Source of the DNA: a virus
Direction: 5' to 3' (one strand)
IMG/VR virus record: IMGVR_UViG_3300046002_008519
Location: 1-64,000 of that record
Length of the DNA: 64,000 nucleotides
The position numbers and the translations under genes were made by a program. A model generated the notes under the pieces. That model was not told the DNA's origin and did no database searches. It saw only the letters and a program-made list of their open reading frames with translations. Of the stretch, positions 1 to 64,000 are shown piece after piece (position 1 is the first letter of the stretch; each line of letters opens with the position of its first letter).

Positions 1-357
1 GCCAGCTAACTGTGGCGCTGCGTTAAACAAGCTAAACGACATATGATTTAATTCATTGTTATAAGACGTAATATGTGACGGTGTTAAATGACCAATGTCA
101 TAACCAGTTTTTAAATATGGTTCTTTATAGTATCTACCTTTGTATGTATCTTGGAACCAACGATTATCGCGCTCTTTATCAAGCTTTAGAAAGCTAGAAT
201 ACTTTAAAACATGTTTTGATACCAAAGCGCAAGTATCTTTCGTTAAATACAGTGTAATATCTCCATGAGGTATTATTAATTTATTGTTGGTTATAACAGT
301 TTGGGATAACATGTTCATTCCTATGAACAATGTTATTAGTAAAAACATTTTCTTCAT
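1..357 (-). CDS. DNA/RNA non-specific endonuclease (NUC1 family), secreted, 3' end outside window
   Basis: Read directly from the minus strand; only the first 119 codons are in the window. Residues 1-19 (MKKMFLLITLFIGMNMLSQ) form a typical signal peptide. Later come Y-D-I-G-H-L-T-P, matching the D-R-G-H catalytic motif of NUC1/Serratia-type nucleases, and F-N-A-A-P-Q, matching the N-x-x-P-Q metal-site motif. The family hydrolyses DNA and RNA with Mg2+. The start follows the stop of the upstream gene by one base, so the two are translationally coupled. An exported nuclease in a phage could degrade periplasmic or external DNA, or block entry of competing DNA; that role is inference. Confidence 0.8.
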   Translation of the reverse strand, partial: MKKMFLLITLFIGMNMLSQTVITNNKLIIPHGDITLYLTKDTCALVSKHVLKYSSFLKLDKERDNRWFQDTYKGRYYKEPYLKTGYDIGHLTPSHITSYNNELNHMSFSLFNAAPQLAG

Positions 358-358
358 A

Positions 359-1141
359 TTATCCGTATACTACCTCACCCATAACACACAACTGTAAAAA
401 TATATCAGCATCGTTAGCATCGTATTGCTCGTCAAGTATATTTTCCCAAACGTCTGGGTAATCTTTTTTAACTAGTGTTATCGCTTCTAGAATTGAATCC
501 ATATCTACAGTACCTAATAAATCTTTATCTGAATGTTTTTCTTGATAATCATCATCATCGTATTCATCACCTTCGGCATCATAAAATTGTACGTAACCAC
601 CATTAAGGATATACTCACCAATAGCTTCAGATACTGGTTGACCCATTTCCTTGGCTTTATAGCGAATTTCTTTTGGTAAATGCTTTATATGATACCAATA
701 ATTTGAACCGCCTTCTAAAGCATCTACAAATAGGTTTATAATATCTTCTTTCCCAAAGGTTCTAGATTCTCTAGCTTTTAGTCTTTCTTCTTCGTATTTT
801 TTGTTGGCGATTAATTGGTTTTTAACCCTATTGAAAATTTCTTCCCTATCAGTTGAATACCAATTTTCAATACGTCTTTCCAATTGATTTATTTTATTTT
901 CTTTTTCTTTTTTTAAATCAAGAACATAATCTGTTGGTACACCTTCAAGCTTACCGCTAGCCATCGCTGTCAATATAGAATCTAACACTTTATGTGTCGT
1001 TTCTAATTCATTTTTCATCCCTTCTAACCCTTCTTTAGCTTGATTCACCTCTCGGTCAACAATTTGATTTATTTGTTCTAAATCTTCAGGTGTTAACCCT
1101 TCTAAGGATTCTCTAAGTAATTTTTTTATAAACGTTTTCAT
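359..1141 (-). CDS. tagged conserved phage protein with coiled coil and C-terminal 'SNYWY...VMGEVVYG' domain
   Basis: 260 aa. Starts with the tag MKTFIKKLLRESLEG shared by many genes in this window. A long charged coiled coil follows (about residues 15-125), then a C-terminal domain containing G-G-S-N-Y-W-Y, an acidic D/E run, and the end motif A-D-I-F-L-Q-L-C-V-M-G-E-V. I recognise that C-terminal pattern as recurrent in phage hypothetical proteins of unknown function. An ATATTTATA element ends 3 nt before the ATG. The L-R-E in the tag fits prohead-protease cleavage, so this is a candidate packaged protein; function unknown. Confidence 0.75.
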   Translation of the reverse strand: MKTFIKKLLRESLEGLTPEDLEQINQIVDREVNQAKEGLEGMKNELETTHKVLDSILTAMASGKLEGVPTDYVLDLKKEKENKINQLERRIENWYSTDREEIFNRVKNQLIANKKYEEERLKARESRTFGKEDIINLFVDALEGGSNYWYHIKHLPKEIRYKAKEMGQPVSEAIGEYILNGGYVQFYDAEGDEYDDDDYQEKHSDKDLLGTVDMDSILEAITLVKKDYPDVWENILDEQYDANDADIFLQLCVMGEVVYG

Positions 1142-1144
1142 AAC

Positions 1145-1153
1145 TATAAATAT
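1145..1153 (-). promoter_or_regulatory. late promoter-like element ATATTTATA, 3 nt before ATG
   Basis: Minus strand reads ATATTTATA-GTT-ATG. The same arrangement occurs at 2304-2312. If this is a -7/-10 type box, transcription would begin at or next to the start codon and the mRNA would be leaderless. Confidence 0.5.
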
Positions 1154-1154
1154 C

Positions 1155-1187
1155 TTGTAAATATAAAAAAATTTTCATATCTTTGCA
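1155..1187 (+). promoter_or_regulatory. Bacteroidota-type promoter for the HTH gene
   Basis: TTG at 1155-1157, 20-nt spacer, then TATCTTTG at 1178-1185. This matches the -33 TTG / -7 TAnnTTTG pattern of Bacteroidota housekeeping promoters. The ATG of the downstream gene is 28 nt further on. Confidence 0.75.
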
Positions 1188-1214
1188 TAATAATAATAAT
1201 TAAAAAATAAAATT

Positions 1215-1439
1215 ATGCCAGCAATTACACAAAAAGAAAGAGTTTTAACTGCTCTAAAAGACCCTAGAGGGTTAACACCATGGTATGCAATTAATGAATT
1301 AGGTAATACTAGATTAGCTGCAACAATTCATAATCTAAAAAAAGATGGTTATGAAATCACATCCGTACTTGAACACGGAATTAATAGATTTGGTGATAGA
1401 ATAAAATACAGTAGATATTTTTTACATGAAAATGAATAA
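1215..1439 (+). CDS. small helix-turn-helix DNA-binding protein
   Basis: 74 aa. The stretch from K-E-R-V-L-T-A-L through G-L-T-P-W-Y-A-I-N-E-L-G to R-L-A-A-T-I-H-N-L-K-K-D-G-Y-E-I is the pattern of the small HTH domain common in phages (HTH_39-like), in which residues 15-50 form the tri-helix and the rest a wing. It is the only plus-strand gene near this end, has its own host-type promoter and shares a bidirectional terminator with the convergent gene. Likely an early regulator; its target is unknown. Confidence 0.7.
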   Translation: MPAITQKERVLTALKDPRGLTPWYAINELGNTRLAATIHNLKKDGYEITSVLEHGINRFGDRIKYSRYFLHENE

Positions 1440-1451
1440 CTACTATAAAAC

Positions 1452-1479
1452 AAAAAAGGGTCCAATTGGACCCTTTTTA
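1452..1479. terminator. bidirectional Rho-independent terminator
   Basis: Perfect inverted repeat AAGGGTCC-AATT-GGACCCTT flanked by A and T runs on the two sides. It lies between the convergent HTH and ADP-ribosyltransferase-like genes and can serve both. Confidence 0.85.
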
Positions 1480-1481
1480 TT

Positions 1482-2300
1482 TTAATAATATAAATGACTT
1501 AAAAACCTTAAATTTTCTAAATTATCTGGTTCTGTATATTCTTGAAAAACTTTTTTACTTATTAAAAATTTTATAAGATTACTAAGCTCTATTTTTTCTT
1601 CTTTATTTAAAGATTCTGCTAAGTGTTCTGCCCAAACAATAACAAAATCTTGTAATTCTTCAATATTGTTATGAGAACCTTTTAGTTTTATTAATAAATT
1701 ATCAGATATCTCCATATCATCAATTTTTGTTTCTGGTGTAAAATGAATGTCATAAACAGAATAAATGCGTATTTTATTTAGGTCAAAAACAATATAGCTA
1801 TCACCACCACCTTCAAAAGTATTAACATAAACTATTGAATCATACCCCTTTTTTAATAACCAACCGTAAAACCAATTACCAATATCTTCGACTTCACCAC
1901 CTATATCATTTATAGAAACACCAGAGTTGGTTGTTAACATACCTTCTTCACCATCTGTTTCCATGAATAAAATTTCATCATCATCACCAATTTTAGGTAT
2001 TAACTCTTTAAGAATAGTATATGGTTTCCAATTACCTAAACGATTTTCTTCCATTCTAATTGGGTTTTTAATATTTAAAAAAACTTGATACAAATACCCA
2101 TCACCATTGTTTGTAATATTAAGTCTTTGTTCAGCTTGTTCACGACTACCAAAATGAAAACCAAATTCTAAATTATTTCGATATTCCAAAAAATCATATT
2201 TAAACTTTGTAAAATAATTTGGAGAACCATGCCACGCAAATAAACTATCACCAATTTTTCTTATTTCTTCTCTAAGTAACTTTTTTATAATATTCTTCAT
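1482..2300 (-). CDS. tagged ADP-ribosyltransferase-like protein, candidate injected effector
   Basis: 272 aa. Tag MKNIIKKLLREEI at the N-terminus. Then F-A-W-H-G-S-P (residues 21-27), G-F-H-F-G-S-R-E-Q-A, L-N-I-K-N-P-I-R-M, G-Y-D-S-I-V-Y and D-S-Y-I-V-F-D-L-N-K-I-R-I. This order matches the ART fold of phage and polyvalent-protein ADP-ribosyltransferases (H-G-S-P start, G-xx-F mid motif, final E/D-x-Y-x-V-F-D-x-x-x-I). The usual catalytic Glu before the last strand is not obvious (G-G-G-D-S-Y), so activity is uncertain. T4 Alt is a packaged ART processed by the prohead protease; the tag here suggests the same strategy. The C-terminal 80 residues are helical and unrecognised. Confidence 0.65.
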   Translation of the reverse strand: MKNIIKKLLREEIRKIGDSLFAWHGSPNYFTKFKYDFLEYRNNLEFGFHFGSREQAEQRLNITNNGDGYLYQVFLNIKNPIRMEENRLGNWKPYTILKELIPKIGDDDEILFMETDGEEGMLTTNSGVSINDIGGEVEDIGNWFYGWLLKKGYDSIVYVNTFEGGGDSYIVFDLNKIRIYSVYDIHFTPETKIDDMEISDNLLIKLKGSHNNIEELQDFVIVWAEHLAESLNKEEKIELSNLIKFLISKKVFQEYTEPDNLENLRFLSHLYY

Positions 2301-2303
2301 AAC

Positions 2304-2312
2304 TATAAATAT
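2304..2312 (-). promoter_or_regulatory. late promoter-like element ATATTTATA, 3 nt before ATG
   Basis: Minus strand GATATTTATA-GTT-ATG, identical to the element of the neighbouring tagged gene at 1145-1153. Confidence 0.5.
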
Positions 2313-2320
2313 CCCAAAAC

Positions 2321-3004
2321 TTATAAAAGTTTGGTACCTTTACTTAGATTTTCTGGTCCCCACAACGGTTGAAGATTACTTAATTTCCAACACTCTTTAA
2401 ATCCAATATCATCAGTACTCTCAAATTGAAAGCTATTCATTGGTATCTTATGGTCAACATGCCATTCACCATAATTATCCCATGTCATTCCAGTAGTAAA
2501 TAATAATTCCAAATGTGTCATCAATTCTTCAATAGAGTAATCCAACAAATCAAAAGTTTTATTAGTTTTCTTAACACCGCGCTCTTTTAATAATTGCCAT
2601 ACAGCAGTTCTAGTTCTAACACCTAACCTATATTTAGGGTCTTCAGCGCGCCTTTTACGCTCATAATCACGTTTATATTTATTTACATGGTCTTTATTAT
2701 TTTCTCGCCATTTAGTGTGTTGTTCTTTGAGATATGATTTATTTTCTTTTGCCCATTCTTTATACCATTCAGTAATATCTTCTTTATTCTTTTTATAATA
2801 ACGTTTGTTTGCCTCAGATTTACCACCAATATAACGTTTACCAGATGGACCTAATATCACACCATTTTCTTTAAGTGTTCTTAATATTATTGTTTTATGA
2901 AAACCCATACGTTCACTAATAGTTGTAGAACCTAATAATTCATCATTATACATTTTTAAACATTCTAAAGTTTGTTCCTGTGTTAATTCTATTTTTTTAC
3001 TCAT
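2321..3004 (-). CDS. HNH homing-type endonuclease
   Basis: 227 aa. N-terminal helix-turn-helix segment (about 5-50), a basic helical linker with repeated Y-K-x-x-W/E, then the C-terminal nuclease motif W-H-V-D-H-K-I-P followed by W-K-L-S-N-L-Q-P-L-W-G-P-E-N-L-S-K-G. This is the classic H-N-H pattern of free-standing phage homing endonucleases, which nick or cut DNA with a metal ion. It has its own host-type promoter and lies just downstream of the capsid gene terminator, as expected for a mobile insertion between late genes. Confidence 0.85.
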   Translation of the reverse strand: MSKKIELTQEQTLECLKMYNDELLGSTTISERMGFHKTIILRTLKENGVILGPSGKRYIGGKSEANKRYYKKNKEDITEWYKEWAKENKSYLKEQHTKWRENNKDHVNKYKRDYERKRRAEDPKYRLGVRTRTAVWQLLKERGVKKTNKTFDLLDYSIEELMTHLELLFTTGMTWDNYGEWHVDHKIPMNSFQFESTDDIGFKECWKLSNLQPLWGPENLSKGTKLL

Positions 3005-3020
3005 TTTCTTATATTTTATA

Positions 3021-3053
3021 CAAATATACTAATAATAGTTTATAAAGTCAAGT
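3021..3053 (-). promoter_or_regulatory. Bacteroidota-type promoter for the HNH gene
   Basis: Minus strand TTG at 3053-3051, near-20-nt spacer, TATATTTG at 3028-3021. It sits 17 nt upstream of the ATG. Confidence 0.7.
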
Positions 3054-3064
3054 GTATAACGCAA

Positions 3065-3093
3065 AAAAGGTGGAAATAAATCCACCTTTTAAG
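3065..3093 (-). terminator. terminator after the major capsid gene
   Basis: Minus strand AAAGGTGGA-TTTATT-TCCACCTTT followed by a T run; it begins 20 nt past the capsid stop codon. Confidence 0.85.
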
Positions 3094-3112
3094 TTTATAT
3101 TATTAAGAGTGA

Positions 3113-4942
3113 TTATCTCAACTCATTAATGTTAAATGTTTGTACACCGTCTACACGTAAATGGCCATAGAAACGATTATTCACAACCTTCTTAGCGTAA
3201 CGAGTCATGATACCTTTCACTGGAGCAAAGTTGAATGGGTTATACATAGTTGGAGTCAACTGTAATGGCACATACGGAGCGTAGATGTATCCAGTATCCA
3301 ATAATGATTTCCCTTTGTGACCAATGATGATTGAGTAAGCTGGTGCATATGGGTCACGATATACTTGATATCTACCACCTAATGAACCTACTCTTTCAAT
3401 ACCCATGTTGTATTGGTCTTGTTCTGGATTAGCGTCTGACACGTGGAAGTATTCTAAGTCGTCGAAGATTGCAGAAATTTCTGAAGATACAACGATGAAG
3501 TTAGCACCACCTCTAAGTGTAGATTTATGGATTTGAGCTGAAATTTGGTTTAATTTAGTAATTAAAGTTTGATTCCATTCTTTTTGAGTATATGGTTGAG
3601 CAGCGTTTGAAGTTTTTCTCCATCCGTTGTAATCCCAACGCAATTGCCATGCAGCAGCTTTACGGATATCTCTAAGGATTTCACGGTCAATTTCAGCAGC
3701 AACTTGTTCTGATAACATTGCAGTTAATTCAGCTTCAGCATCGATGTTGTGGAATGCACTAACGTCTTGCGCTAATTCTGGAGACCAAGTAGCTCTTAAT
3801 TTTCTTTCTTCTACAGAAACAACAACCTCATCAAGTCTGAATGATACTTCACCCATTTCTGTTTCAAACTCTAAAGTAGCGTAAGAAGCATAAGCAGCAG
3901 TGAAAGCTGAGAATGAAGAGTAAGTTGTAGCAGAAGTACCAATGTAACCATCGTAAGTTGCAGAACCAGTAGCAGCAGCACCAGCAGCAGCAGTTGTACC
4001 AGCTGGGTGAGTCAAGTCTAATTCTACCCAACATACACCGTTACCATCAGTAACAACGTTAGGTCCAGATACGATACCAACACCATATCTTTGAGTTACT
4101 AATCTAAAAGGAACTTCTTGACCAATAGCTATAACAGCGTTACCATTAGCATCCAACAATGTAGCAGGAGCAACAACTTTTAATGAAGCTAAGAATGATT
4201 CAGTATCCATAGGGTTACCATTAGGACCTGTTAATACTTCTCTACCGTTAGTACCAGCACCAGCTGAAAAACCAGAAAGAGCTAAAATTACATTTCTAAC
4301 AGAACCGTCAGCAGCTGTAGGTAATACAGTTGAAGCGCCAGTTACAATTGAGAATGTACCACCAGTTAATAATGTGTAAACAGCAGTGTTTAATGCGTTA
4401 ATAGTCATCGTACCTTTTGAGTTATCGAATAAACCATCATTGTAGAATAAATCATACAAGCTTTTACCCAGAAATGGAGTAACAGCACAACCAGCAACAG
4501 CTTGAACACATGATGGTAAACCATTTGAACCAAATGAAGTATGAGCTGAGAAAGTTACACCATCTCCGTCGTAATAATTACCAGCAACACCAGCACCGTT
4601 AACACGCTCAGATGTAAGAGGTACGAAGAAGAACAATTTACCGATTGGCATGTTCATAGCTTGTACAGATACGATATCGTTAGCTAATAATTTAGAGAAA
4701 ACTCTACGTACAATTGGGAATACAACAGTTTCGAAAGAACCTGATGATGCAGCTGTAGTAGATTCAGTTAATAATGAAGACGCTTGGTTTTCATATAATT
4801 GAGCAATATTTTCTTTTACGTGACCTTTAAGACCTTCTAAGAAGCCTAAAGAGTCCCATTTTTGTTGTGTTTCCAAACGGATAGCCTTCATGTGGTTTAA
4901 TCCGATGTTTCCAACTTGTCCTGAAGTCAATAAATGTGACAT
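3113..4942 (-). CDS. major capsid protein, T4 gp23-like
   Basis: 609 aa, longer than T4 gp23 (521). The N-terminus has E-N-I-A-Q-L-Y-E-N-Q (residues 44-53), equivalent to the gp23 propeptide I-I-A-K-I-F-E-N-Q, then S-L-L-T-E (56-60). By analogy with gp23 the prohead protease should cut after Glu60. F-P-I-V-R-R-V-F and V-S-V-Q-A-M-N-M-P-I-G-K follow, the conserved gp23 start of the mature fold. The central region (about 150-345) is Gly/Ala/Thr-rich and probably an inserted surface domain. It forms the capsid hexamers. It follows the scaffold gene closely and ends in a strong terminator. Confidence 0.93.
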   Translation of the reverse strand: MSHLLTSGQVGNIGLNHMKAIRLETQQKWDSLGFLEGLKGHVKENIAQLYENQASSLLTESTTAASSGSFETVVFPIVRRVFSKLLANDIVSVQAMNMPIGKLFFFVPLTSERVNGAGVAGNYYDGDGVTFSAHTSFGSNGLPSCVQAVAGCAVTPFLGKSLYDLFYNDGLFDNSKGTMTINALNTAVYTLLTGGTFSIVTGASTVLPTAADGSVRNVILALSGFSAGAGTNGREVLTGPNGNPMDTESFLASLKVVAPATLLDANGNAVIAIGQEVPFRLVTQRYGVGIVSGPNVVTDGNGVCWVELDLTHPAGTTAAAGAAATGSATYDGYIGTSATTYSSFSAFTAAYASYATLEFETEMGEVSFRLDEVVVSVEERKLRATWSPELAQDVSAFHNIDAEAELTAMLSEQVAAEIDREILRDIRKAAAWQLRWDYNGWRKTSNAAQPYTQKEWNQTLITKLNQISAQIHKSTLRGGANFIVVSSEISAIFDDLEYFHVSDANPEQDQYNMGIERVGSLGGRYQVYRDPYAPAYSIIIGHKGKSLLDTGYIYAPYVPLQLTPTMYNPFNFAPVKGIMTRYAKKVVNNRFYGHLRVDGVQTFNINELR

Positions 4943-4980
4943 AATTTTTTAAGTTTTATTTTTTTGTTTTATTATTATGA

Positions 4981-6228
4981 TTATCTTTTTTCAACTCTGT
5001 TAATCAAATCCATGATTCTTTTTGTTGAAGGGTCTACATAAGCAGTGTTTTCTACGATTTGTCTCGACACACCACTAGTAGCTTCTTTAATAATTTTATT
5101 TTCTACTGATTCTGAAATTGGTTTTCTAGATTCCAATTCATTAGCAATATTTCTGTAAAGTTTTTTTGATTCTTTAAGGTTGGATACTTCATCAAATCTT
5201 TTAAGGATTGAATCTTTTTCACCTTTTGTAGTTGAATGTTCCATAAACAATTTAGTTACGTAAGTTAAATTGCTATTGAAAACTACTGTTTCAACTAATT
5301 TTGTTCTAAATTCTTTAAGAGCGGTTCTAAATTCATTATTCTCACTCTTAAGTTTAGTCGCTTCAGTTAATAAAGCGTTATATCTTTTAGCTGTTTCAGA
5401 AACTAATTTTTTTGCGCGAACAGCTTCATGGATAAAAGCGTCGTTTTTAAGTTTTTCGTTGGTTTTTGAACCACCAACATATTTTACTTTTCCACCAACT
5501 TTAGCCACTTCTTCTAATTCTTCATCTTCAGATTCTTCATCTTCAGATTCTTCATCATCTTCCATGTCTTCTTCGTCGTTCATACCTTCCTCGTCGTCCA
5601 TGTCTTCCATGTCTTCCTCGTCTTCCATGCCTTCTTCGTCATCCATTTCGATTTCGTAGTCGTAATCCCCTTCTTCACCTTCTTCATCGGTATCTTCCAT
5701 GTCCATGTCTTCTTCATCTTCACCACCTAACATATCGTCAGCTGGTTCTAATTCTAATTCATCTTCCATGTCTTCACCACCCATGTCTTCAGCTCCGTTA
5801 AGTTTAACAACGTACTCACCTGGTTCTGTAATGTTTAAGCGTAATTCATCACCAACAATTTCGATTTCGTCATTACCACTCATCTTTTTATAGATAGCGA
5901 TAACTTCATCGTCTGATGCGTCAGTCATATCAAGTTCTTCTGATGATTCAATATCATCCATTCCTTCTTCGTCTTCAAAACTTTCTTCGTCTTGAAAACC
6001 TCCAACTTCAATATTACTTTCTTCGTCGTTTGGTTCACCCATATTGTCCATAGGTTCTTCCATGTCTTCTTCGTCGTAAATCTCTTCTTCTAGAGATTCT
6101 TTCACAACACCGTTAATTTCTTCTTTCGCAACCGAACGAAGTATTTCTTTGGTATTAGCATTAAGAGCATTCTGAATATGATTTATATCCAAAAGTGCTT
6201 CTTCAAGTATAGATTTTTTATCTGCCAT
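4981..6228 (-). CDS. prohead core scaffold protein, gp22-like, extremely acidic
   Basis: 415 aa. Residues about 45-245 are dominated by D/E/M/G blocks such as E-D-M-E-D-M-D-D-E-E-G-M. A helical C-terminal third (about 255-415) resembles a coiled coil core protein. Placement between protease and capsid genes is that of T4 gene 22. Several I/L-x-E sites (I-L-E, L-E-E) would allow destruction by the prohead protease, as in T4. Assignment is by position and composition; sequence identity to gp22 is not evident. Confidence 0.78.
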   Translation of the reverse strand: MADKKSILEEALLDINHIQNALNANTKEILRSVAKEEINGVVKESLEEEIYDEEDMEEPMDNMGEPNDEESNIEVGGFQDEESFEDEEGMDDIESSEELDMTDASDDEVIAIYKKMSGNDEIEIVGDELRLNITEPGEYVVKLNGAEDMGGEDMEDELELEPADDMLGGEDEEDMDMEDTDEEGEEGDYDYEIEMDDEEGMEDEEDMEDMDDEEGMNDEEDMEDDEESEDEESEDEELEEVAKVGGKVKYVGGSKTNEKLKNDAFIHEAVRAKKLVSETAKRYNALLTEATKLKSENNEFRTALKEFRTKLVETVVFNSNLTYVTKLFMEHSTTKGEKDSILKRFDEVSNLKESKKLYRNIANELESRKPISESVENKIIKEATSGVSRQIVENTAYVDPSTKRIMDLINRVEKR

Positions 6229-6287
6229 TTCTTTTTAATTAAGATATTTTTTATTAGATAAATAACGTGAGTGTTATCTCATTTGTT

Positions 6288-6296
6288 AATAAATAT
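6288..6296 (-). promoter_or_regulatory. late promoter-like element ATATTTATT upstream of scaffold gene
   Basis: Minus strand GCATATTTATTAACA, about 60 nt before the scaffold ATG. It would drive the scaffold-capsid pair. Confidence 0.45.
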
Positions 6297-6348
6297 GCGT
6301 CTTTTTAGCAAAAATCAGTTTTTGGCTAAAAAAAATATTATTTTTATA

Positions 6349-7074
6349 TTAGTCAGATAAAAATTTATCTAAGCTGTCTTTTAAATTTTCGTTTATAAGT
6401 GGTTTTTTAATTTCAGTGTTTTCAACATAAGGTCTCATTTCTTCAGAACTACGACCAATCCACGCATCTGGTGTTGATGGTGCGGTCACAACATCCCAGC
6501 AAATAATCTCAAAATCGTCTTGAACAACTTGTTCTCCGTTTTTACCTTCTTTCAATGAACCAACACCTCTAGAAGAAACTCCAATTTTAATTCTGTTTCT
6601 TAATAAGTTTGCAACTTCATCACCCTTGGTTGATACGATACCTAAATTAATAAAACCAGGTGTCATTAAAATTTCCATTTTACCCATAAGTGTTTGACCT
6701 TCCCACCATGTTTCAACAATGTTATGTGAAATTCTATCACCAGCAATAATTGAAGACTCTGGGTGGTCTAACTCACCAACAGCTCTACGTTCTCTAATGG
6801 CTTCTTGATATAATTTGTCTTGTGATTTAAGTATTGATTCTGGGTATACTCTACCGTTACGATTAAGAATACCGTATTTCTGTAGAACCACATATACGAT
6901 TAACGGCTCAACAATAGCTAGTTTGCCACCACCATCCATTTTTTTTATCTCATTGATAAAAAGTTGGTTTCTAGGTTCTTCTGGGTTAATATATCCAGCG
7001 TCGTGTTCAATAAGACCACCCCAACCAGTTTCACCTCTTTTAAGTATTTTAAAATCTTTATAATTTATATCCAT
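6349..7074 (-). CDS. prohead core protease, T4 gp21-like
   Basis: 241 aa. G-E-L-D-H-P-E (His104) and I-G-V-S-S-R-G-V-G (Ser167/168) match the His and Ser catalytic motifs of gp21-type serine proteases (T4 His85, Ser140). N-R-N-G-R-V-Y-P and P-S-T-P-D-A-W-I-G are also typical of the family. It cleaves scaffold, capsid propeptide and internal proteins at I/L-x-E sites during head maturation. Here it is the likely processor of the LRE tags seen on many proteins in the window. Gene order matches T4. Confidence 0.92.
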   Translation of the reverse strand: MDINYKDFKILKRGETGWGGLIEHDAGYINPEEPRNQLFINEIKKMDGGGKLAIVEPLIVYVVLQKYGILNRNGRVYPESILKSQDKLYQEAIRERRAVGELDHPESSIIAGDRISHNIVETWWEGQTLMGKMEILMTPGFINLGIVSTKGDEVANLLRNRIKIGVSSRGVGSLKEGKNGEQVVQDDFEIICWDVVTAPSTPDAWIGRSSEEMRPYVENTEIKKPLINENLKDSLDKFLSD

Positions 7075-7093
7075 AGTGTTAAACTCTTATAGA

Positions 7094-7102
7094 TATAAAT
7101 AT
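7094..7102 (-). promoter_or_regulatory. late promoter-like element ATATTTATA for the protease gene
   Basis: Minus strand ACATATTTATATCTATAAG, about 20 nt upstream of the protease ATG. Confidence 0.5.
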
Positions 7103-7111
7103 GTTCAATAA

Positions 7112-7141
7112 ACAAAAAAACCCAGCTTTTAGGCTGGGTCT
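7112..7141 (-). terminator. Rho-independent terminator
   Basis: Minus strand ACCCAGCC-TAAA-AGCTGGGT followed by seven T. It lies 5 nt beyond the stop of the 7146-7592 gene. Confidence 0.85.
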
Positions 7142-7145
7142 TGGT

Positions 7146-7592
7146 TTATTGTTTCTTTTTATTAAAAGTAAAATCTAAATCTTTATCAAATATTTCTTGT
7201 ATCACCATTGTCGATACAAGATTTAAAGCTTTTTTTGTGGGTTCTGCGTTTATAGATATTTCTTCATTTTGAAACAACGTTATCTCACAACACATAAAAC
7301 TTCTTTTTCCAAACTTAATACCTGACTCTCTTAAATCTAAATCTACTATCGTTTTATCTTTTAAAAATGGTACCTCAGTATTATTTTTTGATAAAAAATT
7401 ATAAACAGTTTGTCTTATTTTTTTATTTATATTCTTTATAACCTTATTATAATCACCTTCATAATCTGATAAAGGTTCAACCCAAGCTGATATGTTTATA
7501 TAAATAGATTTTGGGTTTTTATTATCAACACAACCATAAATTATACTATAGTTTTTATTGTCATTAACTTTTATTTGTTTTCCTGATTTCAT
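7146..7592 (-). CDS. hypothetical protein in head module
   Basis: 148 aa, no family recognised. Mixed alpha/beta with a central S-I-Y-I-N-I-S-A-W-V and a Lys-rich C-terminus. It lies between the core genes and the protease, and is followed directly by a terminator. Position suggests a head or core accessory protein; nothing in the sequence proves it. Confidence 0.7.
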   Translation of the reverse strand: MKSGKQIKVNDNKNYSIIYGCVDNKNPKSIYINISAWVEPLSDYEGDYNKVIKNINKKIRQTVYNFLSKNNTEVPFLKDKTIVDLDLRESGIKFGKRSFMCCEITLFQNEEISINAEPTKKALNLVSTMVIQEIFDKDLDFTFNKKKQ

Positions 7593-7643
7593 ATCTGATA
7601 TTTTTATTAAATATAATAAATTACCAGGTAAAAGTCAATACCC

Positions 7644-7985
7644 TTAATGTGTTAGTTTACCCCAAATAGAAATTGCAATCCCGATAATTATTTGTATAAA
7701 AGACATAACGGCTATGGCAGCGACCCAACGATTTTTTTGTTTATATAATTCATCTTTAGCTTCTTTCATTTGAACTGGTGACCAAACATCGTTAACTTTT
7801 TGAATCCAATCGCTATTTTGATTAACTGATTTTTCTATGCCCTTAACATCATTTAACTTAAGATTCATTTCATTAAGCCTTAAATCAAAATCTGAACGCA
7901 TTTTTTCATGGTTTTCGTTTAAACGTTCCAATTCTTTTAACACTAACTTACTATAATCAGCCCAACTATCTTTATTTTCTGCCAT
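7644..7985 (-). CDS. small coiled-coil protein with C-terminal membrane anchor
   Basis: 113 aa. Residues 10-75 form an amphipathic coiled coil, followed by one hydrophobic segment (about 88-109: W-V-A-A-I-A-V-M-S-F-I-Q-I-I-I-G-I-A-I-S). The topology resembles XhlA-type or holin-associated proteins. It could anchor the prohead core to the membrane or act in lysis; position within the head module leaves both open. Confidence 0.65.
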   Translation of the reverse strand: MAENKDSWADYSKLVLKELERLNENHEKMRSDFDLRLNEMNLKLNDVKGIEKSVNQNSDWIQKVNDVWSPVQMKEAKDELYKQKNRWVAAIAVMSFIQIIIGIAISIWGKLTH

Positions 7986-7991
7986 TTTTTT

Positions 7992-8240
7992 TTAATTTTC
8001 GTTTAATATATTTTTAATTTCTGAAAACATTTTTTCGTAATACTTTAATTTTGTTCTTTCAGTCTTTGAAGATAAAATATCTTCAGTTCCCAATTCAATT
8101 GCGTTTTTCAATTTCTCAATAAGATAATCGTCTGCTTTTATCTTACAAATTTTTTCTGTTAGTTTTCTTAATTGTAATATATTCTCACTAGGTAATATTT
8201 GAAAATTGTCATCACTAGGTGATAATTGAAACTCGCTCAT
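7992..8240 (-). CDS. small putative prohead core protein
   Basis: 82 aa, helical, charged. No family recognised. In T4 the space between portal and protease holds genes 67 and 68, small core proteins; this gene and its upstream neighbour occupy that position. Spacing of 6-12 nt to both neighbours indicates one transcript. Confidence 0.6.
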   Translation of the reverse strand: MSEFQLSPSDDNFQILPSENILQLRKLTEKICKIKADDYLIEKLKNAIELGTEDILSSKTERTKLKYYEKMFSEIKNILNEN

Positions 8241-8252
8241 TTTTTTTTGTTT

Positions 8253-9041
8253 TTAATCGTTGTTATTTAAAGTTACTTTTAGCTCAATTAATTTAGAAAT
8301 GTTTTTAGCAAACTCCTCATTTATTTCAATTGTGTTCCTTAATAACTTATCTTTAACTTTAAGTAAACTATCTTTGGTTTCCAAATCTGATTCAACTAAT
8401 CTAATATCAATTAAATCAATACACTCTCTATTGATTTTATTATAAACTTCTATTTTTTCTTTGTCAGTAGACTCAATTAAAATTTTAAGTGCTTTTTTTT
8501 CGGTTTCTGTTAATTCAGAATATCTTTCATTATATTTTTCAACAAGAATAGAACTTAACATACTATTTGGGATATCATAAGATTCATTAACAACTTTTTC
8601 TTTATTTGTTGTTATGTAATCTAAAACATTTTTTATGTTCTTAGCGATTTCATTTACAGTTTTTGTGTTTTTATCTAAAAACACAAGGTTACTAATAGAT
8701 GTGTGTAAATTACTAAGTTTTTCATCATAAGCTTCTTCTAATCTATTCTTAACATCTTTTGACAAAGAAACTAACTTTTCGTTTTCACTTAAAATGTTTT
8801 TTTTGTTAAATTTATTTAACAAAGCGATATTCTCACTTACAATTAAATTCGCAGAAAACTGGTCGTTTTCAATAACGTTTTCTATGTTTTCATAAACTAA
8901 AAATTGAGTTTTCAATATATTACTTTCCTTAAGCGCTTTAATGTATTTTTTGAACAATTTCTTTTTAGCCACATCGTTTGAAGCTATTCCTTCTGCCAAA
9001 ATTTCACTAAACGCATTTTTTATTTTTCCAAAATTTTGCAT
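8253..9041 (-). CDS. putative prohead core protein with capsid-targeting-like N-terminus
   Basis: 262 aa, almost entirely helical and charged. The N-terminus reads F-S-E-I-L-A-E-G (residues 11-18): L-A-E fits the I/L-x-E cleavage consensus and resembles T4 internal-protein signals. Position between portal and protease suggests a gp68-like core component. Function is inferred from position and composition only. Confidence 0.6.
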   Translation of the reverse strand: MQNFGKIKNAFSEILAEGIASNDVAKKKLFKKYIKALKESNILKTQFLVYENIENVIENDQFSANLIVSENIALLNKFNKKNILSENEKLVSLSKDVKNRLEEAYDEKLSNLHTSISNLVFLDKNTKTVNEIAKNIKNVLDYITTNKEKVVNESYDIPNSMLSSILVEKYNERYSELTETEKKALKILIESTDKEKIEVYNKINRECIDLIDIRLVESDLETKDSLLKVKDKLLRNTIEINEEFAKNISKLIELKVTLNNND

Positions 9042-9055
9042 AACTAATTTTTATT

Positions 9056-9064
9056 AATAAATAT
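9056..9064 (-). promoter_or_regulatory. late promoter-like element ATATTTATT
   Basis: Minus strand CAATATTTATTAATAAAAA, about 15 nt before the core-protein ATG at 9041. Confidence 0.45.
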
Positions 9065-9084
9065 TGAAGTTTTAAGCAAAAAGC

Positions 9085-11187
9085 TTATTCGTCCAACATT
9101 TTATTTATGTCATTTATCATATTATTAACGTCTTCGTTAATCTTAACGTTTTTGTCGTATATTTTCACGCTAAGATTATCACCCTTACCCTCTTTGTTGA
9201 CCGATTCAACCAACACATCAACAAAACGCCTTTGATATTTTTGAGTTCTATCAGATAATTTTTTATTCAAATGTTCTTTTCTTTCTGTTAATATTTTTTG
9301 AGTCTTCGCAATTGATTCTGCCAAGGCATCAGGTGTTGCACCAGCTTCAGGCGTTACACCAGCATCAGGTGTTGCACCAGCTTCAGGGGTCGCTCCAGCA
9401 TCAGGAGCTGCACCAGCTTCAGCCCCAGCGTCAGCACCGAAAGCACCAGCATCAGCCCCAGCCTCACCTCCAGCTTCAGCACCAGCTTCAGCACCAAAGT
9501 CTAAATCTTCACCACCTAAACCGCCTCCACCGAAGCCTCCACCGCCTCCACCGAAGCCTCCACCGCCTCCACCAGCTTCTCCACCAGCTTCTTCACCACC
9601 TTGAGCTCCTTTAAGGGCAGCTTGATAATCACCATATATTTTATCAACGGCATCAAACATACCAGTATGTTTAATTACGGCCGAAGTATTTTGTAATTCA
9701 GCTGCTGCTGCTTTTTCCATACGTTGTTCTAACAAGTCTTGTTTAATTTCATCGTCAGACCAACCCAAGATATCCCTATGCGCTCTAGTCCAAGACATAA
9801 CACTAAAACCAGAACCAATATCAGAAGTTGAATCTTTAACAAGGGCAACTTTTGTTTGCATGTGTTCAATCTTAAGCATTTCAGCTTGAGTTGATGGGTT
9901 ATTAAGGGTAAGTGTAAAATTATCTAAATCGTCTTCAAATCCAAGAAGAAATAAATGAACAATCGCTATTTTATTTAATTCTTGTAACATTGATTGTTGA
10001 ATACGGTTAATAGTTCTAGAAAAACGTATATCTTGCATCGCAAGGTTTTTACCATCACCAGCAGCTTCATCAAAACCTAAAAATGGTTTAGGTACACGCA
10101 AAGCTGTAAACAAGTTTCTTTGCAAATATTCAATATCGGCAATTTGGTCTAAGTTTGACGCACCTGGCAAAGTATCAATTGGGTTTGGTGCGCTTTCATC
10201 TCTAACTGGTATAAAGAAATCTTGGTCGTTTGAAAGTTGGTTGTATCTCAAATCAATTTGACCTGTTTGTGGGTCAATAATTGGCATACGCTTAAATCTA
10301 TCAGCAATTGCGTTAACATATTGTTCAACATCTGCATCATCAATATTACCAACATATATTTTATATACACGTCTTTCTGGTGCTCTAGTCACACGATAAA
10401 CAAGCATTGAATCCTCAGATAGGATAAGTTGTTTCCAGATACGTCTAGCTTTCTCTAATACACTGGTACCATAAGGTAAACGTCTATCATCACCCAACAA
10501 ACGGAAATGTGCAATTTGCCATGAATTAAATTCAATATCACGACCTCTCCAATAAAATTTAACTTTATCTTTGTTTTCAGATTGGTCATCAGCAATTTCT
10601 CTACCACTAACTAAATCGTATAAACCAGCTTCTCTACGTTCTATTTCGTAGTTTGGCATTTGTTTAGCTGAAACAATACCTTGATTCTCATTGATATTCA
10701 AATACACAAAATTGTCACCATATTTACATGTGTTTCTAGTCCACATTGGTAATGTAGTGTGTAAATCCAAACGGTTAAAGAATAAATCCTCAAGGATACC
10801 CTTAACACGCTTACTGTCTGAGTATATATTAAGAACTCTACCTCTATCATTAACAGTAGTAGATTCTTCCATCATAACATCCAATGCGGCTGCAATTGTT
10901 GGGTAAAATTCCATAGCTTCAAAATCAGCGTAAGACCCAACACGCGTTGTTTCATAGTTAATTGATTGTTGAAATAAACCATTTTCGATTCTTTTCCAAG
11001 TACTTTGTAAATATTTGTTTTGCTGTGCTTGTAATTTAGCTGTTTCGTATTCTTCTTTGTTAGTTGTTTTTAATAACTCACCACCACCCAAATTAAAACG
11101 TTGTGTTGTTTGTTTTTGTGGTGGGTTATAATTTGGGTTAACAACTCTGTTTAACCTTTGAAATATAGTTAAATTTTCTTTTGCCAT
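9085..11187 (-). CDS. portal protein, T4 gp20-like
   Basis: 700 aa, longer than T4 gp20 (524). Y-E-T-T-R-V-G-S-Y-A-D-F-E-A-M-E-F-Y-P-T-I-A-A is the conserved gp20 start; V-Y-R-V-T-R-A-P-E-R-R-V-Y and P-F-L-G-F-D-E-A-A-G-D-G are further portal family motifs. It forms the dodecameric vertex through which DNA is packaged. About residues 528-630 are a Gly/Ala/Pro-rich low-complexity insert with A-G-A-T-P-D/E units, followed by a normal helical C-terminus. The insert is absent from T4 gp20 and may be a flexible extension. Confidence 0.92.
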   Translation of the reverse strand: MAKENLTIFQRLNRVVNPNYNPPQKQTTQRFNLGGGELLKTTNKEEYETAKLQAQQNKYLQSTWKRIENGLFQQSINYETTRVGSYADFEAMEFYPTIAAALDVMMEESTTVNDRGRVLNIYSDSKRVKGILEDLFFNRLDLHTTLPMWTRNTCKYGDNFVYLNINENQGIVSAKQMPNYEIERREAGLYDLVSGREIADDQSENKDKVKFYWRGRDIEFNSWQIAHFRLLGDDRRLPYGTSVLEKARRIWKQLILSEDSMLVYRVTRAPERRVYKIYVGNIDDADVEQYVNAIADRFKRMPIIDPQTGQIDLRYNQLSNDQDFFIPVRDESAPNPIDTLPGASNLDQIADIEYLQRNLFTALRVPKPFLGFDEAAGDGKNLAMQDIRFSRTINRIQQSMLQELNKIAIVHLFLLGFEDDLDNFTLTLNNPSTQAEMLKIEHMQTKVALVKDSTSDIGSGFSVMSWTRAHRDILGWSDDEIKQDLLEQRMEKAAAAELQNTSAVIKHTGMFDAVDKIYGDYQAALKGAQGGEEAGGEAGGGGGGFGGGGGGFGGGGLGGEDLDFGAEAGAEAGGEAGADAGAFGADAGAEAGAAPDAGATPEAGATPDAGVTPEAGATPDALAESIAKTQKILTERKEHLNKKLSDRTQKYQRRFVDVLVESVNKEGKGDNLSVKIYDKNVKINEDVNNMINDINKMLDE
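9310..9602. repeat. low-complexity Gly/Ala/Pro-coding tract inside portal gene
   Basis: Short imperfect tandem units (for example GGTGTTGCACCAGC-type and CCGCCTCCACCGAAG-type) coding for G-G-F-G and A-G-A-T-P repeats. Local GC is clearly higher than in neighbouring DNA. Confidence 0.8.
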
Positions 11188-11235
11188 AATTTGTTTTTTA
11201 TTTTAATATATTAAAAAATCTTAAAAATTAAATAG

Positions 11236-11496
11236 TTACGAAACATAATCACATGCTACGTATGCTAATCTGCTAGGTTCCCCACTAATTAAGATGTTAT
11301 TATAAACGTAAGTATTAATAAAATCAATACCTTGCGAGCTAGGTGTTGCTGTGCAAAAATAAGGTGTGGTTTCTTTTATTTTATTTTTTCTACCACTATT
11401 TAATTGTTTGTCGTAATTAGTAGTACCTGGACACCATTTATAGACATCAAATCCTCCAGTTTTTCTAAAAAATACTTTTTTACATATATTAGCCAT
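11236..11496 (-). CDS. small hypothetical protein between terminase and portal
   Basis: 86 aa with four cysteines (K-x-x-F; K-W-C-P-G; F-C-T-A-T; V-A-C-D-Y). No family recognised. It ends 50 nt before the portal gene and begins 3 nt after the terminase stop, so it is co-transcribed with both. In T4 the sheath and tube genes lie here; this protein is too small to be either. Confidence 0.65.
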   Translation of the reverse strand: MANICKKVFFRKTGGFDVYKWCPGTTNYDKQLNSGRKNKIKETTPYFCTATPSSQGIDFINTYVYNNILISGEPSRLAYVACDYVS

Positions 11497-11498
11497 TT

Positions 11499-13265
11499 TT
11501 ATTTAGGTTTAGCGAATAACCACGAATACTGACCTTTAGGGTCTTGAACATTTTTATATGCAGTATGCGTAGTGTTTATTTTTTGTGAAACAACTCCAGT
11601 CTCTGGGTCTTTTTCTCTAACAGTTGGTGTGTTAGATGCATTAGCACCACTAAGCCAACTATTTAATATTGCTTTGTTTTGTTTTTCAAGTCTCTCAAGT
11701 TTTTTAAATGAATGTTCCATCACCCATAAACCCATCGCCAACGACATAAGTAAATCATCATGGTAACCTTCCATATGGTCTGGTCTACCATTTTTGTATA
11801 TAAACGTTTTCATTTCAGAAGTCATACGACTAGAACGAATTTTAATCGCGTTAGTTCTTATCTTATATTCCAAGTTTGATATCATAGGAACACGAACATT
11901 TGTAGCGTGAAATCCTGGAATTTTATCTTTTTTAGTGTAAGTATTTAATTCTCTTTGTCTAGCTGATAATATCTTACCACTAGCATCATCATAATGCAAA
12001 CGTTTATAATTGAATTCAAGCAATTTAAGAACGGTTGAAACACCCATACCACCAGTTACATCGACAACAGTATAAGCTTCATACAAATCACCGTATTCTT
12101 CTACTATTTGAGCTAATAAATCTGGTTGAATCTTACCTTGATACTCCATAACTTGTTCCATGGTCGTAAAATCAACAATAACGATAGTAGAGCTATCCTC
12201 ACCATCACCTCTAGAAACGTCGACTCCCATAATGTATTGATGATTTTCTTGAGGTTCTTCCCAAATCCAAATTTCATTTTCAAAACCCATGGTTATCTTA
12301 GGTTCGATTACATTATTCTTTTCGTGAAAATCAATATATTCTTCACTAATTACATTACCCCCAGAACCAATAAAAGATACGTCAAGCTCTTGAGCAATCA
12401 TACGAGAATCGTTGTTCATACCCATACACATTTGTTCATACCACGTAGATGTTGGTTTCCAACCATCTTCTAATCTAGCTGTATAAGATTCAAACGTGAA
12501 GTAAATTTCTTTTTGAATGTCATCACCTTTAGTCCATCTTAAGTCTTTGTTATAACGCAAATCCTCAAACCATTTCATCTCAATAATGTTAAAATTATTT
12601 TTTTTGGTTTTAGCTTGGTCGTAGGTTTTAAAATATAATGGGTCCATACCATTAGGTGTTGAAATAAGCGTAGCTCTACCCCCAGTACCTAAGGCTGTAA
12701 GAGCAGCACCAAATACTTCAGCTCCATTATCAATATAGGCAGCCTCATCCATAATAAGGAATGTAGGTGTAAAACCACGCAATGCATCCTTAGATGTTGC
12801 CACCGCTTTTACACGACTACCATTTGGAAGTTTAATTTCTTTTTTAGAATCTGTGGTGAAAATTGTTCTACTTTCATTCTTAGGGTTACCGTAGTATTCG
12901 TGACCCCAAACCCATCTAGGTAATTGTGATAAAAAATCTTTAATCTTAGCCAAGAATTCAAAAGCTAATTCTTGTTTGTTGGCAATAATCAATACGTTTT
13001 CTGGGTTATCAGAATCGGCCCATGCCACTTTTATTCCCATATATGCTGCGGTAGTGGTTGACACACCTGCTTGTCTAGGTTTTGTTACTAAGTTAAACCT
13101 GTGTTTTTCATATGCGTTTATTATCTCCTTTTGTCTAGGAAATAACTTAAAGGGAACAAACCCTTCTTGCGTTTTGTCGAATGTTTCCAAATAAGTCTCA
13201 ATCGCATAAACTGGATTCATAAGACATTTAGAATATTCTTTAAATATTTCTTGTGCTGTTAGCAT
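11499..13265 (-). CDS. terminase large subunit, T4 gp17-like
   Basis: 588 aa, close to T4 gp17 (610). Walker A-like P-R-Q-A-G-V-S-T (63-70), Walker B F-L-I-M-D-E-A (169-175), coupling motif L-I-S-T-P-N-G. The C-terminal RNase H-like nuclease has M-G-V-D-V-S-R-G-D, V-V-D-V-T-G-G and H-D-D-L-L-M-S, supplying the acidic triad. It is the ATP-driven packaging motor and cuts concatemers. It heads the conserved head-gene order. Confidence 0.95.
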   Translation of the reverse strand: MLTAQEIFKEYSKCLMNPVYAIETYLETFDKTQEGFVPFKLFPRQKEIINAYEKHRFNLVTKPRQAGVSTTTAAYMGIKVAWADSDNPENVLIIANKQELAFEFLAKIKDFLSQLPRWVWGHEYYGNPKNESRTIFTTDSKKEIKLPNGSRVKAVATSKDALRGFTPTFLIMDEAAYIDNGAEVFGAALTALGTGGRATLISTPNGMDPLYFKTYDQAKTKKNNFNIIEMKWFEDLRYNKDLRWTKGDDIQKEIYFTFESYTARLEDGWKPTSTWYEQMCMGMNNDSRMIAQELDVSFIGSGGNVISEEYIDFHEKNNVIEPKITMGFENEIWIWEEPQENHQYIMGVDVSRGDGEDSSTIVIVDFTTMEQVMEYQGKIQPDLLAQIVEEYGDLYEAYTVVDVTGGMGVSTVLKLLEFNYKRLHYDDASGKILSARQRELNTYTKKDKIPGFHATNVRVPMISNLEYKIRTNAIKIRSSRMTSEMKTFIYKNGRPDHMEGYHDDLLMSLAMGLWVMEHSFKKLERLEKQNKAILNSWLSGANASNTPTVREKDPETGVVSQKINTTHTAYKNVQDPKGQYSWLFAKPK

Positions 13266-13282
13266 ATTTACTTCTTTTATAT

Positions 13283-13291
13283 AATAAATAT
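13283..13291 (-). promoter_or_regulatory. late promoter-like element ATATTTATT for the terminase gene
   Basis: Minus strand ACATATTTATTATATAAAAG, about 17 nt before the terminase ATG. Confidence 0.45.
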
Positions 13292-13324
13292 GTTGAAATC
13301 AACTAAACTAAAGGTTTTAAAATA

Positions 13325-13349
13325 AATTAGGGGCTAAAAAACCCCTATA
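13325..13349 (-). terminator. weak hairpin after the 421-aa gene
   Basis: Minus strand AGGGG-TTTTTTAG-CCCCT then AATTTATT. The stem is clear but the T run is poor, so termination may be partial. Confidence 0.45.
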
Positions 13350-14615
13350 TTAAAATAAACCATCACTATCAAAGACATCATCGTCCTCATCAAGTTCAAT
13401 ATTATCACCAAACATAATTTCGTCTAATGAATAAAAATCTTTTTCTTCTCGTGTATTTAATTCATTCATAGCGTTGTCAAATTCTTCTTCTTGAAGTTCT
13501 TGTTTAACCCTGTCCATAATTTCTTTAACCACTTTTTTACCTTTGTTTGTACCAGCTAATATTTCCCTCATGTTTTCGTTAAATTCTTTTACTGGCATTG
13601 ACGCTAACTCCATATATAACTGATGTTTTAAATGAAAATCATCAGAATCAACACAATCAGTAAATCGGTCCCAAAGTGCTGGACCTATTCTCATATCCCA
13701 TGGCTCTGCTGCTAAAAAATCAGCTTTATCAACTACATAGTCACCCAATTTTTTATCTTTAGGTAAACCATGTGCGGATAACAATTCCATAACACCCTTA
13801 ACCAATTCATGAATAAGAACTGGAAATATCATCGCTTCAGCTTCAATAACAGCCTTAGGGTTTTCAGCGGTTGGGAATGTTACCTTAACAACGCCACCGT
13901 TGGTTCCGTTATCCATTTTAGGTATAATATAGTACATATAATCAGCCGCAGACATAACCTTAGAATAACGATTTAATAAACGAGGGTCCATATTGGTTAA
14001 TTCATCATCAACCATATGAAACATATGGTTTGTTTTTTTTGCCGCACCTTGAATCATTGCATTAAGAAAACGTCTTTTATAAACCTCATCCTTTGCGTTA
14101 ACCATATCCTCATGACTTTCAAATTGATAATCATTTGATTTAGGTTTTGGGTGTTTTTTCGTACCCTCTAACATTATGTTAGGTGATAATTTAGCTTTAA
14201 TTTCAACAATATCTTCTGGCATATCATATTCTTCACGAATCATCTTTTCAGCCAATGCCTCTAAGTCTTTTTTGTGTTTGGCTTCTAATGCCATAGTTTC
14301 ATGAACCATAGGCATCATTTGCGTCATCAATTTTGAGTTATCAATATCCTCAACATCAAATGCTCGTTTATAACGGTTAACGACTTCACTGAAGCGTTTA
14401 CCCATTATTTTTTGTTCAAAATTATTTTCATCACCCTCAGGTATTGCAGGGTGTTTACCCAATGAATGTTTTCTTTCAGCTAATTCTTGTTCTAACTGTG
14501 GGTGCATTCTTTCCGATATATTATCACCATAAACAACACTTTCATTTAATTTAGTATTGTTTCTATTTTGTGATTTTAATAATGCTTGTTCAGCTATTTT
14601 CCTGTAATCGCTCAT
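13350..14615 (-). CDS. putative virion-associated protein upstream of terminase
   Basis: 421 aa. Helical and acidic at the C-terminus (E-L-D-E-D-D-D-V-F-D-S-D-G). A central segment V-L-I-H-E-L-V-K-G-V-M-E-L-L-S-A-H-G looks like a buried helix; it has H-E-L-V-K but no second His, so I do not call it a metallopeptidase. Position in the late cluster and similarity in style to T4-like phage hypothetical proteins suggest a structural or assembly role. No family name can be given. Confidence 0.65.
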   Translation of the reverse strand: MSDYRKIAEQALLKSQNRNNTKLNESVVYGDNISERMHPQLEQELAERKHSLGKHPAIPEGDENNFEQKIMGKRFSEVVNRYKRAFDVEDIDNSKLMTQMMPMVHETMALEAKHKKDLEALAEKMIREEYDMPEDIVEIKAKLSPNIMLEGTKKHPKPKSNDYQFESHEDMVNAKDEVYKRRFLNAMIQGAAKKTNHMFHMVDDELTNMDPRLLNRYSKVMSAADYMYYIIPKMDNGTNGGVVKVTFPTAENPKAVIEAEAMIFPVLIHELVKGVMELLSAHGLPKDKKLGDYVVDKADFLAAEPWDMRIGPALWDRFTDCVDSDDFHLKHQLYMELASMPVKEFNENMREILAGTNKGKKVVKEIMDRVKQELQEEEFDNAMNELNTREEKDFYSLDEIMFGDNIELDEDDDVFDSDGLF

Positions 14616-14616
14616 A

Positions 14617-15603
14617 TTATTTAATGTCTTTTTTCTTTATCGTTCTTAGAACTACGTTTTCAACAACGGGTTGTTGTGTAGCTGCTGGTTGTGTAGCTGC
14701 TGGTTGTGTAGCCGTTGCTTGTGTAGCTGCTGGTTGTGTAGCCATTGATTGTGGTGTTCTTTCTTTTGCTTGGTTTTTAAGTGTTCTAACCGTTTCTGCA
14801 AATTTAGGTAAACCTAACCCTATCAAATCAGCTATTTTTACTAAAAACTGACTTTTTTCTATTGGATTATTTATTTTACGTATTTTATTTAAAATATTAG
14901 AATTCCTAGAAATAGTAGTCAACAACACATCAACATCTCTTTTAATATCAACTTGAGGTTGCATTGGTTCGTTTTCAGCTAATTCCTTTCTTTTAGGTGC
15001 CCCAAACACTCTAGTTTCAAAGAATTTTTTAAACTCTCTTAAACCCATATATCTTTCATCTTCAAGCATTGTAGTAGCCGCCAATTCTGGTATTGTTTTA
15101 AATTTTTTAAATTTACCATTTTTTTCGTTTACTATAAAGTGCTTATACTCACCAAGGTTAAGACTTTCAGGTTGAGAAGATTTTTCTTCACTTTCATTTG
15201 TTAATTTTTCTCTTTCAAGCATAGGTTTAGCAACTTTATTTTCAAATTCATCAACATTGTAAATCATGTTACTACCATCTTCATTTATCTCATCAAAACA
15301 ATAAACACCTAATACAATATTTTTATTTGGGGTTATCCCTCTAACCATCTGATATTTTTTATCTGAAATATTAAACGGCTGTGTTATTTGACCAGTATTA
15401 GGGTCTTTTACATTTGAAAGATATTTTATTGTTGCGGCATCTTGTGGTTGTATTACATCATTAATCTCATTAACTGGTAAAATATTAATTTCTTGTCCTT
15501 TTAGGTCTTTAATAGTTTGAGTTAATTCATTTTTTTTTACCATTATAGTTGGTATTTTTTTACCGCTAGTATCCAATTCTTTTAGTTTATTTTTTGTGTT
15601 CAT
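14617..15603 (-). CDS. hypothetical late protein with Ala/Thr/Gln/Pro repeats near C-terminus
   Basis: 328 aa, mostly charged helices. Near the C-terminus about five units of T-Q-P-A-A are coded by a 15-bp minisatellite, then a basic tail K-K-K-D-I-K. Overlaps the upstream gene by 17 nt and lies one base from the downstream one. No family recognised; probably virion or assembly. Confidence 0.65.
   Translation of the reverse strand: MNTKNKLKELDTSGKKIPTIMVKKNELTQTIKDLKGQEINILPVNEINDVIQPQDAATIKYLSNVKDPNTGQITQPFNISDKKYQMVRGITPNKNIVLGVYCFDEINEDGSNMIYNVDEFENKVAKPMLEREKLTNESEEKSSQPESLNLGEYKHFIVNEKNGKFKKFKTIPELAATTMLEDERYMGLREFKKFFETRVFGAPKRKELAENEPMQPQVDIKRDVDVLLTTISRNSNILNKIRKINNPIEKSQFLVKIADLIGLGLPKFAETVRTLKNQAKERTPQSMATQPAATQATATQPAATQPAATQQPVVENVVLRTIKKKDIK
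14675..14745. repeat. 15-bp minisatellite
   Basis: About five copies of a TGTGTAGC(T/C)G(C/T)TG-type unit, in frame within the minus-strand gene. Copy number could vary among related phages. Confidence 0.8.
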
Positions 15604-16000
15604 GTTTGTTTAAATTATAATTCAATATTAGGTCTTTTTCGTATAGCTTTTCCTCAATATCTAGCAAAGCTTCACCAAATTTAAAACAAATTCTTTTTTC
15701 AGGATATGTTTCATAATCATTTATGTTTTCCCAAGCCAACGCTACAACACCATCGATTGCGTCCCAAACAGCAAATGTGTCGCTATTTTGAATCACATCC
15801 AACATTAATTCAGATTCAAGTCGGCCAACTTTTTTTATAAAAGATTCATGTGGTGGGAGTGGTCTACCAGACGCAGGGTAAGTATCCCACTCATCACCAT
15901 CTATACCTTCTGTTGTATCAGAAAATATAAACTCATAAAGGTAATCACCTTTATAATCTTTACCAACATAGTTCACATAAACCAAAAATAATTTACCCAT
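15587..16000 (-). CDS. hypothetical late protein
   Basis: 137 aa. Begins M-G-K-L-F-L-V-Y-V-N-Y-V-G-K-D and contains W-D-T-Y-P-A-S-G-R-P-L-P-P-H. Acidic alpha/beta protein; no family recognised. Its start overlaps the stop of the cupin-like gene (one base shared), so translation is coupled. Confidence 0.65.
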   Translation of the reverse strand: MGKLFLVYVNYVGKDYKGDYLYEFIFSDTTEGIDGDEWDTYPASGRPLPPHESFIKKVGRLESELMLDVIQNSDTFAVWDAIDGVVALAWENINDYETYPEKRICFKFGEALLDIEEKLYEKDLILNYNLNKHEHKK

Positions 16001-17112
16001 TACTTTTTAGCTTTTGGGTCTGGTTGTGTTTCCCTCTGAGGTAAAAAAGGTTTATTTTTTCTAGACGGTTGAATAGTAGGTGATTCTTTAGGCATTGTTT
16101 TAGGTTCCATTGGTAAAACCAATGGTTCTTCGTAATTAAATGTTTCTTGTAATCTCATTTTTAAATAGTTTTTATCAAATATACTAAAATTTTCTGATAT
16201 ATTCAACTCTTCCGACGTACTTTTTTTACCCCACTTTTTACCCTTGCCTCTCGTACCACAAGAAGATGGTGTTGGACGACATGCTGGATATTTTCTTTTC
16301 TCACCATCTTGTCTACCACATGGCTTGCATTTCTTTCTGCCAGTATCTGGGTCTTTCCTACAGGTGTTGCAATCAACCCAACCGCTAGAACCTTCTCCAC
16401 CTTTTCTAGAAAACCATCCATGAAGACCTTGTGATTTTTCTTTTGAGAAATCAGTTTTTTTAGCTTCATATACGGTTAATTCATCCAACTCTTCTTTACC
16501 AACTCTATTGTATCTCCCTTTTTTTATAAAAGGGTCATTCGTTGTTACGTTAGGTACACCAAATTCATTATCATTATCTTTGTATTTTAAATAATCTGGG
16601 TCTTTTTGTAAATCTATTTTGAATTGTTTTTTAGCGCTTTTACCAATATCCTCACCTTCATTTGATTTGTTACCCCAATTTGCAGCACCAACATTACGAC
16701 ATTTAACTAGCGCGCCAGATGCATAAGCTGATGGCCATACGTCATACCTAGCTTTAACCTTGTGATAACAAGCATCTCTTTTCTTTTTCTTTTTTTTCTT
16801 TTTACCTTCCTCAATAACTTCATATATTTCATAGGAATCATCATCAAATTGAGTTTTTATGATTTCAACTTGCAATTCACCAGAACCCTTGATAACTCTA
16901 TGAAAAGTGTCTTTAGGTATAAAGTATTCTTCACCAACGGTTAACTTTGTTGGTAATTCGTTGTCAAATTGTACCATCCAATCGTTTTCATTTAATGGTA
17001 AAACAACTCTATCTTCATGGTCTCTGTGCCATACAAGTTCACTTTCAGGTATGTCGTGTGAAAATGTGCGTCTTACTATATTTCCGTTTTCTGTTTCTTT
17101 ATACGGTTTCAT
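16000..17112 (-). CDS. cupin-like N-terminus plus two Cys-rich phage domains
   Basis: 370 aa with three parts. Residues 1-90: a cupin-like beta domain (W-H-R-D-H-E-D-R, D-W-M-V-Q-F-D, F-I-P-K-D-T-F-H-R-V-I-K-G). About 110-155: C-Y-H-K-V-K-A-R-Y-D-V-W-P-S-A-Y-A-S-G, a motif widespread in phage small proteins. About 235-300: W-F-S-R-K-G-G, W-V-D-C-N-T-C-R, C-K-P-C-G-R, C-R-P-T-P-S-S-C, a second widespread phage Cys module likely to bind zinc. Similar modules are known from T4-like marine phages, usually as hypothetical proteins. Role unknown. Confidence 0.7.
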   Translation of the reverse strand: MKPYKETENGNIVRRTFSHDIPESELVWHRDHEDRVVLPLNENDWMVQFDNELPTKLTVGEEYFIPKDTFHRVIKGSGELQVEIIKTQFDDDSYEIYEVIEEGKKKKKKKKRDACYHKVKARYDVWPSAYASGALVKCRNVGAANWGNKSNEGEDIGKSAKKQFKIDLQKDPDYLKYKDNDNEFGVPNVTTNDPFIKKGRYNRVGKEELDELTVYEAKKTDFSKEKSQGLHGWFSRKGGEGSSGWVDCNTCRKDPDTGRKKCKPCGRQDGEKRKYPACRPTPSSCGTRGKGKKWGKKSTSEELNISENFSIFDKNYLKMRLQETFNYEEPLVLPMEPKTMPKESPTIQPSRKNKPFLPQRETQPDPKAKK

Positions 17113-17113
17113 A

Positions 17114-17566
17114 TTACTTTTTATTTTTTTCTTGCCATTTATATGATACAGAATCTTCTTCTATAGGTCCACCCTTAGCCCATGTTCTACAAGACCTAGC
17201 TGAGTGACATTTGAAGTGGTGCATCCAACAATAACCTAATCTACCATCATCGTCTGATATCGGACCTGGCATGCATTCATCCATTCTAGGTGATATATCA
17301 AAAGCAACACAATTACCACATTTTGATTTTTGAGCTGCTTGAACACTGGTATCCCAATGGTCAGCTATTTTTTCCCAAAAATCAGCTGGTTCGTCAACAT
17401 TTAATGGACCATATTGTATATGTTTTTCTTTTATCGCAGAATCTCTGTTATTAGTGTTTAACTCTAAATTTTGAGTAGCTTCTGGACAGTCCATTTCTGG
17501 TTTACCCAAAAGTTGTCTATTTTTTCTTTCAATTAATAGTTTTTTGTTTTTCTCTATTCTTCCCAT
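17114..17566 (-). CDS. Cys/His-rich hypothetical protein
   Basis: 150 aa. C-terminal half has C-G-N-C-V-A-F-D, M-D-E-C-M-P-G, L-G-Y-C-W-M-H-H-F-K-C-H-S-A-R-S-C-R-T-W. Five or more conserved Cys/His positions suggest a metal or cluster site. I recognise the pattern from T4-like marine phage hypothetical proteins but know no function. It sits one base upstream of the cupin-like gene. Confidence 0.68.
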   Translation of the reverse strand: MGRIEKNKKLLIERKNRQLLGKPEMDCPEATQNLELNTNNRDSAIKEKHIQYGPLNVDEPADFWEKIADHWDTSVQAAQKSKCGNCVAFDISPRMDECMPGPISDDDGRLGYCWMHHFKCHSARSCRTWAKGGPIEEDSVSYKWQEKNKK

Positions 17567-17581
17567 GATTTATTTGTTTTT

Positions 17582-18931
17582 TTACCACCAAGTACCACCA
17601 CCCGATAACCCTAATAATTTAGCATATCTAGGTAATCTACATGACCAATAACCAGCTTTAGTTTTGTCATTTTTAGTTTTACAATTATGTCTATCAGCAA
17701 ACGCTTTTCTAGCCTTAGGGTCTCTTAATTTAACAGCTAAGTTTCCACCACCACCTTGAGCACCAAAAGAAACTTTTTTAACTTTACTAGTCTTAGGATT
17801 TCTAACATATACATAGAATTTTTTAGAACCACCACGTTTAGGTTTACCTAGTTCTACTTTTTTACCTTGATACTCAGCTTCGTTAATAGCCTCTGTTTCA
17901 AACTCTTCAAAAATAGTATTTAATTTAACTTTATTTTCGTTAACCACAACAAAACCATTATCATAATCATCAACAATAAATTGGTCATTTTCATTAAGTT
18001 CAATTAAACCTTTTTGTTGCAATTGTCTAACTTCTTTCAATAATGATTGAAATTTTTCTGAGCCGTATCTAAATACTGATTCACCTAATGCCATATTGTT
18101 ATTTAAATGATAACCTAAGTCTTTTGACACAGTAACTGGTTGGTTTAATTTCATGGCTTGTGACCATTTAGAATAATCCATTTCTTCACCAGAATCTTGG
18201 TGTTCATCGTTTAATCTACCTTCAACAAAATGGTAAACCTCTTCAACATCATCAGCAGATGTGGCAATGTGGTCTAGAGCCCAGCCATGACCATCGGATA
18301 ACAAAGCGTCGACTTGGTCACAGTCCATGTTTAATAATTCAGATGCAGCATGAACCATTGTTTTTAAATTTTGCCAAAACATATAATTGTTTGAACCTTC
18401 TTTCATTTCGTTTATATGTTTGAATTTCGCTTCTTCACTACCCTCAGGTGCAAAAATGCTTAATCTTTTTGGTTTTTCAAGCATAAAACCACCTTCTTTG
18501 ATTGGTTCTTCATTAGGCGAAAAGTTAAAATCACCAGAACCGTCATTCCCGTTATCGGGTCCGTCGAAAGAACTATCTCCAGCGTCGGAGTTATTTTGGC
18601 TATCGTCACCAAAATCTTGTGTGTCATCTTTTCCAGATTTATTTATTTTTTTTATAATATCGTTTTTGTCTTCTTCATCCATATCAGCAGTATTTGTTGC
18701 TGAAATTACTGAGTTGATTGCAAATTTTTCCAATTCAAAATCTGGTTGACCTTGCTCTTTGGTGTATTGTCTAAGTGATTGTCCTAACTTACCGCTCAAC
18801 TGTTCAATAAATTTTTTAGGGTCAGTTTCTTCATCAGCTTCAACACCAGCATCAAATGGTTCTTTTTCAAATGACATATCATTTGCTGGTTCTTCAGCTG
18901 GCGTATCACCCACAGGTTCTTCAGCTGGCAT
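17582..18931 (-). CDS. conserved phage protein, probable -1 frame continuation of the upstream gene
   Basis: 449 aa from the first ATG. The C-terminus holds A-R-K-A-F-A-D-R-H-N-C, Y-W-S-C-R-L-P-R-Y-A-K and ends G-G-G-T-W-W, a recurrent C-terminal module of phage proteins. The frame stays open for about 45 codons upstream of this ATG and encodes a Pro/Ala/Glu-rich stretch of the same character (for example A-P-A-P-A-E-P-I-T-E-P). It reaches back to the A10 run at 19072-19081, where a -1 shift would fuse it to the upstream protein. So the ATG at 18931 may not be the true start. Confidence 0.7.
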   Translation of the reverse strand: MPAEEPVGDTPAEEPANDMSFEKEPFDAGVEADEETDPKKFIEQLSGKLGQSLRQYTKEQGQPDFELEKFAINSVISATNTADMDEEDKNDIIKKINKSGKDDTQDFGDDSQNNSDAGDSSFDGPDNGNDGSGDFNFSPNEEPIKEGGFMLEKPKRLSIFAPEGSEEAKFKHINEMKEGSNNYMFWQNLKTMVHAASELLNMDCDQVDALLSDGHGWALDHIATSADDVEEVYHFVEGRLNDEHQDSGEEMDYSKWSQAMKLNQPVTVSKDLGYHLNNNMALGESVFRYGSEKFQSLLKEVRQLQQKGLIELNENDQFIVDDYDNGFVVVNENKVKLNTIFEEFETEAINEAEYQGKKVELGKPKRGGSKKFYVYVRNPKTSKVKKVSFGAQGGGGNLAVKLRDPKARKAFADRHNCKTKNDKTKAGYWSCRLPRYAKLLGLSGGGTWW

Positions 18932-19065
18932 TTCCTCACCACCAAAATCGCCAAAACCAGCGTCATCAGCTGGTTCTGTTATGGGTTCAGCTGGAGCAGG
19001 TGCTGGAGCAGCGGGAGCCGCTGGAGCAGGCGCATCCAGTTTTAATTTATATTTTTTAGCTTCGG

Positions 19066-20178
19066 TTAAAGTTTTTTTTTTAAATCAGCAATTGCTTCTT
19101 GAATTTCTTCAAGAGTCATATCTTCGTTTTTAGTTGCACCAGCAATTTTATCAGCATATGTGATTTTATCTTTAGGTTCAGCCAAAGCAGCGAATTTTTT
19201 ATCTTTAGGGGAAATAGGTTCATCACCTTCTGGGTACATTTTATCTAAAGCTGTTCTAGCTTTACCCATACCACTAGATAATTTTCTAGCTATTACAGAT
19301 TTTAAATCTCTACCAGCGTCACCCAACAATTGTAACAATTCTTTAGCTGACATGTTCTCTAAGTCTAATTTGTCCATTAAATCATCTGTTGATGTGTCTT
19401 CTTCTCCAAAATTTTCGTTGGTTTTTTTCTTTTTAAGAATTTTAAAATCCTCACCATCAATTTTTGATTGGTTACCTTTTAATTCTTCTTTAATACCTTT
19501 TTCTTTTTTAACGTCTCTAACACATGCTTCATATTTTTTCTTGTCTTCACGACCAACACTAGCAGTACAGATAGCCCATGGGTTGTCTTTATCTTCAGCT
19601 TCATCCAACTCTTCTTCATCAGATTCGTTCAACATTGCATCAATAGCCAACTCATCTTCAGTAAGAGTAACTTCTTCCATTTCATCAATGGCCTTTTTGT
19701 TAGCAAGATTATCCCCACCTTCTTCTTTAACCTTACCACCCAAATCAGTACCTTTGGTATCAGTAATGTGTTTTGTCGCTTCTTTAGCAGCACCTTCTGT
19801 TAATAAGTTATCGTTGACTAACACATTGAATGTGTTAACAATATCAAAAGATTCGCAAATTGAATTAAATTTTAAATTTAAGTGTTTTGTTGCTTTAGCA
19901 TATGTAGGATAAGCTTCTAGTTTTTTATTTTGTAAACCACCAATGTATTTAAAATCTTCAGCTGTAACATTTGAAGTCTTGTTAGATATTTTAATATAGT
20001 ATTCATGGTTTTCTCTTATGATACCATAGGTTTTACCATCTGGACCAATCTTTGTTAATTCAACAGCTGAACGTGATAAATTTTCAACAATAGGTGTTAC
20101 ACCCATAAGTTGTTTCATACGTTCATTTATTTCATTTCCTTTAAGACCAATTGGATTGATTCTAAAATTTTTTTCCAT
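19066..20178 (-). CDS. conserved late phage protein ending in a slippery A10 run
   Basis: 370 aa as read. Begins M-E-K-N-F-R-I-N-P-I-G-L-K-G-N-E-I-N-E-R-M. Middle part is acidic; N-P-W-A-I-C-T-A-S-V-G-R and K-Y-E-A-C-V-R-D-V-K-K form a small conserved Cys module. The last codons (D-L-K-K-K-L-stop) lie on ten consecutive A. A -1 shift there continues into the next frame as K-K-K-T-L-T-E-A-K-K-Y. Probably one protein of about 865 aa with the downstream frame. Function unknown, probably virion or assembly. Confidence 0.7.
   Translation of the reverse strand: MEKNFRINPIGLKGNEINERMKQLMGVTPIVENLSRSAVELTKIGPDGKTYGIIRENHEYYIKISNKTSNVTAEDFKYIGGLQNKKLEAYPTYAKATKHLNLKFNSICESFDIVNTFNVLVNDNLLTEGAAKEATKHITDTKGTDLGGKVKEEGGDNLANKKAIDEMEEVTLTEDELAIDAMLNESDEEELDEAEDKDNPWAICTASVGREDKKKYEACVRDVKKEKGIKEELKGNQSKIDGEDFKILKKKKTNENFGEEDTSTDDLMDKLDLENMSAKELLQLLGDAGRDLKSVIARKLSSGMGKARTALDKMYPEGDEPISPKDKKFAALAEPKDKITYADKIAGATKNEDMTLEEIQEAIADLKKKL
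19072..19081 (-). other. A10 slippery site, candidate -1 frameshift (or one-base assembly error)
   Basis: Minus strand TTT-A10-CTTTAACC. In frame 0 the codons are TTA AAA AAA AAA CTT TAA. Sliding back one base gives AAA ACT TTA ACC GAA and joins the 17582-18931 frame. A-AAA-AAA is an ideal slippery heptamer. Confidence 0.6.
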
Positions 20179-20214
20179 AGTTTTATTTATTTCTTTATTT
20201 TATTTTTGTAATTA

Positions 20215-20457
20215 TTATAAATTAGGTGAACCCAAATATACATCTTTATTTTCACCTAGTAAATAACAACCAGTAGTTGCGCTTATACTTCTAATCGCTA
20301 AATCAATAGAAGATGCCGCGCCAACACTAACCGACACACCATTAATTATAGCTGTACAACCAGCGGAACCACCATAAATCGTGGTGTAAGTATGTGCACT
20401 CAAATTTGGTGTTTGAGCTGGTATTATTATACTATATACATCGTTATTTTTTGGCAT
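20215..20457 (-). CDS. small beta-rich protein, paralogue of the BspA-type protein's N-terminus
   Basis: 80 aa. M-P-K-N-N-D-V-Y-S-I-I-I-P-A then G-G-S-A-G-C-T and T-G-C-Y-L-L-G-E. The same pattern (N-D-V-Y-S-F-I-V-P-A, G-G-T-T-G-C-T, T-G-C-F-I-L-G-E) begins the 719-aa protein encoded upstream. It looks like a stand-alone virion-attachment or decoration domain with paired cysteines. Preceded by a late element at 20473-20481. Confidence 0.7.
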   Translation of the reverse strand: MPKNNDVYSIIIPAQTPNLSAHTYTTIYGGSAGCTAIINGVSVSVGAASSIDLAIRSISATTGCYLLGENKDVYLGSPNL

Positions 20458-20472
20458 AATCTTTTCTTTTCT

Positions 20473-20481
20473 TATAAATAT
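20473..20481 (-). promoter_or_regulatory. late promoter-like element ATATTTATA
   Basis: Minus strand TCATATTTATAAGAAAAG, about 16 nt before the ATG at 20457. Confidence 0.5.
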
Positions 20482-20559
20482 GATTATTTTTCTAATTATT
20501 CAATTTTTAATAAAAATTATCTAATTGTTAATTAAAGGAATTTAATCAACATCAAAATT

Positions 20560-20757
20560 TTATACTACTTCATCAATAGGGTTGGTAATTCTTTCTTCTT
20601 CTTTATATTCCACTCCAAGATTAGATAACCTAAACAATAGGTTATCTAATTCAGTGTAAAATTCCAAAAATGGCATTCCAGTTTCAATTTGTTGATTATC
20701 TTCTAATTTCCCATAATGGAAAATATCTATTTCGTTGTGTGCTAAATAATATCTCAT
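20560..20757 (-). CDS. small hypothetical protein translationally coupled to surface protein
   Basis: 65 aa from the ATG at 20757 (M-R-Y-Y-L-A-H-N-E-I-D-I-F-H-Y-G). That ATG overlaps the upstream stop as TAATG, which is why I prefer it to the ATG 10 codons earlier. The pattern F-H-x-G, Q-x-I-E-T-G-M-P-F-L-E-F-Y is reminiscent of small proteins near phage tail-fibre genes. Role unknown. Confidence 0.65.
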   Translation of the reverse strand: MRYYLAHNEIDIFHYGKLEDNQQIETGMPFLEFYTELDNLLFRLSNLGVEYKEEERITNPIDEVV

Positions 20758-22916
20758 TATACTAATCCTCCATCTATTATTGTCCAATTGTTAGGTGCTG
20801 ATATTAAAACAGTTTTTGCGGCTATAGCTGCGCTCGTATATTTAATCGCACCAAAATTTATCGCTAAGTTAGGCTTGACAACTCTTGTTGCCCAACCTAT
20901 TAATAATGCGTCATAATTAGCGGTGCTAATTCCACTTAAATTTGCAAATCCTAATGTTACTCCGTTAAAAACTGTAACTAACGATACGTTCCAACTACTT
21001 AGATTTTGGTTAAAATTTGTAGTTCCGTATAACATACTTGTCATATTTGTAACTTTTGCTGTGTTCCAAGAACCAATATTTGTATTAAAAGCTGTAGCGT
21101 TACTAAATAATGAGTTCATAGTTGTTACATTCGCAGTACTCCAAGCGGTATAAGTACTTCCGTTTACCGTTACTGTTTTAGTGCTTATATCTTGATTAAA
21201 ATTTACTTGTCCTTCAAATATGTAATTCATGTTAGTAACTTTTGAAGTGTTCCAATTTTTAATAGAATCAGAACCTCCATTATTAAAATAAGAAGAAGAT
21301 AAATCATTAGAGAAAACAGCTTCCATTAGAGTTACATTTAACGTATCCCAAGCCGTATAAGTAACTCCATTCACTGTAACAACTTTTGTTCCTACATCTT
21401 GATTAAAGTTGGGTTGTCTTTGAAACAAGTTTCTAAAATCAGTAGCTTTAGAGGTATTCCAATTTTTAATGGAATCGGAGCCACCATTATTAAATGAACC
21501 TTGATTTAGTTGATTAAAAACACCAAACATATAATAGAAAGTAGTTACATTTGAAGTATCCCAAGCTGTATAAGTAACACCATTCACTGTAACTGCTTTT
21601 GTACCTATATCTTGATTAAAATATCCTTGATACGAAATCATAACATTCATGGCTGTAACCTTGGAAGTATTCCAATTTCCAATATTCTGATTAAAAAGAC
21701 CTAAAGTAATACCTCCACCGTATAACATATTACTCATGGTTATAACGTTTAAAGTATCCCATGCTGTGTATGTCGATGCGCCAACGGTAACTGCTTGTGT
21801 GTTTATTGGTTGATTAAAAACAGGTTGATTTCTAAATAATTGGGACATATCTGTAACCTTGGAAGTGTTCCAATTTTTTATAGAGTCAGAACCGCCATTG
21901 TTAAATGAACCAGCAAAAACTGTGCTGTTAATATAAAGCATTACATTCATATTTGTTACATTAGAAGTATCCCAAGCTGTATATGTAACTCCATTTACTG
22001 TTACTTGCTTAGTTCCAATATCTTGATTAAATAATCTTTGATTTTGAAACATAGACTGCATAGTGGTTACTTTAGAAGTATTCCAATTTCCAATATCTTG
22101 ATTGAAGTTTCCAACACCTGTGGCATTTTGAGTTATAAACATATATGACATATTAACCACATTTGAAGTATCCCAGTTTCCTATATATGAATTAAATAAT
22201 CTACAATTAAAAAACATATTTGACATACTAATAATATTACTAGTGTCCCATTCATTCATTCTATTAACAGTTGTTAATGTACGACATTCTCTAAATGCGG
22301 AAGAAAAATCAGTAGTTCCTGTTAAATCTAAAACATCTGTTACATTTGACAAAATTAAATTTGTACACCCATAAAAATAACTAGAATTGTTACCTAACCT
22401 AAAACTAGTACCCCATTGAAGAATGTAGATTAACTTTAGCCTATCACCAAGATTATTAAATCTCCAACCGTAACATACCCCAGTTATTACTACTCTATAA
22501 CCACCAGAATTAGCGTACGTGTGTGTTGTTTCAGCTTGATTCCAACTAGTTATTTTACTAGTTGACCCATCACCCCAATCAACGATAAAACTATAAGTTC
22601 CAGTTGATTCAAGTGGTAGTTTAATTTGTGTTGCTGTTGAACTACCTGTACTTATGTTTGAAGTTATCCATGTTGATATAAAGCTTTTTGTTGTTGGCGG
22701 GTAAGGTGTTTCACCTAAAATAAAACAACCAGTACCACCACTTACAGTGTTAATGTTTAAATTAAAATTAGATGTACCACCAACATCAACGATAACACCA
22801 TTAAGAGATATTGTACAACCTGTCGTTCCCCCAAAAACTTGAGTATATGTTAAATCATATAAATTTGCGTCTTCAGCTGGTACTATAAAACTATAGACAT
22901 CATTTATTTTAGCCAT
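20757..22916 (-). CDS. BspA/DUF285-repeat surface protein, candidate receptor-binding or adhesin protein
   Basis: 719 aa. Residues 1-75 match the 80-aa downstream paralogue. About 85-190 is a PKD-like beta domain (V-D-W-G-D-G-S-T-S-K-I). The rest is 12 or more repeats of the type W-N/D-T-S-K/N-V-T-x-M-x-x-M-F-x-x-x-x-x-F-N-Q-D-I, the 25-residue leucine-rich repeat of BspA-like bacterial surface proteins. Such repeats bind surfaces or host factors in bacteria. In a virion protein they suggest receptor recognition or capsid decoration. Preceded by a CTATTTATAATAAA variant of the late element. Confidence 0.82.
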   Translation of the reverse strand: MAKINDVYSFIVPAEDANLYDLTYTQVFGGTTGCTISLNGVIVDVGGTSNFNLNINTVSGGTGCFILGETPYPPTTKSFISTWITSNISTGSSTATQIKLPLESTGTYSFIVDWGDGSTSKITSWNQAETTHTYANSGGYRVVITGVCYGWRFNNLGDRLKLIYILQWGTSFRLGNNSSYFYGCTNLILSNVTDVLDLTGTTDFSSAFRECRTLTTVNRMNEWDTSNIISMSNMFFNCRLFNSYIGNWDTSNVVNMSYMFITQNATGVGNFNQDIGNWNTSKVTTMQSMFQNQRLFNQDIGTKQVTVNGVTYTAWDTSNVTNMNVMLYINSTVFAGSFNNGGSDSIKNWNTSKVTDMSQLFRNQPVFNQPINTQAVTVGASTYTAWDTLNVITMSNMLYGGGITLGLFNQNIGNWNTSKVTAMNVMISYQGYFNQDIGTKAVTVNGVTYTAWDTSNVTTFYYMFGVFNQLNQGSFNNGGSDSIKNWNTSKATDFRNLFQRQPNFNQDVGTKVVTVNGVTYTAWDTLNVTLMEAVFSNDLSSSYFNNGGSDSIKNWNTSKVTNMNYIFEGQVNFNQDISTKTVTVNGSTYTAWSTANVTTMNSLFSNATAFNTNIGSWNTAKVTNMTSMLYGTTNFNQNLSSWNVSLVTVFNGVTLGFANLSGISTANYDALLIGWATRVVKPNLAINFGAIKYTSAAIAAKTVLISAPNNWTIIDGGLV

Positions 22917-22945
22917 TCTTTTTTTATTATAAATAGTCTATCTAA

Positions 22946-22972
22946 ACAAAAAAAAAACATCCGAAGATGCTT
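22946..22972 (-). terminator. Rho-independent terminator with UUCG loop
   Basis: Minus strand AAGCATC-TTCG-GATG followed by ten T, 5 nt past the stop of the 169-aa gene. It insulates that gene from the surface-protein operon. Confidence 0.85.
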
Positions 22973-22977
22973 TTAAT

Positions 22978-23487
22978 TTATTGTTTTTCATGTTTTTTCA
23001 CAACGTCATATACTTTACTAAGAATATTTTTTTGTTTATCACTTATTTTGATTACAGTAGTTTCAGTTGTTATTATTTTATTGTCGTCTATTTGCCTTAC
23101 TTCCAACGGTGATGATACCACCATGGTATCTAAACTTACACCGTTACTACCACTTCCTTGGTCATTATAAACAATTTGATTCACCTTATTATTTTTTACA
23201 GTAGTCTTTTTCGAGATTTCAGGACCAATATTGGCTAAACTATCAAGCATTTTTTTAATCAACATAAAATCTTTTTGTTTTTGATTATTATCAGAAACCA
23301 ATTGATTATTTAATGATAATGTTTCAGTATAGTTTTTAATAAGTGTGTTATACTGACTGGCCATACCACTACAATCATCAGTAGATAAATAAACAGTTCC
23401 TATTGATGATAACGTAGATAAGATTACAACAACCAAAAAGGCTTGTAATCTGTGCGCTGGGTTAAGATTTTTAATTGCGTCAAACAT
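22978..23487 (-). CDS. membrane-anchored hypothetical protein
   Basis: 169 aa. One N-terminal transmembrane segment (about 13-35, L-Q-A-F-L-V-V-V-I-L-S-T-L-S-S-I-G-T), then a coiled-coil and polar beta region outside or inside the membrane. The topology is that of an i-spanin or a membrane-bound late protein; no family recognised. It has its own late element at 23502-23510 and a strong terminator, so it forms a monocistronic unit. Confidence 0.65.
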   Translation of the reverse strand: MFDAIKNLNPAHRLQAFLVVVILSTLSSIGTVYLSTDDCSGMASQYNTLIKNYTETLSLNNQLVSDNNQKQKDFMLIKKMLDSLANIGPEISKKTTVKNNKVNQIVYNDQGSGSNGVSLDTMVVSSPLEVRQIDDNKIITTETTVIKISDKQKNILSKVYDVVKKHEKQ

Positions 23488-23501
23488 GATAGATTTTTAT
23501 A

Positions 23502-23510
23502 AATAAATAT
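23502..23510 (-). promoter_or_regulatory. late promoter-like element ATATTTATT
   Basis: Minus strand ACGATATTTATTTATAAAAA, 15 nt before the ATG at 23487. Confidence 0.5.
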
Positions 23511-23514
23511 CGTG

Positions 23515-24969
23515 TTAGTTCGAAAGAGGTGCTTTTATTGTTGGGTGTGATTGATAATTTTCTAATTGAAAATTAACTTGGCCATTTATAGCTTCATCAA
23601 ATCCTTTGTGTTCTAGGTTAGCTAGAAATATTGGGTTTAATATTAATGTTGGTAATGGAAAAGGTTTCCTTGTTCTTTTATATAGTTTAGCAATATATTC
23701 TATTTTCGGTTCTTTTTTTAAAGCATCCATACCTGATTGTTGTAGGTGTTCTATAATTTCATCTTCAGTAAACTCTCTTCCAATCTGTTCTTTTGCTTGT
23801 TCAATATGATTTGAATACAAATGAACATCACCCAAGTTTCCAATTAGTTCATCTGGAACCATATTTACTTCTTTTGCAAGAATTTCTAATAACAACCCAT
23901 AAGAAGCAATGTTGAATGGTAAACCTAAGAATGTATCTACTGAACGTTGATTCCACATTAAAGAGATTGCTCGGGTTGGAACATTCCATTTATCATAATC
24001 TTCATGACTACATAAATTATCACCAATCCATTTATAAGCTAACACATCATCGTTTGTTTCTTTTGGATGCCTCTTGATATATTCATCGCACCTTTCTTCC
24101 AAACTCAATTTTCTTGTATAAACTTGAAATGAAAAATGGCATGGTGGCAGTGTCATTTGGTCTAAATCACTTACATTCCAAGCATTAACCATTAATCGTC
24201 TTGAGTCTGGATTTGTTTTAAGGTCGTTGATTAAGTTTGCTATTTGGTCGATTCCTCCAATATATTTGTCAAACTTATCATCAATTACTTTAGCAACTTG
24301 AATTGGACAAAAAGATTTTTCATCGTAACCAAGCGTTATATTTTTATAGTAAACTTTTCTACCTTCATCTTCATCACTGTAAAGAGATTGGTCAGAATCC
24401 TGTATCGGTGTTGTCAACCATTCAGTACCATTAGCAAATGAATGTAAATCGCTCCACTTAACAGTCCAACCATTATCAGTTTTATGTAAAAAACCTGTTT
24501 GTTTAATATCTTTCCATCCACCCCAGTTCCGCCATTGAAATCCGTATATTTTTCCTAACTCACCCCACTTCTTAGCAAACTCATCATCTGTTTTGATTTT
24601 ATTGATGAATTCTTCCATAGTTGTATATTGAAAATCAACTAAGGTAAATGGGTCTTCTTTTCTGAATTTGTTAATTTCTTCTAATTCGTGTTTATGGTAT
24701 GCTTTCAGAGCATCACCATCCCAAATATGACAATTATTATCAACCAAAAACTTAATATTTGTATCACCTCTTAAGAACCAAAGAAGTTCTGTTACGATTG
24801 TTTTGAATGACATTTTCTTGGTTGTAAGTAAAGGAAAACCATCTTTCATATCATGACGTATTTGTCTTCCGAATACTGAGATTGTTTCACCGTTTCTTGT
24901 TTCTTTTTTAACTCCGTTGTCAAGAATGTCTTGAAGAAGGTCTGTGTATTGTTTATCTAGTTTATTCAT
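23515..24969 (-). CDS. thyA: thymidylate synthase with three insertions
   Basis: 484 aa, against about 264 for typical ThyA. Converts dUMP to dTMP with methylene-tetrahydrofolate. F-G-R-Q-I-R-H-D, L-L-T-T-K-K, E-L-L-W-F-L-R-G-D-T-N, I-W-D at the N-terminus; catalytic Cys277 in L-P-P-C-H-F-S-F; R-S-x-D-x-F-L-G-L-P-F-N-I; H-L-Y-S-N-H. Extra segments occupy about 91-136, 152-237 and 286-333. Parts of these (K-T-D-D-E-F-A-K-K-W-G; L-S-L-E-E-R; N-V-P-T-R) recur in the 183-aa protein encoded upstream. Last gene of an early-type operon beginning near 27.2 kb. Confidence 0.93.
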   Translation of the reverse strand: MNKLDKQYTDLLQDILDNGVKKETRNGETISVFGRQIRHDMKDGFPLLTTKKMSFKTIVTELLWFLRGDTNIKFLVDNNCHIWDGDALKAYHKHELEEINKFRKEDPFTLVDFQYTTMEEFINKIKTDDEFAKKWGELGKIYGFQWRNWGGWKDIKQTGFLHKTDNGWTVKWSDLHSFANGTEWLTTPIQDSDQSLYSDEDEGRKVYYKNITLGYDEKSFCPIQVAKVIDDKFDKYIGGIDQIANLINDLKTNPDSRRLMVNAWNVSDLDQMTLPPCHFSFQVYTRKLSLEERCDEYIKRHPKETNDDVLAYKWIGDNLCSHEDYDKWNVPTRAISLMWNQRSVDTFLGLPFNIASYGLLLEILAKEVNMVPDELIGNLGDVHLYSNHIEQAKEQIGREFTEDEIIEHLQQSGMDALKKEPKIEYIAKLYKRTRKPFPLPTLILNPIFLANLEHKGFDEAINGQVNFQLENYQSHPTIKAPLSN

Positions 24970-25087
24970 TTACTTTAATTTTAACTCTACCTGATGTTAT
25001 TAGTTCAATTACTTTCATACATTCACTCCAATTTTTGCAGCTGCTTAAGTCTATTTGTATTATGTTTCGTTTATCTAATTTATTCAT
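24962..25087 (-). CDS. 41-aa small protein upstream of thyA
   Basis: Starts MNKLDKRNIIQIDLSSCKNW and ends just inside thyA (overlap 8 nt). The first five residues and the DNA around the start are nearly those of thyA and of the next gene upstream, so it probably arose by local duplication. Function unknown. Confidence 0.5.
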   Translation of the reverse strand: MNKLDKRNIIQIDLSSCKNWSECMKVIELITSGRVKIKVNE

Positions 25088-25106
25088 AACTTTCTATTGT
25101 TTCGTT
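25074..25106. repeat. 33-bp exact direct repeat, copy 1
   Basis: Identical to 25235-25267. Each copy covers the end of one gene and the MNKL start of the next. Confidence 0.9.
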
Positions 25107-25248
25107 TGTAAAATAAAATTTTTAACATTGTTTCACCTATTCCAATATCTCCAGTAACAATTGATATTAGTGTAACCCCAACTACAATCATAAAAAACAA
25201 TACAAGTACTGAAAGAGGTATGATGTATAGTAGTTCTAATTTATTCAT
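25084..25248 (-). CDS. 54-aa single-pass membrane protein
   Basis: MNKLELLYIIPL followed by a strong hydrophobic segment (about 8-33, V-L-V-L-F-F-M-I-V-V-G-V-T-L-I-S-I-V) and a short basic tail R-N-N-R-K-L. Overlaps both neighbours (ATGA junction downstream, shared bases upstream). A phage micro-membrane protein; no family recognised. Confidence 0.6.
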   Translation of the reverse strand: MNKLELLYIIPLSVLVLFFMIVVGVTLISIVTGDIGIGETMLKILFYKRNNRKL

Positions 25249-25267
25249 AACTTTCTATTGTTTCGTT
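25235..25267. repeat. 33-bp exact direct repeat, copy 2
   Basis: Second copy of the repeat at 25074-25106, spacing 161 bp. Confidence 0.9.
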
Positions 25268-25792
25268 GTTGTATGTTATTGTGATTAGTTTGGTTGGGAT
25301 GTTAACATCATCTAAATGTTTATGTAATGTGTGGTCTTCATTTACACCAACAAACATCTTTATATTTTGAGCAACTTCATTATGATTTGAACCAGCAATA
25401 AAACTTCTTTCTTCCAAACTCAACTCTCGTTCTTCAATCTTTAATCCCCACTTTTCAGAGTACTTTTCATCTGTCTTAATCCAGTAAATATACTCAGGTA
25501 GTGATATATTTTTTCCCGTAAAAGTAGGTTCGGTCATAGTTAGATAATTCTTATAAGATTCACCGATAAGGTCCGTGTATTGTTTATTAGTATTGTTCAC
25601 CTTCTTTACGTATGTGTCTTTGTCAATTTTCCTACCAAACTTTTGCTTTACCCATTTTTCCATCTTTTGCATGTCTTCATCTAATTCTTCATGTTCATAA
25701 ATGTCTAATTCATCGCAAAAGCTACAAACTTCATAAAAATTATCTAATAATTTTTGTAGGCGTTTTTTTTCTATTGTTACGTGTTTACTCAT
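25241..25792 (-). CDS. protein made of thymidylate-synthase insertion-like segments
   Basis: 183 aa. Residues about 60-183 contain N-K-Q-Y-T-D-L-I, Y-I-Y-W-I-K-T-D-E-K-Y-S-E-K-W-G, R-E-L-S-L-E-E-R and N-I-P-T-K-L-I-T-I-T-Y-N-N-E-T-I-E-S, which parallel N-terminal and insertion segments of the adjacent thyA product in the same order. The ThyA core and catalytic Cys are missing. Either a degenerated paralogue or a stand-alone partner; the first 55 residues are an unrelated charged helix. Confidence 0.65.
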   Translation of the reverse strand: MSKHVTIEKKRLQKLLDNFYEVCSFCDELDIYEHEELDEDMQKMEKWVKQKFGRKIDKDTYVKKVNNTNKQYTDLIGESYKNYLTMTEPTFTGKNISLPEYIYWIKTDEKYSEKWGLKIEERELSLEERSFIAGSNHNEVAQNIKMFVGVNEDHTLHKHLDDVNIPTKLITITYNNETIESYE

Positions 25793-26063
25793 CTTTTTGT
25801 AATTTTAAATATTCATCAATCTGTTCTTGTGTCGGTTTAGCGTTCTCATGCTCTTTGCTAAAATTGTAAGTTCTACCATAGCTAGTTGTGATTTCTTTTT
25901 TACCTTCAAAAAATTCAATCAATTGTTGTTTGGTACATGATTCCACAACATGACCGTGGTCATCAGAGATTAGGAAAATGTTAGCTGTTGGAATGTGATA
26001 CGCTTTAAGCACATCACCTTCAAAGTTTAATAACCCTAATCTTTTATATTCTTTATTTTTCAT
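25785..26063 (-). CDS. hypothetical protein in early operon
   Basis: 92 aa, no family recognised. V-L-K-A-Y-H-I-P-T-A-N-I-F-L-I-S-D-D-H-G-H suggests a small beta protein with a helical tail. Overlaps both neighbours by 1-8 nt, so it is part of the thyA operon. Confidence 0.65.
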   Translation of the reverse strand: MKNKEYKRLGLLNFEGDVLKAYHIPTANIFLISDDHGHVVESCTKQQLIEFFEGKKEITTSYGRTYNFSKEHENAKPTQEQIDEYLKLQKDE

Positions 26064-26488
26064 TATCTTCTAATTAAAATGTATTTGTAATTTTTTTGCG
26101 GTATTTCAACAACATCTGGTTCAGAAACTTTTCTAACAGATTCATAAACTTTTTGATTAAAATGATAGTTGGTCAGTTTGACTTGAGCCATGCGCAGATA
26201 TTCACCACTTGAATCTTTATGTACTATTTTACCATCGTCGGTTGGGTAAAAATAAACCATACCACCTATGTGTTTAGCATTTTCAACCAAATCTTTATAG
26301 TTACCTCTAAATAGTCTAACATCTATTGCTTTAGAAGTCATGGTTCTTTTAAAAACTCTTTCAAAACTAAATGGGTCATAAATTGAAACTTCATCTAGGT
26401 CAAAATGCATAAACATCGGCATATCCACAACACCAATAAAAGGACATCCTTCGACATCCTTTACTGTTGTTTTATTTGTAATTAACAT
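26063..26488 (-). CDS. hypothetical protein in early operon
   Basis: 141 aa alpha/beta protein, no family recognised. Starts M-L-I-T-N-K-T-T-V-K-D-V-E-G. Two bases from the KTSC gene upstream and overlapping the next by one base. Confidence 0.65.
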   Translation of the reverse strand: MLITNKTTVKDVEGCPFIGVVDMPMFMHFDLDEVSIYDPFSFERVFKRTMTSKAIDVRLFRGNYKDLVENAKHIGGMVYFYPTDDGKIVHKDSSGEYLRMAQVKLTNYHFNQKVYESVRKVSEPDVVEIPQKNYKYILIRR

Positions 26489-26490
26489 AA

Positions 26491-26958
26491 TTAGTCAGTT
26501 ACTACACTGGCACCAGCAGAAGCTGTTATGTTTTCATACTCACCCATAGCTGATTTCATTTTGGTGTACAAAGCTGGGTCCACAGTCTGTGTTGCTTCGT
26601 GATAAACGATAACTGCATTAATAGCGGTTACCATAAATTTGGTCACGCTTTCAATTTTTATTTTATTTTCAACTTCTTTTAATTCTGTGACTTCAGTTAA
26701 TATTGATGAGACATCAACATTATCTAATTTTTCAAAATTATATTTTTTAATGTGAGAATTGAATACAACACCTTGACTATCTGCTAACTCAAAACGAGTA
26801 TAGTCAATTTCAGAAACATTAGGGTATTTGTATTGAGTTCCTTTGCTAAAAATAATTGTTAGGTTTTTTGTTGTTCTATCATATGTAGATGCACATATGT
26901 TAGATGAGCTAAAGATAGCTTTGGTTACATTGTCTTTTTCTTGTTTTTTTAAAAGCAT
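26491..26958 (-). CDS. KTSC-domain protein
   Basis: 155 aa. A-I-F-S-S-S-N-I-C-A-S-T-Y-D-R-T-T-K-N-L-T-I-I-F-S-K-G-T-Q-Y-K-Y-P-N-V (about 14-48) matches the KTSC domain, a small beta fold found in phage and bacterial proteins and in some lysyl-tRNA synthetase fusions. The F-N-S-H-I-K after it is also typical. The rest is helical. Biochemical role of the family is not established. Confidence 0.75.
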   Translation of the reverse strand: MLLKKQEKDNVTKAIFSSSNICASTYDRTTKNLTIIFSKGTQYKYPNVSEIDYTRFELADSQGVVFNSHIKKYNFEKLDNVDVSSILTEVTELKEVENKIKIESVTKFMVTAINAVIVYHEATQTVDPALYTKMKSAMGEYENITASAGASVVTD

Positions 26959-26979
26959 AATTGTTTTATTTAATAATTG

Positions 26980-27201
26980 TTATTTTGCGTATGTTTTATA
27001 AGATACGATGTCTTTTAAGTTGAAAATACTACCAATGCTGGTTAGAGTGTTATTTATATCGTCTTTTTCATCTAGAATAACGATTATATAATCACCAGTA
27101 ATCATAAGTCCACAATCTTCAAATGTTTCTAAGGTTCTAGAAACGTTACCAGATTTTGTCAACAATTCAACTTTACCAAATTTAGGTGCTGTAGGTATCA
27201 T
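26980..27201 (-). CDS. small hypothetical protein, first gene of early operon
   Basis: 73 aa, no family recognised. First gene behind the host-type promoter at 27219-27249. Beta-rich (D-Y-I-I-V-I-L-D-E-K-D-D). Confidence 0.65.
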   Translation of the reverse strand: MIPTAPKFGKVELLTKSGNVSRTLETFEDCGLMITGDYIIVILDEKDDINNTLTSIGSIFNLKDIVSYKTYAK

Positions 27202-27218
27202 ATAAATTAAATTTTATA

Positions 27219-27249
27219 CAAATATACTAATAATAATTATAAAAATCAA
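27219..27249 (-). promoter_or_regulatory. early promoter for the thyA operon
   Basis: Minus strand TTG at 27249-27247, 20-nt spacer, TATATTTG at 27226-27219. ATG follows after 17 nt. Back to back with the ClpC-like promoter. Confidence 0.8.
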
Positions 27250-27251
27250 TA

Positions 27252-27281
27252 TTGCTATTTAAAAATAAATTAGTATATTTG
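27252..27281 (+). promoter_or_regulatory. early promoter for the ClpC-like gene
   Basis: TTG at 27252-27254, 19-nt spacer, TATATTTG at 27274-27281. It shows that the true start of the ClpC-like protein is the ATG at 27300, because an upstream ATG at 27252 lies inside the promoter. Confidence 0.8.
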
Positions 27282-27299
27282 CAAAAAGATTTTAAATAT

Positions 27300-29804
27300 A
27301 TGGATAAACCTATAGACCCAAAAGTTAAGATGATTATGAATCAAGCAATCAGAGAAGCTAAAGAACATGATGATAATAGAATAAAACCAGAGCATGTTAT
27401 TATGTCTATTATGATAGATAATGATAACGAATGTGTTCAAGCTTTAACATTAATGAGTATTGATACTTTTGTGTTATATGATAAAGTATCTGATTTTACT
27501 AGAAAAAATGACCTAACACCTAGAACTGGTTACAACAATAGAAAAAATCTACCCTTTTCAGATGAGATGAAAGTTATAATAAAAAACTTGGATAAACATT
27601 GTGAAAAGTTAGGCGATAAAAAAATAGATGCGTCACACGTAATGTTGAGTATTCTAGATTCAAAATTACCGATAGTTAACCTACTAACCGAATTAGGTAT
27701 CACCTACAACAAATTTTTAAAAACAGTAAAAAACATGGATAAATTCGAACACAAAAACAGCGCTTTTAGTAATGATGAAAACGATGAAAATGAATCTTTT
27801 AGAAAACCTAAGAATAAAGATTCAAAAACAAAAACACCAGTATTAGATAATTTCTGTAGAGATATTTCTAAGGCGGTTGAAAACGGTCAAATTGACCCAG
27901 TAGTTGGTAGAGAAAATGAGATTAAAAGAATATCTCAAATCCTTTCACGTAGAAAGAAAAATAACCCAGTGTTGATTGGTGAGCCTGGTGTTGGTAAAAC
28001 AGCCATCGTAGAAGGTCTTGCCCAACTTATTTTTGAAGGTAATGCCCCTAGAACACTTACTGGTAAAAAAATCTATATGTTAGACCTAGCGTCAATTGTC
28101 GCTGGAACCAAATACCGTGGTCAATTTGAAGAAAGAATGAAAGCTATTTTAGAAGAATGTAAAAACAATACAGATATTGTGTTATTCATTGATGAATTAC
28201 ATACAATAGTTGGTGCTGGTAATTCTAGCGGTTCTTTGGATGCTTCAAACATTTTTAAACCAGCTCTAGCTAGAGGGGAAATTCAAATCATTGGTGCAAC
28301 AACCCTTGATGAATATCGTGAAAATGTTGAAAAAGATGGTGCGTTAACTAGACGTTTCCAACAAGTTCTTGTTGAAGAACCAACACTTGAGCAAACAAAG
28401 GTTATTTTGATGAACATCAAAGAAAAATACGAAGCCCACCATAAAGTAAAATATACCGAAGAAGCCATTGAAGAATGTGTTAAATTATCAGCGAGATATA
28501 TTATGGATAGAGCCATGCCAGATAAAGCTATTGATGTGTTGGATGAAGCTGGTGCCACTACAAATATTTCTGTTGAAAAACCAGAAGTTATCAAAGACTT
28601 AGAAGAACAGAAAAGATTGATTAATGAGCAAAAAGTAGACGTTGTTAAAAAACAATTATACGAAGAAGCTGCTAAGTTAAGAGATAGAGAAAAAGAAGTT
28701 ACGGATAAGCTTGAAAAAGCAACACATGATTGGCAAGAAAGTTTAGATTCAAAAATTACCGAAGTTGGTGTTGAACTAATTTCAGAGGTTGTTTCTATGA
28801 TGACTGGTATTCCACTTAATAAAATCTCAACCCAAGAAAGCAAACGACTTATGAATATGGACAAGGAGTTGAGTGGTAAAGTAATTGGTCAAGACGATGC
28901 TGTTGTTAAAGTTGTTAAAGCTATAAAAAGAAATAGAATCGGAATCAAAGATAAAAATAAACCAGTTGGTTCGTTTATTTTTCTAGGTCCTACTGGTGTT
29001 GGTAAAACACTTTTCGCTAAATTATTAGCTGAACATGTATATGGTGATGCTGACGCTCTTGTTAGAGTAGATATGTCTGAATACATGGAAAAACATTCGG
29101 TATCGAGATTAGTTGGTCCACCACCAGGTTATGTTGGTTATGACCAAGGTGGTCAGTTGACTGAAAAAGTTAGACGTAAACCACATTGTGTTATCTTATT
29201 CGACGAGATTGAAAAAGCTCATGATGATGTATTCAACTTATTATTACAATTACTTGACGAAGGTCATTTAACTGATGGTCTTGGTCGTAAAATTAATTTT
29301 AAAAACGCTCTTATAATTATGACATCAAACATTGGTGTTAGAGAAGCTAATTCGTTCGGAAAATCAATGGGTTTTGAAACTGGTACATCAAGTTTTAACG
29401 AACAATCTAAATCTAGAGCTATTATTGATAAAGCTTTGAAAAAGAAATTTAAACCAGAATTTCTTAACCGTATTGACGAAGCTATAATTTTCAACTCTTT
29501 ATCTAAAGAAAATATTAGAGAAATTATAAATATTGAAATTAAACACTTAGAAAAACGTTTAGCTGAATTAAAGTTTAATTTGGATATTTCAGAAGAAGCA
29601 TTAGACTTTATCGCGAAACAAGGTTATGATGAAGAATACGGTGCAAGACCGTTAAATAGAGCCATTCAACATTATGTTGAAGACTTAGTAGCCGATGAAA
29701 TCCTTACAGAAGTCTTCGAGGAAGGTGACACTATTAAAATTGTTTATTCTAAGGATACTGAAACATTAATTATAGATAAACCTAAAAAAACTAAAAAACA
29801 ATAA
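27300..29804 (+). CDS. ClpC/ClpA-type AAA+ unfoldase with retained ClpP-loop-like tripeptide
   Basis: 834 aa from the ATG at 27300 ([15 protein letters not shown]). Clp N-domain (about 1-140); first AAA+ with G-E-P-G-V-G-K-T and F-I-D-E-L-H; UVR-type linker [12 protein letters not shown], typical of ClpC; second AAA+ with G-P-T-G-V-G-K-T and L-F-D-E-I-E-K-A; C-terminal D2-small domain. At the position of the ClpP-binding loop it has K-S-M-G-F-E-T-G; ClpC has V-G-F there. It could therefore feed substrates to host ClpP. Full length and intact. Own promoter and terminator; expressed like early genes. Confidence 0.93.
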
Positions 29805-29807
29805 TAT

Positions 29808-29833
29808 AAAAACCCACTTTTGTGGGTTTTTTT
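29808..29833 (+). terminator. Rho-independent terminator after ClpC-like gene
   Basis: AAACCCAC-TTTT-GTGGGTTT with a T run, 4 nt past the stop. Confidence 0.88.
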
Positions 29834-29843
29834 AATTTAAATA

Positions 29844-29852
29844 ATATTTATA
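29844..29852 (+). promoter_or_regulatory. late promoter-like element ATATTTATA for the metallopeptidase operon
   Basis: ATAATATTTATAGTTAAACC, 15 nt before ATG at 29868. Lies directly after the early gene's terminator, marking a switch from early to late control on the same strand. Confidence 0.55.
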
Positions 29853-29867
29853 GTTAAACCAAAGACA

Positions 29868-30275
29868 ATGTCAAAAGGATTTATAAAACAATTACTTAGA
29901 GAAGCAATCATGACCAAAGACAAACAAGACGTTTTGGGTGTATCTGATTTCGTTAATTTTGCTAAGGATTTTTTAGGTATCGATGATGATGTAAAAGTTG
30001 AACTAGCGTTTGAAAAAACAGCAGACCTTAGAACAACCGCATATTATCACAATAGTGACCATAGGGTTAAAGTCTACGTTAAAGATAGAGCTAAAATAGA
30101 TATTATGCGTTCAATTGCTCACGAGCTTGTACATCACAAACAAAACATAGATGGAAGACTCACAGATACTGAAATAGATGGTGCTGATGGAAGTCCAATA
30201 GAAAATGAAGCCAATTCACTAGCTGGAATAATAATGAGAAAATGGGGTAGAATTAATCCTGAGGATTATGTATAG
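29868..30275 (+). CDS. tagged HExxH zinc metallopeptidase
   Basis: 135 aa. Tag MSKGFIKQLLREAI. The catalytic segment is I-A-H-E-L-V-H-H-K-Q-N (about 83-93) with a third ligand candidate in E-N-E-A-N-S-L-A-G (about 114-122), the pattern of small gluzincin or ImmA/IrrE-like peptidases. After removal of the tag a compact catalytic domain remains. A packaged protease would be delivered with the DNA and could cleave a host repressor or defence protein; this is inference from the tag. Confidence 0.8.
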   Translation: MSKGFIKQLLREAIMTKDKQDVLGVSDFVNFAKDFLGIDDDVKVELAFEKTADLRTTAYYHNSDHRVKVYVKDRAKIDIMRSIAHELVHHKQNIDGRLTDTEIDGADGSPIENEANSLAGIIMRKWGRINPEDYV

Positions 30276-31113
30276 TACTAAGACACTATTAAGAGAAGAA
30301 ATCGCTTTAAACGATAAAAAAATGTTATTGTCAGAACATTCATTAATGATGATTCAAAATTCATCGTATGTTAAAAATGTTTTAGGTATAAACGCACCTT
30401 TGAATGAAAGTTATTCTCTTTCAATTAGAAAACAAATTATTGAAGAACAAATTATTATTGAAAATTTATTAGATTCAATTAATAACTATGTTGGTAATTT
30501 AGTTCAAAAAGGTAAAGAAAAAACTTTAAATTTTATTAGCTCAGTAAAAACATTAAAAGAATTAGCTATTTTTTTTAAAGATATTTTATTAGATAGCGAA
30601 TTAATGGATGAAGCAACACAAAACGTTAAAAATTCCTTAACAGAACAATTAAATTATTTTAAAAATAAAATAAAAGCAATCTTAACCATGGTTAAAGTTA
30701 ACGTTCAAGGTTTAACCGATAAACTAAATACTTTTTTAGAAAATATTTTAAATTACGGTAATGGTTTAATAAATAAAAATGGTTGGGTTGCTTTTTTAAC
30801 TATGTTAGGTTTAGCTGTTTTATTAACTTGGATTAACAAAAAATGGTTAGATTCTATTTCTGGTAATATTATTGATGGTCTTAAAAAAATTGATGGTGTA
30901 GTTAACCTTTTTAATAGTTTAAAAAATTTGATTAAAACTGCGGTATCAAATTTAGGCGTTGAAAAAATATTTGATTGGTTTAATGGTTTAGTTACCGAAG
31001 GTTCTGGTATTGGTTTAATTTTCACTATTTCTGAAATAATCATTATAATTTCAGAAATAGTGAAACCAACAATAAGAACAATAACAACAAAATTAAATTT
31101 ACAAAAAAATTAA
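30268..31113 (+). CDS. tagged membrane-associated helical protein
   Basis: 281 aa. Short tag form MYSTKTLLREEI. Long helices (coiled coil about 60-160), then hydrophobic segments at about 172-190 (W-V-A-F-L-T-M-L-G-L-A-V-L-L) and 250-268 (I-G-L-I-F-T-I-S-E-I-I-I-I-I). Overlaps the metallopeptidase gene by 8 nt. A channel-forming or envelope-associated ejection protein would fit; no family recognised. Confidence 0.65.
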   Translation: MYSTKTLLREEIALNDKKMLLSEHSLMMIQNSSYVKNVLGINAPLNESYSLSIRKQIIEEQIIIENLLDSINNYVGNLVQKGKEKTLNFISSVKTLKELAIFFKDILLDSELMDEATQNVKNSLTEQLNYFKNKIKAILTMVKVNVQGLTDKLNTFLENILNYGNGLINKNGWVAFLTMLGLAVLLTWINKKWLDSISGNIIDGLKKIDGVVNLFNSLKNLIKTAVSNLGVEKIFDWFNGLVTEGSGIGLIFTISEIIIIISEIVKPTIRTITTKLNLQKN

Positions 31114-31115
31114 CT

Positions 31116-32672
31116 ATGAAAAATACAATCAAAGGTGGTAAATCGGATAAACTATCACTACATGACATAGCGGATAAATTTAAAGTAAGTGTTGATAAAA
31201 TAAAATCTCAATTACAAAAAGGTGTTAAAATTGAAAGTGAGCACACTTCTGATAAAGAAAAAGCTAGAGAAATAGCCATGGACCATATAACAGAATTTCC
31301 AGATTATTATGACAGACTTGAAAAAATGGAAAAAGGTGCGAATAAAAAATGGGAAAATGGTAAAGAAAAAACTAATGAAGGTATAAAAAAATCTATAGCC
31401 GCAGCTTCATTGGGTTTAAGTTTAATGGGTAACCCTCAAATAACCAAAGGTTCAAACATAACACCAATAAGTCAAACACAAACACAAAAAGTTTTAGCTA
31501 GAGTAACCATCAAAGGTTCTCAACCAATATCAAAACCAGATTTAGATTTAGTTCATGGTGTGTTAGGTTCAAATAGATTACAAGATGATTTTGCTAAAAG
31601 AGTTGAAGACGAATTAAAAAACCAAGTAAACAACGGAAATAAACCAGATGTAGCTAATATACAAGTAAGAACATATATACAAGGTGATAAAATTATAACC
31701 AAAGCGTCTTGTGATATTGTTCAATCTGTAGATGGAATAGCTTATACGCATTTTACAACTAGAGGTTCTATTGGTTCTAATTATATTCAAAGACATGATA
31801 ATCAAATAAATGGGTTAATTGATAGGTTAGAAAATAATTATGGTGGTGTTGCTAAACAAGTTGATGATTCAATTGAAATTTCGTTTAAAATAAATGGTGA
31901 TATAATATCTTATAAACAAAGTTTTTTTGTTTCTTCTGATGATAAAAATAAAACAAATAATCAAAGCATACAACAAATTAACGGTACTGATATTAATAAT
32001 TTAAGAGATAAATTAAACGCTGAAACAAAAGATATTTATATTGATATTAATTCTATTAGTGTAGATATGAAGAATTATAAAGTATCATATAAAACTGGTG
32101 GTGTTGGGATATATAAAATTTCTTTATTATTTGATGATTCTGGTAATTTAGAAGATAGATTAAAAAATATAAAAATTAAAAACCCAACGTTTAAAGAAAT
32201 AAAAAGGGGTAGAATAAATAATTTGGATTGGGCTATAAGTGTAACACCTTATCAAGAAATAAAAACAAACAAAATGAACGAGAACAACAAAAAATTAATT
32301 AAAAAACTTCTTAGAGAAGAATTAGAAGAAGGAAAATATTGGAATATGGCTGGTACTTTGGGTATGGCAGCGGCAACTCTTGGCTCACCAAACGCTCAAG
32401 CAATGACAAAAGACCCGTTTAAAACTGAAAAAACTTATAAGGTTGGTGTAACCAAAAATGCCGATGGTACATATACATCAATAGCTAGAACAGATGGACC
32501 AACTAAAGAAATAGCTAAAGACTTGGCGATTAGTAAAGCTAAGACTCAAATAGTCTCAGCTTTAAACCTTGAAACGCCAGAATTTGAATTTGATGTGGTT
32601 GATATAAAATACGAAAAAGGTAGAAGTAATGTTATTTGTATTGTGCAAATAATTGCTAAAGTAGTAAAATAA
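31116..32672 (+). CDS. DUF5661-like protein with internal second tag
   Basis: 518 aa. Residues about 35-75 (V-K-I-E-S-E-H-T-S-D-K-E-K-A-R-E-I-A-M-D-H) and P-D-Y-Y-D-R-L-E-K-M-E-K match the small phage/plant-virus-type DUF5661 domain. A hydrophobic patch A-A-A-S-L-G-L-S-L-M-G follows, then a beta-rich domain. At residue 387 an internal MNENNKKLIKKLLREELEEG repeats the tag, again followed by a hydrophobic A-A-A-T-L-G patch and a beta domain. Either a polyprotein cut at the internal tag, or a gene with an internal start at 32274. Confidence 0.7.
   Translation: MKNTIKGGKSDKLSLHDIADKFKVSVDKIKSQLQKGVKIESEHTSDKEKAREIAMDHITEFPDYYDRLEKMEKGANKKWENGKEKTNEGIKKSIAAASLGLSLMGNPQITKGSNITPISQTQTQKVLARVTIKGSQPISKPDLDLVHGVLGSNRLQDDFAKRVEDELKNQVNNGNKPDVANIQVRTYIQGDKIITKASCDIVQSVDGIAYTHFTTRGSIGSNYIQRHDNQINGLIDRLENNYGGVAKQVDDSIEISFKINGDIISYKQSFFVSSDDKNKTNNQSIQQINGTDINNLRDKLNAETKDIYIDINSISVDMKNYKVSYKTGGVGIYKISLLFDDSGNLEDRLKNIKIKNPTFKEIKRGRINNLDWAISVTPYQEIKTNKMNENNKKLIKKLLREELEEGKYWNMAGTLGMAAATLGSPNAQAMTKDPFKTEKTYKVGVTKNADGTYTSIARTDGPTKEIAKDLAISKAKTQIVSALNLETPEFEFDVVDIKYEKGRSNVICIVQIIAKVVK
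32274..32672 (+). other. internal tagged module, possible second translation start
   Basis: In frame with the 518-aa protein. ATG at 32274 gives 132 aa: tag, then M-A-G-T-L-G-M-A-A-A-T-L-G-S-P-N-A-Q-A and a beta domain T-Y-K-V-G-V-T-K-N-A-D-G-T-Y. AACAAA directly before the ATG is A-rich, compatible with Bacteroidota translation starts. Confidence 0.45.
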
Positions 32673-32673
32673 T

Positions 32674-32699
32674 AAAAGGGGCGTTAAACCCCTTTTTTA
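32674..32699. terminator. bidirectional terminator
   Basis: AAAAGGGG-CGTTAAA-CCCCTTTTTT between convergent operons; it overlaps the 3' end of the GNAT frame. Confidence 0.85.
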
Positions 32700-33109
32700 T
32701 TACCTATATATTCGTGACTATAACATATTCGTTTATTGTCAGCAAAATGATTGTTATATGTTTTTTCGTGTTTAACATCAGTTCTTAACTTTTTGTTCTT
32801 GCTAGTTGGTTTCCATAACACTGATTTTTCCCTATATTTACCCATGCGCGGGTGTGCAGTTCTTGAAAAATATCTATGACCTTCATTTAAGTGTATTTCC
32901 GCTATCATATTTGAAAACCTAACACCTATACCCATTCCTTGAAAATCTGGCAACACAACGGTCCTATGACCTCTCCACGCATTTTTAACAGCACCATTTG
33001 GCATAGTGATAGCTGCACCAAAAGCAACTACAACACCATCCCATATTCCAATATAAAACCTAGCGGCTTTATTTACTTTAGCATCTAAATAATGATGGTT
33101 CCCAAACAT
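32684..33109 (-). CDS. GNAT-type acetyltransferase domain, probably the C-terminal half of an ABC-GNAT fusion
   Basis: 141 aa from the internal ATG. H-H-Y-L-D, F-Y-I-G-I-W-D-G-V-V-V-A-F-G-A, N-A-W-R-G-H-R-T-V-V-L-P-D-F-Q-G-M-G-I-G-V-R-F form a GNAT core with the acetyl-CoA loop Q-G-M-G-I-G. Upstream in the same frame the DNA codes for R-P-E-I-K-L-D-I-Y-R-T-N-H-D-S-W-R, the expected N-terminal part of this domain, so the true reading enters from the ABC ATPase frame by a -1 shift at 33164-33172. ABC-GNAT fusions occur in phages. Confidence 0.75.
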   Translation of the reverse strand: MFGNHHYLDAKVNKAARFYIGIWDGVVVAFGAAITMPNGAVKNAWRGHRTVVLPDFQGMGIGVRFSNMIAEIHLNEGHRYFSRTAHPRMGKYREKSVLWKPTSKNKKLRTDVKHEKTYNNHFADNKRICYSHEYIGNKKGV

Positions 33110-33774
33110 TCTCCAACTATCATGGTTTGTGCGATATATGTCAAGTTTGATTTCTGGTCGGACAAAAAAAAACCGTCGATAAGCTCACCACTATCTGTAT
33201 CTATAACCCAATCAGGTTCTAACCAATCTAATATATCTCTATGACACGTGGACAACACTACATTTTGAATGTCGTTGTTTTTTATATACCTAGATAAAGA
33301 TACGCTAGCCGCTTTGGCCACGTTTCTATCAACAACACTGGTGTATTCATCGATAACAACATTTGATTTAATTTTCCTAGCTAAATCAGCTCTGAATTTT
33401 TCACCGTTTGATAAAACATGATAAGGTTTGTACCATGAAGGTACAGAATTAAGACCAACGGAGCTTAGTTTGTCCATTCCATCTTCAGGTGTTTCAAAAT
33501 GTGATATGATTGATTTATTTGAATCCCATATAGGGTTTTCCTCAACACCAAATTCTTTTAACATACTAGATTTTCCTGACCCACTTGAGCCAACTATTAC
33601 ACCTACCTTAAAATTTTTTGGTAACGATTCTGGAATTAACCATGGATAAAATTTTGAAGTACCATCAAACAAACAATCAAAAGCTATTTCACTAGCTGTA
33701 ATATATTCGTCACGAAGAACACTAGAAGTAAGTGGTTCTTGACTCTTGGTTAATTTCTCAATAACTTTTTGCAT
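33085..33774 (-). CDS. ABC-type ATPase, N-terminal half of probable ABC-GNAT fusion
   Basis: 229 aa as read. Walker A G-S-S-G-S-G-K-S-S (62-70), signature L-S-N-G-E-K-F-R-A-D-L-A-R (121-133), Walker B N-V-V-I-D-E-Y (138-144), H-loop S-T-C-H-R-D (175-180). No transmembrane parts, so it is a soluble ABC protein. The last 27 residues after the T9 run do not resemble anything and overlap the GNAT frame, so a -1 shift to an approximately 350-aa fusion is likely. Preceded by an ATATTTACT variant of the late element. Confidence 0.82.
   Translation of the reverse strand: MQKVIEKLTKSQEPLTSSVLRDEYITASEIAFDCLFDGTSKFYPWLIPESLPKNFKVGVIVGSSGSGKSSMLKEFGVEENPIWDSNKSIISHFETPEDGMDKLSSVGLNSVPSWYKPYHVLSNGEKFRADLARKIKSNVVIDEYTSVVDRNVAKAASVSLSRYIKNNDIQNVVLSTCHRDILDWLEPDWVIDTDSGELIDGFFLSDQKSNLTYIAQTMIVGECLGTIII
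33164..33172 (-). other. T9 slippery site, candidate -1 frameshift (or one-base assembly error)
   Basis: Minus strand GACGG-T9-GTCCGACC. Frame 0 reads GGT TTT TTT TTG TCC; the -1 frame reads TTT TTT TTT GTC CGA CCA GAA and continues into the GNAT domain. T-TTT-TTT is a slippery heptamer. Confidence 0.6.
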
Positions 33775-33814
33775 AAAACTCTTTATAGTAAATATGTCAA
33801 AAAGTCTAAAAAAT

Positions 33815-33851
33815 AAAAGACTAGGGCAGAAAAATCTATCCTAGTCTTTTA
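33815..33851 (-). terminator. Rho-independent terminator
   Basis: Minus strand AAAAGACTAGG...CCTAGTCTTTT-type hairpin with T run; 20 nt past the stop of the 67-aa gene. Confidence 0.82.
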
Positions 33852-33872
33852 TATTAATTTGTTTTGTTTAAA

Positions 33873-34076
33873 TTATTTACCTTCAGTAAGTCTACTTACT
33901 GCTCTTTCTAATCTAGCAATTTTACTCTCCATCAATTTATTTGATGAACTTAGTTTTTTAGCTTGTTCATTAATCCATTCTTGCTTTTTAACAGCAATAG
34001 CTTCATTAACAATATTGTCGATTAAATCAACAAGGTGAGTTTCTTTGATTTTAACAGTTTTTTTAATGTTTGACAT
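33873..34076 (-). CDS. small coiled-coil protein
   Basis: 67 aa. K-E-T-H-L-V-D-L-I-D-N-I-V-N-E-A-I is an amphipathic N-terminal helix and the rest is a coiled coil ending L-T-E-G-K. L-T-E is a potential prohead-protease site. Own late element (34111-34119) and terminator indicate a strongly expressed monocistronic late gene, perhaps a core or internal protein. Confidence 0.65.
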   Translation of the reverse strand: MSNIKKTVKIKETHLVDLIDNIVNEAIAVKKQEWINEQAKKLSSSNKLMESKIARLERAVSRLTEGK

Positions 34077-34110
34077 GTCTATTTGTTTTTAAAATAAAAT
34101 CTTATTTTCT

Positions 34111-34119
34111 AATAAATAT
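34111..34119 (-). promoter_or_regulatory. late promoter-like element ATATTTATT
   Basis: Minus strand CTACATATTTATTAGAAAATAAG, about 35 nt upstream of the ATG at 34076. Confidence 0.45.
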
Positions 34120-34143
34120 GTAGCTAAAACGAAAAAACCTAAT

Positions 34144-34299
34144 TTATTTAATAAAAATATCCACTAAAAAAATCTTTTTTAAATCTTCTTTGGAGATTTT
34201 TTTAATTTCAGCAAATAATTCAACAGCGTTAGCTTCATTCGTCGCTTTGATTGTGTTAATTACCTCACCTGTTTTTGTTTTTAACGCGTAATGTTTCAT
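34144..34299 (-). CDS. 51-aa small early protein
   Basis: Start chosen at the ATG 34299 (M-K-H-Y-A-L-K-T-K-T-G-E-V-I), because the host-type promoter lies just upstream and rules out earlier starts. Contains a small beta-hairpin plus helix; phage-encoded micro-protein without recognised family. Confidence 0.6.
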   Translation of the reverse strand: MKHYALKTKTGEVINTIKATNEANAVELFAEIKKISKEDLKKIFLVDIFIK

Positions 34300-34314
34300 A
34301 ATGTTTATTTTATG

Positions 34315-34345
34315 TAAATATACTAAAATTAAAGTAAAAAAACAA
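34315..34345 (-). promoter_or_regulatory. early promoter for the 51-aa gene
   Basis: Minus strand TTG at 34345-34343, 20-nt spacer, TATATTTA at 34322-34315. Confidence 0.7.
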
Positions 34346-34385
34346 ATTTTTGTAAAATTTAAACCAAAAGTTATTAACAAAATTA

Positions 34386-34916
34386 CTAACAAAACTTATC
34401 TGCACAATTTGAAGCAGCTGGTGCTGATGGTTTTATCTTGAATTCGTAACCCATACCTAGGATGTAACCAACTGATGATTGCAATGCTTTGTTTGACTCC
34501 CACTTTGGGTTTGGGTTAATATCTGCGTGAATTTCCAATGGAATTTCATATACGTCTAACAACTCAGCAATTTCAGTGGCAACTTCAATTGATTTGCTAA
34601 CTTCAAAAACCATTCTTTCGTTAACTAATTCTTTATCTCTTAGTTTAGGGTTTTCAGTTTTTTTCGTAAAATTATGTGTATAAGTTGAAGCGACAATCAT
34701 CCCACCGCGACCAACAATAACACCACCACCTAAATCCTCAGTAGTTGTAATAAGAATAACAGTTGCTAACTTATAAAGAGTTTTGCTAATTTTTTGTGAA
34801 TCAGTTCCAATTGAAACTTTCATAATTCTATTTTTTTCTAATTGTTCATCAAACAATTTTTCCAAGTAATCTACTAAATTTCCTTCAATTAACTTGTTGT
34901 TTCTTTTCCATACCAT
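34386..34916 (-). CDS. YkuK/DUF458-like RNase H-fold protein
   Basis: 176 aa. V-S-I-G-T-D-S-Q (about 34-41), central G-G-G-V-I-V-G-R-G-G, E-I-H-A-D-I-N-P-N-P-K-W-E-S-N and the ending K-P-S-A-P-A-A-S-N-C-A-D-K-F match the YkuK family, which has a predicted RNase H-like fold with acidic metal-binding residues. Probably a nuclease acting on RNA or DNA; substrate unknown. Confidence 0.78.
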   Translation of the reverse strand: MVWKRNNKLIEGNLVDYLEKLFDEQLEKNRIMKVSIGTDSQKISKTLYKLATVILITTTEDLGGGVIVGRGGMIVASTYTHNFTKKTENPKLRDKELVNERMVFEVSKSIEVATEIAELLDVYEIPLEIHADINPNPKWESNKALQSSVGYILGMGYEFKIKPSAPAASNCADKFC

Positions 34917-34934
34917 AACATTTGTTTTTATTTA

Positions 34935-34964
34935 TAAAAAAAGGTCCCAATTGGGACCTTTTTA
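34935..34964 (-). terminator. Rho-independent terminator
   Basis: Hairpin AAAGGTCCC-AATT-GGGACCTTT with flanking A/T runs, immediately after the stop of the LRR protein gene. Confidence 0.85.
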
Positions 34965-34966
34965 CT

Positions 34967-36361
34967 TTAACTAAAATTTGTTGTTGGTAACAACTCTTTT
35001 AGTTTGTTGTAATTTTTCTCCCCTATAGCGTCTTTATCGACAACTATACGATATAACGACCCTCCGTTAGTTTTATCTAAATTAGAAATTTCATTCGGTA
35101 TAGTTTCAATACTATTACCTTTGATATTTAAAAATTCTAATTTTTTTAATTTGCCAATTTCAATCGGTAAAGACGTAAGTTTATTATTGGCCAATACTAG
35201 CATACATAAATTACTCAATTCCCCAATAGATGGGTGTAGTTCTTTTAATTTTGCCCCAGTAATAATAATCTGGTCCAAGTGTTTAAATTTAGAAATGTTA
35301 GGTAACATTGGCACGTCACGGTCCATAAATTTAATAATCGGTGTATTCTCCTCCAACAATTCAAATAACGTTTCAGCAAAACCAAATTTTAATAAATAAT
35401 CCAAATAAGGGTTTGATTTTATTGTTTTTTTCTGTTTAGCTAAAATTGTTAATTCTTCTTTAAAGAAATTGGCAACCCCTTCACTCTCAGCGATAACATT
35501 TTCAAAAATGCTAACGTTTTGACCATTTTTTCTATCTTTTAATTGGTTAGTTTCGAAATGAATTTGAAAAATTTCATCAGACTCACCAGAAAAAAACTTA
35601 TTGTTTATTATAACATATAGTTTAGAAATCTCACCATTTGGTCTTTTATGGTTTTCAGTATAACTTTTAAACATACCATTACCCTCTCTGGCGGTACACC
35701 AGTTAGCATATTTTGAAAACACCACTGAAGCTTCAGTCGTTAACGGAACGTAAACGGTGAATTTTCTATCCTTAACAGGTATGTATGCTTTTCCTAAATC
35801 TGCAAATTTCATAATAGTTCTTTCAATTACACTAGGGTCTTTTTCAATGAACGGGTCAACCGCGTCAAATAATTGTGATAAAGACTTGTATTGGTTAATA
35901 TCTGTTGGGTCGTTAACTCCTTTCAATGAGTAACTACCAACACATAAATCTTTAAATTTTTTCTTTCTTTTATTATCTTCAAAAATACCTAAATATGTTT
36001 CAGCTTGAGGTAAATCTTCTCCAACTAAACGAATTCCGTAAGCTTGTGATTTAACATCTTTCATAAAACGAGAAAACATATTAAGCATCCATTGGACATA
36101 TATTTTATTATTGGTAGGGTCAGCCGAAATCATCTCCGAAAAAACATCCATACAAACACTAACTTTTTTTATAATACGCTCTTTTTCGTTTACCTTTGAA
36201 GACACTAAAGCTATTATGTTTTCTTCATAGTAAATAGTTTGAACTTCATACTTATCTTGTACCAACCCAGAAATCTTTTTCTCAACTTCTTTAGAGGAAC
36301 AATCAAAAACATCGAATGTTTCAGCCAAAAATACCAACCTATCTGTTAAACCTTTTTTCAT
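34967..36361 (-). CDS. W-C-T-A motif protein with C-terminal leucine-rich repeats
   Basis: 464 aa. Middle domain (about 205-290) contains Y-A-N-W-C-T-A-R-E-G-N-G-M-F, then K-L-Y-V-I-I-N-N and E-I-F-Q-I-H-F, a layout shared with several large proteins of this phage and with PcfJ-like domains (single Cys after W/H, then beta strands). The C-terminus has about three LRRs (I-I-I-T-G-A-K-L-K-E-L-H-P-S-I-G; L-V-L-A-N-N-K-L-T-S-L-P; L-N-I-K-G-N-S-I-E-T-I-P). No LRE tag and an early-type promoter. An LRR protein in a phage suggests host-protein binding. Confidence 0.7.
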   Translation of the reverse strand: MKKGLTDRLVFLAETFDVFDCSSKEVEKKISGLVQDKYEVQTIYYEENIIALVSSKVNEKERIIKKVSVCMDVFSEMISADPTNNKIYVQWMLNMFSRFMKDVKSQAYGIRLVGEDLPQAETYLGIFEDNKRKKKFKDLCVGSYSLKGVNDPTDINQYKSLSQLFDAVDPFIEKDPSVIERTIMKFADLGKAYIPVKDRKFTVYVPLTTEASVVFSKYANWCTAREGNGMFKSYTENHKRPNGEISKLYVIINNKFFSGESDEIFQIHFETNQLKDRKNGQNVSIFENVIAESEGVANFFKEELTILAKQKKTIKSNPYLDYLLKFGFAETLFELLEENTPIIKFMDRDVPMLPNISKFKHLDQIIITGAKLKELHPSIGELSNLCMLVLANNKLTSLPIEIGKLKKLEFLNIKGNSIETIPNEISNLDKTNGGSLYRIVVDKDAIGEKNYNKLKELLPTTNFS

Positions 36362-36378
36362 AACTTTAATTTATCACA

Positions 36379-36409
36379 CAAACATACTAAAATTATTTCA
36401 ATAAGGCAA
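36379..36409 (-). promoter_or_regulatory. early promoter for the W-C-T-A/LRR gene
   Basis: Minus strand TTG at 36409-36407, 20-nt spacer, TATGTTTG at 36386-36379. Confidence 0.68.
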
Positions 36410-36413
36410 TAAA

Positions 36414-36806
36414 TTAAAAGAATTTTCCATAAAAATCTTCCTCCAAATATTCTTCAACTCGTCTTTTTAAAAACCAAACTACACCATCAACACTATCAGA
36501 ATATCTATTTATCATATCCAATATTACTTTATTGGTGTTTTCACCATCAGTCATTCTGTATTTTAATTCCTTTAAAACATTTTTATGACCTTGTTTTAGT
36601 AAGTTTTCCACTATTAAACCATATGTCTCCCATTTTATTTCTTCTTCTTCATTTAAATCATTTAATAAATAATTTATATGTTCATAATATAGTTTGTCTA
36701 ACCTACTTTTCTTAGTCTGACAAGTGGTTACTAAAAAATTATTAACTTCCATCAATCTACAATTTATAAAAATGTTATTTACTAATAAATATCTTAAAGA
36801 TTTCAT
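36414..36806 (-). CDS. hypothetical protein, paralogue of 36898-37221
   Basis: 130 aa helical protein. L-K-E-L-K-Y-R-M-T-D-G-E-N-T-N-K-V-I-L-D-M-I parallels L-K-E-L-Q-Y-K-L-T-D-D-S-N-P-N-D-V-C-I-E-V-I in the neighbouring gene, so the two are diverged duplicates. An internal ATG (36752) could be used instead. No family recognised. Confidence 0.6.
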   Translation of the reverse strand: MKSLRYLLVNNIFINCRLMEVNNFLVTTCQTKKSRLDKLYYEHINYLLNDLNEEEEIKWETYGLIVENLLKQGHKNVLKELKYRMTDGENTNKVILDMINRYSDSVDGVVWFLKRRVEEYLEEDFYGKFF

Positions 36807-36897
36807 TTATATCTAACTATTAATATATTTTATGATAAATTAATATTGAAATAAATTATTGAAAATCAAATAGTTATATAAATAATTGAATACCAAT

Positions 36898-37221
36898 TCA
36901 GTATAAATTTTTTATTTTTTCGTACAACCTTTTTAGCTCTGTGGAGGTGTCTTTTATTTCAAATATAACCTCAATACATACATCATTTGGGTTTGAATCG
37001 TCGGTTAATTTGTATTGGAGTTCTTTTAATTTAAGGGTATTTTGTATACTATTTTTTAATTCTAAAACTACTTGATTATAAGTTGCCCACGCTTCTTTTA
37101 TTTTTGTTGAACCACTGATTAAGTTCTCGGTTAAAACTTCTTCGTATCTATGTTCTAAATACGTTTCAAATTCACCATAGTGTTCTCTTAAAACTTTTCG
37201 TATTTTAGGTTTTAGGTCCAT
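36898..37221 (-). CDS. tagged hypothetical protein
   Basis: 107 aa. N-terminus MDLKPKIRKVLREHYGE carries the tag. Helical; shares the L-K-E-L-x-Y-x-x-T-D motif with the downstream gene, which lacks the tag. So one duplicate appears to be packaged and the other not. Function unknown. Confidence 0.62.
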   Translation of the reverse strand: MDLKPKIRKVLREHYGEFETYLEHRYEEVLTENLISGSTKIKEAWATYNQVVLELKNSIQNTLKLKELQYKLTDDSNPNDVCIEVIFEIKDTSTELKRLYEKIKNLY

Positions 37222-37223
37222 GA

Positions 37224-37565
37224 TTATCGCATAGAGACATGTTTAGATAACATATAATCTTCACCAATGTTACCAGAAACCCAATCTTTGATTACTTGTT
37301 TAGTAAATACTTCACTCAAACCAAACTTATAAAGCATATATTCATATACTTGTTTAGGTGAAACCAACTCTTCGTCAGCGTTAACTTTAAACATTGTTTT
37401 CCCAAAATATTCCCCACCTTCACGAACGTAATTTTCCGTCGGTGTGTAGTTAGCATCTAAAAAATTTTTCATTTCTTTTACCATTCTGGCATGCATAGAA
37501 TTTTCAGATAAAATAGTTTTTACCTTGTTAAATTGAGATTCCGTAATTATTAATTTAGTCTTCAT
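37224..37565 (-). CDS. small hypothetical protein with tag-like N-terminus
   Basis: 113 aa from the ATG at 37565 (MKTKLIITESQFNKVKTILSEN). This start lies 3 nt after an ATATTTATA element and upstream of it is the trx terminator, so the longer frame is excluded. I-L-S-E fits the I/L-x-E cleavage consensus. Function unknown. Confidence 0.65.
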   Translation of the reverse strand: MKTKLIITESQFNKVKTILSENSMHARMVKEMKNFLDANYTPTENYVREGGEYFGKTMFKVNADEELVSPKQVYEYMLYKFGLSEVFTKQVIKDWVSGNIGEDYMLSKHVSMR

Positions 37566-37568
37566 ATC

Positions 37569-37577
37569 TATAAATAT
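37569..37577 (-). promoter_or_regulatory. late promoter-like element ATATTTATA, 3 nt before ATG
   Basis: Minus strand AATATTTATA-GAT-ATG; third example of the 3-nt spacing. Confidence 0.5.
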
Positions 37578-37584
37578 TTGTAAA

Positions 37585-37616
37585 ACAAAAAAAGGTTCAG
37601 AAAACCGAACCTTTTT
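37585..37616 (-). terminator. Rho-independent terminator after thioredoxin gene
   Basis: Minus strand AAAGGTTCGG-TTTT-CTGAACCTTT followed by T run, about 20 nt past the stop. Confidence 0.85.
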
Positions 37617-37636
37617 ACGTAACAAATAAACTAATA

Positions 37637-37954
37637 TTACAACAAACCGTTAATGATTGTTTGAAATTCTGATTTTGACCCAACCCCAACTTTCCTAGTT
37701 TGTTCTTCACCATCTTTGAAAATGATAACAGTAGGTATACCTCTAACACCATATTTTACAGCTAATTCTTGATTTTCTTCAACGTTAACTTTTGCGATTG
37801 TAACATCTTTACCAACGTTATCTTCATTTAATTCATCGATAATTGGTCCTAACATTCTACACGGGCCGCACCATGGTGCCCAAAAATCTAAAACTGTTAC
37901 TTTTTTTTGTTTTAACGTTTCATTTACGTTACTTTGGTTTAATTCTAAAGCCAT
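37637..37954 (-). CDS. trxA: thioredoxin
   Basis: 105 aa, normal length. F-W-A-P-W-C-G-P-C-R-M (active-site W-C-G-P-C), D-E-L-N-E-D-N, I-P-T-V-I-I-F-K-D-G. A cytoplasmic dithiol reductase; could support phage ribonucleotide reduction or DNA polymerase processivity, or keep Cys-motif effectors reduced. Preceded by a late element and followed by a terminator, so monocistronic. Confidence 0.93.
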   Translation of the reverse strand: MALELNQSNVNETLKQKKVTVLDFWAPWCGPCRMLGPIIDELNEDNVGKDVTIAKVNVEENQELAVKYGVRGIPTVIIFKDGEEQTRKVGVGSKSEFQTIINGLL

Positions 37955-37982
37955 TTACTTATTTTTAAAAAATTGTTATAAT

Positions 37983-37991
37983 TATAAATAT
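37983..37991 (-). promoter_or_regulatory. late promoter-like element ATATTTATA for thioredoxin
   Basis: Minus strand AATTATATTTATAATTATAAC, about 30 nt upstream of the ATG. Confidence 0.5.
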
Positions 37992-38013
37992 AATTTCAAA
38001 CACCCAAAAATAA

Positions 38014-38268
38014 ATGTCAGACGAAAGAATTTTATATAAATTTTTAAAATATGAATTAACCAACGAACACCCAGCAGTTTACTTATATTGCGTTGGTCAA
38101 AAAAGAAGTCAAAAAACTGCGATTGATAATGCTGTAAAAATAGTTGGTAATTTATTTTGTCCACCTTATACAATTGAGTTTATAAAAACCACAATAGTTA
38201 ACTTTTTGGAATATAAAAAGTTAGAATATAAAAAAGGCAATATTAATATCACACCTATTTACCAATAA
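38014..38268 (+). CDS. small hypothetical protein
   Basis: 84 aa. M-S-D-E-R-I-L-Y-K-F-L-K-Y-E-L-T-N-E-H-P, helical then beta. Divergent from thioredoxin; its last codons overlap the 3' end of the convergent gene. No family recognised. Confidence 0.55.
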   Translation: MSDERILYKFLKYELTNEHPAVYLYCVGQKRSQKTAIDNAVKIVGNLFCPPYTIEFIKTTIVNFLEYKKLEYKKGNINITPIYQ

Positions 38269-38575
38269 ATAAAAATGGGTTAGAACTAATCATAACTCTA
38301 ATATACCTTTCGTATTCACCAATTTCATCGACATCAAACTTAAAAAACGCTTTAACGTATTTTACAGCGTCTTCATTTTTAAGACCGTATATCAATGTTA
38401 CCTCATTAACAATTTCAACCAATAACAATTTTTCACCATTATCCAACATATTGTATTCAAATGATAAACCTATCTTTTTACAAAAGCTTGTATACATTGA
38501 ATATTTAGTTTTTTTAAACAATTCAAATGATTTTTCAGCAATCGTCAATAAGATATAATTGTTAAGTTTTGACAT
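38255..38575 (-). CDS. small hypothetical early protein
   Basis: 106 aa helical protein, no family recognised. Has a host-type promoter (38588-38618) and overlaps the convergent plus-strand gene by 14 nt. Confidence 0.6.
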   Translation of the reverse strand: MSKLNNYILLTIAEKSFELFKKTKYSMYTSFCKKIGLSFEYNMLDNGEKLLLVEIVNEVTLIYGLKNEDAVKYVKAFFKFDVDEIGEYERYIRVMISSNPFLFIGK

Positions 38576-38587
38576 CTTTATTTTTTG

Positions 38588-38618
38588 TAAAGATACGATT
38601 TATTATCATATTAAACAA
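38588..38618 (-). promoter_or_regulatory. early promoter
   Basis: Minus strand TTG at 38618-38616, 20-nt spacer, TATCTTTA at 38595-38588. Confidence 0.65.
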
Positions 38619-38626
38619 TATTTATA
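38618..38626 (+). promoter_or_regulatory. late promoter-like element ATATTTATA
   Basis: CAATATTTATAATAAAAAG, 12 nt before ATG at 38639. Immediately adjacent to the -33 box of the divergent early promoter. Confidence 0.5.
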
Positions 38627-38638
38627 ATAAAAAGCATA

Positions 38639-38881
38639 ATGACAAAAAAAGACTTAGAACTGATTCAAAAATATTTGAATAGGAATTACCCAGTTCAAAG
38701 ATTAAAATACGATGGTAAGTTTAAAAGAGCTATTTTATTTGACAATGGAAGAACTTATTTGTTATCAAACAAAAACGACAAACCTTACTTGAAAAAAGAA
38801 ATGATTACAGCGATTGAAACAATATTTGGTTTTAATTCAGAAGAAACTAATTTATTGGTCTCACAATATCTTAAATATTAA
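38639..38881 (+). CDS. small hypothetical protein
   Basis: 80 aa. M-T-K-K-D-L-E-L-I-Q-K-Y-L-N-R-N-Y-P-V-Q-R; basic alpha/beta protein. No family recognised. Late element directly upstream. Confidence 0.6.
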   Translation: MTKKDLELIQKYLNRNYPVQRLKYDGKFKRAILFDNGRTYLLSNKNDKPYLKKEMITAIETIFGFNSEETNLLVSQYLKY

Positions 38882-38926
38882 TTTGACTTATTTAAATTTT
38901 ATTCTTATTTTTATAAAAAAAAACAC

Positions 38927-39379
38927 ATGGCAAATTTAAACTTTATTGAAGATTTAAAATTAGGTAATGAAGGTGAAGAATTACTCGCTGACTATTTAAT
39001 TAAAAATGGTTCAACATTTATTGATTCAAACAAAGATAATCGTTATGATATCAAAATGTTAAACAAAAATAAAGAGTTAACCTACGAAGTTAAAACAGAT
39101 GTAAAATGCGCACCTCTTTTTGATACTGGTAACATTTTTATAGAATTTGAATCTAGAGGAAAAGCATCTGGCGTTAGCGTAACACAATCAGATTGGTTTG
39201 TAACTTATTTTTTATACTTAAATGAATTATGGTTTATTAAATCAAAGGATTTAAAACAACTTATAGAAAACAATGATTTTCAAAAATATTATAACGCTGG
39301 TGATATCGGTAGCAATACCCACGGTTACCTAATAAAAAGAAAAGATTTCAAAAAATATTTTCATGTCCGTAAAATCTAA
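38927..39379 (+). CDS. PD-(D/E)XK-type nuclease
   Basis: 150 aa. G-N-E-G-E-E-L-L-A-D-Y-L, N-R-Y-D-I-K-M-L, L-T-Y-E-V-K-T-D (D...E-x-K core), I-F-I-E-F-E-S-R-G-K-A-S-G-V-S-V-T-Q-S-D-W-F. This is the pattern of small phage restriction-like endonucleases with a conserved S-G-I/V-x-x-T-x-S/A-D-x-W/F tail. Probably a DNA nuclease in genome processing. Overlaps the HNH gene by 17 nt. Confidence 0.78.
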   Translation: MANLNFIEDLKLGNEGEELLADYLIKNGSTFIDSNKDNRYDIKMLNKNKELTYEVKTDVKCAPLFDTGNIFIEFESRGKASGVSVTQSDWFVTYFLYLNELWFIKSKDLKQLIENNDFQKYYNAGDIGSNTHGYLIKRKDFKKYFHVRKI

Positions 39380-39992
39380 ACCAAAACTTACAATAGAACT
39401 TGTACCAAAAACATGCCACTTCTCAAATGTGAGAACATGTGTGTCAACATCTGAGTGGGATAAAATACGAAAATTATCATATGCTTCAGCAAATAATAAA
39501 TGTGAAATATGTGGTAGTGATGGTTTAGAACAAGGATATAAACATAGGGTTGAGTGTCATGAAATATGGGAATATGACGATAAAAACCACATACAAACAC
39601 TTGGTGGTCTTATCAGTTTGTGCCCAACATGTCATCAAGTAAAACACATCGGCCGAGCCATAGCTATCGGGAAAGAAAAAGATTGTTTTAATCAAATGGC
39701 GAAGGTTAACAAGTGGACACCACAACAAATACAAGAACACATCGTAGAGTCATTTAAACTACATAAGACGCGTTCAAAACATAAATGGGGGTTAGACCTT
39801 AGCTTGCTTTCAAAAGACCCTTATAACATCGAATTAAAAGAAAATACGGAAAGAATTTTCGAAGTTAAAAAATACAAAAAGGTTAAAAAGAAAAAAGACC
39901 CGAACGCTCCAAAGAAAATTCACCCAAAAGCCAAAATAGCTGCAGTGCTTAAACCCAAGAAACCAACCAACAAAAGACCACCAAAAAAATAA
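39363..39992 (+). CDS. HNH endonuclease with basic C-terminal tail
   Basis: 209 aa. N-K-C-E-I-C-G-S, R-V-E-C-H-E-I-W, L-C-P-T-C-H-Q-V-K-H: a zinc-stabilised HNH fold with the H-E-I-W variant. C-terminal 50 residues are Lys/Pro-rich, likely for DNA contact. Paired with the PD-(D/E)XK gene, so the two may act together in host DNA degradation or packaging. Confidence 0.82.
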   Translation: MSVKSKPKLTIELVPKTCHFSNVRTCVSTSEWDKIRKLSYASANNKCEICGSDGLEQGYKHRVECHEIWEYDDKNHIQTLGGLISLCPTCHQVKHIGRAIAIGKEKDCFNQMAKVNKWTPQQIQEHIVESFKLHKTRSKHKWGLDLSLLSKDPYNIELKENTERIFEVKKYKKVKKKKDPNAPKKIHPKAKIAAVLKPKKPTNKRPPKK

Positions 39993-40010
39993 GTTTTTAA
40001 GTGTGTTGGG

Positions 40011-40019
40011 ATATTTATA
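40011..40019 (+). promoter_or_regulatory. late promoter-like element ATATTTATA
   Basis: GGGATATTTATAATAAAAAA, 12 nt before ATG at 40032. Confidence 0.5.
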
Positions 40020-40031
40020 ATAAAAAAAAGT

Positions 40032-41189
40032 ATGAAGAGTTTAATTAAACAACTACTTAGAGAGAATTTATTATTAGAAGGAGAAATATTACCATATAAA
40101 GAAGGTTATAGAAATGATGATGGAACAGATTTATCGTCAATAAATTATACTTTTATTGCAAATGGAATAAAATATAGTGTTCATATTGGTAATGAGGGAA
40201 AAAATAGATTTGGCGAATTTGAAGCATCTTTTAGTGTCCCTAATCAAAAACATAGTGCACATAGAACTAGTTTAGATTTAAAACACTTAAATAATGTTTT
40301 GGAAACGGTAACAGCAATAATTGATGAAGCTGTAAAAAAATATAAATTAAGAACAATAAAAATAGAAGGTGCTCGTGATGAATATGATGCTGATAGATTT
40401 AAAGGCGACACACTTAGAACCAAACTATATCTTAGACAAGTATCTAGACACTATCCAAAAGAAGCTATTACAAAAACTTTAGATTGGATATATATTGACA
40501 TGACAAAAGTTTATCCAGATTTATTTTCAGATTTAGTTAAAATGGATACACTACTTGAATTATTAGCACAAATTAGTGATGAATATGATTTTACTGATGA
40601 CTTAAATAATAATATGGTTAGTGGTGAAAATGACGACTCATTTTATATAGGAGGTGATTATTTAGTAAATTCTAATTTAGGTCAATTTACTGTTGAAATT
40701 CAAGTTCAAGCTCGTATGAAAGAATACAGTATTGACTGGTCAATTGATGATACTAATGAAAATGGGTATAAATCATTTGATAATTTTAAATCGTTGGTTA
40801 ATTACATTAAAGAAATATTTTTAACACCTAGAGAACAAACACCACAAGAAGTACCAGAAGAAGAATTTATAGGTACACAAGCATTAATTGCTGTGGGGAA
40901 CAAACTAAGAACCATGGGTTATGACGTTAAAACTATGAAAGCAGATAATCCACAACAACTAATACCAGATGTTCCACAACAAGATAATACAATATCTTTA
41001 ATCCATATGGAAGATGATGAAGAATTTTATATCTATTTTATGGTTAACGATTTAAAATGTCGTATAATATACGATAAAGAAGAAAAAACATACTGGTTTA
41101 ATATGTTTGAAAATTTTGAACAAAGAGATGATGAAATAGTATCCAAATACTATCAATCAATAGAAGAATTATTAAACGATATAAAATAA
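40032..41189 (+). CDS. tagged hypothetical protein
   Basis: 385 aa. Tag MKSLIKQLLRENLLLEG. First domain (20-155) has a beta-rich start and G-A-R-D-E-Y-D-A-D-R-F-K-G-D-T-L-R-T-K-L-Y-L-R; second and third parts are acidic alpha/beta with E-D-D-E-E-F-Y-I-Y-F-M-V. No family recognised; candidate packaged cargo by its tag. Confidence 0.65.
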   Translation: MKSLIKQLLRENLLLEGEILPYKEGYRNDDGTDLSSINYTFIANGIKYSVHIGNEGKNRFGEFEASFSVPNQKHSAHRTSLDLKHLNNVLETVTAIIDEAVKKYKLRTIKIEGARDEYDADRFKGDTLRTKLYLRQVSRHYPKEAITKTLDWIYIDMTKVYPDLFSDLVKMDTLLELLAQISDEYDFTDDLNNNMVSGENDDSFYIGGDYLVNSNLGQFTVEIQVQARMKEYSIDWSIDDTNENGYKSFDNFKSLVNYIKEIFLTPREQTPQEVPEEEFIGTQALIAVGNKLRTMGYDVKTMKADNPQQLIPDVPQQDNTISLIHMEDDEEFYIYFMVNDLKCRIIYDKEEKTYWFNMFENFEQRDDEIVSKYYQSIEELLNDIK

Positions 41190-41191
41190 AT

Positions 41192-41917
41192 CTAGTAGTT
41201 AATTATTTTCCATTTACCTTTATGCGTTTCAACCAAAGCTGTGTTTGATTCAACCCAATCACCAGAATTCATATATATAATTCCATCAACCTCTCTAATC
41301 TCAGCTTTGTGAATATGGCCGCAAATAACACCATCACATTCAAGTGACCTAGCGTGTGTTACCATGTGATTTTCAAAATCACCAATAAAATTTGTGGCTG
41401 TTTTTACACTGGCTTTTATTTTTTGTGACAAAGAAAAATATGGCAACCCTCTATATGTTCTGTATTTGTTGTACCATTTATTTATCCAAAGAGTCATATC
41501 ATAACCCACAGAACCAATCTTGGCCAACCAACTCCATTTGCCAACAAAAACATCAAAAATATCACCATGCAAAATCAAATACTTGTTTTTGTCCAAACCT
41601 CTATATTCCATGCTTTCTCGTAACATTATCTTGCCAAAATCAAATGGGATAAAATCATATAAAAAATCATCATGATTGCCCCTTATCCAATAAACTGTGG
41701 ATGATTTAGATAACTTCATTAACTTTCTAACACATTTCATGTGCTCGTCGGTCCAAACTCCACCACGCTTCAAAGCCCAACCATCGATAATGTCACCATT
41801 AAGAATAATAGTTTCTGCGGTGTTTTTTGTTAAAAAATCTGTAACGTTTTTGGCTCTAGAATATCTTGAACCTAAATGAATGTCTGATAGTATAATTGTT
41901 TTATATTTCATAACCAA
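41192..41917 (-). CDS. LpxH-like metallophosphoesterase
   Basis: 241 aa. L-S-D-I-H-L-G, N-G-D-I-I-D, G-N-H-D-D, L-H-G-D, M-V-T-H, G-H-I-H-K are the full set of calcineurin-like metal motifs, in the variant seen in UDP-2,3-diacylglucosamine hydrolases and relatives (Y-L-I-L-H-G-D-I-F-D). Might act on lipid A precursors or a nucleotide-sugar lipid. It overlaps a glycosyltransferase gene by 10 nt, suggesting a joint role at the cell envelope. Confidence 0.85.
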   Translation of the reverse strand: MVMKYKTIILSDIHLGSRYSRAKNVTDFLTKNTAETIILNGDIIDGWALKRGGVWTDEHMKCVRKLMKLSKSSTVYWIRGNHDDFLYDFIPFDFGKIMLRESMEYRGLDKNKYLILHGDIFDVFVGKWSWLAKIGSVGYDMTLWINKWYNKYRTYRGLPYFSLSQKIKASVKTATNFIGDFENHMVTHARSLECDGVICGHIHKAEIREVDGIIYMNSGDWVESNTALVETHKGKWKIINY

Positions 41918-42612
41918 TAACCGATGTCTTTCTTAAAATAATCTTTATTATTTTTTTTAAACATATTCTTAACAAAATACATTACCATATTCAAATAACC
42001 CATTTTCTTGAATCTTCTATCATCAGTATAAACATACTTATTAACAAGCTTAAACTTTTTACGATTGATTTCTTTGCTTAGAAAATAATCTTCACAATGC
42101 ATCAGCTCTTCATCAAAACCACCCAATTCAAAAAACTTGTCTTTATTTATCATAAAGTAAGTTCCAACAACAAATGGTTTATCTAACTTTGAAAATCTAA
42201 TAACTCCGTTGCAGAAAAAATAAATCACCCTAACAAAAAAGTTATGTTCGATATTCAACATACAACCTAACAACTCATACTTTTTTTTCCTAAATTTTCT
42301 AAATGAATGTTTTATTATGTTGCTATCTTTAAAATAAGCGTCAGCGTCAATAAATAATAATATACTACCTTTGGCAGCCATGGCACCCAAATTCCTACCA
42401 ACACTAGGTAACCCACCATCGATTACTGTTAGATTATTAAGTTTATTTTTGTAGTTATCGATTATAGATAACGTCGAATCAGTTGACCCAGCGTCAGCAA
42501 TTATAACCTCGTAAATGTCTGTTAGATTTTGTAAAACCAAACTATCCAACAGTTTACCAATGTAAGTTTCTTCATTCTTACAAGGTATGATAATTGATAC
42601 TAGTATTCCCAT
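41908..42612 (-). CDS. family 2 glycosyltransferase
   Basis: 234 aa. V-S-I-I-I-P-C-K-N-E-E-T-Y, E-V-I-I-A-D-A-G-S-T-D-S-T, G-R-N-L-G-A, L-L-F-I-D-A-D-A (D-x-D type) and G-G-F-D-E-E-L-M-H-C-E-D form the GT-A fold with the acceptor-side E-D. Transfers sugar from a nucleotide sugar to a lipid or glycan. With the LpxH-like enzyme it may alter host surface polysaccharide. An ATATTTATT element lies 3 nt before the ATG. Confidence 0.88.
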   Translation of the reverse strand: MGILVSIIIPCKNEETYIGKLLDSLVLQNLTDIYEVIIADAGSTDSTLSIIDNYKNKLNNLTVIDGGLPSVGRNLGAMAAKGSILLFIDADAYFKDSNIIKHSFRKFRKKKYELLGCMLNIEHNFFVRVIYFFCNGVIRFSKLDKPFVVGTYFMINKDKFFELGGFDEELMHCEDYFLSKEINRKKFKLVNKYVYTDDRRFKKMGYLNMVMYFVKNMFKKNNKDYFKKDIGYWL

Positions 42613-42615
42613 ACT

Positions 42616-42624
42616 AATAAATAT
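42616..42624 (-). promoter_or_regulatory. late promoter-like element ATATTTATT, 3 nt before ATG
   Basis: Minus strand AATATTTATT-AGT-ATG; fourth example of the 3-nt spacing. Confidence 0.45.
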
Positions 42625-42963
42625 TTAGTTTTTCTTTAATCTCTCCATAAATTTTTTCATCACATCATTATCAACCGTCAATAACTTATATTTTTCAGTT
42701 CTGTTACCAGTAACCGAATCCCATGCAATAAGACACTCATGACATTGAAAGTGTGCGTTCATTCCATCCCATGCTTGTGAATCCGAAGGTTCAATTTTGA
42801 TTAGCTTGCTAATGTGTTTTTTATTCTCCGATGTCCAACCATATTCTTTTATTACCAACTTATCTGTAATAAAATCTATCACCTCACCTTTATCCCAAGA
42901 TGCTTTGCATTCTGGACAGTTGCTACAATAATTTTTCTCGTCAATAATGTATTTTTCAGTCAT
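42625..42963 (-). CDS. double zinc-ribbon-like hypothetical protein
   Basis: 112 aa. C-S-N-C-P-E-C-K-A-S-W-D and later F-Q-C-H-E-C-L-I-A-W-D-S: two Cys pairs in similar surroundings, probably one zinc site. Similar small zinc-ribbon proteins are common in phages. Function unknown. Confidence 0.65.
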   Translation of the reverse strand: MTEKYIIDEKNYCSNCPECKASWDKGEVIDFITDKLVIKEYGWTSENKKHISKLIKIEPSDSQAWDGMNAHFQCHECLIAWDSVTGNRTEKYKLLTVDNDVMKKFMERLKKN

Positions 42964-42989
42964 ATTTTACGTTTTTACCATATTACTAA

Positions 42990-42998
42990 ATATTTATC
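42990..42998 (+). promoter_or_regulatory. bidirectional late element between divergent genes
   Basis: ACTAAATATTTATCAT reads ATATTTATC on plus and ATATTTAGT on minus, so one near-palindrome may serve both the zinc-ribbon gene and the nucleotidyltransferase gene. Confidence 0.45.
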
Positions 42999-43014
42999 AT
43001 TAAATCCACATTAA

Positions 43015-43869
43015 ATGAAATTATTTTTCAAAAAAAATATCATAATAGAAAACTATAACCTTACCCCAGCGTCAGAAAAACTTGATGAATTGGATGAGGC
43101 AGCCAACGCTTTGGATTCAACAATCACAAAAGATTTAAAAATCCCTAAAGAAGTACTGGATAGTTTTCAACTTAAACCATCACTAAACCCAGAATTCTGG
43201 GATAGAGAAGAACTTAGAAGTGATATACGTGACCAACTAATGCTTATAGCTGAAGAATTTTTTGACGGTCTAAACAGTCCAGAAAACCTAATAATCAAAG
43301 ATGTAATATTCACTGGTAGCCTAGCCAATTATAATTGGTCTAAATTTTCAGATGTAGACATGCATGTTATAGTTGATTTTGAAACTATTGAAGCAAAAGA
43401 AGAATTTGTTAAACAACTATTTGACTCCTATAAAAATCTTTGGAATAAAAACCACGACATAACCATCAAAGGATATGACGTAGAATTGTATTTGCAGGAC
43501 GTTAAAGAGACTCTTTCAGCTAACGCGGTATATTCTATCAAAAGAAATAAATGGCTCCTTAAACCAGAAAAAGAAAAATTTAAAATAAACAGAAATATAA
43601 TAAAAAAGAAAGCACTATCTTTTATCGACAAACTAAAAGATGTTAAAAAAGCATACGCTGGAGCTGATTATCAAAAAGCCCTAGACAAATCACAAGAACT
43701 TAAAGACAAAATAAAAAAATATAGAAAAAGCGGACTTGAAAGTGGTGGTGAATATTCACTAGAAAACCTAGTATTTAAGGTTCTAAGAAGAACACCGTTC
43801 ATGGAAGTGCTTAATGATATAAATTCCAAAGCTTACGACCAGATAATGTCAATACAAGAAAACACATAA
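43015..43869 (+). CDS. DNA polymerase beta-superfamily nucleotidyltransferase
   Basis: 284 aa. F-T-G-S-L-A-N-Y-N-W-S-K-F-S-D-V-D-M-H-V-I-V-D (about 101-123) is the G-S-x(n)-S-D-x-D core of NTases, with the third acidic residue in Y-D-V-E-L-Y-L. Two helical regions flank it. The N-terminus M-K-L-F-F-K-K-N-I-I-I-E-N ends in I-I-E, possibly a divergent tag. Family members transfer nucleotides to proteins, RNA or antibiotics. The target is unknown. Confidence 0.8.
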   Translation: MKLFFKKNIIIENYNLTPASEKLDELDEAANALDSTITKDLKIPKEVLDSFQLKPSLNPEFWDREELRSDIRDQLMLIAEEFFDGLNSPENLIIKDVIFTGSLANYNWSKFSDVDMHVIVDFETIEAKEEFVKQLFDSYKNLWNKNHDITIKGYDVELYLQDVKETLSANAVYSIKRNKWLLKPEKEKFKINRNIIKKKALSFIDKLKDVKKAYAGADYQKALDKSQELKDKIKKYRKSGLESGGEYSLENLVFKVLRRTPFMEVLNDINSKAYDQIMSIQENT

Positions 43870-43896
43870 AAAAAAGGGACCATTAGGTCCCTTTGT
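43870..43896. terminator. bidirectional terminator
   Basis: AAAGGGACC-ATTA-GGTCCCTTT between convergent nucleotidyltransferase and PcfJ-like genes. Confidence 0.85.
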
Positions 43897-43901
43897 TATT
43901 T

Positions 43902-45134
43902 TTAAAATGGTAATTCTTCTGCGTATTGACTTATAATGTTTTCAGATATTTTATTCGTTCTTAAGTAATTTTCATATTCGTAAAAATTATACTTATTGTT
44001 AAATGCTGTAATATAACTTTTAACAGTGTCATCTAACTCTTTTGGTGGTGTACAATTTCTTAAACCTTTAAGTTGACCATAGTTTAATGTTTTCTTACTA
44101 GCATTGCTTCTGTTATTATAATCTACTCTATAATTAACTTCAAGTGTGTATCCACTAACTTGGTAAATACCAGAATAACCGCTGGCGATTGAACTACCAT
44201 AACCAGCAACACAATGGTCTTGTCTGTGACCTTCTTCAATAAGTTCGTGATTGGTTCTAAGCATATTGTATCCAGTAAACTGTTCGAAATCTTCAAATAT
44301 TTTGTGAGGGTTTAATTGAATAATTGGTTCAAACTCAAGCATTATTTTTCTTAGCTCTTTGGACCAAGTATCATGTTCAAGTTTAAGTCTTTTATCAGAC
44401 CATGAACAGTTTATCTTTCTATCCAATTTAATGGCCATTTCAATAGTGTCTCTAAATAAATGGTTTTGAAAATGGGTAATTTTCAAATTTTCAACATTTG
44501 TCAAAAATGGGCTAATTCTTTTCCAATCAAATTTTGAAATATAACCATTAGCACCATAACCTTGATTATAAAGGTTATAGTCTTCAGTCAACACCTTTAT
44601 AACAGATGTAGGAACTTTATACAAGTGTTTTAAAACTTTATCAGCGTTGAATAATTTATAAGTTATAACAGACGATAACGAAATATTATGACAAAACTTA
44701 TTCTCTTTTATGTTTCTAAGCCATGCAAACCTCTCTTGCAAGAAATCAAATGCAAAATTAAAATGATAACTAATATCAGTATACATTGCATGCTTAAGGC
44801 TAGTACCTATTTTAAAATATAATTTTTTGTTCTTGTAAATCAAAGACTTAACCTTTTTTTCCCTAGAATAAATTCGATTGGTTTTAGTCATACTAAATGT
44901 TCTTCTAAAACAGCAAATTTCAAAACTACCATCTGTTCTTTCAAAACAAACATCTCGTTCAATATAACATGCTGGTCTGCTATTAAAAAACAACACACGA
45001 GCCTTGTAAGGGTCCTGTTTGTAAGCGTCTAACAACCATTCCAATTTATCCGATTTGGTTTCTTTGAACAAAGTATATTGTTTTAACTCACCCTTTTCTT
45101 CTAGAACCTTTTCCTTGTTTATTTGTCGTCCCAT
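43902..45134 (-). CDS. PcfJ-like domain protein
   Basis: 410 aa. The C-terminal part has L-I-E-E-G-H-R-Q-D-H-C-V-A-G-Y-G-S-S-I, I-Y-Q-V-S, T-L-E-V, and G-Q-L-K-G-L-R-N-C-T-P-P: the H-C-V-x-x-Y ... Q-x-x-G-x-x-N pattern of PcfJ-like proteins, first known from conjugative plasmids, biochemical function unknown. The N-terminal half is basic. It has no tag and an early-type promoter, unlike the other Cys-motif proteins here except the LRR one. Confidence 0.78.
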   Translation of the reverse strand: MGRQINKEKVLEEKGELKQYTLFKETKSDKLEWLLDAYKQDPYKARVLFFNSRPACYIERDVCFERTDGSFEICCFRRTFSMTKTNRIYSREKKVKSLIYKNKKLYFKIGTSLKHAMYTDISYHFNFAFDFLQERFAWLRNIKENKFCHNISLSSVITYKLFNADKVLKHLYKVPTSVIKVLTEDYNLYNQGYGANGYISKFDWKRISPFLTNVENLKITHFQNHLFRDTIEMAIKLDRKINCSWSDKRLKLEHDTWSKELRKIMLEFEPIIQLNPHKIFEDFEQFTGYNMLRTNHELIEEGHRQDHCVAGYGSSIASGYSGIYQVSGYTLEVNYRVDYNNRSNASKKTLNYGQLKGLRNCTPPKELDDTVKSYITAFNNKYNFYEYENYLRTNKISENIISQYAEELPF

Positions 45135-45162
45135 ATATTATATGTTTTTTTAGTTATACATG

Positions 45163-45193
45163 CAAATATACTATTTAATTTTTATTGTTGCAA
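45163..45193 (-). promoter_or_regulatory. early promoter for PcfJ-like gene
   Basis: Minus strand TTG at 45193-45191, 20-nt spacer, TATATTTGCA at 45170-45161. Confidence 0.75.
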
Positions 45194-45222
45194 ATAAAAA
45201 TGCTCACAAAAGCAAACATGTG

Positions 45223-47403
45223 TTATATTCTATCCAAGATAAAATCTTTATCATCTGGCATATACTTGTCAATTATTGGTTCCAAATACGGATACAACTC
45301 TTTTTTATATAAAAGACTTACCATATCATACTTCTCCAATTGTCTAAATACAGAATCAGGTAAGTATTGAATTACCTTCGGAACACTTCTCATCAAATCA
45401 ATTATATAATTCATACCAATTTTATCATACAATTGACGTGCAAGAATTGGTTTACTATGTATCATACTATATATTCTATATTCACCCATCTTTTCAATAC
45501 GCTCATCAGGTATATATTTTAAGGCTTTTGGGTTTTTTACTATAATATCTTTTAAATCTAAATCAACAATATCGTTAATTTTATCACCTAAGTGTTTAAA
45601 CAATGTTGGTTGATTTGTTAAAATAATAACAAGGTCATAAGAACTAGTGACAAATCTTAACAATTCTGGTTTATAAATAAAAGCCTTGGCTTTAGTGTCA
45701 TACATCAAAGTATATCTAAGTGGGTTATATTCTTCTTTAGAATTTATAACAATGTATTTATCCCTAATCAACAAAGGAAGCAAATCACCATATTTTAATC
45801 TACCTAAAAGGTCTAATTTTTTTTCCTCTGATATATTATCTAGTATTATTTTATAACCAGTAGAATCCTTTTCTAATACGTTGGCTAATTGCCATGTACC
45901 TAATTCGTCAAAACCTTCTGATTTAACCAAATATTGAGTCAATTCAGGGTAGTCGTAAACGAGCAATTGTACTTGATATTTGGTTAATTTATTTATGTTT
46001 TCTTTAACTTCAGGTGACTTAATAATACTAGGTTCAGCATAAATAGCCTGAAATAATTCATGGTTATTACTTAAAACATATCTATCTATATTTATTTTAA
46101 CGTTCGGTAATAATTTTTTTATCACCTGCAATTCATCAAATTCCAATTTATCTTGGTTAATACTACGACTATCATGAATTTCGGTCCCGTTGTTGTTTCC
46201 ATCTATCCTTAACATAAAGTATTTTTTAAGCATATCTTCTGACATGTGCTTATAAAAAGCTTCATCAATTTTTTTGTTGTTATCTATCTTTAACTTTATA
46301 ATACGATTTATCTGAGTTGGTGATAACACGTCTTCATATAATGCTGTGTCGTAATACTTGTAAACAAAATAACCAACTTCAATAAGACTATCCATCGTTT
46401 CTTTTCTAAGGCTTTTTAACTGGTCTAAATTAAAAGACATTTGATTGGCAGCTAAATCCCTAATAAAATCAGCTGGTGTTACTTGAGAACCGTTAACCAC
46501 AAGCCCTTTTATGCTTCTATCAACCAAGTCTTGTAAATCATTCGCAATAAAACGAGCTTTAACACTATCCAATAACTCAGAGTATTTACGCTCATCGTCA
46601 GTTATTTCTCTATATGTAAAATATCTCTCAAGACCTTTTAAATTAGGTAGTTGTTGCTCTATTTCATCCCATGGCATCGCATCACTTTTACCACCACTTC
46701 TTAAACCAGTGTTGGTTCTATCCGCAATGGCGTATCCATTATAACCACCATAGTTCATAATAACCAATTTTTGTTCGTCACCTTTGATATTCTTTTGCAA
46801 AACAAAATATGGTGTGGCACCATAGCTAAGTCTATATGTGTTGTAAAAATTTGAATCAGCTTTGGTAATACACCAAGATTCCCCTTTTCCATACATTACA
46901 CACTTGGCTTTGGTGTTGGTATCCAAAATAATAACGTTATTATCTTCATAAAGAACATCTTCTTGATTGGGTTTTTCTATGCTCGTCCCGATACCTATTT
47001 CTTCATCTTTTACCCATCTATTGTTATTAACCAAATCCACAAGACCCTGTTCAACTTTTTTCATTGAAAATGGTCTAGCTTTGTCACCCAACAAAACAAT
47101 GTTGTTTATGTAAGCGTCTAAGTATTTCTTGGCCAACTCTCGGTTGTCAGGAAATGAAGTGGTTTTAACCAAATCATCTAACACTCTATCATACCAATTG
47201 TTAAACACCTCATCAAATTGTTCTTTGCTTTTATATTGCATGATATCACCAAAAGATTGTTTAAACAAATAAGCAATTGCCAGTTTGTTTATCATATCAT
47301 TTGAAGAATCGTTAAATCTTTTTGTTACTGGTTCGATAACACTTTTTCCGTAGAATTCGTTTACCAACGTTTCTCTAAGTAATTGTTTTACTATATTTTT
47401 CAT
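45223..47403 (-). CDS. tagged large protein with W-C-I motif and degenerate repeats
   Basis: 726 aa from ATG 47403 (MKNIVKQLLRETLVNEF). This start is one base after the upstream stop and places the tag at the N-terminus, so I prefer it to the ATG three codons earlier. About 165-240: A-K-C-V-M-Y-G-K-G-E-S-W-C-I-T-K-A-D, P-Y-F-V-L-Q-K-N, L-V-I-M-N-Y-G-G-Y-N-G-Y-A-I, the PcfJ/WC-type core. The rest is helical with repeated motifs such as L-x-x-Y-P-E-L-T-Q-Y-L. Last gene of the operon starting at 54.26 kb. Confidence 0.7.
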   Translation of the reverse strand: MKNIVKQLLRETLVNEFYGKSVIEPVTKRFNDSSNDMINKLAIAYLFKQSFGDIMQYKSKEQFDEVFNNWYDRVLDDLVKTTSFPDNRELAKKYLDAYINNIVLLGDKARPFSMKKVEQGLVDLVNNNRWVKDEEIGIGTSIEKPNQEDVLYEDNNVIILDTNTKAKCVMYGKGESWCITKADSNFYNTYRLSYGATPYFVLQKNIKGDEQKLVIMNYGGYNGYAIADRTNTGLRSGGKSDAMPWDEIEQQLPNLKGLERYFTYREITDDERKYSELLDSVKARFIANDLQDLVDRSIKGLVVNGSQVTPADFIRDLAANQMSFNLDQLKSLRKETMDSLIEVGYFVYKYYDTALYEDVLSPTQINRIIKLKIDNNKKIDEAFYKHMSEDMLKKYFMLRIDGNNNGTEIHDSRSINQDKLEFDELQVIKKLLPNVKINIDRYVLSNNHELFQAIYAEPSIIKSPEVKENINKLTKYQVQLLVYDYPELTQYLVKSEGFDELGTWQLANVLEKDSTGYKIILDNISEEKKLDLLGRLKYGDLLPLLIRDKYIVINSKEEYNPLRYTLMYDTKAKAFIYKPELLRFVTSSYDLVIILTNQPTLFKHLGDKINDIVDLDLKDIIVKNPKALKYIPDERIEKMGEYRIYSMIHSKPILARQLYDKIGMNYIIDLMRSVPKVIQYLPDSVFRQLEKYDMVSLLYKKELYPYLEPIIDKYMPDDKDFILDRI

Positions 47404-47404
47404 C

Positions 47405-49606
47405 TTATACATTTCCTATTCCAAGCCATTTGCTTTTTATTTTATCATTTACCCACTCATGTCCACCACCAGTGATTTTAACCGCCCTATCAACAATCAA
47501 TTGTCTAAAAGGTGCTTTACCCTCAGCCGACCAATAAGATTTGTTGGTTTCTTTAAAAAATGGTTTAACTTCATTCTTACTAGCAACCTTACATCCACTA
47601 GCACCACAAATTACATACACATATTCCGTACCAGTTGGTATAATAGGAAAATAAAATCCATTCTTGCCACTCTCAAGCATATCATATCCTTGTACTGGTT
47701 TGTAATTCCCCTTCTTAGGACCAACAACATAATCAGGGTTGATTCGCTTCATCGCTCTTTCATATGTATCTTTCCAACCAAATATAAACCTAGTATGCTT
47801 GAATATTTTATCATACATTGGGTTTGGAACCTTTTTGCCAAATTTGTCTACAACAGTCTTGTTCATATAATCATTCATAGATGAAATATAATATGCAGTA
47901 CCAGTTGTCATTCGCTTAGGGTCTTGGTCCAAAAATTTACGTATGTCGTTGGAATATCTTTCTTCAGTTACAAAATTCTCTCTAAGCATATTCTTAACTC
48001 TTACCTTGCTCTCGTTGATTTCTTCAATTCTAATCTCACCAAGCTTGTCTTGCAATAACTCGTTGAAATATTCATTGTTAATATCAGGTGAATAATAATT
48101 GTCGTTGAACCTAAAGTCAGGTTTGTCAATCCACTCACCCATCATCTCATCAAACATACAACTCATATCATCGTTGCATCTATCAGAAATCTCTTCATAA
48201 ACATCTTCTTCCAAATCATCTATATACTTACCAACGTTAACACGCAACACAACACCAGTATCATCCATTTTTTCAACAACACCTAATTCTTCTAGAGCCT
48301 CTTCTAACTTCTTGTATATATCATCAGCATAAGTATCAGACTCAGCATCGTTGACAGCTCTTTGTATAGCATGAATAATCTCTTGGTCCTCATCATATTC
48401 TTCAATCATATCTTCCAACGATAAATCTTCATCAATCTCAACACCATTCTTGGCAGCCATCGCTTGCAATATCTGACGAATTTCATTTTCGCTATTACTG
48501 TCAGCATTATATTCCAAAGCACCCTTCCAATCCGCATCATAATTGTCCCACAAATCCCACGTGTCACCAGCCAATATTATTTCAAACAACCCAATGCTTC
48601 TTCCTTCACCATAAACATTAGCCCTTTCTTTACGAACCGTATAATCACCATCAATATATCTATCAACCATATCAGGTGAAATCTCAATAGACACATACTC
48701 CTCAGGCAACTTGTCAATAAGACCCATAGCAACAAGCTTCTTCTTAAGGCTTCTCTTGTTAAATAACTCAGGACGCTTGGCAAATATCTCCCTAATAACA
48801 TCATCACTAAAATCAGTCAACTTAAAATCACTAGAACTCTCATATTCACTACCAAACCCGTTGATAAAATATCCATCACCCCTCTTCAAAAATAACAATG
48901 GGTAAATATACTCATGATATACAGCTTCAGGCTTGCTATTCTTTCCACCCTTCATCTGATACACTATGCCATTGGTGCCAATAGCAGCAGTCAACACAGA
49001 TTTGTTAAGCTTGTATTTGTCATTAAGCGGAATGACTTGTCTAAGAGAATAAATTCTACCAGCGCCACTAGTGCCACAATGTCCCATACGGTCACATTCC
49101 TCTTTTGAACTACCAGTTTCCAAATCAGCCCAATAAAACCCATTGCCGCTGGCATCCCTAAAGTCAAGTATAATAGGATTTTCTTCAACATAGTTGATGT
49201 CACCAGAACCAACCTCCAATTCATCATGCCATTGTTTAGAAGCATCAAACAATTCTTGGAAACTTAATTCTTTGTTGGAACCCAAGTTTCCGTTAAGACC
49301 AACACGAACCCAGTCCATAATAGAAGTAATGGTTTGTCTCTCATTGTTAACTCTTCTATCATCTGCCATTTTTTGAATTGTAACTTTTCTTAATTCAGCT
49401 GGTGATAAATCTTGTATCATACGACCATAATATGTCATATAATAATCAATAATCTTGTTACCTATCCAAATACTCAACGGACCACAAAGCCTATCAAGTA
49501 TCTCAGCTGACTCCTCATCAAATCCAATCTTGTTAATAAGGATATCTTTTTTTGAAGCCTCATGAATAAGCCCCTCTCTAAGTATATTGCGTATGTTTGT
49601 GTTCAT
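47405..49606 (-). CDS. tagged large protein with an internal second tag
   Basis: 733 aa. Tag MNTNIRNILREGLIHEASKK. About 150-240: E-E-C-D-R-M-G-H-C-G-T-S-G-A-G-R-I-Y-S-L, L-T-A-A-I-G, I-V-Y-Q-M-K-G-G-K-N, another PcfJ/WC-like Cys domain. A long acidic region follows. At about residue 537 an internal E-S-K-V-R-V-K-N-M-L-R-E-N-F-V-T-E-E repeats the tag and precedes a second, basic domain (F-I-F-G-W-K-D-T-Y; V-I-C-G-A-S-G-C-K-V). This suggests a two-part polyprotein cut by the prohead protease. Confidence 0.7.
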   Translation of the reverse strand: MNTNIRNILREGLIHEASKKDILINKIGFDEESAEILDRLCGPLSIWIGNKIIDYYMTYYGRMIQDLSPAELRKVTIQKMADDRRVNNERQTITSIMDWVRVGLNGNLGSNKELSFQELFDASKQWHDELEVGSGDINYVEENPIILDFRDASGNGFYWADLETGSSKEECDRMGHCGTSGAGRIYSLRQVIPLNDKYKLNKSVLTAAIGTNGIVYQMKGGKNSKPEAVYHEYIYPLLFLKRGDGYFINGFGSEYESSSDFKLTDFSDDVIREIFAKRPELFNKRSLKKKLVAMGLIDKLPEEYVSIEISPDMVDRYIDGDYTVRKERANVYGEGRSIGLFEIILAGDTWDLWDNYDADWKGALEYNADSNSENEIRQILQAMAAKNGVEIDEDLSLEDMIEEYDEDQEIIHAIQRAVNDAESDTYADDIYKKLEEALEELGVVEKMDDTGVVLRVNVGKYIDDLEEDVYEEISDRCNDDMSCMFDEMMGEWIDKPDFRFNDNYYSPDINNEYFNELLQDKLGEIRIEEINESKVRVKNMLRENFVTEERYSNDIRKFLDQDPKRMTTGTAYYISSMNDYMNKTVVDKFGKKVPNPMYDKIFKHTRFIFGWKDTYERAMKRINPDYVVGPKKGNYKPVQGYDMLESGKNGFYFPIIPTGTEYVYVICGASGCKVASKNEVKPFFKETNKSYWSAEGKAPFRQLIVDRAVKITGGGHEWVNDKIKSKWLGIGNV

Positions 49607-49622
49607 TTTAACTTTTTTTTAT

Positions 49623-51455
49623 TTAACTTCTAAGTATTTTTCGTATATTTTTTCTGCTTTCATCAATAACACCAACCAAACGTTTAATATTGTCAGTTGG
49701 GTTTTTGATATAAAAATAGGCGTTTTCATTATTTTTAACTGCTGCCATTTGAACAACTTCTGATGGGTCCTCAATAAATTGAATAGCATACCCGTTTTGA
49801 TTAACAGCCTCAAGTTTAGCATTTTCAGTAGGGTTTTTTATGAAATTAATAACATCATAGTTATAATAACCACCTATTTGGATTGCCGCTATCTGAATAG
49901 CTTCAGATGGGTTGTTGATAAATTGTATCGCTTTATATTCACTTTTTATTGCAGCCAACTGAAGATTTTCAGACGGGTTTTCAAAGTGCTTAATCATAAG
50001 ACCATTACTAATCACAGAAGATAATTTAAATTCTTCAGATGAATTTTTCATATATCTAATTGACATCGGATTTATTAAAATAGCATGTTTTTGCATTTCA
50101 TAACTTAACTCACCCATAAATTGAATCGATGTAGGACTATTATGAATCAACCACCCAATAGAGCTCTCAGTTTTACCTAAAACAGAAAAAATATAATCAA
50201 CAAAACGCTGGTTTGTATCAACGTTATTCATAATAGCCCTAAAAATATTTTTGTCTATGTTTTGTCCAAAAAAATCTAACAACCATATAAAAAACTCAGT
50301 GTTGTCACCAGAAGGTATTTGATTAACCAATTTAACAATATTGTCATATTCATCCCAATCTTTACCGTTGGCGGTAAATATCAATTTTGCAATGTCTAAT
50401 CCATGACCACTTTTGACAGCATGATTAACAATATCTCTATATGGATATTCAGAATTATCTTTTTGTTGACTTATAAAATGTTTAATCTTGTCAAAATTAT
50501 TTTTAAAATAATCGTAATCATATTTTATCAAAGCCGTCAAACCACCCATAGATTTCATCAAGTCTTCTTTTCTGTAGTTACCAAACTCAGCTTTTCTAAA
50601 ATCATCCATCGCAACATGCCCACCATTATCCTTGAACCATTTAACCATGTCATTATCATCATAAAAAGTATAAACGTTAGGTGTAAGCGTTTTTAACTCT
50701 TCTATAATTTCATTGGTGGCTTCTTCCTTTTCTCCCTTTTCTTCATCAGCATAATAATCCATCGCTCTATCTGGCAACCAAGCCAAAGATAAAACCCTTA
50801 CATTTTTTACCAACAATTCATTCCACCCATTGTCAAAACTTGAACTAAAAACCATTTTAATCAAATTGTCTTTAATCTCATCATGATATTTATCAAACAA
50901 CCCAAACATGTGGGTCATATATGTTCTAACATCACTAGGGTTATCGTTAAATTTAAAAGTACTAAAATAATTAACCAAATCATCATATAACCTATTGGAT
51001 AATAATTTAGCAGAAATCCATCTCCTGTTAACCGATTGGTCAAGAGTAGACATAATGTCATTAGAACCCATGATGTCCATAACACCACCTATCTTAAGAA
51101 CAATACCACCTTGGGTTTGTATACCCCTAGCGCTTCTTATCCCACCCTCACCAAAATACTTGAACGCAGATATGGAATTTCGCTTGCCAATAATCTTTTT
51201 AATCTCAAATACTTTTTTCAAATCAGTAACGTGAAAAGCTTCCACAACCCTAGGTTCATCAAACATTCTTTTGACAATGCTAGAAGTCAAAGGAATTTCA
51301 CCATTTCTTAATTTTTTATCTTTGTTGCTCACCCACATGACCTCATCCAACAACTCTTCACTAATCAAATCAATATATGATTCAAAAAGAATATCTTTCT
51401 TTGAAGCCTCAAGAATAAGCCCCTCTCTAAGTATATTGCGTATGCTTGTATTCAT
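49623..51455 (-). CDS. tagged large protein with HVT-type domain and DUF4116-like repeats
   Basis: 610 aa from ATG 51455, which overlaps the upstream stop as TAATG. Tag MNTSIRNILREGLILEASKK. About 75-150: V-V-E-A-F-H-V-T-D-L-K-K-V-F, N-S-I-S-A-F, T-Q-G-G-I-V-L-K-I-G-G, an arrangement reminiscent of ART-like domains (possible, not proven). About 430-600: six or more repeats of N-P-S/T-E-x-x-Q-L/I-A-A-I-x-x-x-x-x-A-I-x-F-I/Y-x, like DUF4116 repeats. Its first 23 codons are nearly the same DNA as in the next gene. Confidence 0.7.
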   Translation of the reverse strand: MNTSIRNILREGLILEASKKDILFESYIDLISEELLDEVMWVSNKDKKLRNGEIPLTSSIVKRMFDEPRVVEAFHVTDLKKVFEIKKIIGKRNSISAFKYFGEGGIRSARGIQTQGGIVLKIGGVMDIMGSNDIMSTLDQSVNRRWISAKLLSNRLYDDLVNYFSTFKFNDNPSDVRTYMTHMFGLFDKYHDEIKDNLIKMVFSSSFDNGWNELLVKNVRVLSLAWLPDRAMDYYADEEKGEKEEATNEIIEELKTLTPNVYTFYDDNDMVKWFKDNGGHVAMDDFRKAEFGNYRKEDLMKSMGGLTALIKYDYDYFKNNFDKIKHFISQQKDNSEYPYRDIVNHAVKSGHGLDIAKLIFTANGKDWDEYDNIVKLVNQIPSGDNTEFFIWLLDFFGQNIDKNIFRAIMNNVDTNQRFVDYIFSVLGKTESSIGWLIHNSPTSIQFMGELSYEMQKHAILINPMSIRYMKNSSEEFKLSSVISNGLMIKHFENPSENLQLAAIKSEYKAIQFINNPSEAIQIAAIQIGGYYNYDVINFIKNPTENAKLEAVNQNGYAIQFIEDPSEVVQMAAVKNNENAYFYIKNPTDNIKRLVGVIDESRKNIRKILRS

Positions 51456-52261
51456 TATCTTAAATTTTTTTGGTACCAATCTTTATCTTCTTGTGATAAA
51501 GACCAATCTTTACCACTTTCTATTTTATTTTTAAAATATTTCATCTTCTGTTCATCAGTAGCATAGGATAATTCTAGTTTTGTTAAATAACTACCACTAT
51601 CTATTACACTATTTATAACTTTATCCATTAATTCACGAGACAACATTTTAAATTCTAAATTAGTTAACAAATGTTTGTTTTTATTAACAATGTTTTCTAG
51701 ATATTTGTTTATATATTCTTTAGGTAAATAGTTTAAAACATATTCTTCAACTTTATCATCATCACTATATAAAAAGTTTTTTCCGATACTTTTTAATGCT
51801 TGTCTAATTGCGTAGTCTTTTTTTAACTCATCTGACAAAATAGAAAATTCATATTCATGTAAATTTCTACCGTCTGGTCTGTCAATAATCATTTTTAAAT
51901 AAGATATCTTATTATTCTCTGGTAATGAATCAAATACAGATTTGGTTAACCAATGTCCTTTGGATACTCGATTATAAACATAAAACCTAGCAACACTAGG
52001 CTGAACCGTATCCAATTCCCATTTTTCGACAGGTTCCCAACCTTGATTTATTTTTTTTAGAATCAACACACCCAATTCATTTTTTTGAGCCCCATCCATT
52101 AAATCAAATTCATATTTTTCAATATCATAATTGTGTTTTGAAGCAATAATTCGTTTACGTATATATGTTTTTTTATCAGCACCAGATAACTGTGTGATTT
52201 GATATTCTGGCAATTTTAATCCAGTGTCAACATATTTTCTTATAAGGTCTTTATTGTTCAT
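51455..52261 (-). CDS. repeat-family paralogue 1 (MNxKDLI family)
   Basis: 268 aa. M-N-N-K-D-L-I-R-K-Y-V-D-T-G-L-K-L-P, Q-L-S-G-A-D-K-K-T-Y-I-R-K-R. Third of three tandem paralogues; each overlaps the next by 11 nt or shares stop and start. Helical throughout. No recognised family or catalytic motif. Confidence 0.65.
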   Translation of the reverse strand: MNNKDLIRKYVDTGLKLPEYQITQLSGADKKTYIRKRIIASKHNYDIEKYEFDLMDGAQKNELGVLILKKINQGWEPVEKWELDTVQPSVARFYVYNRVSKGHWLTKSVFDSLPENNKISYLKMIIDRPDGRNLHEYEFSILSDELKKDYAIRQALKSIGKNFLYSDDDKVEEYVLNYLPKEYINKYLENIVNKNKHLLTNLEFKMLSRELMDKVINSVIDSGSYLTKLELSYATDEQKMKYFKNKIESGKDWSLSQEDKDWYQKNLR

Positions 52262-52688
52262 TTTTTATTTTTTTGTAATATTCTAATTCCTCAGGTGATA
52301 ATTTATCAAGAAACCATTGCCAATTAAAATCTTTAATTGCTAAGGCTCTTAAATATTTTAGCTTAGATTTGTTATTAAAATACCAATACAAATCAGGGTT
52401 TATAATATAACCTTTTTCTATCGTTCTATCTAAATAAAAATCTTTAATTTCATCAGAAACTTTAGTAAATAAAATTGAATTAAGATTATGTTTTTCTATA
52501 AATGCTTTCTGTTGCTCAATATCCATAGAATTAAGTTCATAACCTTCTAAATTATCTTCATTGTTTTGAGCAATAAAACGCTTACGCAAATAAGTCTTCT
52601 TATCAGCACCAGATAACTGATTAAACTGATATTCTGGTATACCTACACCAGTATCCACATATTGTTTTATAAGGTCTTTATGATTCAT
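52251..52688 (-). CDS. repeat-family paralogue 2 (MNxKDLI family)
   Basis: 145 aa. M-N-H-K-D-L-I-K-Q-Y-V-D-T-G-V-G-I-P and Q-L-S-G-A-D-K-K-T-Y-L-R-K-R-F-I-A match its neighbours; shorter C-terminus. Overlap of 11 nt with each neighbour. Confidence 0.65.
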   Translation of the reverse strand: MNHKDLIKQYVDTGVGIPEYQFNQLSGADKKTYLRKRFIAQNNEDNLEGYELNSMDIEQQKAFIEKHNLNSILFTKVSDEIKDFYLDRTIEKGYIINPDLYWYFNNKSKLKYLRALAIKDFNWQWFLDKLSPEELEYYKKIKNEQ

Positions 52689-53292
52689 CTTTAATTAAAT
52701 TGTGCTTTTTAATAATGTTTAAAAAATCTAAATATATTTCATCCCTGTAGTTTGAAACCTTCCATCGAATACTATCATGGTTTAATATATTTTTCCCATG
52801 ATATTTTATTAAATTTTTAATATAATATATCTTTAATTCATCAATTAAATCTTTGAAAATATCAACAATTGATTTTTTGTCTAAAGAAAGACTAGCGTTC
52901 CATTTTAAATATCTAAGCTTATCAGTAAATGGTAATTCAAAAAATTGGTTTCTAGGTAAACTAACCCCTTTATTAATTACCATATCCAAATATTTTGATT
53001 TAAATTCGTCACGCAATTCTCTTAAAAATTCATCCAAATCTCTATTACCCGATAAATTATAAAAATTAATTTTTTTTGTAAATAATTCATCATAATACTT
53101 ATCCATATCTACAGAATCCATCAAATCAATCTCATAAGGAGATAATTCAAATACATTTGAAGATTGTTTATTAGCAATTAAACGTTTTCTCAAATATGTT
53201 TTCTTATCAGAACCAGATAACTGCATGACTTGATATTTGGGTAACTTTAACCCAGAATCCACATATTGTTTTATAAGGTCTTTATGGTTCAT
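52678..53292 (-). CDS. repeat-family paralogue 3 (MNxKDLI family)
   Basis: 204 aa. M-N-H-K-D-L-I-K-Q-Y-V-D-S-G-L-K-L-P, Q-L-S-G-S-D-K-K-T-Y-L-R-K-R-L-I-A. First of the tandem set; its ATG overlaps the stop of the upstream gene. Only the first 55 residues are well conserved among the three, so the C-terminal parts have diverged or been replaced. Confidence 0.65.
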   Translation of the reverse strand: MNHKDLIKQYVDSGLKLPKYQVMQLSGSDKKTYLRKRLIANKQSSNVFELSPYEIDLMDSVDMDKYYDELFTKKINFYNLSGNRDLDEFLRELRDEFKSKYLDMVINKGVSLPRNQFFELPFTDKLRYLKWNASLSLDKKSIVDIFKDLIDELKIYYIKNLIKYHGKNILNHDSIRWKVSNYRDEIYLDFLNIIKKHNLIKDES

Positions 53293-54260
53293 TATTTCTG
53301 CATCAAATAATCAAATTGGTCGTTGGTCAACAAATGACCCCTTCCAATATACTTAGACTTATAATCAATAGGTAATTTGATAAACCATTCAAGATTATTA
53401 TTTTCTTGACCCAACAACTCATCCTCTAGTTTTTCTTGGTCAGTCTTAGGTTTGTTAACCAACATCTTATCAACAGGAACTCCCATAGACCCCAAATACT
53501 CAACGTAGCTATCAGCATCATCACCATAAGGCTCAGCTATAGTACCAGTTGTGTTATTAGCATCAGTCAACTCAACACCATACTGCGTATTGTCAAACAC
53601 AACCATATGCAAAGGGTCATCCAAATTAATACTACCATCAGCTTCAGTGGCAAAATGATTTTTATCAACAATATAATAAAATGTTGATGTTTTGGAATCA
53701 CGATAAGATTGGAACATGTTTGACGGCCCAGGGAGACCAATACAAAACGAATAACCCCTACCCGTCAAACCACCACTACCATAAGAAATACACTTACCAA
53801 TACTGTCACCAGCATAAATGTCAATACCATTCCCACTCCATATAGGCTTCTTTTCAGCCTTGAAATCAGCGGCAACACTAGATTTTATTTCACTAGACCT
53901 ATTCAACTCATTCGTCTTGCCATGAATAAACTCAGAAAACTTTATAAAGTCATTGTATGTGTTGTCACCCAAAACAAGACCATCCCTTGTCAACTGTATG
54001 GTTTTTACTTTGCCCAATTTTTCCAACTCGTTGTACTCATTTACAACACTAGTTATGTTGCGAACGTTTTTGTAACCGCTGGCATATAAATAAGCCATGA
54101 TTGGAAGATTTTTTTGGTTGTTGCTGACATCAGCAGCCTTGAATTCAGACATAACACCCTCAGCATTTTCCGCTCCAGCCTTTTTTAATATATTCAATCC
54201 TTGCGCTTCAGTAGCCTTGGATTCCAATAACCTTTGATAAATTTCAAATATTTTAATCAT
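53292..54260 (-). CDS. Cys-motif (S-F-C-I-G) protein, first gene of the large-protein operon
   Basis: 322 aa from ATG 54260 (MIKIFEIYQRLLESKATEAQ). Frames further upstream overlap the divergent gene and the promoter, so this start is chosen. R-L-L-E is a possible divergent tag. About 160-240: G-K-C-I-S-Y-G-S-G-G-L-T-G-R-G-Y-S-F-C-I-G, S-T-F-Y-Y-I-V-D-K-N-H-F, H-M-V-V-F-D, fifth member of the Cys-domain set. The C-terminus G-H-L-L-T-N-D-Q-F-D-Y-L resembles motifs of the three following paralogues (for example G-H-W-L-T-K-S-V-F). Confidence 0.68.
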   Translation of the reverse strand: MIKIFEIYQRLLESKATEAQGLNILKKAGAENAEGVMSEFKAADVSNNQKNLPIMAYLYASGYKNVRNITSVVNEYNELEKLGKVKTIQLTRDGLVLGDNTYNDFIKFSEFIHGKTNELNRSSEIKSSVAADFKAEKKPIWSGNGIDIYAGDSIGKCISYGSGGLTGRGYSFCIGLPGPSNMFQSYRDSKTSTFYYIVDKNHFATEADGSINLDDPLHMVVFDNTQYGVELTDANNTTGTIAEPYGDDADSYVEYLGSMGVPVDKMLVNKPKTDQEKLEDELLGQENNNLEWFIKLPIDYKSKYIGRGHLLTNDQFDYLMQK

Positions 54261-54276
54261 TCTTTTATATTTTATG

Positions 54277-54289
54277 TATTTATAAATAT
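54277..54289. promoter_or_regulatory. palindromic late element TATTTATAAATA between divergent genes
   Basis: A perfect 12-bp palindrome containing TATTTATA on each strand, located 21 nt before the plus-strand ATG and 17 nt before the minus-strand ATG. One element may fire in both directions. Confidence 0.5.
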
Positions 54290-54309
54290 AATTTAAAACC
54301 ATAAAAAAT

Positions 54310-54642
54310 ATGAAAAATACCATAAAACAACTCCTAAGAGAAAATTTTGTCTTTGATGATAAAGACTTCGCAAAAAACAGACTCGCTGGCGCCGAAAAAA
54401 TAATAGCAAACGCCAAAGAAAAAGGTGGCGACGCAATGCTTACATATAACCACTTCAACGTTAAACCAGCTTACTACAAAAAAGCCATCAACGGAAAATT
54501 TGACATAGAACAAGCCACAAAAGAATATAACGAAACATTCAAGAAAATATCTCTAGATATGACCCAAACAGAATTCCAAAAAGAAGTGGGTAGACTTGAA
54601 GTGCTCGGAGAACTAATTATCAAAAACAAAAACCAAAAATAA
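54310..54642 (+). CDS. tagged small protein
   Basis: 110 aa. Tag MKNTIKQLLRENFVFDD. Helical, basic; repeated K-A and A-x-K-I motifs. No family recognised. Codon use is richer in C than neighbours, for example many AAC and GCC, which may reflect a different origin. Last late-type gene before the G-rich boundary. Confidence 0.62.
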   Translation: MKNTIKQLLRENFVFDDKDFAKNRLAGAEKIIANAKEKGGDAMLTYNHFNVKPAYYKKAINGKFDIEQATKEYNETFKKISLDMTQTEFQKEVGRLEVLGELIIKNKNQK

Positions 54643-54811
54643 TATATGTCCACACTAAACATCACCATACCACACTTCTATACCAAGATGAGAATCGAAC
54701 AGATGGACACTTAAAAAAGGCGATGAAAATACATACTACTATAATCTAGAAAATGAAACACAAAAAAAGACACCTAAATAATTCCACTCAAAAAATTCCT
54801 AAAAAAAATTT

Positions 54812-54897
54812 TTCATATATAGGGTGTTGATATTTCTAACCAAAAATTTCCCAGAAAAAAAAATTCATATATAGGGTCCTTTTTTCTAACCAAAAAA
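54812..54897. repeat. two-copy repeat 'TTCATATATAGGGT...TTTCTAACCAAAAA'
   Basis: The blocks TTCATATATAGGGT and TTTCTAACCAAAAA occur at 54812/54833 and again at 54864/54883, a period of about 51 bp. Confidence 0.75.
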
Positions 54898-54951
54898 AAT
54901 TCCAAAAAAAATTTCGCGAACATCATCATGCCCCACGTTCTGCTCGGCACA

Positions 54952-55013
54952 TGGGTACGGTAGGGAGGGCGGTAACAGGTAGGGAGGGGTATAGAGGGGT
55001 ATGGGAGGGGTTG
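54952..55013 (+). repeat. G-rich tract with potential G-quadruplexes
   Basis: Plus strand has at least eight runs of three or four G (GGGTACGGTAGGGAGGGCGG, TAGGGAGGGG, AGAGGGG, ATGGGAGGGG). It is the most strongly strand-biased and GC-rich stretch in an AT-rich window. Confidence 0.85.
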
Positions 55014-55149
55014 TATTGCATTATCTTTCTTAATAGGTATAACGTATCCATATAGTAACAAAGTTGTTTAAATCGCTTTATTTAATGTCATGTAAAATAA
55101 ATTACATACACAAGTAATTAACAAAAATTTAACATTTAATTATAGGGCA

Positions 55150-55181
55150 AAAAATAAGGGCTAAATTTTAACCCTTATTAA
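55150..55181 (-). terminator. Rho-independent terminator
   Basis: Minus strand AATAAGGGTT-AAAATTT-AGCCCTTATT then T run, 15 nt past the stop of the 204-aa gene. Confidence 0.85.
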
Positions 55182-55195
55182 ATTTATTCAGTTTA

Positions 55196-55810
55196 TTAAA
55201 TTGTTAGACCTTGCATTTTAATTTCTCCTTCGTCAAAAATAAAAGTTCGGTAACTATCTTGTTTAAAACCCGCATGTTTTTTAATCTTGTTTTGAACAAT
55301 AGTTAAATCGCGTGAATTAACTTCTTTATACTCGATAGGTTCTAAAATTGTTTTTCTAACTACCAAGCCAAAAACGTGAATTTTCAAACTATCTTTGTGT
55401 AGTTTAACTCCAGTGGCTAAATTGATATAAGCATCGATTTGAGCATCGCTTTTAGCTATGGTTTTATCGCCTTCGGCTCTTAATAGTTCTTTTGTTTCTT
55501 CGTCGCTTAAACGTTTGTTTAATGATGTTAAAACGTTATTAAAAGCGGTTGTTATTAATTCAGTTGAAAAAATTTTTCCGTCTTTTTGTGGTTTTTGTAG
55601 TATTTCAAAAATATTTTTTTTGTTATCGTTTAAACTTTTTAAATCGTCATTTAAGATTTTAAGATAATTAACACCTGAATTAATTAAATAGTTACTTTTT
55701 TCGCCTTGCTTATTTACATAATCACGAACACCCACATAGTGGTTATTTTTGATTTTTTTCGCTGTTATTAATAATAGCGCATTTTGTAAACTTGTTTTTG
55801 TGTTTTCCAT
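55196..55810 (-). CDS. hypothetical early protein
   Basis: 204 aa. M-E-N-T-K-T-S-L-Q-N-A-L-L-L-I-T-A-K-K-I, helical with a beta C-terminus (Y-R-T-F-I-F-D-E-G-E-I-K-M-Q-G-L). No family recognised. Own promoter and terminator. Confidence 0.68.
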   Translation of the reverse strand: MENTKTSLQNALLLITAKKIKNNHYVGVRDYVNKQGEKSNYLINSGVNYLKILNDDLKSLNDNKKNIFEILQKPQKDGKIFSTELITTAFNNVLTSLNKRLSDEETKELLRAEGDKTIAKSDAQIDAYINLATGVKLHKDSLKIHVFGLVVRKTILEPIEYKEVNSRDLTIVQNKIKKHAGFKQDSYRTFIFDEGEIKMQGLTI

Positions 55811-55861
55811 TTTGTAAGAATTTTACGTTAAAATTGATTTTTTATACCTCTTTGGTATGGT

Positions 55862-55892
55862 GCAAAGATAAGTAAATAAATTAAACAACAAA
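55862..55892 (-). promoter_or_regulatory. early promoter
   Basis: Minus strand TTG near 55892-55890 and TATCTTTGCA at 55871-55862; spacer 18. Confidence 0.65.
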
Positions 55893-55942
55893 ATAAAAAT
55901 GAATTTATTTTTATTTTTTTTTATGTGGTAAAAATAAATTAA

Positions 55943-56037
55943 ATAACACACGCATACACGCACATACACACGCATACACACACACACATACACACACGTT
56001 ACACGCCCAGACGCATACACACGCATACACACACGTA
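55943..56037. repeat. CA-rich alternating purine-pyrimidine tract
   Basis: About 90 bp built from ACACGCATAC and CACACATACA-type units. Complementary in composition to a GT-rich tract at 57583-57710. Open frames across it are artefacts of the repeat. Confidence 0.85.
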
Positions 56038-56040
56038 TAA

Positions 56041-56066
56041 AAAAAAACGCCTTGTTAGGCGTTTTC
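56041..56066 (-). terminator. Rho-independent terminator overlapping a stop codon
   Basis: Minus strand AAAACGCC-TAACAA-GGCG followed by nine T; it includes the last codons of the 69-aa gene. Confidence 0.85.
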
Positions 56067-56264
56067 AAAGATTTTTTTAATTTCGGCTTTGTTGTTTTTT
56101 AGAAAATACGATACCGTTTCTTTGTATTCGGTATATGATACTTTTTCGTTAATTAGTTTTTCGATAGCCATATCGAACAAAATCTTTTTTTCTTTGGCTT
56201 TGGCTTCTGCTTCGTTTTTTACGATTGTGCCATCGCTTAACTCAAATGCTGTAATTGATTTCAT
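56055..56264 (-). CDS. small hypothetical early protein
   Basis: 69 aa. M-K-S-I-T-A-F-E-L-S-D-G-T-I-V-K-N-E-A-E-A-K-A-K-E-K-K-I: a short beta hairpin then a helix, a common layout of small phage proteins. No family recognised. Promoter at 56296-56328. Confidence 0.65.
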   Translation of the reverse strand: MKSITAFELSDGTIVKNEAEAKAKEKKILFDMAIEKLINEKVSYTEYKETVSYFLKNNKAEIKKIFENA

Positions 56265-56295
56265 AATGTAATATATTTAATTGGTTAAACTTGGC

Positions 56296-56328
56296 TGCAA
56301 AGATAAACAAATATATTACATTACCAAA
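56296..56328 (-). promoter_or_regulatory. early promoter, right-arm consensus
   Basis: Minus strand TTTGG...TATCTTTGCA from 56328 to 56296, about 32 nt before the ATG. Confidence 0.75.
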
Positions 56329-56363
56329 TATATTTTTATTTTTATACGCTACGCGAGGGCGCT

Positions 56364-56380
56364 TGACACAAAAGTGTACA
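56364..56380. promoter_or_regulatory. operator-like inverted repeat, copy 1
   Basis: TGACACAAAAGTGTACA, arms GACAC/GTGTAC around AAAA, preceded by ACGCG. Same element at 57970 and 61240. Confidence 0.55.
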
Positions 56381-56454
56381 TACATACGTTTTAAGGCGTT
56401 ATTTTTGTGTTTTGGTATCAATATACCATTTTGTTATTAAAATAGCTATAAACG

Positions 56455-56482
56455 TAAAAAAACGCCCTTTTGAGGCGTTTTA
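56455..56482 (-). terminator. Rho-independent terminator
   Basis: Minus strand AAAACGCC-TCAAAAG-GGCGTTTTTTT, 20 nt past the stop of the DUF932-like gene. Confidence 0.85.
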
Positions 56483-56504
56483 GTGTAGTTGTGTTGGTTG
56501 TGGT

Positions 56505-57395
56505 TTAGATGCTTTGTAATTCAAGCAATTTTAACACTCCCTCGATTTTTGCTTCTTGGCGTTGCATTAACACTTCGGTTGGTGCTTTTGAACCACTTTT
56601 CTCGGCTCTACGGCTCAAGTAGTTTGTGATAGTGGCGAAAATCGTGTACTTGGATAGTTTCAAGTTCAATTTTTCGTTATAACCTAATTCACGTTTAAAT
56701 GCTGATTTCAATTCGTTATATCTATCAATACATTTGATTTCGTTAGGATTAACGGCTAATGCCTTTCTAAATTCGTCCAACGTTAAACCATTTTTTTGGG
56801 TTGTTGGAAATTCGTTCTCAAAAAACCAAACGTTAAGCAATTTGATAGCTTGGATTTCGTCGATTTGTTGGTCGTTCAAAATTTCGTCTTGCTTCTCGAT
56901 TAACTCGATAATGCTCTCAAATTGTACCAATGCTTTTTCCATTAATTCCAAAGACAATTTGTAAGTAATTTTGTGAGGTATTTTCAAGCTATCAAATGCA
57001 CCCAATTTATTTTTTTTGGTTGCACCATTTTCGCAAATTAAACGACTTTCAAAGATTATCAAATGCCCCATACCATTACCATTATTAGGTACTGTGATAA
57101 TTGCGTTGTAGCTTTTATCGCCTACCTTTGTCATTTTGCTTTTAGTCAAAGATATGTTAAGACCGATAACTTCACCATTTTTGTGAGTAAAAGAAGTAAC
57201 TTTGTAACCTTTGTCAATAAACGCTTGACCTAATATTGATAAGTCAATAGTATCAACGATAGTGTAGCTATCTTTTTTGGTATGCATAACCATACCTTTT
57301 TGCCCATAAACAACACTGAAACGGCTATCTGTGTTGTCTTTGTTTTGAATTGTTTCAGTAACATAATCAAAATTGAATAAATTTGTTGCTTCCAT
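56505..57395 (-). CDS. DUF932-like phage/plasmid protein
   Basis: 296 aa. F-S-V-V-Y-G-Q-K-G-M-V, H-L-I-I-F-E-S-R-L-I-C-E-N-G-A and a helical C-terminal half with F-A-T-I-T-N-Y-L-S-R-R-A. The R-x-x-C-x-N-G motif and overall layout resemble the DUF932 family of phage/plasmid proteins, whose function is not established (some are linked to DNA replication or defence evasion). Similar length to the family. Strong promoter and terminator. Confidence 0.72.
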   Translation of the reverse strand: MEATNLFNFDYVTETIQNKDNTDSRFSVVYGQKGMVMHTKKDSYTIVDTIDLSILGQAFIDKGYKVTSFTHKNGEVIGLNISLTKSKMTKVGDKSYNAIITVPNNGNGMGHLIIFESRLICENGATKKNKLGAFDSLKIPHKITYKLSLELMEKALVQFESIIELIEKQDEILNDQQIDEIQAIKLLNVWFFENEFPTTQKNGLTLDEFRKALAVNPNEIKCIDRYNELKSAFKRELGYNEKLNLKLSKYTIFATITNYLSRRAEKSGSKAPTEVLMQRQEAKIEGVLKLLELQSI

Positions 57396-57433
57396 AATAA
57401 TAAAAAATTAAATTTGTTTGTGCATTATTGCGA

Positions 57434-57466
57434 TGCAAATATACAAAGATATATTACATTACCAAA
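57434..57466 (-). promoter_or_regulatory. early promoter, right-arm consensus
   Basis: Minus strand TTTGGTAATG near 57468-57459 and TATATTTGCA at 57443-57434; a second TATCTTTG lies between them. Confidence 0.72.
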
Positions 57467-57489
57467 TATATTTTAATTTATTATCATAT

Positions 57490-57529
57490 AAAGTTATTAA
57501 CAACGCCTTGTAAAATTGTTAATAACTTT
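57490..57529. repeat. perfect 14-bp inverted repeat
   Basis: AAAGTTATTAACAA ... TTGTTAATAACTTT with a 12-nt loop. Poor T run, so not a typical terminator; lies between the GT-rich tract and an early promoter. Confidence 0.8.
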
Positions 57530-57582
57530 TAGGCTTATTATTTCAGTATATCAAAGAAAAGTATATATTGTCAAAATAAAGA

Positions 57583-57710
57583 TATACGCATACGTGCGTG
57601 TGTGCTTGTATGCGCATACCCATTGCGCACATACGTCTATGTGCGTGTATTATATTATGCGTGAGCGTGTATATTATGCGTTAGCGTGTATATGCTGATA
57701 CGCACGTTGC
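57583..57710. repeat. GT-rich alternating purine-pyrimidine tract
   Basis: ATACGCATACGTGCGTGTGT, TGCGCATA, TATGCGTGAGCGTGTATATT and related units. It is the opposite-strand counterpart of the CA-rich tract at 55943-56037. Its right end enters the coding end of the next gene. Confidence 0.8.
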
Positions 57711-57934
57711 CCGATAAGTCCTTGTATGTTGACATTGTTGCTTGGTTGTTTGTCAATATCGGTTAGGTAAGCATCGGATTTGCATATTGGACAAACCCAC
57801 GCTTGTTCTATTGGTGACCAAGCCATATTTATTTCGTTCCCTATTATATCAAACTCGGGTGCGTTTATTTGTGGGTTGTTGTCGATTAGTGTGTTGTCAC
57901 ACATATTGCATTTACAAATATTTGCCTTTGCCAT
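57674..57934 (-). CDS. zinc-ribbon-like small protein
   Basis: 86 aa. I-C-K-C-N-M-C-D-N near the N-terminus and W-V-C-P-I-C-K-S-D later give a C-x2-C ... C-x2-C site. No family recognised. Its C-terminal coding end lies in the GT-rich repeat. The operator-like repeat at 57970 is directly upstream. Confidence 0.65.
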   Translation of the reverse strand: MAKANICKCNMCDNTLIDNNPQINAPEFDIIGNEINMAWSPIEQAWVCPICKSDAYLTDIDKQPSNNVNIQGLIGQRAYQHIHANA

Positions 57935-57969
57935 AATTAATTCAATTTACTGGGTTCTACGCGTGCAGT

Positions 57970-57986
57970 TGACACAAATGTGTACA
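57970..57986. promoter_or_regulatory. operator-like inverted repeat, copy 2
   Basis: TGACACAAATGTGTACA, again preceded by ACGCG, about 35 nt upstream of the ATG at 57934. Confidence 0.55.
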
Positions 57987-57991
57987 TAGGG

Positions 57992-58261
57992 TTAAATTTT
58001 AACCACTTTCATAATTTGATTGTCTTTCCATTCTTTTCGTTTGGTAACTTTTCGAACGTGTTTGATAATCGTTTCTAATTTAGCTTTAGGTCTTGGTGTA
58101 TCAATCATACTACCACTTGAAAAGGTTATTCTGTGGTATGGTAAAATAAGTGCTTCTAATTGTTTTTGGGATAAGTTAAATTTTTCTTTCATACCCTCTG
58201 CACTATCAAAAATTTCTTGTTTGATTTTACAAACATCCGATGTTAATAATTCTAAATTCAT
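57992..58261 (-). CDS. hypothetical early protein
   Basis: 89 aa, basic, helical. L-Y-P-Y-H-R-I-T-F-like segment absent of known motifs; no family recognised. Promoter at 58289. Confidence 0.62.
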   Translation of the reverse strand: MNLELLTSDVCKIKQEIFDSAEGMKEKFNLSQKQLEALILPYHRITFSSGSMIDTPRPKAKLETIIKHVRKVTKRKEWKDNQIMKVVKI

Positions 58262-58288
58262 AAGTCGTTTAGTTTAATTGGTTAATGG

Positions 58289-58320
58289 TGCAAAGATATA
58301 ACAATTATTTTATATTTGCA
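58289..58320 (-). promoter_or_regulatory. early promoter, right-arm consensus
   Basis: Minus strand TTTTTTGC -33 region and TATCTTTGCA at 58298-58289. Confidence 0.68.
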
Positions 58321-58327
58321 AAAAATT

Positions 58328-58711
58328 TTATTCTATTAAGTGTGCGAGTGTATCTATTCCACTTGCAACAACAACTCCGTTAACTTTGAATGTGATATAA
58401 CCAACTACAACCACGTTAGGTGCATTATAATTGTTTGTGTTATCTATGGTGTATCCGTAACCGATTGCGTTGATTACATCGCCTTTATTCACGTTCAATA
58501 TAATATGTGATTGAGTATATTTGGTTGTTATATTGTCTTTCGCATTATAATACCAAAATTCGGGTGAATTTCCTTGAATAGTAACATCAAGCGTTTTGCT
58601 TTGTTCTATTTGGGTGCTTGTTATATCATCTGAACTGCAAGATGAAAATAAACCGATAAGCAAGATTGTAACAACCAATAAGATTGCTTTGATAACTAAT
58701 AATTTTTTCAT
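58328..58711 (-). CDS. phage-encoded lipoprotein
   Basis: 127 aa. Signal peptide M-K-K-L-L-V-I-K-A-I-L-L-V-V-T-I-L-L-I-G-L-F-S with lipobox L-F-S-S-C, then S-S-D-D as in Bacteroidota lipoproteins. The mature part is a beta sandwich-like domain (S-P-E-F-W-Y-Y-N-A-K-D). S-D-D after the Cys can favour surface export in Bacteroidota. A candidate superinfection-exclusion lipoprotein, by analogy with other phage lipoproteins; inference only. Confidence 0.78.
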   Translation of the reverse strand: MKKLLVIKAILLVVTILLIGLFSSCSSDDITSTQIEQSKTLDVTIQGNSPEFWYYNAKDNITTKYTQSHIILNVNKGDVINAIGYGYTIDNTNNYNAPNVVVVGYITFKVNGVVVASGIDTLAHLIE

Positions 58712-58736
58712 AATATACTTTATTTGGTTAAACTTG

Positions 58737-58772
58737 GTACAAAAATATAACGATTATTTTACACTACCAAAT
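58737..58772 (-). promoter_or_regulatory. early promoter, right-arm consensus
   Basis: Minus strand TTTGGTAGTGTAAAATAA at 58772-58755 and a weaker TATTTTTG -7 box at 58746-58739. Confidence 0.68.
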
Positions 58773-58774
58773 AT

Positions 58775-59002
58775 TTAATCGTAAATTTTTTCTATTGGTT
58801 TATTTGGGTCTAATATAACTCTTTCAAGTGCTTTTACCCAAAAGATTGGCAAACTTGGATGTTGTCGTTCAAACTCAATTTCACCTTTCTTTATGGCGTC
58901 TTTTTCGTCAGTTGCCATAACTCTTAAACCATATTTTTGGTGGTTGTCTTCTTCGTTGTCGCTTGGGTCGATAGACATTATTGTAATATGAAACTCTTTC
59001 AT
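58775..59002 (-). CDS. hypothetical early protein
   Basis: 75 aa. M-K-E-F-H-I-T-I-M-S-I-D-P-S, alpha/beta with D-E-K-D-A-I-K-K-G-E-I-E-F, a pattern common in small phage proteins. Co-transcribed with the 55-aa gene upstream. Confidence 0.65.
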   Translation of the reverse strand: MKEFHITIMSIDPSDNEEDNHQKYGLRVMATDEKDAIKKGEIEFERQHPSLPIFWVKALERVILDPNKPIEKIYD

Positions 59003-59014
59003 AATATGCTTTAT

Positions 59015-59182
59015 TTAATATTTGTTATTGGTTTCATTTTTAAATTCGTACCACGCATCGTATAATTCGTCTACGTTAAGCGTTCTTCCTTTGTAGATAC
59101 GAGAAGGTCCCATAGCATCACCTTTTTGGGTGTGAATGATTAACCACGTTGCGAAATCTTTTGCTCTTAATTCTGGTGACAT
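59015..59182 (-). CDS. 55-aa hypothetical early protein
   Basis: Found by reading the gap: M-S-P-E-L-R-A-K-D-F-A-T-W-L-I-I-H-T-Q-K-G to N-N-K-Y. Start lies 28 nt after the promoter at 59210-59243 and the stop is 12 nt before the next gene. No family recognised. Confidence 0.62.
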   Translation of the reverse strand: MSPELRAKDFATWLIIHTQKGDAMGPSRIYKGRTLNVDELYDAWYEFKNETNNKY

Positions 59183-59209
59183 AATATATAAATTTAATTG
59201 GTTTAACGA

Positions 59210-59243
59210 TGCAAAGATATAACAAATATTTTACATTACCAAA
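59210..59243 (-). promoter_or_regulatory. early promoter, right-arm consensus
   Basis: Minus strand TTTGGTAATGTAAAATA and TATCTTTGCA at 59219-59210. The -33 box runs straight into the T run of the preceding terminator. Confidence 0.75.
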
Positions 59244-59272
59244 AAAAACCCCACTTTTTATTGGTGGGGTTA
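59241..59272 (-). terminator. Rho-independent terminator fused to the next promoter
   Basis: Minus strand ACCCCACCAA-TAAAA-AGTGGGGT then eight T; the T run is also the start of the -33 box at 59243. Confidence 0.85.
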
Positions 59273-59278
59273 TTTAAT

Positions 59279-59536
59279 TTATCTACTGCGTTTGTGTCGG
59301 TGGTCGAACTTATATAATAGTTCATTATATATGTGTGCTCTAATACAACCAAAGTAATAGAATTTAATTTCGTTCATAATCTTAACACTTACCGCACACA
59401 TATTCAATCCTACGGGTGAAATGTGTTGGAAATTGCCTTGACCTTTAAGTGTTAACTGCATTTTGTTGTTGATGTTTGCTTGGCAAAAGTCAGCAAGTTG
59501 TTGCTCTGATGCGTTGAATAATTGTTCGTTTGTCAT
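59279..59536 (-). CDS. hypothetical early protein
   Basis: 85 aa from ATG 59536 (M-T-N-E-Q-L-F-N-A-S-E-Q-Q-L-A-D-F-C). Earlier ATGs overlap the promoter and are excluded. Small alpha/beta protein, no family recognised. Confidence 0.62.
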   Translation of the reverse strand: MTNEQLFNASEQQLADFCQANINNKMQLTLKGQGNFQHISPVGLNMCAVSVKIMNEIKFYYFGCIRAHIYNELLYKFDHRHKRSR

Positions 59537-59565
59537 AATTAATAAATTAATTGGGTTAATACTTC

Positions 59566-59600
59566 TGCAAATGTATAACAATTATTTTACACTACCAAAT
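59566..59600 (-). promoter_or_regulatory. early promoter, right-arm consensus
   Basis: Minus strand TTTGGTAGTGTAAAATAA and TACATTTGCA at 59575-59566. Confidence 0.75.
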
Positions 59601-59610
59601 ATATTTCAAT

Positions 59611-59640
59611 AAAAAAATCCCCAATAAATTTATTGGGGAT
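59611..59640 (-). terminator. Rho-independent terminator of the tRNA-like transcript
   Basis: Minus strand ATCCCCAATA-AATT-TATTGGGGAT followed by seven T. Confidence 0.88.
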
Positions 59641-59700
59641 AATCCAAATCAATTTTAACCAAAAAAAATCTATTGTCTATGGAAACTAATAAAAATTTGT

Positions 59701-59793
59701 TATCAGGACAGGACTTGAACCTGCAAGGTATTAGAAGCAGACTAATACCATACGACAAACGCCGTACTCGTTTACCAATTTCGCCACCTGACA
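59701..59793 (-). tRNA. class II tRNA-like gene, atypical anticodon arm
   Basis: Minus strand. 7-bp acceptor TGTCAGG/CCTGATA; D-loop AAATTGGTAAA as in tRNA-Leu; T-arm GCAGG-TTCAAGT-CCTGT with a canonical T-loop; long variable arm GGTATTAG-TCTGCTT-CTAATACC (8 bp). The anticodon region TACGGCGTTTGTCGTA folds into a stem with a 6- or 8-nt loop and no U33 in the normal place, so I cannot assign an anticodon. CCA is not encoded (ACAA follows). A real tRNA with one miscalled base, or a tRNA-derived RNA. Confidence 0.6.
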
Positions 59794-59910
59794 AATTTAA
59801 GAAGCTTGGTTACCCTCTTTGACCGTTTAGCAGGTTGAAGCTGTTTCCTTATAAATCCTCAGCGATGCACCGCCACAAGAAACTGGGGAAACGTTGTTTC
59901 TACTTGTTTA
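59794..59910 (-). other. non-coding leader between small gene and tRNA-like gene
   Basis: No open frame. Possible pairings include GAAGCTTGG with CCAAGCTTC-type segments and CAGCTTCAACCTG. It would be the 5' part of the transcript that carries the tRNA-like RNA. No RNA family recognised. Confidence 0.4.
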
Positions 59911-59916
59911 ATTTAT

Positions 59917-60168
59917 TCACCTTATAGCAATTCTTCCCAATGTTTTAAATGTTGGAATATTATCTTTTTTAATTTCTACCTCAACACATCTATTTTTTCT
60001 CCAATAGCGTTTATTTTTACCACAACTTGAACAACTCATAAAGAGTGTTGCAATCAAGAGTGCCAACCCAATGGTTGTAACTCGGTTTAATTTAATGGTT
60101 GTTATTGAATTGGCAACCCAAACAAATAATACAACGATAAAGAATTTATGCCATTTAATATTTTTCAT
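59917..60168 (-). CDS. small membrane or lipoprotein-like early protein
   Basis: 83 aa. Hydrophobic segments at about 8-22 (F-F-I-V-V-L-F-V-W-V) and 32-46 (I-G-L-A-L-L-I-A-T-L-F-M-S-C-S-S-C). The second resembles a lipobox but is internal. Basic C-terminus. No family recognised. Confidence 0.6.
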   Translation of the reverse strand: MKNIKWHKFFIVVLFVWVANSITTIKLNRVTTIGLALLIATLFMSCSSCGKNKRYWRKNRCVEVEIKKDNIPTFKTLGRIAIR

Positions 60169-60197
60169 AATCTAAAGGTTTATTAGGTTAATAGTGG

Positions 60198-60229
60198 TGC
60201 AAATGTATAACAATTAATTTACACCACCA
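60198..60229 (-). promoter_or_regulatory. early promoter, right-arm consensus
   Basis: Minus strand TTTTGGTGGTGTAAATTAA and TACATTTGCA at 60207-60198. Confidence 0.73.
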
Positions 60230-60247
60230 AAAAAAGTTATTAACAAT

Positions 60248-60646
60248 TTATTTAAGACTTTCAGCACATTCCAAAAGTTCCTCATAAGTGAATAAATTTA
60301 ATCGTTTTACTCTTTCTTTTAACCTATCCACGTTTTCGGGACTTACTGCAATAGCATCGTGAATACTTTGCATACGTTTCCATTCTTCGTTGGTTAGTGT
60401 TCCAACAACTTCGGGTTTAAATATTCCATGTTGTTCGTTGTCATTTTCTTCAAGCATATCATCAATACCTTTATACACCGCAAACTTGGGTTCAATCATG
60501 TTTTTACCCGCAACACACATATTGCCATTGAGGTCAAGATATTGACAGTTAGTACTATCTTTGTCATAACCGCAAGTGCTTGGGTTTTTCAAATAAGGTG
60601 CTAATTGTGATAATGCAAATTCTTTTATTTCTTCGGGTGTTTTCAT
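60248..60646 (-). CDS. hypothetical early protein
   Basis: 132 aa. C-G-Y-D-K-D-S-T-N-C-Q-Y-L-D-L-N-G-N-M-C-V-A-G-K-N has three cysteines (residues about 25-44) in a pattern suggesting a small metal or disulfide site. Helical C-terminus. No family recognised. Follows the 51-aa gene by 6 nt. Confidence 0.65.
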   Translation of the reverse strand: MKTPEEIKEFALSQLAPYLKNPSTCGYDKDSTNCQYLDLNGNMCVAGKNMIEPKFAVYKGIDDMLEENDNEQHGIFKPEVVGTLTNEEWKRMQSIHDAIAVSPENVDRLKERVKRLNLFTYEELLECAESLK

Positions 60647-60652
60647 AGTGGT

Positions 60653-60808
60653 TTAATTTATTGGGTTTTCAACAATATCAAAAGCATAATTTAATGAATA
60701 AGAATAAAGTTGTGCATCTTCCAACGTGTGGAAACTCTTAACCTCATTTAAAAATACTCCATCGTCTGTACATGAAAAGTAAGGGATAACTGTGTAGATT
60801 GTTTTCAT
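60653..60808 (-). CDS. 51-aa hypothetical early protein
   Basis: Found by reading the gap: M-K-T-I-Y-T-V-I-P-Y-F-S-C-T-D-D-G-V-F to E-N-P-I-N. Beta-hairpin then helix (F-H-T-L-E-D-A-Q-L-Y-S-Y-S), a common micro-protein layout. First gene behind the promoter at 60837-60870. Confidence 0.62.
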   Translation of the reverse strand: MKTIYTVIPYFSCTDDGVFLNEVKSFHTLEDAQLYSYSLNYAFDIVENPIN

Positions 60809-60836
60809 ACTAATTTAATTTATTGGTTAAACATGG

Positions 60837-60870
60837 TGCAAAGATATAACAATTATTTTACACTACCAAA
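60837..60870 (-). promoter_or_regulatory. early promoter, right-arm consensus
   Basis: Minus strand TTTGGTAGTGTAAAATAA and TATCTTTGCA at 60846-60837; best match to the consensus of this arm. Confidence 0.78.
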
Positions 60871-61213
60871 TATTTTTTCTTTTTAAATAATCTTTTTTTT
60901 CTTTTCGTTGTTTAAGATTTATTTCAGAATACATACCACTTAACACTCTTTGCAATTCTTGGTTAGGAATAAGACAAGTATCAAAGTTTGGGTGCAACAT
61001 AATAAATTTATTCAGTTGTTCTCCATAGTAACCAAACTCATGTGTTGGTTCACCACTTTCAATCGTTTCTATTGTGCCATTATCAAACGCTTGGATATAT
61101 TCCATTAGCTTAGGGATATCTTGGCTTAAATCGATTAATTCAATAGGGTTGCCACCAAAATACTCATAGATTGGTGGCAATAAGTTAGAATATTGTTCGT
61201 TGTGGTATCTCAT
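60863..61213 (-). CDS. hypothetical early protein
   Basis: 116 aa, M-R-Y-H-N-E-Q-Y-S-N-L-L-P-P-I-Y-E-Y-F-G-G. Helical; C-terminus Lys-rich and overlapping the next promoter. The operator-like repeat at 61240 lies 27 nt upstream. No family recognised. Confidence 0.65.
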   Translation of the reverse strand: MRYHNEQYSNLLPPIYEYFGGNPIELIDLSQDIPKLMEYIQAFDNGTIETIESGEPTHEFGYYGEQLNKFIMLHPNFDTCLIPNQELQRVLSGMYSEINLKQRKEKKDYLKRKNIW

Positions 61214-61239
61214 TTAATTTATTGTGTTATATACGCGTA

Positions 61240-61256
61240 TGACACAAAAGTGTACA
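61240..61256. promoter_or_regulatory. operator-like inverted repeat, copy 3
   Basis: TGACACAAAAGTGTACA preceded by ATACGCGTA; identical to copy 1. Confidence 0.58.
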
Positions 61257-61261
61257 CTTGG

Positions 61262-61726
61262 TTAAAATATTTTTACGTATTGTCCTTGTTCCATTAAATA
61301 AACAATATCTTTTAATTTATCGTTTAAATAAATATCGTTTATATTTAAAGGAATTGAAATAACAACTCTGTTTAAATTATTGGGGCGACTGACAAAATTA
61401 TCCGTATCTTTTGACCATTCTTTGTATTTCTCAAATACAACCCCAAGTGGTTTTTTATTACCCGAATAATACCCCAAACAATGTGCGTTGAAAAATAATG
61501 CGTTTTTATCAGCTATAATAGTAAATGCATTATAATAATTTGATGAGAAACTTGTTTTCATATAGATAACAACTCTATCACATTCATCTTGTACTTTATC
61601 ATACGTTCTAAAGACCTTGCTCAAATTATTTAAAATTCTCATTGCAAAAGCCTTGTTATCTTTGATAGCGTTAATCTCATTTAATTTATCGCTATCCATA
61701 GCGTTTAAGAATAAATTGTCAGTCAT
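61262..61726 (-). CDS. hypothetical early protein
   Basis: 154 aa alpha/beta. D-R-V-V-I-Y-M-K-T-S-F-S-S-N-Y-Y-N-A-F-T-I-I-A-D and V-V-I-S-I-P-L-N-I-N-D are strands. No family recognised. Promoter at 61751-61782. Confidence 0.65.
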   Translation of the reverse strand: MTDNLFLNAMDSDKLNEINAIKDNKAFAMRILNNLSKVFRTYDKVQDECDRVVIYMKTSFSSNYYNAFTIIADKNALFFNAHCLGYYSGNKKPLGVVFEKYKEWSKDTDNFVSRPNNLNRVVISIPLNINDIYLNDKLKDIVYLMEQGQYVKIF

Positions 61727-61750
61727 AATAAATTTATTTAATTTGTTGGT

Positions 61751-61782
61751 ACAAAGATATAACTATTTTTTAAACTACCAAA
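61751..61782 (-). promoter_or_regulatory. early promoter, right-arm variant
   Basis: Minus strand TTTGGTAGTTTAAAAAATAG and TATCTTTGTA; spacing as in the other copies. Confidence 0.7.
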
Positions 61783-61798
61783 CTTTTTTACATTTATT

Positions 61799-62296
61799 TT
61801 ACAATCTTAACCCAAACCCTATTGTTGCTTGGCTAAAGCTATCAAAACCTAATATAATTCTAAGTCTATTATTGACTTGATAGCCAATAAATCCACCAAC
61901 CATAACTGTATATGATGTAGTTTGTTTTTCTTGGGTGTTTGGGTTGTTTTGTGTTGGTACCCATTTAGCCTCATTTTGTTTGCCAATTCTACCACCGTAA
62001 ATAAATTTATTGGGTTTATACCCATAAGACAAATACAATGTTTCATTTTTATATTGTTCATCTTTGTATTGGTTCACATTCCCAGCATAACCAATTCCAA
62101 TTATACTCTTGTTTAATTTAATGGTTACTTCACCACCCAACGATTGTAGTATTCCAAGATTAACAACCAAAGTAAATTTACTTTCTTTTGGTAATTGGTT
62201 ATATGGATTGTCATAATCAATATCCATTGGTGGTTTTGGTTGTCCAAAAGAAATGGTACAAACAAACAAACTTAAAACTAATAATAATTTTTTCAT
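61799..62296 (-). CDS. secreted outer-membrane beta-barrel-like protein
   Basis: 165 aa. Signal peptide M-K-K-L-L-L-V-L-S-L-F-V-C-T-I-S-F-G-Q cleaved after G or Q, then alternating strands (F-T-L-V-V-N-L-G-I-L, I-G-I-G-Y-A-G-N, L-Y-L-S-Y-G-Y, S-Y-T-V-M-V-G-G-F-I-G-Y) and the final A-T-I-G-F-G-L-R-L, an outer-membrane-type ending. Small barrel of perhaps 8 strands. A phage-encoded outer-membrane protein could mask receptors; inference. Confidence 0.75.
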   Translation of the reverse strand: MKKLLLVLSLFVCTISFGQPKPPMDIDYDNPYNQLPKESKFTLVVNLGILQSLGGEVTIKLNKSIIGIGYAGNVNQYKDEQYKNETLYLSYGYKPNKFIYGGRIGKQNEAKWVPTQNNPNTQEKQTTSYTVMVGGFIGYQVNNRLRIILGFDSFSQATIGFGLRL

Positions 62297-62303
62297 AGGT
62301 CAT

Positions 62304-62591
62304 TTAATTAATTAACAGATTAAACTTGCCATACATAAAAATATCAGCAAGGGTTACTTTATCTTCGTCAGTAAATTTACTCAAACGATATTCAAGTATT
62401 ACTTTTCTAAAGTTCTTTGCAATTATTTTATGGTTGCCCGATAACTCATAAGTAAATCGTTGCGTTCCATTATTTTCTATTGCAATATATGTTGGGTTTG
62501 GTGCGGATTTATATTTTAAATAAATATTAAAAGTGCTACCCTCATTGGCTCTTTCTTCGTTTAATTCAATATCTTCAAGTATCAAATGCAT
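62304..62591 (-). CDS. hypothetical early protein
   Basis: 95 aa. M-H-L-I-L-E-D-I-E-L-N-E-E-R-A-N-E-G-S-T-F-N-I-Y, beta-rich; no family recognised. Lies between two envelope-type genes. Confidence 0.62.
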   Translation of the reverse strand: MHLILEDIELNEERANEGSTFNIYLKYKSAPNPTYIAIENNGTQRFTYELSGNHKIIAKNFRKVILEYRLSKFTDEDKVTLADIFMYGKFNLLIN

Positions 62592-62594
62592 AGG

Positions 62595-62729
62595 TTATAT
62601 AAATATTAAAATTAAAATACATAAACATATAGCGACAAAAATATATGCCATTACATTTTTTTTCTTTTTTATTATTGTAATAGGTTCATCACCCATTTCA
62701 TTAGCGGTATACGAATAATGTTTTTTCAT
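62595..62729 (-). CDS. 44-aa single-pass membrane protein
   Basis: Found by reading the gap: M-K-K-H-Y-S-Y-T-A-N-E-M-G-D-E-P then K-K-K-K-N and a hydrophobic C-terminal helix (V-M-A-Y-I-F-V-A-I-C-L-C-I-L-I-L-I-F-I). N-in topology by the positive-inside rule. First gene behind the promoter at 62749. Confidence 0.62.
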   Translation of the reverse strand: MKKHYSYTANEMGDEPITIIKKKKNVMAYIFVAICLCILILIFI

Positions 62730-62748
62730 AATTTAATTAATTTAACAA

Positions 62749-62783
62749 TGCAAAGATAAGAATAAAAATCGGTACTACCAAAT
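62749..62783 (-). promoter_or_regulatory. early promoter embedded in a terminator
   Basis: Minus strand TTTGGTAGTACC at 62783-62772 is also the loop and right arm of the terminator at 62765-62798; TATCTTTGCA follows at 62758-62749. Confidence 0.7.
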
Positions 62784-62798
62784 GATAATACCGATTTT
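62765..62798 (-). terminator. Rho-independent terminator containing a -33 box
   Basis: Minus strand AAAATCGGTA-TTATCATTTGGTAG-TACCGATTTTT. Confidence 0.8.
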
Positions 62799-62806
62799 AA
62801 ATAAAT

Positions 62807-63382
62807 TTATTTACTCAACTCTACCAACTTCAACTCAAATTCTTCAAGCGTTGGTATTGTTGGTTGCACTCCAATTTTGTAATGGGTTGCAACCATGTTT
62901 TTGATGTGTTCGCCACAACCTTTGAAGTTTTCAACAACCAACTGCAAGTCTAATAATTTTTGTTCGTCAACTGAAAGCAACTCCCAAACCTTGAAATTTT
63001 CACCATACATTTTTTTAAGGTCGTCGCTTTCCAACATAGCCATACAAATAGCACGTTTTTGTTCTTCGTTGGTAAAATCTAATTTATTACCCATTTTTTC
63101 AAACCCCAAATCCTTGATTTTGTTTTTTAAGTTAGAAAGGGAGTCAACCTCTAAACCATCAAAAATTAAATCTTCGGTATCGTTAACGTCCCAATCATCG
63201 ATTGAAATAATACCTTTGTGTTTGATTTCAGAAACTCTTGCATAAAAGCAAATAACCATACTGAAATTACCACGCTCAATCTTAACACTACCACTAAATT
63301 CAATTTGTGTGTGAGTTGACCTTGAAGTTGCTTTAACTTCTCCCTCAAGTCCTTTAAGACTTTGTAAAATACCTAGTTCCAT
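62807..63382 (-). CDS. hypothetical early protein
   Basis: 191 aa. N-terminal half beta-rich (T-Q-I-E-F-S-G-S-V-K-I-E-R-G-N-F-S-M-V-I-C-F-Y-A-R-V), C-terminal half helical (E-E-Q-K-R-A-I-C-M-A-M-L; F-K-G-C-G-E-H-I-K-N-M). No family recognised. Confidence 0.68.
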   Translation of the reverse strand: MELGILQSLKGLEGEVKATSRSTHTQIEFSGSVKIERGNFSMVICFYARVSEIKHKGIISIDDWDVNDTEDLIFDGLEVDSLSNLKNKIKDLGFEKMGNKLDFTNEEQKRAICMAMLESDDLKKMYGENFKVWELLSVDEQKLLDLQLVVENFKGCGEHIKNMVATHYKIGVQPTIPTLEEFELKLVELSK

Positions 63383-63411
63383 AATAATATAAATTTAATT
63401 GATTAATTCTC

Positions 63412-63444
63412 TGCAAATGTATAACAATTTTTTAACCTACCAAA
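63412..63444 (-). promoter_or_regulatory. early promoter, right-arm consensus
   Basis: Minus strand TTTGGTAGGTTAAAAAAT and TACATTTGCA at 63421-63412. Confidence 0.72.
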
Positions 63445-63473
63445 TAATAAAGTGTTAAAATTTTGTTAAAAGT

Positions 63474-63507
63474 AAATTGGGGCAAATAAATTTATCCACC
63501 CCAATTT
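63474..63507 (-). terminator. Rho-independent terminator of orphan transcript
   Basis: Minus strand AAATTGGGGTGGATAAATTT and ATTTGCCCCAATTTACTTTT give a GGGG/CCCC stem; it ends the non-coding transcript from 63745. Confidence 0.8.
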
Positions 63508-63740
63508 CAGTACCATAATTATATGGGGTCAGTCTTTTATCTTATTTTCAGCTATGAATACTCCATATCCCTCGGGATACCCTCACAGAACAACTGATTA
63601 ACAAATAAATTTATTTGCATAAGATAATGCCTACATTGCCGACAAGCAAGGATTTTAATTAGTTCCGCAAGGGGAAACAAAACAACTATGTATTTTAAAA
63701 CCCATTTAATTTATTGGGTTAGTATTTTATGTTTTTAATT
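63474..63740 (-). ncRNA. orphan structured transcript with its own promoter and terminator
   Basis: About 265 nt without a convincing reading frame, bounded by a consensus promoter (63745-63778) and a strong terminator. Contains hairpins AACCCA-ATAAATTAAA-TGGGTT, TATCC-CGAG-GGATA and GCAT-TATCTT-ATGC, plus GC-richer blocks CCCCTTGCGG and TTGTCGGCAATG than its surroundings. No known RNA family recognised; could act as a regulatory RNA or RNA decoy. Confidence 0.55.
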
Positions 63741-63744
63741 ACTA

Positions 63745-63778
63745 TGCAAAGATATAACTTTTAATTTACACCACCAAA
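63745..63778 (-). promoter_or_regulatory. early promoter of the orphan transcript
   Basis: Minus strand TTTGGTGGTGTAAATTAAAA and TATCTTTGCA at 63754-63745. It overlaps the 3' end of the DnaA-like gene. Confidence 0.75.
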
Positions 63779-64000
63779 TAATTCTTTCTCTTTTTCTAAA
63801 TTTTCTTTGTGTTCTCTTAATAAATTTATTTGGTCTTCAAGCCGTTTGATTTCATCATCGATTGAAGTGATTGCATAAAATTTATGTTCAAGTTTATAAC
63901 GATTTATCATAACATCTTTCAACCTATTAAGTTCTTTGTTATATGTTGAGTAAACATCAAACATATTCAAAGAATGCATCACAGTTGCGTGATTAAATCC
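63761..64000 (-). CDS. protein with DnaA domain IV-like C-terminus, 5' end outside window
   Basis: Only the last 79 codons are in the window. G-F-N-H-A-T-V-M-H-S-L-N-M-F-D-V-Y-S-T-Y corresponds to the DnaA box-binding signature D-H-T-T-V-L-H-A of domain IV. A coiled coil of about 30 residues follows (D-D-E-I-K-R-L-E-D-Q-I-N-L-L-R-E-H-K). Such phage or plasmid proteins bind DNA and may direct replication initiation. Whether an AAA+ part precedes cannot be seen. Confidence 0.62.
   Translation of the reverse strand, partial: GFNHATVMHSLNMFDVYSTYNKELNRLKDVMINRYKLEHKFYAITSIDDEIKRLEDQINLLREHKENLEKEKELFGGVN

Follow-up and report, generated by a model that had tools for sequence, protein, structure and literature searches.

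In this study, we describe a short N-terminal tag, MKxxIKxLLRE, that a giant phage from lake water carries on at least ten proteins with nothing else in common. The window, by which we mean the whole stretch analysed, comprises 64,000 nt of IMGVR_UViG_3300046002_008519 (whole record 67 kb, 85 ORFs) and also encodes a gp21-type prohead protease and a T4-type head. We hold it probable, at roughly 0.86, that the tag is a T4-type capsid targeting sequence, which would be cut after LLRE by gp21 and would load its cargo into the head, and the best reading of its distribution would be wide use by giant T4-like phages. The testable sequence-level predictions of a T4-type targeting sequence were all positive, save for co-occurrence in short fragments, which was uninformative. 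A prior report of the tag was not found in the open-access literature.

The first-pass annotation had placed the tag at ten start codons, and the tag or a clear variant is indeed present on all ten. On the minus strand, MKTFIKKLLRE↓ (1109–1141; the arrow marks the predicted cut throughout) opens ORF 359–1141, which has phrog_2355 in its C-terminal part and a late box at 1146–1153; this tag is retained in all close homologues, and a homologue search with the body yielded only 4 loci. MKNIIKKLLRE↓ (2268–2300, minus; late box 2305–2312) opens ORF 1482–2300, which matches PF18760 (ART-PolyVal) at E=1.7e-10 and has too few homologues for a family study. An identification of this product as T4 Alt was rejected, PF18760 being matched and no Alt model; the ART may be functionally Alt-like. 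On the plus strand, MSKGFIKQLLRE↓ (29868–29903; late box 29844–29851) begins ORF 29868–30275, a metallopeptidase with HExxH...ENEAN. A sequence search of the PDB with its product gave chance-like matches only, and a fold search weakly supported a zincin fold (best E 2.8e-3, to abylysin; TM 0.58 to a protein-DNA crosslink protease). In the AlphaFold2 model of this product the tag is of low confidence and lies off the folded domain. The degenerate MYSTKTLLRE↓ (30268–30297, plus) precedes the membrane helices of ORF 30268–31113, where a second conserved site, LLSE, follows the tag and homologues start MYNIKKILKE and MNTIKALLKE.

The remaining plus-strand members of the ten are MKSLIKQLLRE↓ (40032–40064; ORF 40032–41189; late box 40011–40018) and MKNTIKQLLRE↓ (54310–54342; ORF 54310–54642). 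Those on the minus strand are the long variant MDLKPKIRKVLRE↓ (37183–37221; ORF 36898–37221, one homologue of which has Asp at P1), MKNIVKQLLRE↓ (47371–47403; ORF 45223–47403, with a mechanical ORF start at 47412 and homologues starting MNSIIKKLLRE and MKDIIKKLLKE), MNTNIRNILRE↓ (49574–49606; ORF 47405–49606) and MNTSIRNILRE↓ (51423–51455; ORF 49623–51455). Three N-termini absent from the first list also belong to the set: a second tag type, MKTKLIITESQFNKVKTILSE↓ (37503–37565, minus; ORF 37224–37565; late box 37570–37577); the divergent MKLFFKKNIIIE (43015–43050, plus) of the nucleotidyltransferase-like ORF 43015–43869 (phrog_36119), whose homologue in L183 starts MKNIIKKLLRE; and the variant MIKIFEIYQRLLE↓ (54222–54260, minus), at the likely start of ORF 53292–54260, with a late box upstream. 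Two internal recurrences had been reported as well. One is clear, MNENNKKLIKKLLRE at 32274–32318 (plus), lying in ORF 31116–32672 after a DUF5661 domain and a middle region and before the C-terminal part, and is probably a polyprotein junction; the second was not recovered. The bodies behind the tag are unrelated, as had been proposed, ranging from the ART and the HExxH metallopeptidase to several without any family, and the HNH, ClpC-like, thioredoxin and thyA genes of the window do lack it.

The tag is bound to protein starts. With the strict motif [ILV][KR]x[LIV][LIV][RK]E, the 85 ORFs of the 67 kb record contain nine matches within the first 10–12 residues and one elsewhere; with two large relatives added, the motif occupies 19 of 13,044 N-terminal positions vs 5 of 214,631 others (62-fold enrichment, p ~1e-27). 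The generic pattern phi..phiphi.E alone was too loose in G001 and G002 (1.5–1.6-fold), and weight was therefore placed on the strict motif and on samples gathered through cargo. A general start-region bias, named in the first-pass annotation as what would speak against the idea, was not seen: only 1 of 183 genes with early-type promoters bears the strict tag, and N-terminal enrichment was absent from non-T4-headed Bacteroidota phages examined as controls. In a scan of viral contigs, the distinct genes bearing the tag numbered at least 94 and fell into 51 unrelated families; at least 119 stretches matched the tag pattern and a single one the reversed pattern. In 257 Gb of cellular genomes there were 26 scattered matches, none resembling a tagged gene family. 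Outside the search pattern, P1' is N, G, S or A in 68 of the 94 genes and Arg in 8, P2' is Leu in 65, and a second Glu stands at position 16 in 36.

In its register, phi-x-x-phi-phi-x-E, the tag equals T4, with I5, L8, L9 and E11 in the places of Y4, F7, I8 and E10 of IPIII. The comparison of L-R-E with a T4-style signal ending in (I/L)-x-E is supported: T4 ipII/ipIII (YQEFIAE↓A) and gp24 (INELLRE↓S) share this register. T4 gp24 is a known gp21 substrate, cut, judging by its sequence, after E10. Its start, MAKINELLRE↓S, closes almost as the tag does, with I-x-x-L-L-R-E↓S set nearly as far from the first residue; unlike the proposed cargo, gp24 is a capsid vertex protein and is not injected. 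There is a T4 precedent for a P1 Asp variant that is packaged and left uncut. In the T4 capsid targeting sequence, residues 4/7 serve targeting and residues 8/10 serve processing (PMC9026906). Like those of IPI, IPII and IPIII, the tag is N-terminal, about ten residues long and placed on otherwise unrelated proteins in a phage that encodes gp21 (PMC9026906, PMC12373910). Unlike them, it reads MKxxIKxLLRE rather than MKTYQEFIAE; its predicted cargo is more numerous and larger and includes enzymes, and there are a second tag type and tags between fused domains. The SPN3US head proteins gp53 and gp54 (MANFVKSKLARESVE) likewise share an identical short N-terminus on diverged proteins together with an x-E protease site, but there the specificity is A-x-E, propeptides are mostly >100 residues and two paralogues are involved instead of tens of families (PMC5694885).

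The protease claimed at 6349–7074 (minus, late box upstream) is confirmed as gp21-type by its match to phrog_207 (E=1.8e-39), and it is the presumed cutter of the tag. In the major capsid protein (ORF 3113–4942, minus, phrog_138), the propeptide at 4763–4942 ends in a predicted site, ASSLLTE60↓S, whose form LL-x-E↓S/T/A/G/N (LL[TSNA]E↓) is nearly invariant among relatives. In the prohead-core protein (ORF 8253–9041, minus, late box upstream), the N-terminus at 8991–9041 has the predicted site FSEILAE17↓G, of the form [FY]xxxLxE↓G/S/A ([FY]xx[IL][LIV]xE↓), conserved in nearly all relatives. The tag site agrees with both, having the same L/I-x-E followed by a small residue. By its sequence, a late promoter box is also common to tagged genes and head genes. 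Of the 40 records that the tag pattern retrieved, only 12 gave a gp21 match, though most are fragments and the capsid gene (14) is missing as well; the count was therefore repeated on large records found through cargo, and 15 of 15 encode a gp21-type protease.

The cut site is also conserved when the tag is not used to find it. Homologues collected by one cargo, the 29868 family, hold P1 Glu and L/I-x-E in 28 of 28 cases. Relatives of this cargo are GNAT/Zn ribbon/HExxH fusions, in which P1 Glu persists at internal junctions where the targeting half has decayed, so that the part of the tag concerned with targeting can be told from the part concerned with cleavage. In distant lineages the site is found in 29 of 31 (41% by chance), and stand-alone homologues there start MKTFKQYLNE and MFSFKRYLEE. 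Homologous cargo in other phages bears the tag of its own lineage: MLGLERYIIE↓S on the ART homologue in Tenacibaculum phage pT24, and MRLLELLRE↓A on the ORF 54310 homologue in the cultured Flavobacterium phage immuto. In L215 the latter homologue carries the second tag type, KLIITExQY...L/I-x-E, in place of the first. Mature N-termini predicted for immuto are NKLT... and NRLT... behind MEN(T)FDLKKFLVE and AKEAIEDF behind MRLLELLRE; for pT24, SLQDV is predicted behind MLGLERYIIE.

We infer targeting, cleavage and packaging from the tag, its position, register, conservation, promoters and modularity, and from the encoded protease. Tagged proteins would be made late in infection, and I5, L8 and L9 would, by analogy with T4 residues 4 and 7, draw them into the growing prohead core. 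There, gp21 would cleave behind the Glu of L-L-R-E, and frequently also at another site 5 residues further along, so that the mature protein would be retained in the head while the propeptide is lost and the DNA comes in. At infection, the cargo would probably pass into the host together with the DNA. We see an even chance that giant T4-like phages of Bacteroidota possess a packaging grammar, in which at least two interchangeable tags (MKxxIKxLLRE↓ and KLIITExQYxxLxxxLxE↓) and inter-domain protease sites load dozens of unrelated enzymes, and in which cargo moving between lineages is re-tagged to the protease and core of its new phage. Virion proteomes are available for few phages, and little is therefore known of what phages deliver besides DNA. 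Should the tag prove to be a capsid targeting sequence, sequence alone would suffice to list the proteins that a large group of uncultured giant phages package and probably inject into bacteria, with anti-defence candidates among them; for cargo of unknown function, it would also be clear when and where it acts. Such tags could further serve as ready-made addresses for protein loading into T4-like heads.

That the cargo consists of effectors for injection would be a weaker claim than that it is packaged and cut, because some tagged proteins could be head-building; the injection and effector role of each cargo are least certain. For polyvalent proteins, enzyme domains have been described whose packaging and injection are predicted (PMC5512222), and the present set likewise includes ART-PolyVal and zincin-like domains; polyvalent proteins are not known to carry a short packaging tag, whereas single-domain proteins here have one. 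Polyvalent proteins are characterised by several disparate domains in a single chain close to late genes; here the ART has one recognised domain and the relatives of 29868 are fusions. Alternatively, the tag could pack and mature proteins that form the head or help to assemble it, and the tagged proteins would then not be injected effectors; targeting and cutting would be identical, and the difference would lie in what becomes of the protein. The closest known propeptide, the short N-terminal one of T4 gp24, belongs to a shell protein (PMC5694885), and a site of this kind is also present in the prohead-core protein of the clade. We nonetheless consider this alternative unlikely, since the cargo is not constant even among close relatives, falls into 51 families and has enzyme domains in it (ART, HExxH metallopeptidase, Nudix-like, HAD-like, nucleotidyltransferase-like), none of which would be expected of essential head parts.

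Loading and cleavage fare better than a permanent tether, in which an amphipathic helix, left uncut, would hold late proteins at a membrane or at a partner from host or phage; this we regard as improbable. A high hydrophobic moment was calculated for the tag (0.59–0.68), but a helix leaves the invariant, fixed-place Glu and the small P1' unexplained; L/I-x-E outlives the helical half at internal junctions, and the tags of other lineages have lower moments in the same register. More improbable still is a nucleotide-level signal, with the first codons serving as a translation start signal on near-leaderless mRNAs below a late promoter. The late box lies 4–6 nt before the ATG in 44 of the 94 distinct tagged genes. 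However, about 40% of tagged genes lack the box (some sit in operons), most late-box genes lack the tag, and tags also occur inside ORFs and between domains. Synonymous codons vary while residues hold (CTT 38 and TTA 38 at position 9; AGA, AGG or CGN for Arg). Shared descent alone, in which the tagged genes would be copies or recombinants of a single gene that have since diverged and the N-terminus would be functionless, is the least likely explanation: ORFs 47405 and 49623 are alike over their first ~20 residues, beyond the tag, but the families are unrelated, the same cargo has different, lineage-matching tags in other phages, and neutral remnants would not hold the Glu in every tag-blind homologue.

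The 64-kb window, part of a 67-kb virus record, encodes a T4-type head module with a terminase (11499-13265), a portal (9085-11187), a major capsid protein (3113-4942) and, as the first-pass annotation had claimed, a gp21-like protease (6349-7074). All ten start codons that it had listed as opening with the tag M-K-x-x-I-K-x-L-L-R-E do so, or open with a clear variant. In mechanically called ORFs of at least 60 aa, with start codons inferred from sequence, the strict motif [ILV][KR]x[LIV][LIV][RK]E lay within the first 10-12 residues of 9 of the 85 ORFs of the record and elsewhere once. Together with two relatives (369 and 362 kb), 19 motifs were N-terminal versus 5 at other positions, a 62-fold enrichment per position (p about 1e-27); the motif was picked post hoc from the window, and this choice does not affect the comparison of N-termini with other parts of the same proteins.

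Scanning 2.9 million viral contigs with a degenerate DNA pattern for MKxxIK[KQE]LLRE, we found at least 119 stretches, nearly all at ORF starts; the reversed pattern gave one. After removal of duplicates, at least 94 tagged genes remained, with bodies belonging to at least 51 families by single-linkage BLAST. In cellular genomes (257 Gb) there were 26 matches; these were scattered, many of them lay in frames that were out of place or very short, and none was like a tagged phage gene family. Because the pattern itself selects the motif residues, independent evidence is restricted to positions outside it: among the 94 listed tagged genes, the residue directly after the Glu is small (N, G, S or A) in 68, Leu is second after the Glu in 65, and a second Glu five residues downstream, giving LLRE-x-LLxE, occurs in 36.

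T4 internal proteins II and III begin with MKTYQEFIAE/A (the slash marks the predicted cut), and I5, L8, L9 and E11 of the window tag follow the spacing of these proteins, shifted one residue later. Similarly, T4 gp24 begins with MAKINELLRE/S, its exact cut position being the one that the motif suggests. Gp24 is the vertex protein, from which gp21 removes a short N-terminal propeptide (PMC5694885); T4 targeting involves mainly residues 4 and 7 and processing residues 8 and 10, with gp21 cleaving after L/I-x-E (PMC9026906). In the clade studied here, LL[TSNA]E closes the predicted propeptide of the capsid protein, the next residue being S, T, A, G or N, with almost no exceptions, and the prohead-core protein (ORF 8253) carries, with few exceptions, [FY]xx[IL][LIV]xE/[GSA] near its N-terminus. 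Both predicted sites agree with L-L-R-E/[NGSA] of the tag.

A search blind to the tag used the cargo, or protein body behind it, of ORF 29868, a putative metallopeptidase in whose domain HExxH and ENEAN are invariant. All 28 distinct close relatives have Glu at the cut position, and all 28 have L/I-x-E; 10 carry N-terminal tags and the other 18 were assigned to the fused or internal class. In several of the fusions the order is GNAT domain, tag, zinc ribbon, short linker, HExxH domain; in the linker, downstream of an existing tag, the targeting half is lost and L/I-x-E retained (SLNE, NLNE, PIKE). In distant phages, hydrophobic-x-E lies within 25 residues ahead of the domain in 29 of 31 cases (chance, 41%), and stand-alone relatives begin with MKTFKQYLNE, MFSFKRYLEE or MKNFRSFLHE, all similar in appearance to T4 targeting sequences. 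A gp21-type protease is encoded in 15/15 large records checked, all found via this cargo. An AlphaFold2 model of ORF 29868 is of high confidence (pLDDT 87), although the tag scores low and lies off the fold, and a fold search weakly favours zincin metallopeptidases. Tags or L/I-x-E sites also separate domains (GNAT, zinc ribbon, HExxH; DUF5661) in records L281, L285, L263, L255, L376 and L458 and at 31116-32672 in the window; such proteins resemble phage polyproteins processed by the prohead protease.

The pairing of tag and cargo differs among phages. About a dozen proteins of the cultured Tenacibaculum phage pT24 share an N-terminus of that phage's own, M..I..Y[IL]xE; the pT24 homologue of the ART-PolyVal ORF 1482-2300 starts MLGLERYIIE/S, with 30% identity outside the tag. 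Cultured Flavobacterium phage immuto, which has T4-type gp20, gp21 and gp23, carries MENFDLKKFLVE/N or a close variant at the head of at least four proteins, and its homologue of ORF 54310 (67% identity outside the tag) begins with MRLLELLRE/A. In record L215 the homologue of ORF 54310 bears a different tag, MKIKITEEQYKRTMNALLE/A, with a late box upstream. This second type, KLIITExQY, also heads ORF 37224 in the window, and 58 of its 78 distinct sites fall within 8 codons of an ATG, a start codon not being required in the search. One HAD-like cargo shows the variants MKKILRE/G, MNIKLTESQYKLLKE/F and SSLLE/G. At N-termini the generic register was 3.3- to 3.9-fold overrepresented in T4, pT24, immuto and the window record; two crAss-like Bacteroidota phages without a T4 head showed no significant enrichment of it (1.0- and 1.6-fold). 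Many phage proteins that are otherwise unrelated, often behind a late box, start with M..K[LF][ILV]ITExQ[YF]xxL (window 37503-37565; L361, L373, L398, L407, L455 and others), which is probably a second packaging tag.

The box ATATTTAT, which is T4 TATAAATA read on the opposite strand, lies mostly 12-21 nt ahead of the start codons of gp21, terminase, core protein, tail and many other genes in three genomes, and is likely the late promoter. It is seen upstream of 7074, 9041, 13265, 1141, 2300 and 40032 and of many genes in the compared phage genomes G001 and G002. TATTTAT occurs within 45 nt upstream of 56 of the 94 listed tagged genes (expected, 6), ending merely 4-6 nt before the ATG in 44, so that their transcripts may be near-leaderless. 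About 40% of tagged genes are without a late box, some of them closely behind another gene. Across the three genomes, the strict tag heads 9/160 late-box genes versus 1/183 early-promoter genes, and no tag was found on the genes at 56-67 kb, which have Bacteroidota-type TAnnTTTG promoters. The small-gene block at 55000-67253, with these promoters and repeated leader-like spacers (TTGTTATATCTTTGCA...TTAA), is likely the early region. A PcfJ-like phage protein (PF14284; window 43902-45134) also has a TAnnTTTG-type promoter.

From the observed tag, position, conservation, promoter and modularity, we put the probability that the tag acts like a T4 capsid targeting sequence, cut by a gp21-type prohead protease, at about 0.86. 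Targeting, cleavage and packaging we infer from T4: the hydrophobic residues of the tag would pull the late-made cargo into the prohead core, gp21 would cleave it after L-L-R-E, often with a second cut five residues downstream, and the mature cargo would remain in the head. Injection into the host is the least certain step; it is reasonably probable that at least some cargo is injected. Once injected, T4 internal proteins inhibit type IV restriction enzymes (PMC12373910), and a study of polyvalent ART proteins predicts their injection (PMC5512222); a role for the cargo in counter-defence or host takeover is therefore plausible.

T4 already illustrates the packaging principle. Novel here are the sequences of the tags, their occurrence on at least 51 protein families of giant phages from lakes and the sea, a probable second, interchangeable tag and predicted protease sites at domain junctions. 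The available portions of a report on similar freshwater Bacteroidota phages of up to 331 kb, with head genes expressed late, do not mention the tag (PMC9723584).

Some tagged proteins (G002 10732-11313; window 31116-32672) have an Ala/Gly/Leu-rich stretch after the tag, ending near AQG/Q; it resembles a signal peptide and could serve export of cargo after injection. Three adjacent untagged ORFs (window 51455-53292) share the repeat MN[HN]KDLI[RK]xYVD[TS]GxxxPxYQ..QLSxxDKKTYxRKR, also present in record L179. In record L231, the homologue of window 36898-37221 has Asp in place of Glu at P1, just before the predicted cut (MKLKSKIKKILRD); in T4, Asp at P1 permits packaging and blocks cutting.
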